Assembly (NCBI GenBank): GCA_003024175.1
Contig: MDYQ01000497.1
Span: 9,659 to 73,658 of the forward strand
Direction of reading: 5' to 3'
Source: Planoprotostelium fungivorum
Taxonomy: Eukaryota; Evosea; Variosea; Cavosteliida; Cavosteliaceae
Length of the DNA: 64,000 nt
Position numbers and translations under genes: made by a program
The notes under the pieces: generated by a model
Seen by the model: only the letters and a program-made list of their open reading frames with translations
What the model was told of the DNA's origin: nothing
The model's database searches: none
Part shown: positions 1 to 64,000 of the stretch, piece by piece
Layout of the letters: every line of letters starts with the position of its first letter
How positions within the stretch are numbered: position 1 is the stretch's first letter

Positions 1-3000
1 GAGATTGTGATTGAGATTGTGATTTCGAGAAGAATTACGCGAAACTAGACGGGGGAGCTATGGTTTATCTGACGCCCAGTACGTACGAGGTGAGACATCA
101 GAAGAGATAAATCATTCAGAGGAGGACAGAACATCAGCATAGATGGCTGTCGATGCATGGAGAACGTAGCGCAGAATGGAGGATGCATTCATTTTCAAGT
201 GTTCAACCTGACGAAAGCACTCACAATCGAGGCCAAGGTGAGATCACGTGATCGTACAGCTGGACTGAGGATGACAGATCACGAATACGGAGATGTCTAA
301 AAATAGAGCGTATGGTGGTCTGGGTGGTGCTCTATACCTTTCGAATCAAGCTAAAAATAGCTTCATCATAAGAGTGGGTCAGGATGAAGAGTATGAGGAT
401 TGAAGAGTGCGAAGGGATCATATTTCATGGAAAATTCTGGACAATTAGGTGGAGCTATCAGCATCAACACAGCGACAAGTGTAGAGATATAGTATGTAAT
501 ACGTACAGATAATCCACTGAGACACCTACAGCGATTGTGTGTTTGATCGCAACGAAGCAGAAGAAGACGGAGGTGAACATACACCATGTACGTTTGTCTG
601 TCTGAAAGATGAACAGGAGGTATTCGATCACAGAGCACGTCAGGAGGTGAGAGAGAAGAAGAGAGAGAAGGAAAGTGACAGAGAGACAGAGAAGAGAGAA
701 GAAGAGCAGCTGATGAAGATCAGTGGCAGCAAGTTTGAGGGCAACAGAGCGAGCAACGGAAGCGCCATCTCTGTTGGCAGCTCAGTCTATTCTGATGGCT
801 TAGCGCATCTATTCAATTTCTGGATAGGTGGCGTGTCATACGGTGATATAACAGGTATGATCCATGATGTGCTCTTGATGACTCATTTATAGTAGAGGAT
901 CCTGGTCCAAATCGAATCGAAATCTCGAGTACAAGCTTTTATGGTAATTCAGACGATGAAGGTGAATATTTATCGAGACTGAAACGCTGATGGAATGATG
1001 ACGGTCGACAGAATCACATATTCTGTGCATACGATCAGGCAAGCAAGGCAGTACAGTCATCAACGACACCCTCATCACTTCATCGAGCGAGGACAGAAAG
1101 AGAGGAGAAGAGAGAGAAGAGAGAGCACGAGTGATGTGCAGTGGCGATGTGTGGCTGGACAGAGTGGACATGAGAGGCAGCATAGAGATGACACAGGGGT
1201 CGCTGAGTATGAGAGAATCAAATGTTAGTCTGATCATATTATACAACGGAACGAGATTTATGGGTGAGACATGATGTGTTAAATGACGATGATGATGACG
1301 TGAGAACAGAAGAAGGAAGTGAGAGTGTGGTGACATGTCACGATGAAGGACAGAGAGCAGTAAGAAAGAGTACAGAATGGTGAGAGCGGCGAAGATGGAA
1401 ACAAAACTGAAGAGAGAACAGGGAGTGTGATGAGAAGCAAGTGTCATGGTTAGGTGAGGGCGATTGAGGTCGATGAATAGAAAAGGAATAACATGGAATA
1501 GCACAAGAGATGTCCAATAGAGGGATAATTGGCATTTGGAGCGTAGCCGTCCTCCTATCTCTTCTGTTCGTCTTCATCGTAACACTAGGGACAATCTACA
1601 GTATCAGACCGAAGAAGACCAGATCGCCATCAGTGATCCAAGATATCAGTGTTGGTGCTGCTCAGAGGTGATCGAACATCTCGAATTAACGCGATGTGAC
1701 GTGGTACAGATCACTGATCGATTTCAACGAATTAGAGAATCTGAAAGAGGTAATCGAGACGAGAAGATTGATGTTGAATAGAGAACAGATTGGAAGTGGT
1801 GACTTCGGGATAGTCAGTCGAGCAGAATGGAGGCAGACGGCCGTTGCTGTACGTTTCCTCTCTCGAATAAGAAGTCTGACAGACATAAGGTGAAACAGAT
1901 CAAGACACAAGAGGCTACAGAAGAGCAGATGAGAGGATTCTTACGAGAAGTGGTCATACTGCAGAGATTGAGAGCGCATCCAGTGAGTGATGATAGAAGA
2001 AGGAGAGAATGACAGAGACAGAACGTGGTGATGTACATAGGTTTCTGCTTTCCACCTCAGCCTCTAGCTCTTGTCACGTGAGTTAAAAAATGCACAAACA
2101 TAACCGATTTATGATGACCAGGGAATATTGTGAGGGAGGATCACTGGAAGGTGAAGAATATTTCGTGTAGTTTCTGGATTGATCAAAGATTCAGCGTATT
2201 TGCGAAGAAATCATCACACCATCACAGAAGAACAGATGCGTCAGTTCATCGAGGGCATAGGTGTGTTTCTGTCGGTGTCAGAGATATCTGATGGATGAAC
2301 TATGACACAGCGCTTGGACTTCTGCATCTTCACTCAGAAAAGGTACAGTCAACACAGTGACCGAACGAGAAGACTGACACAGAAGCAGGTGATACACAGA
2401 GACTTGGCCACAAGAAACGTGAGAGACAGAGAAGAAGAAAGAGAAAGAGACTGACAGCAGAGACAGATACTGCTGAACAAGCACATGGAACCAAAGCTGT
2501 CTGACTTTGGTGAGAGATGATGGGATGAAGGGAAAAGAAAGCTGACGAGAGAAAGGAATGTCACGAGAGCAGATCACAGGCGAGTATGTGGGACACACAG
2601 CAACTCATGTGGGACCGCTGAAGTGGATGTCGCCAGAAGGTGTGTATACAGTTCTGAGTTTAGTGTACAAGAAAGAAGCTGAGAGAGATGGACAGCGATC
2701 AGCAGAAGAGAGTACAGCACAAAGAGTGACGGTGAGCTCTCATCATATGCATACATGTCTGTATGTAGAGGAGAAGAAGAGGAGAGAAAGATGACAAGAA
2801 GACAGTGTGGAGTTTTGGCGTAGTGATGTGGGAGATAGCGTCAAGAGGCAGAATACCCTATCCTGAGCTGTCAGCGGTAGAAGTGGCGATAGGCATCACA
2901 ACGAAAGGAGTGAGGCTGCGCATACCGCCAGGCACAGATGCAGTGCTGTACAAGCTGATGATAGGTGAGACAGAGAAACAGAGAGGAGATAGAAGAAAGA

Positions 3001-3165
3001 AGAGAGAAGGAAGCTGACAGAAGAGCAGAATGCTGGCAGACAGAGGCAGAGGACAGGCCAAGCATACAAGACATCTGTGGTACGCTCGGCATCATAGACC
3101 GGATGAGAAGTGATGATGAGGTCAGTCTACGAAAAGAGTTGAATGATGTAAGAATGAGAAATTAA
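1..3165 (+). CDS. Receptor-like kinase with beta-helix ectodomain, copy 1 (5' end outside window)
   Basis: The visible part starts inside the beta-helix ectodomain (a segment with KLDGGAMVYLTPSTYE) and runs to a stop at 3163-3165. A transmembrane segment lies at about 1511-1610, starting near MSNRGIIGIWSVAVLL and followed by the basic stretch RPKKTRSPSVIQD. The kinase domain starts near 1770 with the glycine loop GSGDFGIV. Spliced in frame it contains HRDLATRN, then DFG, then GPLKWMSPE, STKSDVWSFG and AECWQTEAEDRPS. HRDLATRN plus GPLKWM are the catalytic-loop and P+1-loop signatures of tyrosine kinases rather than of serine/threonine kinases (family knowledge). At least ten short GTGAG introns interrupt it. 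AATAAA follows at 3172-3177. The kinase half is almost identical, introns included, to copy 2. The ligand is unknown; tyrosine specificity is inferred. Confidence 0.85.
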
Positions 3166-3271
3166 CTCGGGAATAAATAATTGACTCCCATATTTATTGT
3201 TGTTACCGTTAAGTGACATGCACCCTTTGTCATAAAAAGACACAGACTAAGGTCTCATCTTCGGGCGAGAG
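3166..3271 (+). promoter_or_regulatory. Short intergenic spacer: 3' end signal of copy 1 and conserved proximal promoter of copy 2
   Basis: Only 106 bp separate two genes. AATAAA at 3172-3177 is the likely poly(A) signal of copy 1. The last 40 bases before the ATG contain an AAGACACAG...CATCTT block that recurs immediately upstream of copy 3 (about 9380-9413) and leads into the same ATGATCAGATG start context. The conservation suggests a shared proximal promoter or 5' UTR element; no known factor site was recognised. Confidence 0.5.
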
Positions 3272-6200
3272 ATGATCAGATGGTCTGTGATCTTTCTTCT
3301 TTATCTTCCATTCTTGGTTCAAGTATCTCGGACTGCAATTGTTGACCGTTCGAGATGTAGAGCTCAGGCAGTCGAAGGTGGAACTGTATATGACCTACAA
3401 TTGTTATGTCAGTGAGTCTGATTATTATGAATCACATCACATCGTTGATATGACTTCAGAATCAGATCAACACCATTACATTTCAGAATTGAGGGAATCG
3501 CGAACCTGAATGTCTCTTTTTCTCCTTGTGGAACACTGTCAGCACCAGACTGGTGTAGAGGAGCCACATTGTGTATACCTGGTCTCATTGCAGCTCCACA
3601 GTCTTCTATTCGAGCCACCTTAGATTTCACCGCCTTGGAAGAGACAGGATTCAGACAGACACCAAACATCTTATTCGCTTTCGACGGTGGTCCCTCCTTC
3701 TTCCAACTCTTTCTTTTCTGCTCTGCTGACGACTCAGAGAGAGAACAGTGCACGGTGAGAGATCTGATCTTCTTTGAACATCACCCCTCAACATCGATTG
3801 GCCGTTCTACATGTTGACATTCACTGCAGATTTCCTCTCGTAACGACCGGTTGATCATCCTCTGTCATCTCTATCTCAACTGCGATCAAATTCACCCAGA
3901 CACCCTCCCCTCGATTCATCTTGACGATACCTCTGAATCGTTTCAACAACGCCATGAGGCATCTACTCCGACGAAGACTTCCATCATCCGTCGTGATGTG
4001 ACAGAACCGGATGATGTGTTGGTGACATTCAATGCCACAAAAGATAATTGGGTCGAAGGTAAGAGACGAGAGCAACCCCAAAATTGAAGATACACTAGTG
4101 TTGAAGAAGGTTGAGAGGACGGAATCAAACGTCACCATCATCACCTTCGAAGATGGTACAGAGATTGAATGCAAGTCGGGCGTGCAACCTTTCCAATTCC
4201 ACAGAAGGAGAGAGAGGATCGAGCTGAACGGCAGAGCCATCATCAGAAGATGCGAGATTGATTTTGAAGAACAGAGTCAAGTGAGGTCATCCGTGATTTC
4301 ACCTCGTGATCATGAGACAGATCGTGTGGACCGATGTGACATTACACGATTTTAAATTAGACACCGCTGGCGTTAGATTTTTGAACGTGGAGAATTCAAT
4401 ATTCGTCAAGGGGAGGGGTATTCTAGGTGAACAGCTTGTATTCTATTACGTTTTATATTCACGAGCGACAGAGAGCGGGATATTCAATTCGTTCAACTTG
4501 ACCATGAAGAACACCACGTTGGAGAAGAGTAATTTCCTCGCTCGAGATTGTTCCATCGATATGAGCTCATGCCGTATGAATCATTCGGCCATCTTTGCGT
4601 TATCCAATATCGGCAACACTCATCACGTCTTACAATTGAATCATATCTCTTCCTCCGTCTTGCACATGAATCACAGTGGCCACGCGAGTACCTTCATCCA
4701 CAATTTGACCGAGAACTTCATTCAAGATACGAAGATCGTGGTCGACCATATCGGCTGCTGCAGTTCTGTCAATTGGCTTCATAACGAGTGAGTCGGAATC
4801 GATCGTAGAGATCATGTTGAATGATGAGATGTAATACAAAGGATCTGTTCTGTACTCATCATTGGAAGGTTCGCCGGCAATTCAATTCCGCAGATACAGA
4901 CGCACGGTGCCGACTTTGACGGATACGCAACTGCATCCCAAGCTGTCTGCATGTTATTGAACAACACGATGAACATCACCGGTAGCACAAGTATGGTCCC
5001 GATGGTTACGATCATGTCCGGCGATGTCATGGCTAGAGAGAATCACATACGGGTGATGTAGGTGTCTCTTGATCTCGAGCTGAATGTTTCAGATCATAAA
5101 TCAAACGGATCAAGTCATCTTCTATGTGATGGAAGGACAGTTGAACAGTCAGAATAACACGTGGGTGTATTGTTTGATGAAATGTAAACGATCTCCAGTT
5201 ACGACATGACAGCCACTCCCCTCACTGCTGGATACGTATCACATCTTTATTCCCAGGGTGACAGGTATCACATCACGAGAATATTATCTTTCTGACAGTA
5301 ATAGATTCAGACGCTGCAATCTGTGTATCGATGCAACTCCAGTGATCGACATCACAGTCATCGATGATCATTTTTCAAACTGTGGAATCGGCATCAATGG
5401 TCGCATCATCCACGTCATCAACTCTACTTTCACGGACAATATTGTCGGAGTGACCAGCTCTGGACCACTGACAATCGAGTGAGTTGTACATCGTCCAATT
5501 GGTTGTTGTTGAAAAGATGAAACAGAAAAAGTTATTTCAGAAACAATACGGTGTACGCAGTAGTTTCCACGATGCGGCCAGTTCATCAAGACGAGAGCGT
5601 ACATGTGAGGTTGATAAATAGCACGTTCGAAGGTCATAATGGCAATATGACTGCTGTGGATATCACCTCAAGCGAATCTTTCATTCACATCGAGAATTGT
5701 CGGTGAGTCTTGATGAAGAAGATGAAACGTGATGCGAATAGGTTCAATCACAATCGAGGGAAAAACGCGGGGGCCATAAAAATCGAATCAGAGAATCCGT
5801 CGAATCTCGAAATCGTGAATTCGATCTTCGTAAAAAATTTTGCCAGTCTCACAGGTGAGCGTGTTGTAGATGAGCGTCCCTGAATCATGATGAAGGAGGT
5901 GCTATCACTCTCACCGGAACATTTCAGTCGATCGATATGGTGGGATGCTGACGTCATCCATCGTCATCTTCTCATCGATTTATCATCAGATCAATACCAC
6001 CATGCATCGCAATCAAGCCATGATCGAAGGAGGAGCCATCAGCATGGATGCTACCGTTGAGATGTACACCATCACAGACAGCAAGTTGACGCAGAACTGG
6101 AGTGGAATGACAGGAGGAGCCATGACAGTAGGACAAGTGACGAAGAAGATGAAGATGGAGAGAGTGAGGGTAGAAGAGAACATAGCTCTTCTCACGGGTG

Positions 6201-9200
6201 GTGGTCTGGCATTCAAGCAGCCCATCACAGAATTAGAGATGATAGAGTCTGAATGGATGAACAACCGAGCGAAACTGAACGGAGGCGCTATGGTTTATCT
6301 ACCACCCAGTATGTACGAGGTGAGTGTCTTAAGGAGAAAATAAGATGACGTCGGCAGAACATCATCATAGATGGCTGTCGATGCAATGGAAACTCAGCCC
6401 AGAACGGAGGGTGCATCCATTTCGAAGTGTTCAACAATACGGAGATGCGAGCTATATCCATCATGAATGCGACGGTGAGAAATGAATTAGATAGGTGTAC
6501 TGACAAGGATAGATAACAGATACGGAGATGATGAATAATAGCGCTCGAGGAGGAATGGGAGGAGCCATCTCGATCTCCAATGAAGGAAGAGATCGATTCA
6601 TCATTCAGGTAGACGAGTGACATGAATCGATAAGAACTGATCCAAGACGAAGCGAGTCAATTTCACCGAGAATGAGGGGATGTTAGGTGGAGCTATCAGC
6701 AGAGAGATATAGTACGTCATACATCGAATTCGGCACAAATTATCGAATCATCTGAACAATGTGCAGTAATTCTGTATTTGATCGCAACGGATTAGAAGAT
6801 GATGGATGTGGACCTCAGGGCACATCACAAGGTGATGAAAGAGATCAGCAGAGAAATAACGCAGAAACAGAGGGAGAAGAAGAGCAGTACATGATGATCG
6901 ACGAGAGTCGGTTCATTCATAACAGAGCGACCAATGGAAGCTCCATCTCGATCGGTATATCTTTGCATTCAGACGGTTTAGAACATTTCATGGAATACAC
7001 GTCATCGAGCGATAACACAGGTGAATAATTCTTGTTATTCTCAGCCATTCATCGACCACCAGACATCGGCTTCAATCGACTCGAGATATCGTCATCTACT
7101 TTTCACGACCATTTATATGATGAAGGTGAATGTAATGAATGAGTGGAAAAATGATCGAATGATAGATTCACACATCATATGGATAAGATCAGGCAAGCAA
7201 GGTAGTACAGTCATCAACGACACCCTCATCGCATCATCGAGCAAGGACAGAAAGAGAGGAGAAGAGAGAGAAGAGAGAGCACGAGTGATGTGCAGTGGCG
7301 ATGTGTGGCTGGACAGAGTGGACATGAGAGGCAGCATAGAGATGACACAGGGAAGGCTGACGATGAGAGAGTCGAACGTGAGCACAGTGATACTGTACAA
7401 CGGAACGAGGCTAGAGAGTGAGATGCATGCAGAGATAGATGACATGATGACATGAGAACAGAAGAAGAGAGTGAGGGTGCAGTGCGATGTTACGATGAAG
7501 GACAGAGAGCAGTGAGAAAGAACACAGAATGGTGAGGATGATGGAGAGATGGAGCCAAAGCTGAAGAGAGAACAGGGAATGTGATGAAAAACAAATATCA
7601 TGGATGGGTGAGAAAATGGAAGAAAGGAAGCTAATGACCGAGAATAGTGCAAGAAATGTCGAGCGAAGGATTGATCAGCATCCTGATCGTGGCTGTGGTC
7701 GTTTCCATCCTCTTCTTATCGATCATCACCATAGGAACGACATACAGTATCAGGTCGAATTCATTCATGAGAATCAAATCACCTTCTATGATACAAGATG
7801 CCACCATTGGTGCCGCTCAGAGGTAAAGACATGATGACGCATTCATTAACATTTCATAGATCCTTGATTGATTTCAATGAATTAGAAAATCTGAAAGAGG
7901 TGACGATGAATTGGAAGAAGGAGAAATAATTGAGGAACAGATTGGGAGTGGTGATTTTGGTGTGGTCAGCCGAGCAGAATGGAGACAAGTTTCTGTAGCT
8001 GTGAGTTATCTCTTCCAATTGATCGTTGAAAGAAAGCAGGTGAAACAGATCAAGACACAACAAGTGACCGAAGGGCAAATGAAAAGTTTCTTACGAGAAG
8101 TGGTCATCCTACAGAGACTGAGAGCGCATCCAGTGAGTGATGATAGAAGGAGAGAGAATGACAGAGACAGAACGTGGTGATGTACATAGGGTTCTGCTTT
8201 CCACCTCAGCCTCTCTCGCTCATTACGTGAGCTATTTTGAAAGATGTTTCGTTGATAAAATATTTCCAGAGAATACTGTGAGGGGGGGTCTCTTTATCGT
8301 AAGTGTCAGAAATAATCCAACTCTGATATCTAATGTCTCATAGATTATTTAAGAGAACATCAAGAAGCAATCACAGATGGACAAATGCGTCGATTTATAG
8401 AAGGAATAGGTGATACAATCCTTCTGAAATTTCGCGCATGCACATGGCTGATACGTGGTTACAGCGCTTGGACTTCTGCATCTTCACTCTGAAAAGGTAC
8501 AGCCACCGCAGAGACAGAACGAGAAGACTGACAGAAGCAGGTGATACACAGAGACTTGGCCACAAGAAACGTGAGAGACAGAGAAGAAGAAAGAGAAAGA
8601 GACTGACAGCAGAGACAGATACTGCTGAACAAGCACATGGAACCAAAGCTGTCCGATTTTGGTAAGAGATGATGGGATGAAGAGAGACGAAAGCTGACGA
8701 GAGAAAGGAATGTCACGAGAGCAGATCACAGGCGAGTATGTGGGACACACAGCAACTCATGTGGGACCGCTGAAGTGGATGTCGCCAGAAGGTGTGAAGT
8801 GCATGTTGAATGACGTCAGGAAAGCTGAGAGAGATGGACAGCGATCAGCAGAAGAGAGTACAGCACAAAGAGTGACGGTGAGCGCACATATATACACATG
8901 TGTATCGAAGAGAAGAAGAAGAGAGAAAGATGACAAGAAGACAGTGTGGAGTTTTGGCGTAGTGATGTGGGAGATAGCGTCAAGAGGCAGAATACCCTAT
9001 CCTGAGCTGTCAGCGGTAGAAGTGGCGATCGGCATCACAACGAAAGGAGTGCGACTGCGCATACCGCCAGGCACAGATGCAGTGCTGTACAAGCTGATGA
9101 TAGGTGAGACAGACAGAAAGAGAAGGAGAAGAGAGGAGATAGAAGAAAGAAGAGAGAAGAAAGCTGACAGAAAAGCAGAGTGCTGGCAGACAGAGGCAGA

Positions 9201-9306
9201 GGACAGGCCAAGCATAAGAGACATCTGTTGTACGCTCGGCATCATAGACCGAATGAGAAATGATGAACGAGGTTTGAGGATTCTGATCGATGAGATGGGC
9301 GTGTGA
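3272..9306 (+). CDS. Receptor-like kinase with beta-helix ectodomain, copy 2 (complete)
   Basis: The chosen start is the ATG at 3272, which opens a signal peptide (MIRWSVIFLLYLPFLVQVS). A Cys-rich N-terminal domain follows (about 3480-3760; SPCGTL, FQLFLFCSADD). The ectodomain to about 7450 is a series of short beta-strand-like repeats with GGAIS, GGAMT, GGGLA and many N-glycosylation motifs, typical of right-handed parallel beta-helices (pectin-lyase/Pmp-like). A transmembrane helix at 7655-7745 (SILIVAVVVSILFLSIITIG) precedes a basic juxtamembrane segment (SPSMIQDATIGAAQR). The kinase has GSGDFGVV, VAVKQIKTQ across an intron, VIHRDLATRN, LSDFG, activation-loop Tyr in ITGEYVGH, GPLKWMSPE, DVWSFGVVMWEI and ECWQTEAEDRPS. 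All catalytic residues appear present. The predicted role is a cell-surface receptor tyrosine kinase; the ligand is unknown. Confidence 0.9.
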
Positions 9307-9413
9307 ATCTGAAATATAACACCCATGCAAAGAGTTGAATGTATTTGTTGTTTTTGTCAGTGTAGTGTCATTGTCCTCCGGAAGACACAGGGTCCCATCT
9401 TTTTCGACGAAAG
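9307..9413 (+). promoter_or_regulatory. Spacer and conserved proximal promoter of copy 3
   Basis: This 107-bp spacer between copies 2 and 3 nearly equals the 106-bp spacer between copies 1 and 2. It repeats the GTCATTG/GACACAG...CCCATCTT arrangement just before the start codon. The AAAGAGTTGAATG near its left end is also found inside the 3' coding end of copy 1, showing that the whole gene-plus-spacer unit was duplicated. Confidence 0.45.
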
Positions 9414-12400
9414 ATGATCAGATGCTCGATTATTTGCTTCATTCTTCTCATCTGTTTGAACGAAACACTACAGAGTGTGACTCCTTTTGACCCGAGATGT
9501 AGAGCTCAGGCATACGGAATCACGTACGACCTCTGGACGCTGCATCGGTAAGATGATTTGATCCATTCACACACCAGAATCGTGCACTCATATGATTACA
9601 GAACAATTCCATTACTGTTTGAACTCCAGGGAAATGCAAACCAGACCGTTTCTTTTCTCCCTTGTGGCTCACTGTCTGCACCAAATTCATGTCAAGGATC
9701 GACTTTCTGCGTACCAGGCTTGGCATCGGCACCACTTTCTTCAATTCGAGCCAGTCTAGACTGGAGTGCGTTAGAAGAGACAGATTATAGTCAGAAACCG
9801 AACATGTCTTTCATCTTTGAGGGCAGAAACTCTCTCTTCCAACTTTTCCTCTTCTGTTCTGACGATGAAAAGATGCCACAGTGCACGGTGAGAGATTGAA
9901 TTTTTCAATCTCACATCAAAGTGTGCTGCTCTCCAAATTCACCATTACATCAGATCTCCCATAACAACAAAGATGTGATCATCCTCTGTGAACTCTATCT
10001 CGACTGCAACCTCTTCAACAACTCCAAACACATCCACCAACATGAGCCGCTGGATGCATTCCCAGTCGACACCTCGATGATCCAAGAGACAGAGATCTAC
10101 ACCCAACCTCGAGCCATGGTGTCATCAGAAGTTCTGATTGTCAACATCACGATGGATAATTGGATCGAAGGTGATGATGATGATTCGAAGGAGACTGAAA
10201 GAGGCGACAGCACTGGAGAAGCTGAACCGATCCAAGCCCAATGTCGTTTTGGTCTTCGAGGCAGGAATGGCTGTGGATTGTGGAACCAATGAGACATACG
10301 ATCAGCTCTTCACTTTTCTTCGAAAGAGTGATAGGATCGAATTGAGAGGAGCAGCGAAGATCACAGGGTGTTATATCTTTTTCAGTCATTGCCAACAGGT
10401 GATCGTGTTCCGTCATCATCTTTCAACATCTACAACTGATCATCATCGTTTGCAGGTCGTGTTGACCGATATGACATTCTACAACACCTCCATGCTCATC
10501 AATGACTCGGACACCTTCTACATCCAACAAGTTACATTCACCGACAGCGTCATCCGTGTCAAAGAAGTCATAGATACTCACTACCATTCCAACACATTCT
10601 CCGCGAAAAATTCAACTCTAGTCCGAACGAACGTGGAAGCATTGGATCACTCCTTGACCATGTCACTATGCCACACGATCGATTCCTATTTCTCCGTGAA
10701 CTCCTCCCGGAATACGAATCATAATCTGAAAGATAACAAATTCTCTTCCACCCGATTCAACATGATTCACATCAGCGTTAAGCTCGCTGATCAATTTCAT
10801 CACGACCTCATCTCCAACTGGATGAATGATGTTCAAATGAATGTGGATTGCCAAGGTCCATATAATAACATCAACTGGTCTGACAATATGTGAGAGTCGA
10901 GGCCCTCAAAAGTTCGGCTGACGTCACACATTTCAGGTTTACGGGTGATTCACTTCCAATGGTCAGCATGAGGAACCCCAAGGACCTCACATCACGTCAA
11001 ATCAAATCAGACCGAATTTCGCAATTCATTATGACCGACAATACTGTGATCATCAGTGGGATGAACACTACAGCAAAGACCGAGATCTACGTCGATGACG
11101 GCCTCATATATTTGCAAAATAATCACATGAACGTGAGAATCGTGATATGTGGGACTGAATTTCTCAACGCCTTAGATTCAAACGACCGCTGAACTTCTAT
11201 TTTCGATATCACATGGTTCATTGGATAGTTTGAACAACGTGTGAGTATCACTCGTGTATATATCTGTATCTTCATCATGACGATTCGAGATAGATACAAT
11301 CGAAGTATCACGTTACGAGGTGCCGATGCAGGAAAGATCTCATCGAACGGAGATCAGTGAGAGACCAAAAGAAGAGCCCATCAGCTGACGAGAAAAAGAT
11401 TCATCGATTCTAAATATGTATCGTGTATCCACGCAGCATCGGCAGACTGCACGATCCGCATCGAGGATGGTCTGTTCTCTGATAATGGTATGGCAGTCAA
11501 TGGTTATTCGATCTCCGTCATTCATTCTTCCTTCATCAACAACATCAATGGGGTGATAGCTACCGATCGAGATCTGTACATATCGTGAGAATTCTGAAGA
11601 TCTGCATGTAAGATGATTCAATGAGCGATAGTGGATGTCATTTCGAGGGCCACATGGGGAATACAGTCAAATGGCAAAATTTGAAACGATCCGATCAGTG
11701 TACATTCCACAATACTACCTTCAGGAATAACAACGGTATAACCACCATCGATATCACGAGTATCGATGCAGATATTAACATCAGCAGTTGTCGGTGAGCC
11801 TTTTCATCCGATTCCATCTTGATACGTGTGTTCAGATTCATCTCCAATGACGCTACGAAGACGGGAACATTGAAAATCACATCCCACATCAACGGCAAAG
11901 TCTCCATTCTAAATTCTATCTTCGAAGACAATCGATCCACTTATGCAGGTGATGATATATATGGTACATGTTTCCATGATTCAATCCTGCAGGTGGTGCA
12001 GTCACCTTCTCCGGGCTCTTTCTATCGTTGGATGTGGTGAGATCACATAGTCATGCAGCGTCATTCTTCATCTGAACCACATGAAGATCAATACGTCCAT
12101 GCATCGTAACCGAGCAATGAGCGAAGGAGGAGCCATCAACATGGATGCCACTGCAGAAACGTTCACCATCGTGGAGAGTAATTTCACACAGAACTGGAGT
12201 GGAATGATGGGAGGTGCCATGACAGTGGGAGAAGTGACAGAGACGATGAAGATGGAGAGAGTGAGGATAGAAGAGAACGTAGCTCTTCTCACGGGTGGTG
12301 GTCTGGCTTTCGCGATGCCAATCAATGAATTGGAGATGGTAGACTCTCATTTCATCAAGAACCATGCAAATCTCAACGGAGGTGCTATGAATTATCTACC

Positions 12401-15400
12401 ACCCAGCCTGTGCGAGGTGAAATGTGGGAAGAAAGAGACGAGGAGAATGACGTTAGGTAGAACATTCTTATCGACAGCTGTCACTGTATCATGAACGTAG
12501 CTCAGAACGGGGGTTGTATCTACTTTGAAGTGTACAATGGTATATTTGAAGATGAGACGCCCATCATGAATACCACGGTGAGAGAATGAAATTTCATGCA
12601 TTGACGAAAACAGATAACGAACACGGAGATAAGGAATAACATCGCACGCGGTGGAATGGGAGGAGCTCTCTACATCTCAAATCAAGTCAGAGATCGATTC
12701 TTCATGAAGGTGAGAGAGCGTTTCATGCCCTTTCTGATCGACGAAAGGGAAACCACTTCACAGGAAACAAGGGCAAATATGGGGGAGCCATCAGCGTAGA
12801 CTCATCCATTGAGATCGAGATCGAGTGGGTCATTCATGTCTGTCTCATCCACTCATTGATACACAGGAATTCTGTATTTGGAAACAACGAAGCGGAAGAG
12901 AATGGAGGTGATTGTGTGACTTATCTGAGTCTGACTGAACGTGAACAGGCGGCATTCGATATCAGAGAATTTTTGAAGGTGAGAGATTCGAAGAGAGGAG
13001 GAATAACATAGAGATAGAGAGACAACACATGAAGATCAGTAACACCCAATTTATGGGAAATAGAGCTAAAAATGGAAGTTCCATATTCACAGACACCTCC
13101 GTTCTACCAAGGTATCCCATCGATGATTCGGTAGACAGAATGACAAGTATGATCTTTCCTCTCTCTTTCAAGTCATCTGGAGATGCACCAGACGACATCC
13201 ATTACAACGGAATCGAGATCATAAGCACCGAATTTCATAATATATCGGATAATCAAGGTAAATCACTCCACAATGACCAAGCGATGATAAGAATTAGGAT
13301 CTCACGTGATATGGATACGATCAGGCGAGCAGGACAGTACATTGTTTAGAAACTCCCTTATCACATCATCGAGCGAGGACAGAAAGAGAGGAGAAGAGAG
13401 AGAAGAGAGAGCAAGAGTGATGTGCAGTGGCGATGTGTGGCTGGACAGAGTGGACATGAGAGGCAGCATAGAGATGACACAGGGAAGGCTGACGATGAGA
13501 GAATCGAACGTGAGCACAGTGATACTGTACAACGGAACGAGGGTAGAGAGTGAGATGCATGCAGAGATAGATGAGATGATGACATGAGAAACAACAGAAG
13601 AAGAGAGTGAGAGTGTGGTGACATGTTATGATGAAGGACAGAGAGCAGTGAGAAAGAACACGGAATGGTGAGAGATGATGGAGAGATGGAGACAAAGCTG
13701 AAGAGAGAACAGGGAATGCGATGAAAAGCAGATATCATGGATGGGTGAGATATCATGGATTTAGAAAATGAAAAAAAGAAGGTGATGACCGAGAACAGTG
13801 CAAGAGATGTCGAGCGAAGGATTGATCGCCATACTGATCTCAGCTGTACTTTTGTCTCTCTTGCTTCTCTCCATCATTATAGGCGCATTGGTCATCAGCA
13901 TAGGACCGAAGAAGACAAGATCACCATCAGTGATACAGGACGTCAGCATCGGTGCCGCTCAGAGGTGAAACACTTCAAACCGTTCAATCGATGACGTGGC
14001 GTAGGTCTCTCATTGATTNGACAGTACATTGTTTAGAAACTCCCTTATCACATCATCGAGCGAGGACAGAAAGAGAGGAGAAGAGAGAGAAGAGAGAGCA
14101 AGAGTGATGTGCAGTGGCGATGTGTGGCTGGACAGAGTGGACATGAGAGGCAGCATAGAGATGACACAGGGAAGGCTGACGATGAGAGAGTCGAACGTGA
14201 GCACAGTGATACTGTACAACGGAACGAGGCTAGAGAGTGAGATGCATGCAGAGATAGATGACATGATGACGTGAGAACAGAAGAAGGAAGTGAGAGTGTG
14301 GTGACATGTCATGATGAAGGACAGAGAGCAGTGAGAAAGAACACAGAATGGTGAGGATGATGGAGAGATGGAGACAAAACTGAAGAGAGAATAGGGAGTG
14401 CGATGAAAAACAAATATCATGGATGGGTGAGGAGATAAAGATAGGAAGAGAATGACTGAGAACAGTGAAAGAGATGTCGAAGGAGGGATTGATCGCCATA
14501 CTGATCTCAGCTGTTCTCTTTTTTCTCATGCTTCTCTCCATCATTATAGGCGCATTGGTAATCAGCATAGGACCGAAGAAGACAAGATCACCATCAGTGA
14601 TACAGGACGTCAGCATCGGTGCCGCTCAGAGGTGAAACATTACGAAACAGTTCAATTGATGATGTGGCGTAGGTCTCTGATTGATTTCAATGAATTCGAA
14701 GACATGCAAGAGGTGGGAGAAATAGAAGAGATCATCAAATGACGGCGAGTAGATTGGAACTGGTGACTTTGGTGTGGTCAGTCTGGCACAATGGAGGCAG
14801 ATGTCTGTTGCTGTGAGTGTTACCATATGTGAATAGCGGAATTGAAGAGAGAGCAGGTGAAACAGATCAAGACACAACAAGTGACCGAACAACAGACGAG
14901 GGAATTCTTACGAGAAGTGGTCATACTGCAGAGATTGAGACCTCATCCGGTGAGTGATGATAGAAGAAGGAGAGAGAGTGACAGAGAGATAGAACGTGGT
15001 GATGTACATAGGCTTCTGCTTTCCACCTCAGCCTCTATCACTCGTCACGTGAGATGAAGGAAATTTGTCATGAACGACTGATTTATGATAACAGTGAATA
15101 CTGTGAAGGGGGATCCCTGTATCGTGAGTTGAACTATCGAACACATGATCATGAACTGCAGATTACCTGAGGGAAAATCGAGAGACAACGACGGAGGGCC
15201 AAATCAGGCAGTTCATAGAAGGAATAGGTGAGTTCATTACATTTTGATCGTGATGAAATGAAATTGATGGTGAATGCAGCGCTTGGACTTCTGCATCTTC
15301 ACTCAGAAAAGGTACAGTCACCACAGTGACAGAACGAAAAGACTGACACAAAGCAGGTGATACACAGAGACTTGGCCACAAGAAACGTGAGAGACAGAGA

Positions 15401-16098
15401 AGAAGAAAGAGAAAGAGACTGACAGCAGAGACAGATACTGCTGAACAAGCACATGGAGCCAAAGCTGTCTGACTTTGGTAAGAGATGATGGGAGGAAGGG
15501 AAAAGAAAGCTGACGAGAGAAAGGAATGTCACGAGAGCAGATCACAGGAGAATATGCAGGACAAACAGCGTCATTCGTGGGACCACTGAAATGGATGTCG
15601 CCAGAAGGTACGTCCACTTTATTTCACGATCGGAATCTTTTTTTGAAAGAATTGCACAGCGATCGGCAGAAGAGAGTACAGCACAAAGAGTGACGGTGAG
15701 TCCACAGACAAAATACTGAGTAAGAGAAATGACAGAAGACAGTGTGGAGTTTTGGAGTTGTCATGTGGGAGATTGTATCGAAAGGTGCAACACCCTATCC
15801 TGAGCTGTCAGCGGTAGAGGTGGCGATAGGCATCACGACAAAAGGAGTGCGACTGCGCATACCGCCAGGCACAGATGCAGTGCTGTACAAGCTGATGATA
15901 GGTGAGACAGACAGAAAGAGAAGGAGGAGGCAGGATAACAGAGAAACAGAATGTTGGCAGACAGAGACGAAAGACAGACCGAGCATAGGAGAGATCTGTG
16001 ATACCCTCGGTATCTACAACCAGGCACCAAGAGCGCGTACAAAGAGTGTCAGGACACAGATGGACGATTCAGAAGCTTTGCTTCTCTCGTTCGAATGA
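9414..16098 (+). CDS. Receptor-like kinase with beta-helix ectodomain, copy 3 (contains an assembly gap)
   Basis: Starts at the ATG at 9414 with a signal peptide (MIRCSIICFILLICLNETLQ), then a Cys-rich N-domain (LPCGSLSAPNSC, FQLFLFCSDD) and a long beta-helix ectodomain (EGGAINMDATAE, GGAMTVGEV, LLTGGGLAFAMP). The membrane segment appears twice (about 13820-13900 and 14490-14570) because 13333-14018 is nearly repeated at 14020-14686 around a single N; a real gene would be expected to have one. The kinase includes EYCEGGSL, HRDLATRN, LSDFG, activation-loop Tyr in GEYAGQ, GPLKWMSPE, VWSFGVVMWEI and ECWQTETKDRPS. The C-tail differs from copies 1 and 2 and ends at TGA 16096-16098, 77 bp from the stop of the convergent histidine kinase gene. 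Confidence 0.85.
13333..14686 (+). repeat. Near-duplicate ~670-bp segments flanking a single N (14019)
   Basis: Segment A (13333-14018) and segment B (14020-14686) start with the same GACAGTACATTGTTTAG and end with the same GGCGTAGGTCTCTxATTGATT. They are highly similar but not identical: small substitutions and indels lie around 13550-13610 versus 14237-14290, and near 13850 versus 14515. The lone N exactly at the junction looks like a scaffold join of two overlapping or allelic contigs. A true tandem duplication cannot be excluded. The segment covers the end of the ectodomain and the transmembrane exon of receptor copy 3. Confidence 0.85.
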
Positions 16099-16175
16099 TA
16101 AAGGATGCATCTGTTTCTGAACAAAAACATTCCAAACTCGTTCGTCTATTCTCTCATATCGTACACTTTGATGCT

Positions 16176-19100
16176 CTATCTTTCGTGTACTCCATTTTGA
16201 ATGATCTGAAGAATCTCCTCCTTCACAAAAGGTTTCGTGATGTACTTGTCCATTCCCGCCGTCAGTGCCTTCTCTTGGTATTTCGTGCTCGCGTTGGCAG
16301 ACAGTCCAACGATGAGAATTCGTTCGTTTGTCGGTATCTCGCTCGATCGGATCAATCGCGTTGATTCGAGTCCATCCATGATGGGCATCTCGATGTCCAT
16401 GAAGATGATGTTGTAAGCTGGAGAGTGGGTCGATGCGACTACCTTCTGAAGTGCATCTTTTCCATTCTCTGCAATATCCACCAAGGAGCAGACGGGGGTC
16501 AGCATCCGCTGCAAGATGCGCTGATTGATCTTGTTGTCTGTTTCGTTTCGTCAGTGGAAGAAAAAGGATCGAGATCTCTCACCCTCCACGATCAACACGC
16601 GTGATTCTGACTTGATCTCTCCCGAGGGAATGTTCTGCAAGCTCAAGAGAGAGGCATTCGAATGCGACAATTTCATCCTCTTGGCTTGCGGTTCCTCCTT
16701 CTCTGTGAGAGGTCTCTCGCCTGGTTTCGCATCGGCTGATTCAGATCTGGCGCGTGATGAGATTCAGAGAAAGATGTACGATGTGTACCTGATGGTGAAA
16801 CTGCACGTGGTCCCTACTCCCTTCTCACTCGACATCTCGATAGTCCCTCCCATCAGCTTGACGTACTCTCTCGATATGTTGAGTCCAAGTCCACTTCCGC
16901 CGTAGTTCAGGTGGATGCTCGCATTAGCCTGAGAGAACGGTCGAAACATCTTCTCTAGCTCTTCCTTTGTCATGCCGATTCCAGTGTCTCTTATCTAATA
17001 GATTGTCTCAGTCGAGATCGCGTGTATTTCACTTCACCTCGAATTTGAGGATGATGCAGTCACTTTCGATGGTGTATTGATAGCCGATGGTTAAACCTCC
17101 TTGTTCCATGAATTTAACCGCATTTGCCGTCAGATTGATCAACACCTGACGTGAAAATGAACACGATGAAGATAAAGAGGATCTCACCTGAGCTAATCGA
17201 TTCGCATCGCCCACGACGTTAATCTGCTGATCCGGAATCGACTGCTTACAGTACAATCCCTTCTCTTGCAACTTGGCCTTGTACATCAACGCCACCTTCT
17301 CGATGATGTCACCCGGACAATAATTCGACTGAACGAGCTGAACGGCACCCCTCTCCAGCATCGATAGAGTCAGCACCGTATCTACGATCTCCTTCAGGTG
17401 ATCGCTGGAAACAGCAATGGCATCGACCATCTCGAGGATTTCTGTGATGCCTTGGCTGTCTCCTCGTTCTCCGTTCAATTTTCGAATGTACTCTCGTAAC
17501 AGTTGTTCGCTGCCGCAAATACCATTGAGTGGATTGCGTAGCTCGTGGCACAGGACGTCGATGAATTTCTCGAGAGACTTCTTATGGTTTTCCAATTCCA
17601 CAGCGAGACTTTTGTATCTATTGGATAAGATCAGATGATTGTGATTCGTGAATGAATTCGTCTTACGACGGTAGATGAGATGACAAAATGTATGACGAAT
17701 TGATCTTTTCTTCTCACCTCCTCTCACTCTTTAGCGTTTCAGAAAATCGATCGTTATCCAGATGATTCAATATCTGAAGCGAGATGGCCGAGGCGATCTT
17801 CATCCTCCCCTCTTTGATCGAATCCACCAATCGATTCTCAAGATAAGTGATGCCACGTAAGATTCCGTTGCGTAGAATCGGTATGCACAAGATCGACTGA
17901 GCTCCACTGTTCCTCGCATAATCGTCACTCTCTAATTCACTCCTGTGCCCCATGCCTAAGACTAGCGGCTGTTTCAAAGTTGAGTATTGATTCAAATTAT
18001 CTCGCGATGTGCGTAAGAGTGTGAAGAGATAAATCACCTGAGAAGTACGACTAACGTATTGAATGAAAGAGTGAGGATAATTGCCCCCCATGGAAGATAA
18101 GGGTAAGACGTGTAAGCCGTTGCGGGGGTCCGACGCTTCCGTGTGTCTCTCTCCCACTAGAATGAGATTCTTCTCGTCGTCCAGCAAGATGTACAGACCC
18201 ATCTGGGCTCCCGTGCTCTGTATGAGGAGAACCATCATTCGATCGACCAATTCTTTCAGATTGTAATCGGAGGATGTCAGCTGATTCGCATCAACAGATG
18301 GTTCGAAATCGTGATCAAGGCACCTGCGTCATCTCGTTCATCCATGCCGTGTCACCATCGCTGCTGGTGGTTACGGTGGAAGGTCTCCTGCTGCCCACGA
18401 GACTACTGACATCGAAATCGTCTTCGGAGCGATCGGATGAGATGTATTCCGGATACCTGATGTGACATCATCGATGTGATTCGCATCGTCGATGTCTCAC
18501 CTCTCAATGAGTTGATTGGTCTTCATCCTAGACCCCCACTTGGCATAACACTCGTGAGATCTGTAATCGATTTCAGATATTTCGATGCCATCTCTTCTAA
18601 TCTCGATCTCATTGTTATCATATGTAAATCGATGCGATTCACTCTTTCCATGATGTACGATTTAAATTTACCTCTGCAAGACATATCTGGCGTTATCGTG
18701 AAAGCCCATATCGATCCAAAGCTGACCCATCGATTCGTACGATAGACCTTCGTACTGAAGGAATCCGTTCAGTTCAGCGTCCTTTGCTGCTTCTTGGAAC
18801 AATTTCGCCGCCTGCAATAGTTTCTTCTGCATCCATTTCTTCTCCGCTTTCATCATGAGAAACTTGTGGCGTAGATTTGTCGGACAATTTGAAGCCATCT
18901 TCTTAAATCTATCATCCATTAAGTCTCTTTGTCTCTCACTCTTTCTTTTTATAGAATAATCACATGTAACGGAGAGATAATCGAATACTCACTTGTTTAG
19001 AGTCACGACCAGGCTCTCGCTCCTCCCCTTCTCTTCATCGTTTGTCTTTCCTTCGTCTCGAATATTCCAACAGATCATCATGTGCCTCATGAACAATACC

Positions 19101-22100
19101 TTATCACGTTCAATCTCAACCTCTTTCACCTCACATCCTCCACCTCGTGGTGCAGAAACGAACCCGATGTCATCTGAAGGAAAGGCTGTAAATCAGATAA
19201 TCTCTCCATCATCGTATCGGTCCTTATTCTGCCCCAAAATGCACCGGCGAGTCTGACTAGAGCGTTCTGATGATCGAATAATTCGTTCTCTCCCCTGTTT
19301 CACGTGAATATGGATGGTAATACGTGCATGTTCCTGCATGACACCGACTTTTCACACATTATCTCCTCCGGTCGCAATACGTTCTGATCATCATCGTTGA
19401 GGTGCTGGCGGATGAGCCATTGGGTGTGGGAGTTTGATTCTTTCATGGCTAATCTCTCAACGCTACCAGAGTAGATCTTTCGGTTCAGAGTCTCTGACAC
19501 CTGTTCGTGTGATCAGAATGGAGAATGGTTTAGGTCCTCGATACCGTCATCGTGTGCGTATCTATAGTAATGCATGATATGGATGAACGTTTAGTGAAAG
19601 ATCATGTGACGGATTTTGATCCATATTATGGCGGCATCGTGTGATGATCATTTCTAAAAAACATTCGAAGGATTACCAATTTGAGTGATACGCCCGATAG
19701 ATATTGAGACCATCCCATGTGGTGGGCACAGTAAGCGGAATAAATCAAATCTCCGCATTCAAATCCAATCTTGAGCGCACTGTCATATATAACGGAGATC
19801 TCGTGGAGGGGGGTCGTCCAATGTTGGCTGTATGCGAAAGAGAAGAGGCATCGCGAGCGAACCGCAGGATTAGGATACCTGACGTGTTCGTCAGTGAAAA
19901 ATCGCAGAAATTTGGATGAAACTCCACGACTCACTTGTTGAGGAGGTTGATGCCCACCATTCCGATCTTTTTCACGTATTGTAGATCGTCGTACACCATG
20001 TGTGCTGCCGTCGTCCAATTACAAAAAGCCGCCGGTGAAGTGTCCGAATTTCCGTACTTCAACGCGAAATTGAACGCTGTGGCCACCCACAATGCATTGT
20101 AATGAGGTTTGCCTATTTCTTCATTAGATCCATCTTACTTGCGTTCGGTTGACACACCCAGATTCAACACAGCCACCCAAGAGTCGGTCAGAGCCGCATA
20201 GATCTGATCACGAGTGAGAAATGTACAAGAATACGAGAGGGATGAAGACCATCACCTGTCTGTGAATGACATTCGTCATGTCCGGTAGATTCATCAGTTC
20301 TTCTGGTTTCCTGTGGTTCAACAAGATCTTCGATTCTAATAGAGCATGTCTGCCCAGGTCTTGGTAGGCCTGTAGAATGATCGTCAATTAACCGTTGGAC
20401 TCATCGTGTAGTACCTCATCGGTTCCGTTGGGTGAAGGTATTTGAACTCCGTGGAGTTCCAATAATTTGAGACTGGCCAGAACACACTCCTGCCATCTTC
20501 CCTGCTGTTCGTACTGTTTGATCTACAATGCGTTAAGATTTGAATTTTCCAGTTTTCATCGGAATTTCACCGAGAATTCTCACTTTGATCGACCAGATCT
20601 GCCCCTTATCCGTCGGCAGAGCACACGAGTCGATCAATCGGTCGTATAGATTCTCGGCTTCCGCGTAATTTCCGCGCTGATATTGGCAAGTTGCGAGGGA
20701 TCTCCACAAGTTCCTCGTAAGTTCCGCGTTAGCCGCTCGACTCTCTTCATCCAACAGATCGATACCCATTCGAATGTATCTGCAGTCAACTTCACTCGAA
20801 ATTTCGACTCGAATCTGTGTCACCTGTCTGCAGAATCGTAGGCGGCGGATTCCAACGCTCTCTCTCCCGCATTCATCGATATCTCGGCCACACGCAATCT
20901 CTCTTCTCTCTGCGTGACGAGAGGTAAGGCCTGAGCGTAGTGTGACATGATATCAAACATTCTCGTCTCTGTTTCGAGTGAGTACGAGTTTTACATCCGT
21001 CATCGTGATTCACCCCAATCGCTGGCGGCGGCGAGTAGTCTACCGATCCTGAGATGAATGTGTGGTCTCTGCCCCGGCTCCATGATCTCGTAACAGGCCT
21101 GCTGGATGCGATCGTGAACGAATCGGAGGTGCACCAATTCGGTCAAGTCCATGCTGCTGCCTACCATGGAGGACTCGTCACCGACGGAGATAAGATCTTG
21201 GAGGATGGCGGGCCAGACGACGGAGGAGACTTGATCGATGGTGAGATCGCAGATGTAAGCGACTTGTTTGATTTGAAATTGTTCTCCGATGGCTGCGGCG
21301 ACGGATAACATCTGTTGGATGATGAGATGTTGATGTGATGTTGATGTGATGTTGATGTGATGTTGATGTGATGTTGATGTGATGTTGATGTGATGTTGAT
21401 GTGATTTGATATGATGTGAAGATGAAGGGGTGAATATCACCTCCTGTGTCTTGGGGCTCAATTCTTTGATTCGCCAGTTCATCATATCAATGACTCCCTG
21501 TGCGGTCTGTACGTCTCTCATCCCATCGATGCTCCACTCCCACTGACGTGTTAACGCGTTGTAGATGGCTTTCTTCTGCTCCACCAGAGTGTTCAAAAAT
21601 AAATCGATGAAAAATGGGATTCCCTTCGTTTTCTCCAACACGATTTCGGCCAGCTGTTGGTTCTTCTGTGCGTCGTAACTGTTGTAGATTGAGATGTACG
21701 TACACGGGTGGCTGTCCTACCTTCTGAATGAATCGGAGATCATCTCGGAGATGGCGGGAGTGAGGAGGGGTTTCACTTCGATGTGAGTCATCTGGTCGTG
21801 ATACTTGCTAGTGCGGAGCATGATGGACAGAGGATGATCTTGATCTACCTGAACATCCATCAATCACCATCATCATCGTCATGATCATCATCATCATGAT
21901 CATCATCGTCATGCATCATGATCAAGATCTCACCTCTTCCTCTCGATACACGGCTATGATCATCAACTTCATCTTCAGATTCGTCATCAACAATTCCAGC
22001 AGCGTCAAGGTAGAAGAGTCCGCCCACTGCATCATGTCAACCTCGTCAACATCCTCTACAATCTCCCACTTGTAGATCGTCCAGAAAGAGGATGAGAGGA

Positions 22101-23885
22101 CTCAATCGAGTGATAGCTTCGATAAGGTCAAGGAAAGCGAGGCGAAATCGATTCGTCTGCTCCGATGGGCCTACCGTGGGCAACGGTGGTGGATTTCCCA
22201 AGAGATGGGCGGCTGTCACGTTCAGCCTGGGTGAAGCTATAAATAGAACAAGCTGTCATCACCTTCGGGGATGAAATCGACGATCACTCGGATTCGGAGG
22301 CCGAGAGCTTCGGTCAGGGTGGCGTGCCACATGGCTACCCTCTCGTCTGATTCCTAGTTATAGATCAGTCTGCCGCCGGACAATGTCGTGTCCTCTCACC
22401 ATCAGTGCGGTGCGACAGAATTGTCGAAGGGCCTGCTGTAATACGCTGTAAGGTATACCTCGCTTCATTTGGTCTGCTTTTCCCGAGATGAAATAGCCTC
22501 CTTCTTTCACGAGAGGCTTGTGGATCTCTTGGATCAAAACGGTCTTACCGGTACCCGAGTACCCTTTGAAATTTAAATTTCGAAACGGGCGGGAACTCAC
22601 CCGCCACGGTGACCAGCCTCGCCGTGTTCTGTTCCCTTGTCGTATTGAACGAGTGAATGAGCTTGGAAATTTCCTTATCTCTTCCGTATAATTTCTTGGA
22701 AACGAGAAAGACAGACTTGGAGTCCATCTGTCCCACGGGAAACGCAGGCACGTGGCCCACCGCGATGTCATCGATACATTTTTGCAGGTCGTAGATGATG
22801 CCCGCACCGCTCTGATATCTCTCCTCTGCATTCTTTGCGATGAGCTTGCTGATGATGGCAGACATGATCTGTGGCTGCATCTCGTTCAGACATCGTCATC
22901 ATCATGGTCATTCGGAGATGGTGAAGAGGATGAGATCGCACCAGATCATCGATGACGGTGTGGATGGGGGGAGGGCTGATGGCGATGTGATGATACATCA
23001 TCTTGTTCGTGTCTCCTTCTTCGACGACTTCGCTGCCAGTCAACAGATAATAGAAGATGAGACCCAACGTGTAGTAGTCGCTTCGGTAATCGACGTCTTG
23101 GTTAGTCTTACCAGTTTGCTCTGTGATTTCCTTCGTCAGCGGTCGCAGGTTACGTGTGATGGAAATAATGAAGATGATGGATCACCTGGTGAGATCCATC
23201 GGTAGTGGCCAGCCAAACTGCGGACGTATTCACCAGTGGCCGACCTCTTCTTGAAGGCAGAGCTGGCGCTGAAGTCGATGATGCGAACTGTTTTGCCCTC
23301 TCGGTTAATTATAATGTGCTGTTTCTGGTGAGTAACCATAGTCCTCGAGTATATGCCCTCACCTCTGGGCATAAATTGTGGTGGGTGACACCTCTCTGAT
23401 GAACGGAATCTGTTTGATTTGAGATTGGATCGTGAATGGAGACGCACCTATCGCTAGAACCATCTGAACGGCGAGGGGGAGGAATTCTAGGAGAGATAAT
23501 CTTCCGATCTATAGACATGAGAACAGAGAACGGCATCGCGTTACCTTAGTCAGATTGCACCCCCTGAAATCGTCCATCTTGAGTGCACCAGTCCCTTGGT
23601 AGTTCAGCATCTCGTGAAAAGCTAAAACGTAGGGACACCCCTCCAGTAACTGCGCTCCGGTCAACCATATCGCATTATCTAGGAACATTTCACCCTCAAA
23701 ATCTCTATCTCTTTGTTGTATTTCTTCATACAGAACGCCTTGAAGAACTCTTGCGGTGCTTTGATCAGAAAGCTCCTTTGGAGATTATCATCTACATTCC
23801 GCAAAATGACGGAGTGCTTTCCATCGTGTACCACCTCTATACACGATCCTGGTGCACTCTTCGAGGAGATGGAGCGCGAGGACAT
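16176..23885 (-). CDS. Hybrid histidine kinase: pseudokinase-AAA ATPase-helical repeats-GAF-HisKA-HATPase-receiver
   Basis: Starts at the ATG complementary to 23883-23885 and ends at 16176. Domains in order: a protein-kinase-like domain (23885-22780) with EIEILRLLEG, VTHHNLCPE in place of the HRDLKPEN loop, and RIIDFS in place of DFG; an AAA/ORC-type ATPase with Walker A GYSGTGKT (about 22560) and Walker B LILFLDDLQWADSST (about 22090-22000); a long helical-repeat region (21000-18660; e.g. LFQEAAKDAELNGFLQ); a GAF domain (18250-17750; SILCIPILRNGILRG); HisKA with CHELRNPLNG (about 17540); HATPase with INLTANAVKF, DTGIGM and GGSGLGL; and a receiver with MDIEMPIMDG and ITKPF. This order matches fungal Mak2/Mak3-type and bacterial sensors (family knowledge). 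The histidine-kinase half looks active; the N-terminal kinase looks catalytically dead. About 20 small introns. The input signal is unknown. Confidence 0.9.
21326..21402. repeat. 11-bp minisatellite inside an intron of the hybrid histidine kinase
   Basis: Seven perfect tandem copies of GATGTTGATGT fill 21326-21402, with a degenerate eighth following. The array lies between exons encoding LSPKTQE and MLSVAAAIGEQF, in an intron that is longer than its neighbours. The 11-bp period is not a multiple of three, as expected for a non-coding array. Confidence 0.9.
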
Positions 23886-24061
23886 GTATGAGCTCCCGTC
23901 TTGTTAATAGTAATAGATTATCAAAACAGGAAACTCCGGTCCGCTTTTTGGGGGCACTTAATAGACCAAGGTCGAAGTTTCGCGTAAAAATAGGAGAAAA
24001 TCGGACAGCTCTTAGACTCACAACACACATACGCACGTCAGTCATGCTGCGTCCCTATTAT

Positions 24062-27000
24062 TCATTCATCGTCATCGAGTGGTATCATCTGACTCAGATG
24101 AGGGCTGGAAGGTGTGGAGTCCACTCGTCTCTCCGTCGGACCCTCTTCTGATCGTCTGACGCTGGTGGACAGTCCCAGCGCATCACACACATCACGTATG
24201 TTCGGTCGATCTTCCGGCTCTGTCTGCCAGCATTCTATCTCCATCACCTTCTCTTACTCTCTCTCTTCGTCTCACCTATCATCAGCTTGTACAGCGCTGC
24301 GTCTGTGCCTGGCGGTATACGCAGTCTCAGTCCTTTGGAAGTGACACCGATGGCTGCTTCCACTGCAGACAGATCGGAATAAGGTGTCTTGCCTCGTGAC
24401 GCGATCTCCCACATCACGACACCAAAACTCCATACTGTTATCGTGTCATTTTCTCTTATTCTTCGTATTCTGCCGGTACTGTCTGTGGACTCACCGTCAC
24501 TCTTGGTGCTGTACTCTCTTCTGCTGATCGCTGTAAATCTCGCTTAGCTTTTTTATGCCAAAGATCTGTTCTCACCTTCAGGTGCCATCCATTTCAGTGG
24601 TCCAACGTGTGATGACGTCTGTGAAGGTGACTCCACGTTGATCTGCTCTCTCGACATTCCTGATTTCACGTGAATTTCGTTGTGTGGTCAATCTCACCGA
24701 AATCGGACACTTTGGGCTCCATGTGCTTGCTCAACAATATCTGTCTCTGTCAGTCTCTCTCCTCTCGTTTTGCCTCACATTTCTTGAAGCTAAATCTCTG
24801 TGGATCACCTATCTTGATTATTTTCTATTCGACATGACAGATGGGAATTCTTCATCCTCACCTTTTCTGAATGAAGGTGTAGCAGACCCAATGCTATCAT
24901 TCGATTTAATCTTCAATGTTGATCATGTCATCAGATTTACCTATTCCTTCGACAAATTTACGCAGTTGATGGTCGGTCGCAGATTCAGGGTTCTTCTTCA
25001 GATATTCTATTTCCAATTTTAATTCTCACACTTCACGATTCTGCTCACCGTACAGGCTCCCACCTTCACAGTACTCTCTGTTTTCATTCAGATCTCAAAG
25101 ACTTCTCATCTACTCACGTGACAAGAGCTAGAGGCTGAGGTGGAAAGCAGAACCCTATATACATCACCACGTTCTGTCTCTCTGTCATTCTCTCTCCTTC
25201 TATCGTCACTCACTGGATGTGATCTCAGTCTCTGTAGGATGACCACTTCTTGTAAGAACCCCTTCACTTGCGCCTCCGTCACTTCTTCCGTCTTAATCTG
25301 TTTCACCTATTGCTATCTCTCAATTCTGAACGATTCCATGATCATGAACGTACCGCGACGGAAACTTGTCTCCACTTCGCTCGACTGACTACACCGAAAC
25401 CTCCACGACCGATCTACACTTCATCAGCTGAATTCTCACCATCAATGTGGATCGTCACCTCCTTCAAGTGTTCAAATTCGTTGAAATCGATGAGAGATCT
25501 GTTCATCGTATTTCATCATCGATTCGTTCATGTCTTTCACCTCTGAGCGGCACCGATGCTGATGTCTTGTATGACTGATGGTGATCTTGTCTTCTTCTTT
25601 CTCTTACTCATGAAAGCAGCAAAGAGAATGACAGAGAGAAATAGAACCGAGAGGAGAACAGCGGTGACGAGTAAGACAGTCATTCCTCGCTTAGACATGT
25701 CCTTCACTGCATTACGTTAAGATCAGACGAGTAAATCGATGATCACCTATCCAGGTCACTTGTTTGACATCACATCTCCTGATCTTCATCAGGTTTTCTA
25801 TGATGAAAGTAAGACCTCACCATGTGTTGTTCTTTTTCACGATCGCTTGATCATCGTCGATGCAATTCACATTCATCGGATCATTCTCATCATCTGATGG
25901 ATGAGTCATCGACAATTCGTCTCACATCGAATACCATACCTACAAATCTGGCCCCATCACACAATATCACTGATTTAACGCTCGATCTTCTCATCGTTAA
26001 CGTTCCTTGTGTCATCTCTATGCTGCCTCTGATGCCCACTCTGTCCAGCCACACATCGCCACTGCACATCATTCTTGTTCTCTCTTCTCTCTCTTCTCCT
26101 CTCTTTCTGTCCTTACTCGATGATGTGATGAGAGTATCGTTCATCGTGATTCCTCCACTTCCGTTGATGTAAATCGATATTGTGTCGGGACCTTCATGAC
26201 GTCACACATCACCACAGCATCAATTCACCTTGCGTGGCTGAATCATATTGAAGATAAACGTGCGAAATATGCATGGTGTTCTCATCGCCGAGGTCTGTTC
26301 GGTTCGATGAGAAGATTCATTCGATATCGTGAATCCATCGTTTGCATATAGAATGACGTTCCAGAATGAATCATAGTGTGGAACAAATCATGAGCGGAAC
26401 TTACCGGCAGATATCGCACTGGAATTGAGAGGGGAACCAGAAACGATGGAAGAATTCGATACGTGTACCGAATAGTGGGGACGGAGGTGACTCACAGACA
26501 GACAGGCTCCCACCTTCGCCTCATTCCTCTCGAATTGCGTGCCATCGATTCGTAGAGAAACTTCTCTGCCCTCTACATCTGATGTGGCGTCATCATCATG
26601 GTCAAATCGATGTGAAGAGTCATCCGTGATGATTGAATCGACGATGAATCGATGATTGTACCTGATACGAGGTTTCGGACTCGAATGGCACCTGATCATC
26701 AGATCAATCGTCGATGTCGATTCATCTCATCACCTCCATCGTCTTCGGATATATTATCATCGAATCTCGAGTCACTGATGATGAATCAATGAAAGGCGAC
26801 AGCGATCATGAGAGGAACGTGAGATGAAAAGATGAATCACTCGATTTCTACGCTCGTTGTGGAATCAATCGATACGGCTCCCCCTGATCTGCCAGAATTT
26901 TCTGAGAAGATCATCCCCTATTTTCATTTCATCTTCTCCTCTTCCGTTACGACTCACTCTCATATCCAATCGATCCCTCTTACGGTTCAACATATAAATA

Positions 27001-30000
27001 GCTCCTCCAGAACCTCCATCAGCTCTATTTTTAGACATCACCGTGTTCGTAATCTGCTCGCATGGTGAGGCTGAAAGTCAGGGATATATGCTATCAATAT
27101 TTACCGTAGCAATCATGGCTTTCACTTCAGTTGCATTGTAGATCTGGAAATGCAAACATCCACCATTCTGTGCGATATTTCCCACGCAAACGCAACGATC
27201 CACTATCATCGTCTGCTACTATTCAGCATTCCCCCACGTACCGTACGCACCTCATACGTACTGGGAGGTAGAAACATCACGGCACCTCCGTCCAATCTCG
27301 CCGTGTTTTCGATCAAGTGACAGCCCTTCAGATTGACGTTTCTGACTGGCATATCAAATACAATAGCACCACCGGCCAACAGAGCCTCGTTCCTCTCCAT
27401 TCGAATGGATTCCATCGTGAAATTTCCCGTAATTTTGCCCACCGTAAGGGCACCTCCCGTGACTCCACTCCAATTCTCCGTGAAATTTCCACTCGAAAGA
27501 TTGTAATCTTCCACGGTGGCATCCATACTGATGGCTCCTCCTTCGCTCATGGCTCGATTGCGATGCATGGTGATGTTGATCTGATGTGATGAGTCACGTG
27601 ATGGATGAGATGGATTCACGATGTCGATCTGTTTGTACACTCCGGTGATGTAAATCGCTCCACCTGTCCTTCACGTCAATCACAAAAGATCGATTGATGT
27701 GAATGAGATGATTGATACGGTTGAATGACTCACCCCTCGTCTGTGATTCGTTATCAGTGAACACCGTATCCACCATCGACATCGTCGATGAGATCGTGGA
27801 ATCGACCTTCAACCCTCCACCCTGCGGACTGATGTTGTCCGAAAATCTGCACCGTCTCGTTCGATAATCTTCCTTCATCCTCTCACCTGCAGCCAGATAT
27901 TTTGATATCTGCGTTCGTGAACGATAAATCGACGGTGGAGGTCAATCGATCGGCGATGTGATGTCTGATCGATGTGTCTGTCATGGTGAATGTAGATTGA
28001 TTCTCTCCCTTGTTGATGCGTCTCCTCATCGCTTGGATGTTATCTTCAAAGGTACACCCTCTGTGACGGGTGAATACGTAACGTACGTATGAGTCATCTC
28101 ACTGGATGGCGATCGTGGTAGAAGCGCTATCGATTCCGACACCATTTCGGCTAAATTTTCCATTGCTGATACGCAAATTTCCTTCTCCTTGTACACCAAA
28201 AGAACTGTCATGGAAACTCGTGCCCAACGATGTGAATTGTGCTCTCGATGCTATGAGAATGCAAGTACTGCAGCCAGAGAATCTGTCTATTGTTCAACGC
28301 GATAAAAATGAGATGAAAATCTCACGTGTCTCCGTACGATGTGATGGGACTTATAAAGGCTCGAAAACCGATGGAATTGATCATCTCGTAACTACGAGTG
28401 AATCGATGGACATGGTAAATGACTCACCGATTGCTCTTGCTTACTACAAACATAGAAAAGATAGAACAGAAGAAGAAATTGAACGTCGTACTCTCATCAC
28501 GACTCGGATAACCGTTGATCTGGCGATTAGATTAAATCGTCGATGAGATGTTGATTTCACTCTGATGTCATTGTTCCAGATGTTGATGTGTGTACCAACT
28601 TGGCTCATCTGAAAGATTACTCTCGTAGAGTTGATGATTGGAGTGATGTCGACCTTGTTTGATAATATGGTGACGTAGGATTCTAAAAATGCCATACTCA
28701 AATCACATTGAGCATGCAAGAGTGGCACGGATGCACCCATCATCCTGTGCACACGTCATCATCATGATCGACATCATGATCGTCATCATGATCATCATCA
28801 CGACTCACTTGTTGTAAGACCAAGTCAATATTTCACTTCCTATACATATCTCACAAGTGAACCTACTGTTCTCTAATGTGTTACCCGTGAAGACGTGAGA
28901 TCCACTCCTGATCTTCGAATCTGAAACGATCGTTACGTTAGATTGCTCCGAGATCGTATTGTTCCACAGATACGATGAAGTGTTGAGCTGAGAGTTCGAT
29001 TCAAAGTGACATCGAACGAGGGAAGACAGGGAGACATTAACGTGGGCCTCTGATGTTGAGATGTTTGCATCAGAGAAAGAAGATCCAATCACGTCGAAGG
29101 TAAATGTCTCGTTGTTCTTACCACCTGTGAAGGTGAAATTCCGTGGAAGATTGAGTGAACGTTCTCACCGAAGGTAGAATGGACGAGATGAAATTTCGTG
29201 CGTTGGATGATCACGTGACTTGACTCCGTGACGAACATTTTCCCGCCTTCGATCTCGAGGTCGTTCACGACGATCTGTCTTTACGTCAATCTACATCGTT
29301 GTAGATGGGTCCACTCACTCTCTCCTGGTGATCAAAGTGAAGATCACAATTTTTGATGATAGCACCACCTCTCGATGAAAATTCAACCTTGTCTCTCTGT
29401 TGACTGAAAGAAAACGGCCGAATATTCAGGCCCGTACAATCATACGTTCCATCTTCAAAATGAAGAATGACGTCCACGTTCACCCTCTCCACGCTCATCA
29501 TGACTGATCGCTCGTCAGTCATCACATCCTCTCATCTCTTCTCACCGCCCAGCCAATTTTCGGAATTTAGATTGAAGGTGAGTTCACCCACGTAGGCTCG
29601 ACTCGTGATCGGATTCTTCATGTATTCCACACGAATCTGTCCCTTTTCTCCTTCTAATCGAAAGTTGAACTTGGATTCAGCGATCGTGTGTTCGATGGGA
29701 TCGATCTCTCGATCGTTGATGACGATGCGATCGATGCCCGGCACGTTGTGGCCTTGCAATTGGAAGATGTCTTCGGAGAGGTGAACGGCGCGGTAGATGA
29801 TGGGGTGATCGAACAGTTGACAACCGACAAAGATCCAGCATGAGATGGTGTGATACGATGTCACCTTTTGGAGATCAACTCTAACAAGTGCACGAGTGAA
29901 TGGATGTCACTCACCAGACAATTGTCTCTTGGGTACGATTCATCTGGTTTCACACAGCAGATGAAGAGTTGAAAGAGGGTGTTTGTATCGTTGAAAGTGA

Positions 30001-30392
30001 AGGAGAAATTCGGTGTTGGGCCAAAATCGTTCGTGTAGTTGGCGTAAGATTGGATCGAAGACAGAGGAGCTGATGCAAAATTGGGAAGGCAGATGGTAGA
30101 GCCAGCGCATGATGGTTCGTGTTGTGGACCGATCGTACCACAAGGTGCGAAGAGGACAGACGACTGGTCCTCCAACGATCCATTAAGCGATATGGACATC
30201 GATCTGCAGATGATCGTCAGTTGCTGCATATACACTATCGATATACCTAGTTAACATTTGCAGGTCATAGATCTTTCCATCTGTCCCCTCAGCTCTACAT
30301 CTGGGATCATCGATGCGAAAGCCGAAGTCAGTCGATTGTAGGGAATGAGTGATAGAAATGGTCCATAATAAGACGAGTGTCCAGGGAAGCAT
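24062..30392 (-). CDS. Receptor-like kinase with beta-helix ectodomain, copy 4 (inverted)
   Basis: The start is the ATG complementary to 30390-30392, with signal peptide MLPWTLVLLWTISITHSLQS. A Cys-rich N-domain follows (FAPCGTIGPQHEPSC, LFQLFICCVKPDE; 30200-29900). The beta-helix ectodomain runs to about 25900 (EGGAISMDATVE, GGALTVGK, LLAGGAIVF). A transmembrane helix lies near 25690-25600 (VLLVTAVLLSVLFLSVILFA), then KKKTRSPSVIQDISIGAAQR. The kinase has VIHRDLASRN (about 24815), DFG, GPLKWMAPE, WSFGVVMWEIAS and IECWQTEPEDRPN, ending at 24062. The activation loop reads SREQINVESPSQTSSHVG, without the Tyr present in copies 2 and 3. It is the most diverged copy. It begins 115 bp from an initiator tRNA gene transcribed in the same direction. 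Confidence 0.88.
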
Positions 30393-30483
30393 CTAATGTC
30401 CCCAATGTTGTGTGATGATTGACAAACACCCGCTTGACAAGACACCCGTCAGGGACTTCGGAGAGATTGTAGAGGGACAAGGA

Positions 30484-30504
30484 TTTGACCTCGAATAGGT
30501 CAAA
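30484..30504. repeat. Perfect 8-bp inverted repeat between tRNA and receptor copy 4
   Basis: TTTGACCT at 30484-30491 and AGGTCAAA at 30497-30504 flank a 5-bp loop and overlap the T-tract at the 3' end of the tRNA gene. It lies about 95 bp upstream of the start codon of receptor copy 4. It could be a transcription-factor site or a small hairpin; function not determined. Confidence 0.6.
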
Positions 30505-30507
30505 AAA
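30502..30507 (-). terminator. Pol III terminator of the initiator tRNA
   Basis: A run of six T on the minus strand begins directly after the discriminator base of the tRNA, as expected for RNA polymerase III termination. Confidence 0.85.
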
Positions 30508-30579
30508 TAGCGAAGGTAGGTTTCGATCCTACGACCTTGGGGTTATGAGCCCCACACGCTTCCACTGCGCCACTTCGCT
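30508..30579 (-). tRNA. Initiator tRNA-Met (CAT), intronless, 72 nt
   Basis: The sequence folds into a full cloverleaf. The acceptor stem AGCGAAG/CTTCGCT begins with the A1-U72 pair and carries discriminator A. The anticodon arm is TGGGG-CTCATAA-CCCCA with anticodon CAT and the G-C-rich stem typical of initiators. The T loop is ATCGAAAC, with A at position 54 rather than T. A-box (TGGCGCAGTGG) and B-box (GGATCGAAACC) are intact. These are hallmarks of eukaryotic initiator tRNA and match the human gene at most conserved positions. The genomic copy has no CCA end. Confidence 0.97.
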
Positions 30580-30832
30580 GTTGTTCTGGGATGTGCCGAG
30601 CAATGCAACTGATAGTTGTGATGAGAATGTGCGCTATATGTGATGCACCAAGCATAAATTCATCTGAGGGTAGTCCCTTTGTCTACTTTGTTCGATATGC
30701 AGTAGAACGAAATATATATGGCCTTGACTTCGTCGAAGGGCAACTTTGTTGTAGAGGGTCAGTTGCTGATGTCACGTGACACAACGATCTGACGCAAACA
30801 GATCGAAAGACATTCGAGACAACAAAATCATC
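30580..30832. other. Intergenic region upstream of the carbohydrate kinase
   Basis: This 253-bp stretch holds the 5' flank of the tRNA and the presumed promoter of the FGGY kinase gene. No open frame with recognisable similarity was seen. A short AT-rich patch (ACGAAATATATATGG, about 30707-30721) could serve as a core promoter. Confidence 0.4.
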
Positions 30833-33375
30833 ATGACGTTCTTTATTGGTGTAGACGTAGGATCAGGGAGTGCGCGCGTGGCCCTCATCGACGACGAAGG
30901 AAACGTGGTCAACTCTCAGAGCGAAGACATTACCACCTATCATCCCATAGCTGACCACTATGAACAATCAAGTGAACAAATTTGGGGAAAGGTGAAGCCA
31001 CATCGACACAAGCCTCTTTATGATTCGAATGAAACCTGATTCCTCGCAGGTTTGCAAGTTGATCAAGAAGGTCACACGAAAATCTCCCATAGACGGTGAA
31101 TCGAGATGTGTGGATCTTCTTCTGAATATTGTATAGGAGAGGCAGCGACAGAATTTCAGAGAAGAATCAAAGGTATCGGATTCGCCGCCACTTGTTCTCT
31201 GTGAGACTCATTATTCTCACGACTGTGTTCTCATTCCAAATCAGCGTTGCACTGGATGAAAACGACAAACCCGTTTCTTTGAGTGTGACCGGAGAAGATA
31301 GCCAAAACATCATCATGTGGATGGACCACAGGTATGTCCATCCTTATCATCACAATGATGATTGAGAATTTTTCAGAGCAAGAGAAGAGGCAGATAGCAT
31401 CAATGCCACCGGTCACGAGCTCCTCAAATACGTTGGAGGCAAGGTACACCTCTTCTGAAACTTCATCATCTGATCTCTCAGGTGTCGCTGGAGCATCAAA
31501 TCCCCAAATTGTTGTGGATCAAAAAGAACATGCCTGAGGCGTGGTCGAGGTTCGTTGTAGATGGACGGATTTGAGACTCACCTCTTTCAGGACGAAGAAG
31601 TTCTTTGATCTGGCGGACTACCTGACATACAAGGCCAGCCATGATGACACTCGATCCATCTGCACTCTCGTTTGCAAGTGGAATTTTGCAGGTCATCAAT
31701 TGTGAGTTATTTCATCGATCATCGCATGTGTCATCGTCATCGATCATCTCACCATCACCTCCTAATGAGATGGTTTCATTGAAGTGAATCAGCACGAAAG
31801 AAGGAGGGAGAGGCTGGGACGACAGTTACTTTCAGCAGATCGGTACGTCCGTACGTAATCTACGCATCCACTGAAGTGTACCAGGACTAAACGACTTCGT
31901 CGATGAGCATTACGTCAGGATAGGAGGAAGTAAGATACGCAATGTGGGTGACAGGCTGGGAAGGGGTGAGATTCTTCGAGTTGAAATCTCAACGAGTTCT
32001 CTGACTCATCCCAGGACTGTGTAAAGAGGCTTCCGAACGTATGTCGATTCCCACTGGAATCCCAATTTCGGTGAATTTTCTGAGATCTCACCGAAAACTC
32101 ATCGAAATTTCAGACCGGAGTCATCGACGCCCACGCTGGAGGCATCGGTCTCGTACGTAAACGATCACGTGACTTACGTCTGACGCCCCACAGCTGGGCA
32201 CCATCATCGAAGGAGACGCTCCCAGCGCACAAGCTTCATCGAGAGTGAGAGGCAGGATGGCCGTTATATCTGGTACCTCCACTTGTCACATGATCGTCAC
32301 CGACCAAGCGAAATTCGTTCCCGGCGTGTGGGGACCTTATTTCTCGGCCATGATACCGGGTGAGATATTGAACGAGTGGAAGAAGTGGATGAGGTGACTG
32401 ATGTGGGGGTAGACATGTGGTTATTGGAGGGAGGACAGTCTGCCACCGGAGGTCTCATCGATTTCATTGTGAAGAATCATTCGGCTTACAATCAATTGGA
32501 TGAGATTTCGAAGAAGGTAGAAAATGGAATTTCGTTGAGATATTTAAAGGTAGATAGAGCCAGTACAGCCCACTGGAGGTACTCACTCACAGATTGCACC
32601 GCATGGCCGTTACGCAGAAGATCGAATTGGACAGATTGACTTCAGATCTACACGTCTTACCTTATTTCCACGGCAACAGATCTCCCAGAGCTGATCCCAC
32701 CTTGACTGGAGCGGTGAGAACAGCGTTCAAAGTGAATCGACTGAGATCTCGTGTAGATCTGTGGATTGAAGATGAGAGGATCTGTCGATGATCTCGCCGT
32801 GTTGTACCTCGCAGTTCTGCAGTCCATCGCATACGGTAGATGATTGTGCATTCTACAATCGAGTTGAAACATTGTTCAGGCACTCGCCACATTATCGAAG
32901 AGATGTCCAGCAAAGACGTTCACATTGACACACTTCTCATGACGGGTGCGTCAGGCGAACTAAACTAGTTCATCGACATCTCACGATATACTCTTCACTC
33001 TTCACGTATGAAATCTCAACTGAAAAACCACAGGAGGTGCCACGAAGAGTGAATTGGTCATCGGTCAGCACGCGAACGTGACTGGAGTGAGAATCGTCAC
33101 TTGTAGAGGTGACGCAGTGTTGGGAGGTGCAGCCATACTCGCTGCCTCGGCATCGAAATTGTTCGATAACCTACCTCAATGCATGCAAAAGTTGAATCGT
33201 TTCCACAGGTGACAGAATGACTTCGAGTTCATCTACATCGTTGTAGACTGACGTTCTCATTAGGCTGGTGAAGCCGGACGAGAGCGTTCGAGGCTATCAC
33301 GAGGCTAAATATAGAGTCTTCTTGAAGATGTACGAAGACCAAATGTCCTACCGGACCATCATGTCCCAAAACTAG
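30833..33375 (+). CDS. FGGY-family carbohydrate kinase (ribulokinase-like)
   Basis: Begins [20 protein letters not shown], the conserved N-terminal ATP-binding motif of FGGY sugar kinases, and ends IMSQN with TAG at 33373-33375. Further family landmarks after splicing are NIIMWMDHR, the HAGG-type segment [47 protein letters not shown] and the C-terminal [13 protein letters not shown], which includes the second phosphate-binding loop. The pattern best fits the D-ribulokinase/YDR109C-type branch (FGGY carbohydrate kinase domain-containing protein), which phosphorylates a ketopentose or polyol. About a dozen small introns. The stop lies 37 bp from the stop of the convergent downstream gene. Exact substrate not determined. 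Confidence 0.92.
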
Positions 33376-33412
33376 ACGAATAAAACCAAATAAAACCTTC
33401 CCCGATTCTCAT

Positions 33413-34692
33413 TTATTCGTGAGTGACCTTCCACTTTCTCAATATCGATCCGATGACCTCGTCACTCTTCAGCTTCGTCTTATTTCCCGCCGACTTAAAG
33501 AGCTGTCTCATGCTCTTGACGTTCTTCTCTTGATCAGCCACCTTCATCATCACCCTCATGGTGTTGATGTTCTGCGTTCCCGCCAGCTTGATGTCTTCGT
33601 ACATGGTCTTCACCTGTTCACGCTTCAATCTCCTCTTCTCTTCTCTTCTCTCACCCTCTCGATCTGACCTTCCACAAACAATTTTTCCAATACGACGGTG
33701 GAGAGAGAAGGATAGACATTCACGCGGTCCCCAAATTGTGCGATGAGACTCTCTGTTTCACGTGATGACAGATTGTTCGTGATAAATATTTGCATCTCTT
33801 CTTGGTACTGTGGGGGCAGGTCTGCAATCCAGCGAATGGCACGGGGAATGTCTTTGTGATTCATCAGGTGCGACAGTGCTTCCTGTGAGACTGTCAGTCA
33901 CCATCGTGACGAGTAGAAGATGAAAGAGAGAGATTGTAAACGTCATCTCACTCGATGGGTTGTCGCATCAGCGTTTCTCATCAGTCGTTCGAAGAAAATG
34001 CGATCCTCTGAATATAACTTGGACTTTGCTGCGTCGAGGAGAGTGAGTATGTCTCCAGTGCATCGAGTTTGGTTCCAATCCATCTGGGTCAGCCACATGT
34101 GAACCTTGATTTATCAGTCGTTTGACAAGAGAAGAGTGTGATGGTATGAGATGAGTGATGCATCAGATGGGAAATCAATTTCTACCATTAGCATCTGGTT
34201 GCCCTTGATACTGAGGCTGATGGATCGGTGATAGTGTTTAGAGAGTACGGGGAGATGGTTGCTCATCATGATGTTATAGAAGAGGAGGTGGTGATGGAGA
34301 TCATCGATGACCTCCCACAGCATGTCGAAGGCGGGTGCGTCGATTCTGATGTTCATCATGATGAACTTCCAGAACCAATAGATAGCCATATCTGTTCGTT
34401 TGTTGCGACAGAGTGTCGTGATGATGGTGGCTGCGGTAGTGCAGTTGACATTGATCTGTGGAGAAATGAGATAGGGGGAGAAGGAGGTGATGATCACCCC
34501 GTTGTCGATCATGCATTCGAGCCAGTGAATGAGACTTTGGATGCGGTCCGATCGACTTGACAGCTCGATGAGTAAAATGTAAGCGCCATAGTCTAATGGG
34601 TTCGTCTCGGCAAAATTTCTGACCGTTTTGTCTATGTGGCTGGCCTCGCCCACATTGTTCAGTCCTTCTCTGAGGAGATCCTTGAGCTCCAT
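33413..34692 (-). CDS. Helical-repeat protein, PPR-like
   Basis: Starts MELKDLLREGLNN at 34692 and ends SILRKWKVTHE at 33413. Successive exons encode paired helices with a pentatricopeptide-like spacing, for example TAATIITTLCRNKRTDMAIY followed by a second helix, then YGAYILLIELSSRSDRIQS, RAIRWIADLPPQYQEEM and TMYEDIKLAGTQNINTM. PPR proteins usually bind organellar RNA (family knowledge), but no clear targeting peptide or RNA-code residues could be established, so the assignment is tentative. It is divergent from the profilin-like gene and convergent with the FGGY kinase. Confidence 0.65.
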
Positions 34693-35098
34693 AATGGGTG
34701 TCGATGAATTAGTGTCATCTTGTGTGGAAAAAGATCGTGAGAAGAGGCTGCTTTGAATATAATGATTTGACTGTCGAAAGGTTCAAAAGGAGAGGGGACA
34801 CGATGTCATCACCATCATTCGTGATAGGCTGTGTGTTACATTGGAAGGTCTTGTGAATGACTGTATGGTTCGAAGTGCATTGGTACTGTGTGCATGATTT
34901 TCATTGATGGATTGAAGATTCAAATGTGGATGACACTTGGCTCTCTTTGTTACACTCAGACATGAATACTTCGATATTATTTCAGACTCACTGATGCCAA
35001 TCTCACAATCATCCTCTGATGTGATCTGTGGTGATCTGAGAAAATGCTCACTACAACCCGGCTTGTGTTTTCAACAGGCCAACTGAATCAGACCACTC
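34693..35098. promoter_or_regulatory. Divergent promoter region (406 bp)
   Basis: Lies between the start codons of the PPR-like gene (-) and the profilin-like gene (+). It holds no convincing coding frame. No specific regulatory motif was recognised; it presumably contains both promoters and 5' UTRs. Confidence 0.5.
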
Positions 35099-35661
35099 AT
35101 GAGCAACATCTCACCCGATCGATACGTCAGCAACCTCGTTGGGAATGGTATGTTATTTTGTCATCTCGCGCATCTTAGACATCACATGATTCATCTGAAA
35201 TTAGGTTCTATCGTCAATGGAGCTACCATTCTATCGAGTAATCTGAATACACCGGGGACGCCTGCTCGATCTAGAAACTTCGTGTAGGTGTGAGGTCATG
35301 ATGGTGATCATCTGACTCATGTTCGAAGGGTGGCACAGAAGAACATGAATCTCAAATCAAGCGAAGCCAGTCATATATTAGAGAAAGCGACAAACAATAC
35401 GCTACACCTCGATTACATTATCATCGGTCAAACTCAATGTGAGCGTTCGTCTTCACATCTTTTTCAGCTCACATCGCGACAGACATCATCACGTCCATTC
35501 AAGAGAGATCATACTATGGACGTAACACGAACACAGAAGTGGGAGGGGGTATCATTGTCTGTAAGACGGCAAAGTCTGTTCTCGTGGCCACTTATCCAGG
35601 CTCAGTATCGCACGAAGCCATTCCTCTAGTCGAACACTTTGCAGATAGTATTCCGCAATAA
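35099..35661 (+). CDS. Profilin-like protein
   Basis: Spliced exons give MSNISPDRYVSNLVGNG, then SIVNGATILSSNLNTPG, a central exon, and GGGIIVCKTAKSVLVATYP plus GSVSHEAIPLVEHFADSIP before the stop at 35659-35661. The start (a Y-V-x-x-L-V-G-x-G pattern), the GxII.KTaKs.LV core strand and the C-terminal helix match amoebal profilins, small actin-monomer- and poly-proline-binding proteins. The length after splicing (about 125-130 aa) fits. The C-terminal helix lacks the usual extension after the LADYL-like segment, and the middle is divergent, so this may be a profilin paralogue. AATAAA overlaps the stop at about 35657. Confidence 0.7.
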
Positions 35662-35886
35662 ACGTTCATGTATGATTGACTCATTCCACAACACATTGCC
35701 ATTCAGATGACAACATGACAAATGACCTCTTACGATCGTTTCGAGTTCCGTTGACTCACCAAAAACTTGATTTCAACACGATTATTAGTGTGAACACAGT
35801 GCATCGATACTTCATCGTCTCTCCTCTCCTGATGCAGCTGTTCTCTACGCCCGCGAACGATGAACATCACCGAGAGATGATGCAGA

Positions 35887-37334
35887 TCACATGTTCCAAG
35901 TGACAAGAAATATCTTTATCAAAAGTTGATCGTTTTGTGCACAGAAGTAGGCACGACCTCCTTCTCCACCTTCTCTCCTTCGTCCTATCGCACCTTCAGT
36001 CTCACACCTCTTCTCACGACTCACCGCGATCTCTATCTTGGGCATGCCTCGATTCAGAGAGTCCAATAGAATGCAAGCCTTACACACTGGATTACTCGAT
36101 ATGTAATTGCATCGACTGCATTTGCCTGATAGAATGAGTTTGTCTCTGTCGTCTGTGTAGAGACGTACCTTGTTCAGGGATCTTACTCAGTGTCTCCTGT
36201 TGGATGTGTAGGTTCTCTCCTGATCGGATGATGTCTAGTTTGTGTCAGATGTCGTTTCGAATGATTTGTATCGGATGGAAACCGTGAATCGTCTCGAGAT
36301 GAAGTAGACATCATGATGATGCGATCGCGAATCATGAGATGTTCACCGATGATGGAACTGGGGCGTATGGCCTCTAGATCTTTGAGAAAATTCCTGGCGT
36401 AGCCTCGATACGCGTTCGGGCTGTAGATGCACTCGGTGGAAAAGTAATCCAATTTCTTGAAATAAGCGTACATGACGATCTCTTTCTCGTACGTGTATTT
36501 GAATGGTTTCATCCTGGGTAAGGCATCCTGAATAGTCTGAGTGTGAATGAATTCATCGCACGTCACCTCTGTCCCCGTGGTGATGCTAGTACAACGAGTC
36601 AATCTAGAGATATCGCCTCGTAACACTGTCGTACATCAGATCGGGCCGCATGGGACCGGTTTTAAGGTTTAACTCACGGTTGAGGAGTACTGTCTCTGCG
36701 ATATCGTCTGCGTTGTGCCCGGTGACGATTTTGTCGGCTTTCAACAGCATGGCACCTCTGTCTAAAGCTTGTCTTCTGAAGACTCCACAGAAGGTACCTG
36801 AAGGATGGTTGATTCGAATATGAGTGAAGATGATCTCACAGTTGTTCTTCAGACCGATCTTGGCGACGATGGCGTCCATGGTCCACCCATAGAGCTCTTC
36901 ATACGAGACGATCTTGAGTGGGATCTTGTATTGTTCTTGGTTTCTCTTCACTGTCTGAAAAAAGTGAGAAGATGGAGAGGGGACAAGAGATCAACCTCCA
37001 ATGAATCGTCGCGATATCCCGTGATACCTTCATCGACCGATAAGAGGAACAAATCGAGCCCGTAATTATATCTCTGATTCAAAGTTGTCATTACTTCTGC
37101 CAGCACTGTCGAATCTGATGGACATCAATCACGGCACCAATTGAATGAATCACCCTTTCCCCCCGAAGCTGCTATAGCGACACGGTCACCCGCTTTGAAC
37201 AATTTGTTGTCGACGATGGTCTGATGGATCTCCTCCTCGAAAACATGATAAAAGCATGGTTTGCACATCATCTCCGCCGTCTTTGGGCGCTTCACGACGG
37301 CTCTTCCCGTCTTACATCGTGTGCACTCCTTCAT
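35887..37334 (-). CDS. CTU1: Cytoplasmic tRNA 2-thiolation protein 1 (CTU1/NCS6)
   Basis: Starts [20 protein letters not shown] at 37334. The N-terminal zinc finger CxxC...CKPC is followed by the PP-loop [12 protein letters not shown], read across an intron near 37170-37100. Then come [20 protein letters not shown], the catalytic-cysteine segment [57 protein letters not shown] and the C-terminal zinc motifs CSRC...[13 protein letters not shown]. With CTU2 the enzyme thiolates wobble uridine-34 of tRNA Lys/Glu/Gln. The last exon is uncertain: an in-frame reading continues to 35887, but a splice after KIEIA would change the tail. It starts 130 bp from a divergent gene of unknown function. Confidence 0.93.
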
Positions 37335-37463
37335 GGTGATGTGATTCGGAAATGAGATCTCAATCGTGAGAAATTTGACCAAAAAAATCTTGATGCATCT
37401 ACAACGCTATCTCTTCCCCTTCCTTGAAGATACTTTGGGCTGCCCATTTTTCACAGAAACATC

Positions 37464-39355
37464 ATGCAAGCGAACACACAAGAACACGACACCAATCGAC
37501 CTGCAGATATTTATTCGTATACGAATCCATCGACACAAAACATGGTGAGAGTTGATCGATCGAGTGGAATCATTGACTGTTGATAAGTCAGAAACACTTG
37601 GCTTCGAACCGAAGTATTCAGATTTCACTTGTCACGTCGCAGAGACTGCTTCGTCTCAACCATTCATGGGCTATCCCAAACTGTCTGATATGAATATACC
37701 TCAAGTTCCGGAAGTGAAACCATACACCAGCCAATACACAGCTCCCTCTCTCACCGCATCGGCGCCACCTGCGACGATTGGAGATATCACTCCATTACCT
37801 GCTAATTGGAAACCTGTGAGCCATCATTGTCCATCACCTCCACTTCGACTCTCATTGACTTTTGAGTGCAGACCAATGGCACGATGACCCTACCTTTCAA
37901 CAAGACTGAATCGGACTGCGAGAAGATCTTCTACGATTGGGTCTCTTCTCTCTTTCTCACTCCAACTGGATTTAAGGTGACATCCACCTTCATCATTATT
38001 CCAATCTCATCCACGTCTGATGTGATATCATCACATCATCCTATGCAATGATCTCACCACCGAAACAGAAAGCGGCCAAATTCCTCTCGAAGCGTTACTT
38101 TGTTCCCTTTCTCTACGGAAACGTGACGGCCACCGTAACTTATCGATGTCAATTGGGACGACACGTACAGAACCACCGAACCGGAGTCGAAGAGATGATC
38201 TGGGACGTGTACAACGGCTATCAGATCATCCCTTTTCCTGACGTGCTCATGTGTGCAGACAGCGACGAAGAGATGAGAAACAGCTGTGAGAATCTCAATC
38301 AGTGGAACATCTCGCCCAAGACCATCACATACAGCAGCTTGGGTGAATTGATTTCATTTTATTTTGAATGACTTGGGACTGAAGAGAGAAGAGGTGCTGA
38401 GAAATACGGGGCTGACCATTGGAACCCCTTTGACTACGGAGGAGATTTGGATGAAGCACACCGAGCCTCACATTCGTGGAACGTCACAGAGTCGATGCCA
38501 GAGACAAACCGAAGAGCAGAAACACACCAGGTGAATTTTAGCGGGAAAATTTGGCGGGAAAACGGACTCGTCACAGATACATTCGAAATTTCGAAATCAC
38601 GAAGATGGACTATTCGAATTACAACATGAACATTATCTTCTTACCTGTCTTCTTCGGTACCTATTACTCAGGTGAAACATCACACGCGAGTCCAATCCAA
38701 CTCATTCGAAACAGAGACGAAACCGTACCACTTTCTCATCAATGGACAAAACGGAACTTATCACGCAGAGAGACCTCCTTTCGGTGAGCATCATGACGAT
38801 GAGCCGTTCTCATCTTCTTCATCATCACCATCGTGACACGTTCTCTCATCGTCATCGTCATCATCGTTTCACCTCCACGACTGACATCCACAGGTGCCGG
38901 TAAATTCGGTGACGTCATGAAGGGCGCCTACAACCTATTCGGTTACATCACCGGAAAGAACAACGAAGAGATCGTTCTCCTCAGCGGTAAAGAACTCGTA
39001 GAGAAAGACAACCAGAAGGTATAACACGTCACACCACCACCTCCACTCAATCGTTCAGGTCTACGAAGAACGAAGTTATTTCCTCTTATTTCCACGAACA
39101 GACCCCCTCGCAGTTGGTTTTATCACGTTAACCAACTCTTCCGCTTATCCCGTAGAAATTAGAGCACAGAAGAGAAGAGGTGTTACGGTTGGAAGGACGG
39201 TGACGTTATCGGCGGGCAGCACGGAGACTTACGATTACTGCGGACACTGGTGCATACAAGTGGTGAGGGGAAATCCAAAGGAGATAAGGGTGGATCGAGT
39301 GGAGACGAGGGGAGGGGGAACGTTGGGAGATAAGCTGGGGATACTCGATAAATGA
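37464..39355 (+). CDS. Conserved protein of unknown function with an FLINGQNG motif
   Basis: The ATG at 37464 opens MQANTQEHDTNRPADIYSY, joined across a short intron to SETLGFEPKYSDFTCH. The middle contains KRYFVPFLYGNVTATVTYRC, MNIIFLPVFFGTYYSE and, after another intron, YHFLINGQNGTYHAERPPFG and KFGDVMKGAYNLFG. The tail includes GFITLTNSSAYPVEIRAQ and ends GILDK at 39353-39355. The combination LPV...Y followed by F-x-x-NGQ-x-G-x-x-x-x-E-R-P resembles a motif seen in zinc-ribbon/primosome-like and membrane proteins of bacteria and protists. This is a pattern match from memory, not a domain assignment. No clear transmembrane helix was seen. Function unknown. Confidence 0.75.
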
Positions 39356-41529
39356 ATGAGATTGTAATCTGAATAGCGTCTGTAAAGATTTTCGTGAAGA
39401 CATAAGGAGAATATGATATTATCAAAAGATTAAGAATGGGTGCCTCATCAGACGATGAGAATGATACGACGACAATGTACCAAGACCAAATTCTCAATGT
39501 ATTATCCGAGCTTCCAGAAGCGATTCGACCGTCGCTCAGTTCTGCCACTGAATAAACACTGCCACTGTGACCAGAGAGGGTAGCTGCACAGGTTCCATCG
39601 ATATTCCATACTTTCACCGTCTGGTCTGCACTGCCGGAAGCCAATTGACCGTTGCTCAGCCCCGTCACGGAGAATATGCTGTCAGTGTGACCGACGAGTG
39701 TCGCTGTACATTGCCCGTCCAATGTCCATATCTTCAAGGTATCGCCTCCACCACCTGAAACGATCTGACCATTGCTCAACTCTGCAATTGATCGTACAGG
39801 TGCCTTGTGGCCAGAGAAGGTAGTCACACAGGTTCCATCGAGTTTCCACACTTTCACTGTCTTGTCTGCACTGCCGGAAGCCAATTGACCGTTGCTCAGT
39901 CCTGCCACTGAAAAGACCGATCCAGAATGTCCATATATGGTGACTGTGCAAGTGCCATCCAATGTCCATATCTTCACTGTCTCATCCTTACTGCCTGAGG
40001 CGATCTGACCGTTGCATAACTCTGTAACTGAGATGACGGAATCGGTGTGACCAGATAGGGTAGCTGTACACCTTCCGTCCAAGTCCCAGATTTTCACCGC
40101 TTTATCTGTACTGCCAGTGGCCAATTGCCCGTTCCGGAGCTCCACTATGCATCGTATCCAACATCGATGACCAGAGAGGGTAGCTGTGCACTTTCCATCT
40201 GGGTTCCAGATCTTCACCATCCCGTCTTCACTGCCGGACGCGATCTGCCCGTTCTTCATACTATACACTGTGTCAATACAACTCCGATGTCCCGTGAGAG
40301 TGGCTGCACGAGTGGTATCCATCGTCCAAGTCTTTCTGTTCGATCTATGCTTCCACCCTCTCCACGTTGTGATGGGGTCTGCTATTCCAAAATAATCTAA
40401 CTCCTCTGTCACCTTCCAGGCGATCTCTCTGCTTCCAGTTCTGAGATAGTCTAACACGCGAGCGAAAGCTCGACTGTTCCTGTCGATCGGATGACCTGCA
40501 CCGCGTCAACCTCTTCGTCTCTCCTTCTCCCTTCTTCACCTTCTGCTCCTTCTGTCCAGCGACCTGAAGCGAGTGCAGCCAACACACTCTCTTCTCCACC
40601 CTTACGCAGTGTCTTCTTCGTTGTGATGTACTTTTTCCCCCTCACGTTCAGCTTAACTTTCTCTTCCTGCTCTTCCACGTATTTCTCAGCCTTCTTTACG
40701 TTCTCTCGCGTCCTGTATGTCGTCAGTTTTCCCTCGGCCTCCGTTCTCAATCACGTGTTCATGATCTCGTCGATCCTGTTGGTCTCTTTTTTAACTAACG
40801 CGATCTCCCTCTCTGTGTCCCTCCACTTCGTCCTGAGAAGGCTCTCTATCTTGTCTTGTATGATCGGATCGGCTGCATCTCCCATTCTTCTCCTCTTCCT
40901 CCTCTCGTCTTCTTCTTCTGGTACGATCCAGAAGAAATCGAGCTCATCTTGTATCTTTCTCTTGACTTCCCCTCCTGATTGCAAATAATCCAATACACTC
41001 TCGAACTTCTTTGCATCTCGATCGATAAAATAGTAACCTGATCTCTGTCACTTTCTCTCTTCTCTTCCCCTGACCTTTATCATCGGGTTTCCATTTTCCG
41101 CTGATCAGCATCTCAGTCAACAATGATGGGTTCTTTAGGAGTGTCGTCTTGGTCGTTTCGATCTCCTGTCCTCCAACGTTGAACTTCAGCTGAAGAGGTA
41201 GCGCTTCTAGCTTTTCCTCTCGTTCCTTCTGCATCAATTCGCATCTGTTCACGCATCAGTCTCCCCGATGGCGTCTTCACCATGGCTCACTGTTTTAATC
41301 TTTCTTCCAAGATCTTTCCTAACGTTAGACAGTCCGCCTCATACACCTCGAATGCTTCTCTGAATCTCTTCAGACGCTCATAAAACCGAGTTAAGAAGGT
41401 GTCCGTCATCCTTCTCCTCGCGTCGGTGAAATGATCTGGTGACGGATGGGGACAGATCATGGGGGCGGTTCTGATGCCTCTGAGTACGCCGAGTAAGGAG
41501 GGGGAGTGGCTGTTGGTTTGTGCTTCCAT
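39183..41529 (-). CDS. Protein with two KCTD-type BTB/T1 domains and seven WD40 repeats
   Basis: Starts MEAQTNSHSPSLLGVLRG at 41529. Exon 2 encodes a T1 domain, LKFNVGGQEIETTKTTLL...YYFIDRDAKKFESVLDYLQS. A charged coiled-coil-like linker leads to a second T1 unit, VKLNVRGKKYITTKKTL...IDRNSRAFARVLDYLRTG. From 40330 to about 39460 there are seven WD40 repeats of the form TATLSGHxxxV...NGQxASGSxDxTVKIWxxDG. BTB/T1 domains often mediate oligomerisation or CUL3 binding, and WD40 propellers recruit substrates (family knowledge), so an E3 adaptor is plausible but inferred. The open frame continues past the propeller to 39183, antisense to the 3' end of the + gene. The true end may lie earlier, near 39460. 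Confidence 0.85.
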
Positions 41530-42171
41530 CGGTGATTGGCACTGCGGCCCAACGGAGATGTTGCACTTTAAAATAATGTACCAGAAAAAATGAACGAGTT
41601 CTCCCGGAGTTTAAATTATTCTCCGGGGGGTCAATCAGATGATCTCAGTTGCAATTCCACCAATTTACGAGAGTACACCTACAATGGCTGATGCTATAGC
41701 TGATCACGTATTCTTCTTTCACACGAAGACTTGATGTCCAGATGATATGGAGGTGAATGTTGACAATCTCAAGACCAAATGACTTGCTCCGTAATATTGA
41801 TCTAATCAAATGGCCATACAATACCTCCCACCTGCACATCTTTCAACATGGAGTGACAAAATCAAAAAAAGTTCTTCGAATGATGGCATTCAGTACCAAG
41901 TAGTGATACCTTCCAACACAACAGCAAGAGAGATTAGACTGAATAAAAGAATGATGAACATGAGCTTGTAAAACATCGCCCGAGATACTACCAGGAAAAC
42001 ATCGGAGAAAATTTTTGTAATTCCGACATCGCCATGGATGACCTCCGATATTTTAAAGTGGTTCGAATCTCTATAGAACATGCTGAAGACATACAGTCTC
42101 TAACAATGGATGCAATTGTCTCTAACTCATCACATCCTGATGTCCACATCTCTTCACATCTTTCGTTCCTT
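41530..42171. other. Intergenic region with only small open frames
   Basis: 642 bp between the BTB-WD40 gene and the SMP-C2 gene, both on minus. A minus ATG frame (42081-41890, 63 aa) ends with one hydrophobic stretch (LMFIILLFSLISLAVVL). It has no recognisable family and no clear partner exons, so it was not called as a gene. The rest appears to be 3' and 5' flank. Confidence 0.4.
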
Positions 42172-45100
42172 TCATTCAATCTTGGCCGCAGCCTTCACTT
42201 CTTCTTTTCCAGGCACGTATCTGAGAACCAATCTGACCTCCCCGACAACTGCATCTTGCTTCTTGTCCGTCTTCTCTTGCTTCTTACCACTGTCTTGTCT
42301 CTGTTCCCTCTCAGTCGCCGTTGTCTGACCGGCTCTCACCTTGACCTCCACGTAAAACTCTTTCGCATCGTTTCCAGCAGAGAAAAAGTCTAAGACAGCC
42401 TGGCCGATGAAGTGATCGCCCGCGGTGGTGTCTCTCGCCAAGAGTGTAACCTGCTGGTGTGAGAGAGAATAAAATGAAATAAAATGACCTCCAATATCCT
42501 CTTGTCTCTGCTCTTGACGCTCATCTCAAAGAAATCACCCCACACTGGATTTCTCGATTTTTTCACGGCCGTTGTAGTGCAGACCTGTCAGGTGATCAGT
42601 GCGTGAAATTTCATCGAAAACTAACTCCGTGTGCACCGGTAGAGAGTACACAGTAAGGCATAGAGTGTGATGGAAGGGAATCGATCTTGAGATTGTGACC
42701 CGATATGACTTTCACGTGGACCACCCCGGCGTTATCTGCATCACCGTCATCATCATGATCATCACATTGCATCATCGCGATCGCATCGTAAAGAGATGAC
42801 GATGACGATGATCTTCGACATCACGATCGTGTGATCGTGATCGTGATCGCGATCATGTGCATGACAAAGTCGATCACCTGATTTCATCAGACTCAGAGTG
42901 TTCGCCCGGCTGTTCTCTTGCTTCGTGTGCAGCAGATCAATTTGGTTGTGCGTCACCGCCGACACTTCAATGTCGGGAACTGTCAATCCCTCGTCAGTAT
43001 CATTCGCTTCATCTACAACTCGCCTCCAAACAGGGTGTAGTAGGGTATCGTGATGGTTTCCGGGGAAACGATCGAATTCCTGAGAATACCGTGGACCCAA
43101 TCCGTCATCCATTCGCGTAAATAAGGGACGCACATGATGTCGAACGTCTGTGATGAGATTCAGAGGAAATTTCGCGTGGATTTCGTTACGTTGAAGGGTT
43201 TGACGGAGGCTTTGATATCAGGTAGAGATTCGAAGCATGTGGTGATGGTGTGGAGGTAAGGTGGCCGCGCAAAGAAAGTCATGTCTAATTTCATCTGCCG
43301 CATCACATCAGCATCGTCATTGGATGACGTCGAATCATCGATAATGCGATGGCATCACATCGTGATGATGGATGTGTGATGTCCATCGATGATGTCGAGT
43401 TGATTAGACGATGTGTGAAATCACCCTTCCCGATAGGTCCAAATCGTCGATGTAGATGGGCAGAGTGAATAAGATTCCAAAGGGTAATCGAAAGACAACA
43501 TCCAACTGTATATCAGCCGAACCAAAGTATGTCATCAGATAATGAAGACACTGAGACAGCGTCATTGATGATGTGATACCATCACATCACACACCGAATC
43601 TTGATGTGAACTGTCCTTGTACACGATTTCTCTGAACACCGGTGGTAGAGCTCCAAAGTTCATCTCCCTGATGAAAACAGAATGCTGTATGATGTCAATC
43701 GATGTCACATCATGTGATGCATTGTCATCATATTCTATCCATCATCGCTATTGAATAGGATATGATCTCATCTACAACTCACGATGAATGATACCGGAAA
43801 ATTCTTCAGTCGAGTGTCTACAATATTCTGAAATTTCCTGTGTGTCGTGCCAGAAATGTCTTTCACCATGTACCTCCACAATTCTCTGAACATGATGTTG
43901 AACCAAAGTCCGTTCTCGATATTTTCGGCCGTGGAGTTCAACTGCCGTTCGTCAAGATGCAACGTCTCATTCGTATGTCTCCACCTCTCCGAGAGGATCC
44001 AATTGCGCTTCTTCTCTCGCTCTGACCCTCTCTCTCTTCACATTCTTGTGTCCTTCAATCTTGTATAGTCCCAAAAGAATCATTCCCGCCCATAATACCG
44101 AGAAATTTCCCGTTCCGAGAGCGTACAGTGCCATACCAGACAATACAAAGAGTCCGACATCATCAAAGGTGGACAATAGAGAGTTGAGGCTGGTCATCGT
44201 GTCTCCTGCCACGTTGACCGTCTCGTAGCTGTAGATGGGTGCGTTCTCCGTGGTCGTATCGCTGTCTCCACCTTCTTCTTCTGGTCCCTGAATGAAAGTT
44301 GACGTGATGGGGCTTTCGATGAACTCACGATGCTGTAGGAATCAGATATGACACTGACCGGCCGGCTCGAAGATTCTCCTTCGTCTTCCCATTGTGCAGA
44401 TTGCCCTGATGATTCCGATCAGATCCGTCATCCATCATCATCATCATGTCCATCGCGATCGTGATCACCTAATGATCTCGTCTGAGCGTAACTCGTCTCG
44501 ATGTTTCGAACTTGTTGTGCGTGCAATATACCGGCGTTGATTCTCGTGGAGATTCTCTTCGATCGGCCCAATTTGAGTGCGTTGTGGGCCATGGATAAGA
44601 CGGATGCCGTGTGAGGTTGTAGGTTCGATACCTGCTCGTGTCATTTTTTATCTTTCTCTCACGTGCATCAACTCCATCGCGCGTGTCTCGTGAGAACATG
44701 ATGATGATGTCTTTACGATGAGAAGGTTGACTCACGAGATCGACGATGTTATCTTTGTAGCCGAGAGCGACTCTAGCTCGGACGATGTTGTCCACGATCT
44801 GATGGGCCATCTCGATGGAACTGTCGCTGTCATAAGGCCGATACGTCCTCGACTCTGAACGAGATCAGAGATGGAGGAGGAGAATGCATTATGATTACCC
44901 GTCACGGTGCTGTCCGTGGGGGAGGGGCCGACGATTCGAAAACTATAATACAAGTTGTCGTTGACTTTGTAATATCCTGCGAAGGTGAGGGACGTGAAAA
45001 ACGATGCATTATGGAGATGGATCACCTTTTTGGATGGATGTAATATCAGACAGGGCAACCCTCTCCATTCTAGATTGTGTCATTCAGAATGAAGAAGTGA

Positions 45101-45354
45101 TAATGGTACCTCAGGATCCTAGATGTGCCGAATCTGAACTTGACCCGGTATAATGCTTTGTCAGTCAGCATCATGACTCTATCCTGTTCTCTCTCGACTT
45201 TGTTTATGAATACCACGATCCATCCTCTCAACAGCTGTGAAATCGGGTGAGATCATCTTTCAACGCCTTCGATGCATTTCACATTCTCATCCTTTGGCAC
45301 GACTTTCGTCGTGAGCGTCTCGACATCCTCTCCCGCAAACTCTCCTGACCACAT
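42172..45354 (-). CDS. SMP- and C2-domain lipid-transfer protein (extended-synaptotagmin/tricalbin-like) with N-terminal PH/GRAM- or hSac2-like domain
   Basis: The N-terminal exons encode RGWIVVFINKVEREQDRVMM, LTDKALYRVKFRFGTSRILR and VNDNLYYSFRIVGPSP, resembling a PH/GRAM or hSac2 (TPRG1-like) fold. A helical region (ASVLSMAHNALKLGRSKRIS, RINAGILHAQQVRNIETSY) and an acidic linker follow. Then a membrane hairpin (DVGLFVLSGMALYALGTGNF, SVLWAGMILLGLYKIEGHKN) precedes an SMP lipid-transfer domain (ENGLWFNIMFRELWRYMVKD, FREIVY, LPFGILFTLPIYIDDLDLSG). A C2 domain closes it (KSRNPVWGDFFEM, LARDTTAGDHFIGQAVLDFF), stop at 42172. SMP-C2 proteins tether ER to plasma membrane and move lipids (family knowledge). 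The chosen start (ATG at 45354) is the first in-frame ATG with a continuous acidic exon; a start further upstream or two separate genes are possible. Confidence 0.7.
42722..42870. repeat. CAT/ATG-rich low-complexity tract in an intron, with GATC palindromes
   Basis: An intron of the SMP-C2 gene is inflated by CATCATCATGATCATCA- and GTGATCGTGATCGTGATCG-type sequence with many short self-complementary words. Similar tracts occur at 21856-21922, 28741-28800, 43310-43420 and 59690-59800, always in introns. Confidence 0.7.
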
Positions 45355-45606
45355 TAGGTGCTGGCCTTGTGTGCGAAATTCGTTTACAGACAATAACTGA
45401 TTATTTCTACAACGATCACGTGACCCATATGTAATGAACTGACAGACACAGATGAAACCTTTGTCTATAAACCTCACTGCCTCGTTCACTCCTATTAAGA
45501 TGATAGTACAATGTCATCCATTCACTACTGGCCTATCTGGCTATTGCTCGGCATTGAGCGTACGGTCTCGGTGAAGAAAGAATAAATTACAAAAAACGTA
45601 CTTTAT

Positions 45607-47939
45607 TCAAACGGCGGCAAACTTTGACCTCGCGCGGATCTTATGCCCGTAAATAAAGAAGACGAACGGAAGGGGAGTCATGATGGCCGTGATACCTCCT
45701 AAGACACAGCCGGCTCCGACATCACCCATACCTTCATACATGTAGCGTCTGTTGTATGTCAATCCATGCCATGTCCGTCCACGATCGTCTCGATGATGAT
45801 GATGAGAGATCGACTCACGCGAATAAGGGAAAACAAGCGGCGAACGTGCATCTCAAAAATGCGTTCGCGGCCAGCGCTGATGCTGCGTACATCGAATAAG
45901 CGTCGACGAGGTAAGTGAATACACCTGTTTTCATCAGCACAGACCTCTCTTTCATCTCCTCTCACCCGTGTAAACTAACAAGATACCCGCACCGAATGGA
46001 ATACCGGATAGGATCAAGACGATCCAGTGGACCTCTGCGTAAATGAGTCGTACACCTTAAAACCTTGTACACACGTGGGGGACTGACTCCGGCGAACCAG
46101 AATAAACCGATGGGAACGAGAATTCCGCCCAACATGGCGGGTGGCAGTCTGAATTCAGGAGGAGCTTCTCCTGCACCACGTCAACGGAGAAATGAAATGA
46201 AATAAAAGATGTCACCTGCATTGCGACCGATGAGCCAGGCGTATATGATTCTCCAAATGGGATAAGAAACAGAAGCCATGAGATGTCTGTTCCCTCTTCA
46301 GTCCCAAATCCCGAGAATAAATCGATTTAAAATGTTCCAATCATTCTCACCCCACGAGTACTCCCATGAAAGCTAAACCCACTTGCCACAGATTAAATCC
46401 GTGGTGCCCAAAGACAATGTCAAAGGAAACGAAGAAGAGATAGAGGATGCCTCTCAACACCGCCGTCCACGTGCACAGTAAGAAGACGATGGGCTCTCCA
46501 AATAACAATTGAAAGGGTCTCGCGATGGACACACGAAGTGTGCGGTACAAAGACTTTTTGTGTTTTTCAGAAGAAGAGATGAGCTCCTGTTTTCTCATCA
46601 TCACCACCGTCTTCTCTTCTCCTCTCACCTTCTTTCCTGTCTCTTTCCTGAGACGCTGCGCTTTCTTCTTCAAGATCATCGGTGCGTACGTCTCCGGCAC
46701 GATGAGGACGATGAGGATGAGCATGACACCGCTCCAGATGGTCATCACCCTCCATGTCCACCTCCAATAGGTGAAGTAATTGATGAAACCTCCTACTCTT
46801 ACGTCAGCTCCTCCTCTTCTCATCATCGCAACGAACCGATGACTGGACCGGCCACGGGGCCTATGAAAGGTGCCAGAGTGTAGATAGACATAGGTGCCCC
46901 CACTTGTGATTTGATGAACATGTCAGAGATGGTGCCGCCTCCCACGCTGCCATCGTTAGACTCTCGTGATACGACGGATCGTTGTGACTACCTGACAAAG
47001 GCAGAACCAGAGAAACCAGCCAGAAAGAGAAGGGCGAGCTCGCCGCCGTAGGTTGGAACGAGAGCCGTGCCGAGGCACCAGGCGGTGAAGAAGATAAAAG
47101 AGGCGCGATAGATGATGTTCCTACCCAGAAATTCGGAGAGGGGTGACATCAGCATGGGACCTGACACGATGATGAGCGTAAAGAGGTGTGCGTGTGATGT
47201 TCACCGAAACCGAGGCCGAACATGAAGGTCGTGACACCGACCGTCGCGGCTTCTGCTCCAACACCGAATTCGGCCTCCACTTGATGATTCGTCGTCGAGA
47301 TGATGGAAGATGCACAGTAGACGCAAACCTATTAACGGTCAATTAGAGGTGAAGGGGATGAGAGGGGGAAAGGTGATGTACCTGTCCGATGGAGATGATG
47401 ATGGTTATGATCCACTTGTACCAGAGAGCAAAGTTTTTCGGATTATTTGGGTCGTTGGAGCCGTCCTGTAGAGGATGAGATGAGATTCGATGAGATACGA
47501 ACCCATGTGACAATGTTGGGGTCCATGCTGTCTTGTTTCATTTGGTCGGATATCTTCTCTTTCGGTGCTCTGACAAAATGACCGATGAAGGGTGGTCCTG
47601 ACATGGTTGGTTATGATAAACGGTTCTCGAAGGAAGGATCACTACCTTTACATTTTTTTTGTGCTTCTGTGAGTGTATCTGTCGTGATGGGTAGACCTTT
47701 TTCGACATCCTCAGAAGATATAGAGGATGCATCCACCTGATTCAATCACTCAAATATAATCGATCGGTCCTCACCGAACTCTTTTGATGATCGCGTAGCT
47801 CGATGTCACTGTCATCTTGCTCGGCCAGGTCACAGGGACTCGATGGAAGTGGAATGAGAGGCGTAGGTGGCTCAGCTGACATTCATGAGCAATATATCCT
47901 CTTGAATACCATACCTTGATCAATACCTCTATCTCCCAT
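45607..47939 (-). CDS. Major facilitator superfamily transporter (DHA1-type)
   Basis: The ATG at 47939 gives MGDRGIDQ, spliced to an acidic N-terminal tail. [18 protein letters not shown] enters the first helix. Typical MFS features follow: GPMSEFLGRN (loop 2-3 motif), the helix [71 protein letters not shown] with [20 protein letters not shown], and [20 protein letters not shown]. The end [17 protein letters not shown] precedes TGA at 45607-45609, overlapped by AATAAA. This exact arrangement is common in fungal-type drug:H+ antiporters, so export of xenobiotics or polyamines at the plasma membrane is likely; the substrate is unknown. Confidence 0.93.
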
Positions 47940-48146
47940 GGTGTTGGTCATCTTTAAGAGGAATTCCGACAGTCTCTTCGGAATAACTCACGAAATACCA
48001 TGAAAACCTCCCAATCTACAACACTCATCACTCCCTTTCGCATCTTTATTGTTACGAAGGCACCTTAGACCTTCACCTGCGAGCTCCGACTTCTCATCCT
48101 CCACTCATGCTCAAACATGACGTCTACGAGGTACTCCATCTGTCCT

Positions 48147-50738
48147 CTATTTGTGCGTGAACTCAAAAACGTCCGTCCATTCTTCCTGCGGTGGCTTCGC
48201 GATGAGGTCCTTGCATCTCTCGGCGAAGATCTTGGAAGCCTGATCGCCAAATTTCTCATGCAGGCCAGAAAAGACCTCCATAGAGGTGTCAAATTCCTTC
48301 TGGTTGTATAGCTCTCTCGCTCGCTTGAATTCGTCTCTCAACTCGTATTGTTCGTCTCTCGCGTTATTTACCGTGCACATCACCTGCGCTCCCGTGAGTT
48401 CTCCCATCATCATCCATCATCATCTCACTTCGTAGATATTTACAGGATGTTTGATGCCCATGACCTTCACGTGGTCCAGCTCTCTCGTGACTAAATTTTT
48501 CGAGGAGATAATCGTGTCTTCGCTCGCGATGACCTTGCATTGGTAGTGCTTCGTCAACTCTTCCAATCGTGATGAGATGTTGACCGCCGATGAGATGACA
48601 TCACATGTCATGCGCTGATCTTCTCCCAAGATACCCAGCATGACGTTACCTGCGGGGAGTTGAGCGTGGTGGCGGTTATTTTGGCGGGAAACTCACCCGT
48701 GTTCACCCCCACGCCCACGCGGATCTGCCGACCCAAAAATTCAAAATTTGAAGTTGCCGCCTGGATCTCCAGTGAAGCCAACAGAGCGTCCGTCGAGTTC
48801 GTCGGAAACAAAGCCAGGGTACCGTCCTGATTAAAATCGATTTCATTTCATTTTAATCTTTCCACTCACCCCCATGAACTTATCGATGAAACCTCTAAAC
48901 TTTCTAATGATGGGGCCGATCGTAGATAGATATTGATTGATGAATTGAAAGTTTTCTTCGGGCGTCAAGCCTTCAGACAGCGTCGTGAACGATCGAATGT
49001 CCACGAAGATGATAGTCATCTCCTTCTCAATGGCTTTGCCGAGTCGAATGTCGGTTATGGTGGTGACGTGTAAGAGGTCTAAGAACTCTCTCGGTACGAA
49101 GCAAGATTGGACGTCGTTGAGACGTTTGATGTATAACAAGTTTTTGATCTTTGATAGTACCTGAGAGACGTTCAGGAGGAGAGATTAAAACAGAATAAAA
49201 TATTCATATGAGATGAAAGCGATGTAAAGACAACGGACCTCAGCTTTGAAGACTGGTTTCGATAGGTGGTCGTTCGCCTGCAGTAATTTCGAACTGTTTT
49301 TCGTCGTCTCTCCGCTGATAAAGATGATGGGGAGCTCGTTTGGAAATCGACTCCTTCTCGTTCTCACGAATAGATTCATAGGGTCATAGCGGTCCGTTCT
49401 GTCTACGTCCAATATCATCACGTCAACCATACATCGCTGGTCGTGTGCCGTGAACATGGATATGTTTAACTCTCTCAAGATGTCCGTCTCTTCTCTGGGC
49501 GTGAGAACCTACCCACGTTTCAATCCCCGCTCGTGACGAAAATTTTTCACCTCGTAGCCTTCTTCCTGCAAGAAAGAGACGATGGAAATCTGTTCGTTAT
49601 CGTAGCAGCAGACCATTATCCTGCCCGGTTTCGTCTTACGCTGCGGTCCCGTTCCCTCCAATTCCGCCTGCAGAAGAGCTCCCAAGCTGCTTCGGTTGCC
49701 CAACAGCTGCGACGTCCCTTGCAGTAAAGCTTGCCTTCTCTCGTCTGTCGCTCCAGATCGTCTACCAATGGTCCCCACAGCGGGCGCGTTAAGAGGTGGA
49801 AGTGATGTGACGGTCGTGGCCCTGCCTCGGTGTAGAGAGGCGAAACGGTCGAATTCGATGGCAGTCTTCTCTTCCCCGAGAGGTTTCATTTGGACTGAGA
49901 CGGACACGGCGACGGGTTGTTCGGGTGGTACCTCTTCTGTTTTGATCTGGGGGATGATGAGAGTGTTTGCCAAGTTCTGGACCTGAGATGGTGAGATGAT
50001 GTCGAGATGATGTGAAACGTTGACAAGATGTGATGCAACATGATTAAGAAGCAGATGGATGGATAGGATGACATTCAAACATTTGATTTTCACCTCGACT
50101 TCGTTTGCGAATTTTACTATACGCTTACTTCCCTCTCTTCTTAATTCCGCCCTCTTGTCTCTGCTGCAGGTGATCATGACAACCTGACGGGATGATGTGA
50201 ATTTACACGTCTATACATCTCGATGATGGTGATATATCATGTGGATCGAGATTCTCACCTGCTCCTGTTGCCACAAATTGAATTGAACCTCACAAGAGAT
50301 CTTGCTCGTTCTCGATTTGTGCAACAGCGTCAATTTGGTCTTCTTGTCTTGATCCTTCCCATTTTCTTTTCCATTCTCTGTTCCATTCGTTGGCGTGTTC
50401 AGTGAACTCGATAAAACGTTCTGTTGTTGTGTTGTTTCCTCTTCGGTCCTTCCTGTCTGTGCCAATGCCTGAGCCAACTTGAGATGATCACTTCTGGTTG
50501 TGATGCTCTCAAAAGTCCTCTCCAATAACTCCTCAACCGTATATCCTAATGTTTCGGCTGCCGTGATGTTGCCCCACATGATGTCCATCGTCTGTACGTT
50601 GACCATAAAAAGAAGATGCGTCGAGGGAATGGTTTGGACCCATTTGAGTAAGAACGAACAGTGCTTCAGTGCTGACTCCTTGCTCTCGCTCGGCTGTTTG
50701 ATTGGAGCCACGCTCGATTTCGCACAGACCTGTCCCAT
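48147..50738 (-). CDS. PAS-receiver-class III adenylate cyclase
   Basis: Starts MGQVCAKSSVAPIKQ at 50738. A PAS domain (MWGNITAAETLGYTVEELLE) lies at the N-terminus. A receiver-like domain follows (IMVCCYDNEQISIVSFLQEE ... VMILDVDRTDRYDP ... IFISGETTKNSSK ... HLSKPV). The cyclase domain has IIFVDIRSFTTLSEGLTPEE (first metal Asp), DKFMG joined across an intron to DGTLALFP (second metal Asp, with the purine-selecting Lys), then RMTCDVISSAVNISSRLEEL with transition-state Asn and Arg. Lys and Asp at the base-selecting positions favour ATP over GTP, so cAMP production is predicted. The C-terminus (RARELYNQKEFDTSMEVFSG) is typical of bacterial-type cyclases. The architecture suggests control by phosphorelay, fitting the two hybrid kinases nearby. 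Confidence 0.9.
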
Positions 50739-51375
50739 GACAAAGCCGATTGTTGACGGCTGAGCCGCACCAGTCTCTCAACCGATCGTAGACAGTGAAG
50801 AAGCCAACAATGCACCCCTTTCCTGATGTAAAATCGGTCGGCGATTTTATACTATTTTCTAAATTTAGCTCTGCGAAACGAACGATCGACGAGTTCTAAC
50901 GGTGGAACCTCTGTCACACGTACAAAGAATCGAGACACCACATGGAGATCACACTCAACATATGATTTCATTGTCAGATGATAATCGCACTGCAATCCAT
51001 CCCTTCTTCTCCTCACGTCTCTTCCACGACTTCTCTTTCTCTTCAACTTTCTCTCTCTCACAGATCGTATCTATCGCAGCATCTCATCGAAACGATGCGA
51101 TCGGCTCTGCGTCACAAGGATTTGAAAATGTTTACACGTGTTCAAGTCAACAGACTTCTGTTCAAAAATGTCGACCATCCGTTCACGCTTCCTCGCGCAG
51201 GTGTCACGGTAGTTAACGCAAAATACGGGTTTCAAACCAAAACTGATCGTCTCCCCACACTCTCTTTCTTGAACAAGTCTCTCCTATATTGTTGTATAGA
51301 AGGGTGAGAAACGTTCTATTGATTCACCTAATACGAACGCCCGACATCGACTGATCTGCATTCTCATAGACGATC
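50739..51375. promoter_or_regulatory. Divergent promoter region between cyclase and SND1 (637 bp)
   Basis: It lies between two start codons pointing apart. A + frame at 50978-51307 (109 aa, starting MIIALQSIPSSPHVSS) includes an internal ATG at about 51099 but shows no recognisable family; it may be 5' UTR of SND1 or a small gene. A CT-rich block at 51006-51060 resembles an intron or a 5' UTR tract. No known regulatory motif was identified. Confidence 0.4.
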
Positions 51376-54300
51376 ATGACTGAGCCTGCACCCACCAACG
51401 TCGAAACTGCTCCTGCTCCTTCCAACAACAAGAAGGAGAAGCCAGCTCCCAAACCAAAGGAGAATGGAAGAGGAGTAGTCAAGACCGTCACCTCTGGTGA
51501 TTCTTTGGTGGTCATTCACATAGAGAAGAACCAGCAAGGTCCCCCACAAGAGAGAGAACTCACTCTCACGAACATTTCTGCTCCAAGATTAGGGAAGAGG
51601 AAGTCAAAGAACAGCGCTGCAAGAGAGGACGAGGTGAAAGATTCTTCCTACGATCGTAGTTTTCTTTATCGTATACGATTCAAACCCATTCTATCGTCAC
51701 ATCCATTCCCTTATTAAATCTGATTTTGCATCTGAACGAACGACAGCCATTCGCTTTCGCCAGCAGAGAGTTCCTTCGCAAGAAACTCGTCGGCAAGCAG
51801 GTCTCATACCTGATCGAGACCAAAGACCCCAAATCGGGTAAAGAGTATGCCACCGTCTTCTTTGGACAACCCGGCCAACAGCAAGAAAACGTCGCCGTAT
51901 CTATCCTCTCCGAGGGTTGGGCCACTCTCCGTTCCACCGTAAACAAGGACAGACCGTGAGTCCTCCCATCTTCTCATCTTTCCCTCTCACCTTCTCATCT
52001 CTTCCCATCTCCCCCATTCACTCCATCTCATTTTACATTATCACACATGTCCTCCATCTGATCTCTCCCTACAGTGAGCTCGCCGAGCTCGTCTCCGCCG
52101 AGGAGGTCGCAGAGAAGTCCAACCGTGGTCTGTGGAACAAGGCCGAAGCCGAGAAGAGCAAGAGAAACTTGACCAAGGAGATCAACACCACCGCCATCTT
52201 CGATTCGACCAAAGGAAAGCCACAAGCTGGAGTCGTCGAGTCTGTCGTCACAGGTTCACGTTTCCGCATCACCCTCTTAAAGGATCAGAGTCTCATCGAG
52301 CTGCTCTTGTCTGGTGTCGAGGCACCCAACCTCCCCGCCGACGGTGGAGAGCCTCAACCCTTTTCAAGAGAGGCCAAGTTCTTCTCTGAGCACTGGTTGC
52401 TCAACCGCGACGTACAAGTGCTCGTCGAAGGTGGGCCTGGGTTTAGGGTTTAACGTGGCTGACTGGTACAGGTGCCGACAAGTACAACTTGTACGGATCT
52501 CTCGTCTCTGGTGAATTCAACATCTCTGAAGAATTGCTGAAGAACGGTCTGGCCAAGTTTGTCGAGTGGAGTGCCCAGCGTACAGCCTTCCTGAACAAGC
52601 TGAAGGCCGCCGAGCGGTGAGGATAGGGCTCAAGGTTTCATTCTGACATGTGTCAGTGATGCCAAGCAGAAGAGACTGAGAGTGTGGGCCAACTACGTCG
52701 AGCCCAAGCCCCTCACCGCAGAAGAGAAGAAGAAGCAGATGACCACCGGAAGAGAGATCGTCGGCAAGGTCACACGCGTCAACCACGCTGGATCTATTGT
52801 TATCACCGACGCCGCAAACAACACCTACGACATCTTCCTGTCCTCCGTCAAGATCCCCAGGTACGTTCCCGCCCATCGTAAACCCTAAACCCCGTACAGA
52901 TCTGGCAACATCCACATCGGCCGGGACAAGGATGCCGAATCCCTCGACAGAAAGGACGCCTTCGAGCGAACTCTCGCCTGGGAAGGAAAAGAGTACACTC
53001 GCAAAAAGTTGATGGACCAGAAGGTTCGCGTCGTCTTGGATTATGTGCGCCCCGCCGGTGCCGGTAAGAGAGGCAACGAGGTCCTCCCCGAGAGGCCCTA
53101 CTTTTCTGTCTACCTCGATAAGACGAACATCGCCGTGGACTTGGTCGAGCACGGCCTCGCCACCGTTCAGCCTCACAAGTCGGGAGAGCAGAGATCGAGA
53201 GATTACGAATACCTCCTCTTTGCCGAAGAGAGAGCGAAGAAGGCACACAAGGGTGTGCACCAGGATCACGAGAAGGCACCCATCGTTAACATTGCCGATC
53301 TGTCACAGAAGGATCAGCTGGCGAAGGCCAAGCAGTTCTTACCTTCTCTGCAGAGGAGCGGAAAGACGAAGGGAGTCATCGAGCACGTCTTCTCTGGATC
53401 TCGGTTCAAGATCTACGTCCCCAGGGAGAGCTGCATGATCACGTTCGTTTTGGCCCGTGAGTGGCGGGACGTTTGAAATTTGAACTGACGAGCGGCAGCC
53501 GTCAGAACACCTCGCACTGCCATGGCTGGAGACAAATCTGCCGGTGGCGAACCCTTCGCCGAAGAGGCACACAAGTTCACCGCCAGCCGCACCTTGCAGC
53601 GTGACGTGAGATATCTCATTCCTTTTCCTCTCGGCTCACGCTGACGTCCATCAGGTCGAATTTGAGGTCCAATCGCAAGACAAGGGAGGCAACTTCATCG
53701 GAGACCTGTGGGTCAACAAGCAGAACTTGTCCACCCTCCTCTTGACTGAGGGACTCGGCACGTCCAACCGCATCGCCGTGAAGGAGTCAGAGCACGTCAG
53801 AGAGTACCAGAATGCAGAGGAGGCCGCCAAGCGAGCGAGGAAGAACCTGTGGAAGGACTACGACCCTGAAGTCGAAGAACAGAAGAGAAGAGCCAGAATC
53901 GAGGCAGAGAAGGCAGTCGAGAGCAAATCGAGAGAGTCAGTCAACGTTCACGTCACGGAGATCCTCTCTGGCAACCAATTCTACGTTCAGATCGTCGGCA
54001 CACCCGAGGCACAGAAGCTGGAGGCTCTCATGAAGCAGCTCGAGACCAACACCGAGCCTCTCGTCGGCCCTACCAACGGACAACTGGTCAGAGCTCAATT
54101 CTCGGAAGACGAGCACTTTTACAGAGCAAAGATCGTCAAGATCCACGGAAACGAGGCCGAAATCCGATACGTTGACTTTGGAAACGTGAGTTGTAGATGG
54201 AGAGATTTGGACTGACGCGTTGTAGTCTGAGCGTGTGCCCCTGTCGAAGCTGAGCAAGCTCGAGGCCAGCCTCGAGGAGCTGAAGCCTCAGGCACACTTG

Positions 54301-54718
54301 GCACAATTGGCCTTTTTACGTGCTCCCGCCCTGACTGAAGACTTTGGAGAGGACTCTGCTGAATACTTGAGAGAGCTGGTCTGGGACAGAGCTATTCGTG
54401 CCAACATCGAGTACAAGGATGGAGAGACCCTGCACTTGTCACTGTACGACAGCGAGAACGAAAACTTTGTCAACGCTTCGATGATCAACGCCGGTCTCGC
54501 CAGACTGGAGAAAGTGAGATTATAGTGGATGTTGCGGCTGCTGATCTCTTCATCAGGTCAGAGGAAGACAATTCGAGACGCTGATTGAGAAGCTGAAGGA
54601 GGAAGAGGCTGCCGCCAGACACAACCACAATGGTATCTGGCAATACGGAGACGTCGACTCAGACGATGAAGAGCCTCAGAGACCTCAGAGAAGACAAGGT
54701 GCTCAAGGAAAGAAGTAG
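51376..54718 (+). CDS. SND1: Tudor staphylococcal nuclease (Tudor-SN/SND1)
   Basis: Starts MTEPAPTNVETAPAPSNNKK at 51376 and ends with TAG at 54716-54718. Four tandem staphylococcal-nuclease-like (OB-fold) domains are visible: VVKTVTSGDSLVVIHIEKNQ; AGVVESVVTGSRFRITLLKD; VGKVTRVNHAGSIVITDAAN with NKLKAAERDAKQKRLRVW before it; and GVIEHVFSGSRFKIYVPRES. Then come a Tudor domain (VRAQFSEDEHFYRAKIVKIH, EAEIRYVDFGN) and a split fifth SN domain. The order is the classic SND1 layout, about 900 residues. SND1 acts in RNA silencing, splicing, transcription co-activation and RNA decay (family knowledge). Exons are longer than in the receptors and introns few (about ten). It is the clearest housekeeping gene here. 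Confidence 0.97.
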
Positions 54719-54818
54719 AAGGCTTTTGTTCTTGTTCTCCCTGTCGATCTAATACAATATTCATGTTAATCGCGTGGTTTATTTTCGAATATCGGATCAT
54801 CTTGTGAGGGGAACGAGT

Positions 54819-56922
54819 TTAGTTTGGAGAGAAGGGACGGACGGCGTGATGGAAGGTGGTGATGATCATCTTGGATCGGAATCTCATCTTCTTCTGTTCT
54901 TCGTCTCCTCCGTTCACGATGTCTTTCTCTAGACGTTGAGAGCAGTGGTCCAAGTCCAAGAGATATTCCTTCGGTGCGTGGTCCCACACCAACAAGAAGG
55001 ACATGAGGTGCATGAGCTTGTTCTGATCGTCTTTAGATGGTGTCTCTGTAGCGATATTCACCCATCCACTTCTGTCCCGCTTCTGAAGGTGAACGACGGT
55101 GCCGATGTGCTCGAAGTCGACGATGGACATACCCAAATGATTGTACGGCTCACAATTCATTCCGTACTGTCTACATTTCAGATGTGTGAGATCAAATGAT
55201 GCACGCACGCTCTCTCCTTGTTTCTTTGTCGATTTCTCCGTGAAGCGAGCGAGAATCTGTGTGGCGTATCTACCCCATTGGAGCAGATCCCTGATTTATT
55301 TGAGTAGAATTTTGATGAGATTCTGCACCTGTCACCGGGGGGGACGTGAGGTACCACGTCGAGATTGTTGGAAACTCTGCAGAGTGTCGGTAGAAGTTGT
55401 CAAGTGAGTCATCACCTGATGTGCAGGATATTCATCTTGTCAAACAGGTCGTTCAGGACCTGCTTGAAACCAGAGTCACCGACTCTAAAATGGATCAGCC
55501 GCCGCTACACAGCCTCCCTCACCTGGGCTGACCAAAGGTATAACATCCGTGCATGACACATCTACGACAAGAGTGAATATAGGACGATGACACACGATGT
55601 ACCTATCGGACCATTTGGGATCATAGGCGGGGTTGCTCTCAGCCCAACCGTTGTGGCTCCTCCAAGTGAGTATAGAATTGAAAAGGCAGCTGGTGGCTCC
55701 ACCGAGAGAGTGCCCTGTGATCCACAAATGGGCAGCTTTGTCAGAGTTTTTGGTCTCAGGCACCATCTCATCGATCTGAGTTTGAGATCATGACGGATCG
55801 ATGGGTGCATGACGATCACCTTTTGGTTGAGGATAGTCCACTTATCCGTTCCAACTGTAGTCACCATTCAATATGCAAGAGAGCAGTGGATCGATCACCT
55901 TCTTGATGAAGCTGAGGCCATCCCAAAGAAAAGAAGAATCCAGAGTGGACTAAACCGGGCAGGACTCCGTACGGAGCAGCGGTCTGGCACGGACGATTTA
56001 CATCCATGACATCGATGTAGACACACCTTTCTGAGACTGAAGTCTTTAAACCATTCGGTAGCGTCCAAGGGACTAGTACCTGATCTCATCAGATCATTTC
56101 AATCAGTCATCGGGCACCTTTGAATGCCACCACGATGATCGGTCGATCACCAGGCTTCGAGTTATTTCGTACGATGCGTACGATGAGAATGTGAGCACCG
56201 AATGTCGCAGTGCGTTGTACAGAGATCGTGGCGTTCATCACCTGCGTCTCATCGGCACCAGGCGGATGGTGAAGTCTCACCTTCTCTAAAACATCCAAAG
56301 TCTGATTCACCTTGCGCCTCCTCTGATAAGCCAGAGTGGACATGACTAACAAGAACCTGAAGCCATCTCAGACGCGATCATGTGCGATGATGAGATACCT
56401 GCAAACCACCGTGGAGTACCTCTTTTGAGCGGGAGGACGTTGAAGTTCAGAGAAGAGCTCATCAACTTCCGCTGTGGAGGTGTAACGATCTATGATGCGT
56501 TGAAAGATGTCATCTAGAGGGCCCAGGGATTGTGTGGGGATTCCAAACACGTCTGAGCCAGATCAGATGATGATGTTTGCGGCGGTCACCTGACTTCTTT
56601 CCCTGCCAGTGTCTGAGGAGGGGTGCGACGATCTGCTCCAGTGTCAATTCTCGACTTCATCTGTTATGAATTTACCTTGGTCGTCAGGGTGTGGATGGGC
56701 CAATAGACTAAGGCGATGGCGCTGAATATGAGAGTGACACAGGCATATAAGAAAAGCCCTACGACAGCATCTATGGTGGAAAACCAGTTGAGAAAGAGTT
56801 CCCAGAAATAAGCACGCATACTTCCAAAATCAGAGGTCTATACGCCGTCAGTCGCTGAAGGTGAACGTGAACGTCACTTCTTCATTGTCATTAGCTAATC
56901 GATGTCCGTGTCGTTCTCCCAT
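54819..56922 (-). CDS. Membrane-anchored class 3 lipase (diacylglycerol-lipase-like)
   Basis: Starts MGERHGHRLANDNEE at 56922. Two adjoining hydrophobic segments follow (AYFWELFLNWFSTIDAVVGL, FLYACVTLIFSAIALVYWPI). The alpha/beta-hydrolase core has RPIIVVAFKGTSPLDATEW, then VHSGFFFSLGWPQL and the nucleophile elbow AAHLWITGHSLGGATSCLF. The C-terminal exon (RASFDLTHLKCRQYGMNCEP to RPFSPN) ends at 54819. GHSLGGA and the VVAFKGT/VHSGF spacing identify PF01764-type lipases; together with the N-terminal membrane anchor this suggests an sn-1-specific DAG or triglyceride lipase. The other catalytic residues (Asp, His) could not be placed with certainty. It ends 100 bp from the convergent SND1 stop. 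Confidence 0.85.
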
Positions 56923-57278
56923 GTTAGGCGTGGTGTTCGTGTTGTGACTTGTCTTCTTTTATCTACCCGGTGATATTTGATTCGAGCAGCAACGCCTATC
57001 TAGACAGTTCTCATTGTGCTTTGAAGTATGACCCGTTCTGATAGAAATCTATTTGAACACACGGTGAACCGACTTCATTCTTTGCGCATGAGCTCATCAT
57101 CCGGCCGGAAAACCTCCACCGATTGCACGTGATCTGCTCCGATCTATTATATATCATTTAAGAAAGAAGCCGGTCGCTGCCACGTCTCATCCTTGGATAT
57201 ACCCAACGATATCACCCCCATCGATCGTGCGGTGGATGTCATCTTCCACATCATGATGAATCCATTCTTTTCATTTAT
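56923..57278 (-). promoter_or_regulatory. Intergenic region: 3' flank of hybrid kinase 2 and promoter of the lipase
   Basis: 356 bp between two minus-strand genes. No coding frame or RNA gene was recognised. An AT-rich stretch (about 57141-57165) lies within it. Confidence 0.4.
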
Positions 57279-60200
57279 TCACTCCGTCAATCGATCGATC
57301 GCCTCTCTCAGAGCTGGAACGTTCACCGGTTTCGTCATGTGAACATCGAAGCCAGAGTCGATCGACGCTTGAACATCTTCGGGCAGAGAATAACCGCTGA
57401 GTGCGATGGCTTTGAAAGTCGACTTCTTTTCGGCGCGAAGCTTTCGAATGACTTCGTAGCCGGTTCCATCGGGGAGGCCGATGTCACAGATGAGAAGATC
57501 GAAATCGTTGTCTAATCCCATGGAGATGGCGGAGGCCACCGTGAGGGCACTGATGACCTGCAGAGAATTAACATGTGATGATGATGATGAGAAGGGGTTG
57601 TCGATGTCAAGTGATGTGTGTGACGATGATTGCGATGTGATTGATGGCACGATGTGATGGAAGATGGGACAATGTGATGCGATGAATGATGTTCACCTTG
57701 TGTGACATCTTTGCGAGGACTCTGTTCATGACCATCTGTATCGACTCGTTGTCTTCTACCAACAATATCCTGACGTTGACTCTGAACGACTTCGGCAGGC
57801 TGTCCGACCTCTTCTTCACGGCTAAGAGGAAATTCTGCTGAGAAATGCGATCGATGGGTAGCGAGATGCGAATGGTCGTGCCTCGATCAGCCCCTTCAGA
57901 GAAGCAGGTCACGTGACCTCCGTGACCTTCTACTAGAACCTTGCATAGATGTAAACCCATGCCTAAGCCAGTTCTCTTGTATCGATCCTCTGAAGTCAAC
58001 GTGTCGTGGGTCAAATTGAACAGAGTGGGCAGTCTGGACTTTTCGATGCCAATGCCTTGATCTACAACCTGCCACAGAATGAGTCGAGGCGTGACGTGTA
58101 CAGACATCACCTCTATGTCGACGATGTCTCTCTCTTTGACTCGGATATTTACGTCGATGAATTCTCCGTTTCTTCCAAATTTCACCGAGTTTCTCAAGAT
58201 GTTGTAGAAGATCTGCTTTAAACGTATGGGATCGCCTGTCAGTGTCAATCAAACGTGTCAATCTGACGTTCACCTTGTATGTAAGGGTGCGTGTGATCGG
58301 ATAATCTATTTATCCGAATGGGCGGACAATTCGTCCCTCCTTCTTCTTTCGCCTGATGGAGGTGAGATATCGTTTATGACATCGCGTGAAAGTTATCCTA
58401 TAGATAGACACACACAGGCTGTCATCAACACATACATGTCTTTACACATGTGTATGATATATGTCTATATCGATAGACAATAGGTGAAGAAGAAAATGAT
58501 ATCTCACTTGTTCAATGACACCATGAATGAGAGGAATGAGATCCACACATTCTTTCTGTAAAACTAATTTTCCCTTTCCAATCTTGACCAAGTCCAACAG
58601 ATTATCCACGAGAAATACCTGACTCGATGTCATCTACAACGTTGTAGATGGATGTAACTCACTTGAGATTGTACGCATCGGTGGAGTTGTCCGATGGATT
58701 CAGAGACTTCTTTGACAGCTGCATCTTCTTCTATGTCTTCTAATAACATCAGGGCCGGTGCAAGTGGAGTCCTCAATTCGTGAGCTAATTGGGCTACGAA
58801 TGCATCCTGAATAGAATAAATGACACTCCTTCATCTTAATTTGAAAGAGAAGTAAAATTGGATCGAGAGAATAGATATACATCGAACTCTCATATTCGAG
58901 ATGAATAGTGTGGGATATAAAATAGAGATGTTCATCGTAGAAGAGAAAATAGAGGCGAACACATATTGTAGAAGATAGATATCGTAGTATATAAGATATA
59001 GATGTTGATCTCGCGCTCACCTTTGCATTTGCAGTCAAAATGGCTTGTTCTTTCATCTTCCTCTCTCTCAGTTGTGTGTTGATCTGAATATCACATAGAC
59101 TGATGTGAAAAGCGAGACGCATCAATAACTCGATCTACAACGCGTCAGCTGTCATCCTTACGTCACGATATCTTCACGGTCGAATACGACATCTTAGATG
59201 CTCACGTCTGTGAAGGGCATAACGAGACAATCGGTCACACCCTTGTCTAAATATTCAGCCGCACAGCTCCTCAGTCTGGCGCTGATGAAAACCACTGGAA
59301 TGGTACACAAACCCTCCCACTTCCTTCCCTCCTGATTCAAATCGTCAGAAGTTATTATCATCTTTTTCTATCACAGTCATACTAGCGTATTCGCTTCATT
59401 CTCAACAAGAAATCAAGTGTAGAACCATCGAATAAGAAAGTGTAGAATGAGCTCACGTTCAATATGCGATAACCTTCTTCCGTGTGCCGAGTCACATCGA
59501 CCAGAATAACGTGAGGTGGTGGATGACAAGTCTTAAACGACATCTCCTCAGCGGAATTATAAACCTAATCGATGGTTCAGAGGAGAGTGGTGATGAAGAG
59601 ATGATTACCTCCAAGTCGTATTCTCTCTGAATGACTTCGACGAGGAGAGAGCGAATGGATGGATCGCTCGCTATGAGACAGATCTGAAGGTCATCAGTGA
59701 TGAGATGATCATCGTGTCGATCATGCATTGGAGGATGAGGTTCATGATGTTGATGTTCTGATGATCATATGATGATGATGTTCTGATGATCAAGATCATG
59801 ATGATCCACCTTTGTCTTGTGTCCTTCATCGGAAGAATTCCACGAGATCTCATTGGAAGCTCTCCTCTCCATATCAATATCCATCGATGCTCTCCTCTCC
59901 ATAGCATCCGGCGTCGGAGAATTCGACCGCGGCGGTTTCCACCTGAAATCCTCGTCAGTTCTCCCTTCCCACGCCTTCTCCATCATTTTCCCACGAGATC
60001 TCCACGATAATCCTCTCACCTCATGGCTCGGGCGATCATCTTGTGTGCAAACTGTCTCCCTAGCAGCATGGAGGTGATGACGTTAGGTGATATGTTGCTC
60101 TCTTCATCCTTCAATAGATGAGATGGTATGTGTCTCCTGCCCGATCGAATAACGAGTGTGAACGTGGTGCCGACACCTTCGGTGGATGCGACGTGAAGTG

Positions 60201-62685
60201 TGGCTAGTTGTAGTTCGGCCAGATGCTGAGCGAGAGATAACCCGATCTTCTTCGTGTCTTTCGATCGATGAGCTGAGGGGATCAGGCTCGTTGTAGACTG
60301 ACGTGTGGCTCACCGCGGGAGGTCAATTGGGTCAGTTCCGTGGTCGGAATACCTCTTCCGGTATCCGTGATGATCAATTGAATGTCGTTCTTATCGTCTC
60401 TACACAGCCTCACAGTAATGCTACCACGCTCCGTATTCGCGAAGCTTTTTGATAGGAGGCTGAAAATAGCTTCAGTCGGAATATTCCATCACGTTTTCCT
60501 CACCTGCTGACGATCTCGTCGAACATTTCGGTGTCGAAGTACACGTCGTCCTCTATCGGGTCACATCTACAACTGGTCACGACATCTCACCAAAGATATC
60601 CATCTCACCTCACGATGAGATTCACCCCCCTCGATTTACAAGCAGGAGCGAAGAGCAACACGATGGGTGTCAACTGTGCCTCTAATTCGATCCTTTCCAT
60701 AGAGGGTGCCTTCTTCTTTTCGTCCTCTCTTGTCATCTCCAGATGATGATTCACCAAGTGTAATAGTCTTAATGCGTTGCCGTGAAAAACTTCTATGTCT
60801 TGTTTCTGTCTCTCGTTCAACTCGTTCGTCTGCAAGAATTGTTCCAGGGGGCCCAATACGAGAGTCAAGGCTGATGCGTTGAGTACGTACGTTACGTATA
60901 CGCCTCACGCGTTTTGAATTGGTGGGAGGCACGAGTGCAGAAGGAATTTCGCTGGGAACTCAGCTCTTGTAATTGCTGCTTCCGTTTCTGTTGCTCTTCG
61001 AATTGTTTCGCAGAAGTGCAGAGGACATTGATCAGATTGGCTACACCTTCGATGAAGGAAGGATAAGTTCCATTGTACGGCCTGATGTCGCATCAATCTA
61101 CATGTTGATATGATGGTGTGGTGTTCAACCGTGATACTTGTGTTGATTTTGATTGTCGACTCACCTGAACTGATTGATACCGATGACGAATATATGTTGC
61201 TCTTTCGAAGAAGAATGGATAGGGTAAACCAACCACTTCTTCACTGGCTTATCCCATTTACCAAACTTTGGCGTCTCGAAATCTTCACAAGAGAACCTGA
61301 GTGTAAATGTGAGGCTTACATCATCGTGTGGTGCGATATGATCTCTCACATGATCTGTTTGCGTTGCTGGAGGCATTGTAGAATGGACTCTTTCATCTGT
61401 TGACCGAAAGCGCGAGATTTCGGTGGATTGTCCAACTCGTAATCTGAACCATCGATCGATGCGTTCTATTTTTAGATCAGTTTCGTTGTAGTTGAGAGAT
61501 GATCGATGGAGAACGTGTCGATACGGATCGAAATCGAAATAAAATCAAAATAAATGGTTCCACCTTTTCAGCGTGATTTCCGCTGACAGAAAAATTTCGG
61601 GGAAAAATTCCGGCGTGAAGCTGAAACGAATGGGACTTCAACTCTACAGCTCCCTCGTTCAACAGATACAGTCCAAAGCATGGAATATCTTCCAATTGAT
61701 GCAGAGTCTACATCGGCAGGGTCATGGAGATGAAACGATGCATGCTGGATGATGATTACCTTTCGTAGATATTCATAAGCTTTTTCTTTGGATACGACGA
61801 CTTCGGGGGTGCTGAGTGATCGGATGATCTGAAATGACTCATTAGATCTTGCAATGATGGACAATCAGATCGCTCACTGAATTCTGTCTGTCTTGGTAAA
61901 CGCGATCTGATGTCTCAAAGATGTTGACCGTGAGTCCGATGATGTCGTTATTCTGTGTCACAGGCGAATACGAGAAGGTGAAATATTGCTAAGGATATCA
62001 GCTGCATGTGAGGTCATCTGATAATGTCACCTCTTGCATGTGAGTGATTCGATTGATGAGAAACAGTTCATCTCGACTGAAGTTTCCTTGTCCAGTCTCT
62101 ATCACTTTACGTATGTCCGGTTCCATGGTACCTGCCCACACCTCTTTCCTGTGATAATCGTGTGAGATGTTGGACATGATCGATGTGAAACATACCAAAC
62201 CTCGCTAATGGGCTGGCCCCAAGCGCTTGGATGCCTCTCAGGGAACATGTATGGAAATTTATCGTTATAGAAGAAGAGTAGATCCCTGCCCAGATAGAGG
62301 AAGGTAGGGAACGGATTGGCGAACAAAAGTTCTAAGACTACCGGAATTGAGATTATCATATACATCAGAAAGGGTCACCTGTTCGAAACATGGGTGGCCA
62401 CTTTTCAATGGGTCCAATGGACGTCTTAGACCAGTCTGTCTCTCGAAGTAATGTACCCATTGGTTCTGGTTGTCTCTGCCACCAGCTGCAGCCATCGGCG
62501 TATTTCGCCGTATTCTCAATTTCGAAATGTCTCTTCCCCTCCTTCTGCATCCATCTGTCCTTCAATTGCTTCGCAGTTTCATTCGTATCTGCATCTTCGG
62601 TCGAAACCCTTCTCCTCTTCATGGGTGATCCACCGTCCTCTATCTCTCTCACCAGATCAGGAGAGATGCTCTCTGGATGGTACAT
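57279..62685 (-). CDS. Double-core hybrid histidine kinase (PAS-like sensors, HisKA/HATPase-receiver twice)
   Basis: The ATG complementary to 62683-62685 gives MYHPESISPDLVREIEDGG. The sensor half has WSKTSIGPIEKWPPMFR and LFANPFPTFLYLGRDLLFFY, typical of PAS-like domains in such kinases. Kinase core 1 (about 61000-60050) has ASHQFKTALTLVLGPLEQFL with the phospho-His, and an HATPase with IITDTGRGIP and GVGTTFTLVI, but the N-box reads SLLSKSFANT. Receiver 1 (about 59720-59150) has ICLIASDPSIRSLL and VILVDVTRHTEEG but VMPF where KPF is usual. Core 2 has LAHELRTPLAPALMLLED, YNILRNSVKFG, VVDQGIGIE, TGLGMGLHLCK. Receiver 2 has ILLVEDNESIQ, LLICDIGLPDGTG, ALSGYS and MTKPV and ends at 57279. Core 2/receiver 2 look active; core 1/receiver 1 look degenerate. 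Confidence 0.9.
58631..58650. repeat. Perfect 20-bp palindrome in an intron
   Basis: CATCTACAACGTTGTAGATG reads identically on both strands. It lies in an intron of the double-core kinase gene. Related copies occur at 29289-29306 (receptor copy 4 intron) and 33231-33247 (FGGY kinase intron). Confidence 0.9.
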
Positions 62686-62961
62686 GAGATGCTGTCTATT
62701 TCTCCGCGGCGTGAGGGAATTAAATCTACGGAATCTCAGATTGAGACTCCGGCCCTAGCACTTAGTGCCCCTATATTCTATTAACCTTCCCCCTACCGAA
62801 TATGCCCATCACTTTTTACACTCTCAATTCTGCCCTGTGCCCACGGACACCAACACAGGCACACCTTGAGACATAAGAGTATCTCTATACACAAACACAG
62901 GGCAATAAGAAGTCATCGAACGCAAGAGTTTATAGAAGATGAGCTCGTGGAGTGCGGCGTT
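62686..62961 (-). promoter_or_regulatory. Intergenic region: 3' flank of fucosidase and promoter of hybrid kinase 2
   Basis: 276 bp between two minus-strand genes. It is locally rich in C and AC (about 62780-62880) and has no supported coding frame. Nothing further was recognised. Confidence 0.4.
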
Positions 62962-64000
62962 CTAATTGTCCAGACCTTCCATTCGAATGGTCCACATGTG
63001 CTCCGACTTCAAATCTCCGGGGCGAATATTGGCGGGCAGCTTGATGACGAGCTGTCCCTCCTTCTGAACGTACTGAAGCTGTGCCTCTCCGTCTCTGAAG
63101 CCCAACAGGCTCACCGTTGTATCAGCAGAAGCTCTGGGGTGGCTTAAGCTGAGGAAATTGTCCTGAGGCCAAGGGGTGAACGATGCGTACACGATCGTGG
63201 TGTTCTTCAAGGTGTACCTGTACATCGGTCATCTACAACGAGACAAATAATCATACGTACCACACTTGGGTGGAACCCGTGTCGTTGGCGTACTTCCAAG
63301 GGCGTGATCCATAAATAGACTCGCCGTTGACATCCAGCCACTTTCCAAGCTGAGTCAGCCTCTCCTCGTAAATGGGAGCGATGACGCCGTCGGCCGTGGG
63401 GCCCACGTTGATCAGAACGTTTCCATTTTTAGCGACACCTGCCACACGTCAATCTGACGTTCCCACAGACGCTCCATACCTCCCACGACCAACGCCAGGA
63501 TCTCGTCCATGGAGAGGTAGTCTTTGAGGGTGGCGTCGCGGTTGAAACCCCAAGAACCTCTGTCCAAGGTGAAGCAGTTCTCCCACTTGTGCTGTTGAAT
63601 GCCGTTGGGGTTGTAACGGTCGCCGCCGGTCCAGAATCCACCGTGCGTGTTGCGATCACCGCTGCCCCATCGATCGTTGACGACAACCTCATCGCGGGAG
63701 GGAGAGGAGTTGTAGAGCCAGGCGAGGTAGTCCTTCGACTCTGATGATGATCAGAATGTGATGGAAGATGTGATGGAAGATGTGATGGAGGATGTGAAGT
63801 TGGCTCACTCCAGTAGCTGTCCTTGGCTTCCCAGTCACCGTCGGCCCAGATGACCGAAGGAGAGTAGTTGTTCGAGATGTACTTGAGCTGGGGCATGAGA
63901 ACTTCATCGACGTATCTCGAAGTGGCAAAGTTGTTGGCCTTGTCTTGGAGGTAGAGGGGGTGGAACCATTCGAAGAGACTGTGGTACAGACCCATCTTGA
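62962..64000 (-). CDS. Alpha-L-fucosidase, GH29 (5' end outside window)
   Basis: The reading continues past the right edge, so only the middle and C-terminus are present. The catalytic barrel shows [39 protein letters not shown] and [15 protein letters not shown]. The Asp in IWADG aligns with the GH29 nucleophile (human FUCA1 region). Further on are [37 protein letters not shown] and [11 protein letters not shown], all GH29 hallmarks. A C-terminal beta-sandwich ([20 protein letters not shown]) ends at 62962. The enzyme removes alpha-L-fucose from glycoconjugates, usually in lysosomes or secreted. The internal introns include a 12-bp minisatellite at 63757-63796. Confidence 0.95.
63757..63796. 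repeat. 12-bp minisatellite in a fucosidase intron
   Basis: About 3.3 copies of TGTGATGGAAGA (third copy TGTGATGGAGGA) between the exons encoding DSYWSE-side and the next barrel segment. It resembles in composition the 11-bp array at 21326-21402. Confidence 0.8.

Follow-up and report, generated by a model that had tools for sequence, protein, structure and literature searches.

Large repertoires of receptor tyrosine kinases are generally associated with animals and choanoflagellates. The 64,000-nucleotide stretch of Planoprotostelium fungivorum DNA analysed here (C444:9659-73658, hereafter the window) carries four loci where ectodomain exons are followed by kinase exons with tyrosine-kinase (TK) motifs, which raises the question of what kind of receptor these genes encode and how far the family extends. 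We propose, with a probability of roughly 0.6, that they encode single-pass receptors with a Pmp-like beta-helix outside the cell, a kinase that probably phosphorylates tyrosine, and a diverged ectodomain that would bind surface ligands.

Four receptor-kinase loci in the window

Genes were modelled by homology-guided spliced alignment and, separately, by an ab initio run of a self-trained gene finder, which returned short introns (median 47 bases) with GTGAG as the commonest donor. We identified four receptor-kinase loci in the window, three on the forward strand (kinase motifs at 2395-2638, 8547-8790 and 15363-15606) and one on the reverse strand (24577-24802) (Table 1). The guided models of copies 2, 3 and 4 run from a signal peptide through a long ectodomain of 1,023-1,057 modelled residues to a transmembrane (TM) segment and a kinase. 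In copies 2 and 3, a hydropathy scan of the models located a hydrophobic window at residues 1-19; the start of copy 4, MLPWTLVLLWTISITHS, fell below the scan threshold. The same scan found a single TM window in each of the four models, that of copy 3 skipping a second TM exon. The juxtamembrane segment is short, at 23-28 residues in copies 1, 2 and 4 and in a relative on contig C137. The 9658 bases preceding the window are N, leaving the 5' half of copy 1 unreadable, and the four-copy architecture described in the earlier note therefore holds for copies 2-4 and lacks a readable 5' half in copy 1.

Table 1. Modelled features of the receptor-kinase region (window positions)
Feature	Position	Strand	Basis
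Copy 1 (G1), 5' part missing	1..3165	+	spliced homology model, stop at 3165
Copy 1: ectodomain end, TM exon, kinase exons	TM 1502-1667; kinase 1710-3165	+	homology model
Copy 2 (G2), complete, 35 exons, 1398 aa	3272..9306	+	homology model
Copy 2: signal peptide, ectodomain, TM exon, kinase exons	TM 7648-7822; kinase 7860-9306	+	homology model
Copy 2: core of 28-residue GG[AGCS] repeats, approximate	5896..6616	+	spacing, shuffles
Copy 2: single repeat exon, 110 aa of core	5990-6319	+	
Copy 3 (G3): signal peptide, ectodomain	9414..16098	+	homology model
Copy 3: TM exons, kinase exons	TM 13799-13964 and 14466-14631; kinase 14673-16098	+	homology model
Copy 3: 690-bp direct duplication, 92% identical	13333-14018 / 14020-14686	+	junction at the N (14019)
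Hybrid gene between copies 3 and 4	16014-23729	-	gene model
Copy 4 (G4): signal peptide, ectodomain	24062..30392	-	guided model 30392-24062; ab initio 23958-30257
Copy 4: TM exon, kinase exons	TM 25541-25706; kinase 25498-24062	-	homology model
Copy 4: repeat exon	27251..27580	-	

Whether ectodomain and kinase belong to one gene was judged from the ab initio models. Copy 4 was called as one gene from ectodomain through kinase, without a signal peptide. The C137 relative, of which nearly everything is present as far as the contig reaches and whose guided model has a signal-peptide-like start, was likewise called as one gene without a signal peptide. In copies 1 and 2 the run instead placed a gene boundary at the membrane region, which separates the ectodomain from the kinase, and copy 3 was absent from the ab initio gene list. 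We set aside the possibility of separate genes, against which the undivided C137 gene speaks and for which the split copies 1 and 2 speak. The fusion that had been claimed thus stands in the ab initio models of copy 4 and the C137 relative and is broken in those of copies 1 and 2. Guided models predict a single-pass receptor kinase encoded in one gene for copy 2, copy 4 and the C137 relative, each presumably expressed as a single transcript. All 13 intron positions in the kinase (alignment columns 1250-1494) are common to five models, a sharing that is biased because the models are homology-guided.

Evolution and integrity of the copies

Comparison of copies 3, 4 and the C137 relative with copy 2 gave 81-97% identity in the kinase (alignment columns 1300-1500) and 12-33% per 100-column block in the ectodomain (columns 200-700). 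Kinase dN/dS was 0.083-0.176 across six pairs, which shows constraint and not adaptive diversification. Values for the beta-helix core were 0.189-0.382 across three pairs, two of them near saturation, and in the N-terminal halves of the ectodomain synonymous sites were saturated (pS 0.74-0.78). The adaptive diversification suggested by the earlier note consequently finds no backing, the kinases being constrained (0.08-0.18) and the N-terminal halves saturated. Kinase pS among copies 1-3 was merely 0.28-0.39 while that of the N-terminal halves of copies 2 and 3 was 0.78, which suggests that the 3' parts of the copies underwent gene conversion or recent exchange.

The duplication in copy 3 bears on the quality of the assembly. 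The only N of the window, position 14019, lies at its junction, which is probably a scaffold join; copy 3 is possibly two paralogs joined at this point. The duplication carries the second TM exon, and the guided model omits parts of it. We consider it about an even bet that the cluster is partly an artefact, with copy 3 mis-joined and some copies being pseudogenes or collapsed paralogs: the lone N sits between flanks that are 92% identical, and N also lies upstream of copy 1, whereas copies 2 and 4 have complete open models and the low kinase dN/dS is that of constrained sequence.

The ectodomain contains Pmp-like repeats

The ectodomain core is built of GG[AGCS] repeats about every 28 residues, with spacings that begin 28, 28, 28, 28, 29, 33 in copies 2 and 3. 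The observed number of motif pairs 26-30 residues apart was reached by 0 of 2000 shuffles in each of three ectodomains, and the observed number of motifs by 3, 0 and 0 of 2000, respectively. This periodicity confirms the GG-repeat ectodomain described in the earlier note. Its likeness to Pmp repeats, also claimed at that stage, is clear in one copy: the copy 4 ectodomain matched PF02415 of Pfam (E 1.7e-14; 52.8 bits, cut-off 20.6) and TIGR01376 of NCBIfam (6.8e-14; 50.9 bits, cut-off 15). Below the cut-offs were copy 3 against PF02415 (E 6; 7.9 bits against 20.6) and a 280-residue piece of copy 2 against TIGR01376 (E 0.026; 14.4 bits against 15), and whole copy 2 had no Pfam Pmp-repeat match at E up to 0.1.

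Sequence searches of the PDB returned chance-level matches, namely one for the copy 4 ectodomain (a moesin homologue, E 0.14) and one for a profile of the N-terminal domain (E 2.7). Because no solved structure matches beyond chance, we infer the beta-helix fold from the repeats. We found no support for reading the cysteines of the N-terminal domain as those of an MRH domain.

Compared with chlamydial Pmp proteins (PF02415/TIGR01376), the ectodomains share the repeat motif, which exceeds the cut-off in copy 4 and in two relatives elsewhere in the genome (L028 and L026), here at 28-residue spacing. The window genes differ in being spliced and eukaryotic, with a TM segment and a kinase. The autotransporter barrel is missing among the Pfam matches of whole copy 2 (E up to 0.1), which comprise kinase or kinase-like families only. 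Searches for relatives of the repeat exon confirmed 0 of 63 pattern matches in prokaryote genome contigs and 0 of 7 in viral contigs; for the kinase, 0 of 27 pattern matches in viral contigs were confirmed.

The kinase carries tyrosine-kinase motifs

All four copies retain the catalytic Lys, Glu, HRD and DFG, and the copy 2 kinase matched PF07714 of Pfam at 1.7e-71. The motifs reported in the earlier note were recovered in full, with HRDLATRN in the three forward copies, HRDLASRN in the reverse copy and GPLKWM(S/A)PE at all four loci. An HRDL[AR]..N-type catalytic loop together with a (K/R)W..PE P+1 loop is what we take to be the signature of the TK group, and all four copies carry both. Copy 4 is without an activation-loop tyrosine. 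The C-terminal tails are short: those of copies 1, 2 and 4 contain no tyrosine, and that of copy 3 contains a single one close to the end of the kinase. Docking sites would thus lie mostly elsewhere.

Sequence comparison with the PDB gave different nearest neighbours for different members of the family. The copy 2 kinase matched 2229 sequences at 1e-10, and every one of the best 60 of the 2229 was a tyrosine kinase; EGFR, in first place, owed its rank to matches in two domains. Among the 60 matches listed for the L028 kinase, Eph receptors were best (152.5 bits), with CTR1 at 133.3 and B-Raf at 130.9. The kinase of L025, a receptor with leucine-rich-repeat-like (LRR) sequence, also preferred Eph receptors. 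The L022 kinase preferred CTR1 (154.1 bits), then B-Raf; among its 60 listed matches the TKs were a Src-Abl ancestor and an EGFR record whose score adds up two domains, the rest being CTR1, B-Raf and TNNI3K.

We then placed the kinases in trees with four TK references (EGFR, BMX, BTK and EphA3) and three TKL references (CTR1, B-Raf and Roco4), several of the rows being partial. In a 29-row tree of all columns, 14 kinases of this genome (13 with HRDLA and one with HRDMA) formed a clade with the animal TKs (96/92; bootstrap 96%), and the opposite side held CTR1, B-Raf, Roco4 and four HRDLK kinases of the same genome. Within the clade, the LRR receptors L023 and L025 were sister to the animal TKs (100/96), and the remaining 12 kinases formed a weak group (82/65). 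A 25-row tree that omits the long-branch rows L019, L029, L020 and L006 retained the joint clade (95/90; bootstrap 95%), and the AU test on its full columns did not reject the 12-member group on the TKL side (p 0.105). When 18 motif columns were removed, the 12-member group became a branch of its own (97/96) outside the TKs, and the AU test left both placements unrejected, with p 0.291 for the TK side and 0.302 for the TKL side. L023 and L025 remained with the animal TKs without these columns (94/94).

The TK-group placement of the receptor kinases therefore rests largely on the motif columns, and their tyrosine specificity is a prediction from motifs. In the phylogenetic check proposed earlier, the kinases grouped with TKs when all columns were used and lost the joint placement without the motif columns; nor did the AU test set the kinases firmly inside TKL. 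TKL kinases such as CTR1, B-Raf and Roco4 are close in sequence, and CTR1 and B-Raf are the best matches of L022 apart from the two-domain EGFR record, but the TKL references used read HRDL(K/R)..N and the receptor kinases read HRDLA.RN. It is in our view unlikely that these are receptor-like TKL kinases that gained TK-like catalytic and P+1 motifs independently, by convergence outside the TK group. Convergence would fit the separate 12-member branch, the AU values on the TKL side and the preference of L022 for CTR1 and B-Raf; it sits poorly with the all-column trees, with the uniformly TK best matches of copy 2 and with a TK side that is equally unrejected without the motif columns.

The family extends across the genome

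We searched the 36.9-Mb genome, in 471 contigs, for the catalytic-loop and P+1-loop motifs, counting sites and not verified genes. For the lineage of the genome, a search with ribosomal protein uL4 gave closely spaced top scores for different records (457 to 437 bits over about the first 20). HRDLAxRN was encoded at 143 sites (0 for the reversed-pattern control), GP.(K/R)WM at 118 (control 0) and the Lys-type HRD.K..N at 156 (control 3). GP.(K/R)WM lay at most 450 bases downstream in 69 of the 100 HRDLAxRN sites listed. Kinase matches with similar scores occur on separate contigs, such as C128/C225 and C143/C168, and these counts may therefore be too high if some contigs are duplicates or alleles of others.

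Beta-helix matches were collected with the copy 2 core as query (61 rows) and with PF02415 (16 rows). After 11 rows of C444 had been dropped, the remainder merged into 39 loci, again not verified genes; 30 of these, on contigs 1-299, the range covered by the list of HRDLAxRN sites, were tested and the nine on later contigs were excluded. A TK motif lay on the same strand at most 5 kb downstream in 22 of the 30 and was missing from this position in 8. The other side and strand classes held 3, 1 and 0 loci, a bias (22 of 26) with a binomial p of 2.9e-10. These 22 loci rule out a purely local family, and what had looked like a local cluster of four belongs to a genome-wide set of TK-motif kinases, part of which has beta-helix-like receptor ectodomains. 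The models of L028 and L026 have the order beta-helix, TM and kinase, without a signal peptide. Reader and eraser domains exist in the same genome, with 79 SH2 and 43 PTP exon matches.

Several further loci carry other ectodomains. Outside the window, L014:577-3636 (C444:114235-117294) is modelled as a GH18 ectodomain (PF00704, 2.6e-28) followed by a TM segment and a kinase with HRDLAARN and GPLKHMAPE. Its GH18 catalytic acids look replaced when compared by eye with the catalytic motif, and the gene is a possible chitin sensor. Among the GH18 loci on contigs 1-299, 4 of 20 had an HRDLAxRN site at most 5 kb downstream, a count that is too low because the exon-wise search missed the C444 GH18-kinase gene. 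L025:141-5068 is modelled as LRR-like sequence (by eye), TM and kinase. A further long receptor-kinase copy, L010/L011, begins at about C444:83632 and was, by eye, fused by the gene finder with the next, LIM-like gene; its ectodomain had zero Pfam matches at E up to 0.01.

The existence of relatives with GH18 ectodomains makes glycan recognition by the beta-helix more plausible. It also bears on whether the ectodomain is instead an adhesin or a wall- or matrix-binding module whose kinase reports adhesion or mechanical load, and not soluble or microbial ligands. The matched repeat takes its name from surface proteins of the outer membrane, chlamydial Pmps act in adhesion (PMC2997323), and the ectodomains of copies 2-4 each hold 23-25 N-glycosylation sequons, all of which would suit an adhesin; the GH18 relatives point to carbohydrate ligands, and we hold the adhesin reading to be rather doubtful.

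The surroundings of the receptors include other signalling genes. The reverse-strand gene between copies 3 and 4 combines protein kinase, AAA_16, GAF, histidine kinase and response regulator domains, a layout similar to that of fungal group X histidine kinases. Its model and that of copy 3 share 85 bases where copy 3 ends, which means that one of the two ends is wrong. Among the gene models near the receptors we also recognised, by eye, one cyclase-like and two histidine-kinase-like genes (47611-50738 and 57279-62685, reverse strand).

A proposed model for receptor function and its relation to known systems

In our proposal of single-pass receptors, the N-terminal domain and the beta-helix of Pmp-like repeats would lie outside the cell, linked by one membrane helix and the short juxtamembrane segment to a kinase inside that probably phosphorylates tyrosine. 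The diverged ectodomain would most likely bind ligands on the surface of prey, of microbes or of neighbouring cells. Ligand binding may cluster the receptors, the clustered kinases would trans-phosphorylate, and SH2 proteins of the same genome may read the signal.

Predicted tyrosine kinases outside animals have precedents. Physarum polycephalum has 4 predicted TKs, 3 of them with a single TM segment (PMC4758236), and 22 PTKs are described for Acanthamoeba castellanii, along with 48 SH2 proteins (PMC4053784). A holozoan study placed divergent pre-opisthokont tyrosine kinases, amoebozoan ones included, apart from the holozoan clade (PMC8662651). The present genome resembles Acanthamoeba and Physarum in having such kinases and differs in its many more motif sites (143 HRDLAxRN, as sites and not verified genes) and in the Pmp-like ectodomain, which goes unmentioned for those TKs in the available parts of the sources. 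Metazoan and choanoflagellate receptor tyrosine kinases have the same predicted order of signal peptide, ectodomain, single TM segment and kinase, with HRDLA.RN and (K/R)WM.PE. In contrast to these receptors, the kinases described here branch outside the four animal TKs used, their tails are short and nearly tyrosine-free, and their Pfam matches include no animal-type ectodomain. Our literature search, covering titles and the beginnings of abstracts, found no report of a beta-helix receptor-kinase family, and we regard its novelty as provisional.

In this one unicellular genome, TK-type catalytic-loop sites (143) nearly equal Lys-type sites (156), and some of the former sit in loci whose ectodomain is of the GH18 type or carries a bacterial-type repeat. 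Surface sensing by animal-style receptor kinases may thus have expanded separately outside animals. It becomes possible to test whether tyrosine specificity had a single origin and whether such receptors serve in the recognition of prey outside animals. The most interesting point is the position of the kinases relative to TK and TKL. As a tentative extension, which we find conceivable but do not favour, they may form a deep-branching lineage of receptor kinases specific for tyrosine, which arose at the TK/TKL split or independently of it and expanded to about a hundred or more genes, with modular ectodomains that act as a pattern-recognition repertoire. If true, the ectodomain set would comprise the Pmp-like beta-helix, GH18 domains with their catalytic acids lost, and leucine-rich repeats. 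It would constitute a recognition repertoire for the surfaces of prey or partners, parallel to and separate from animal receptor tyrosine kinases.
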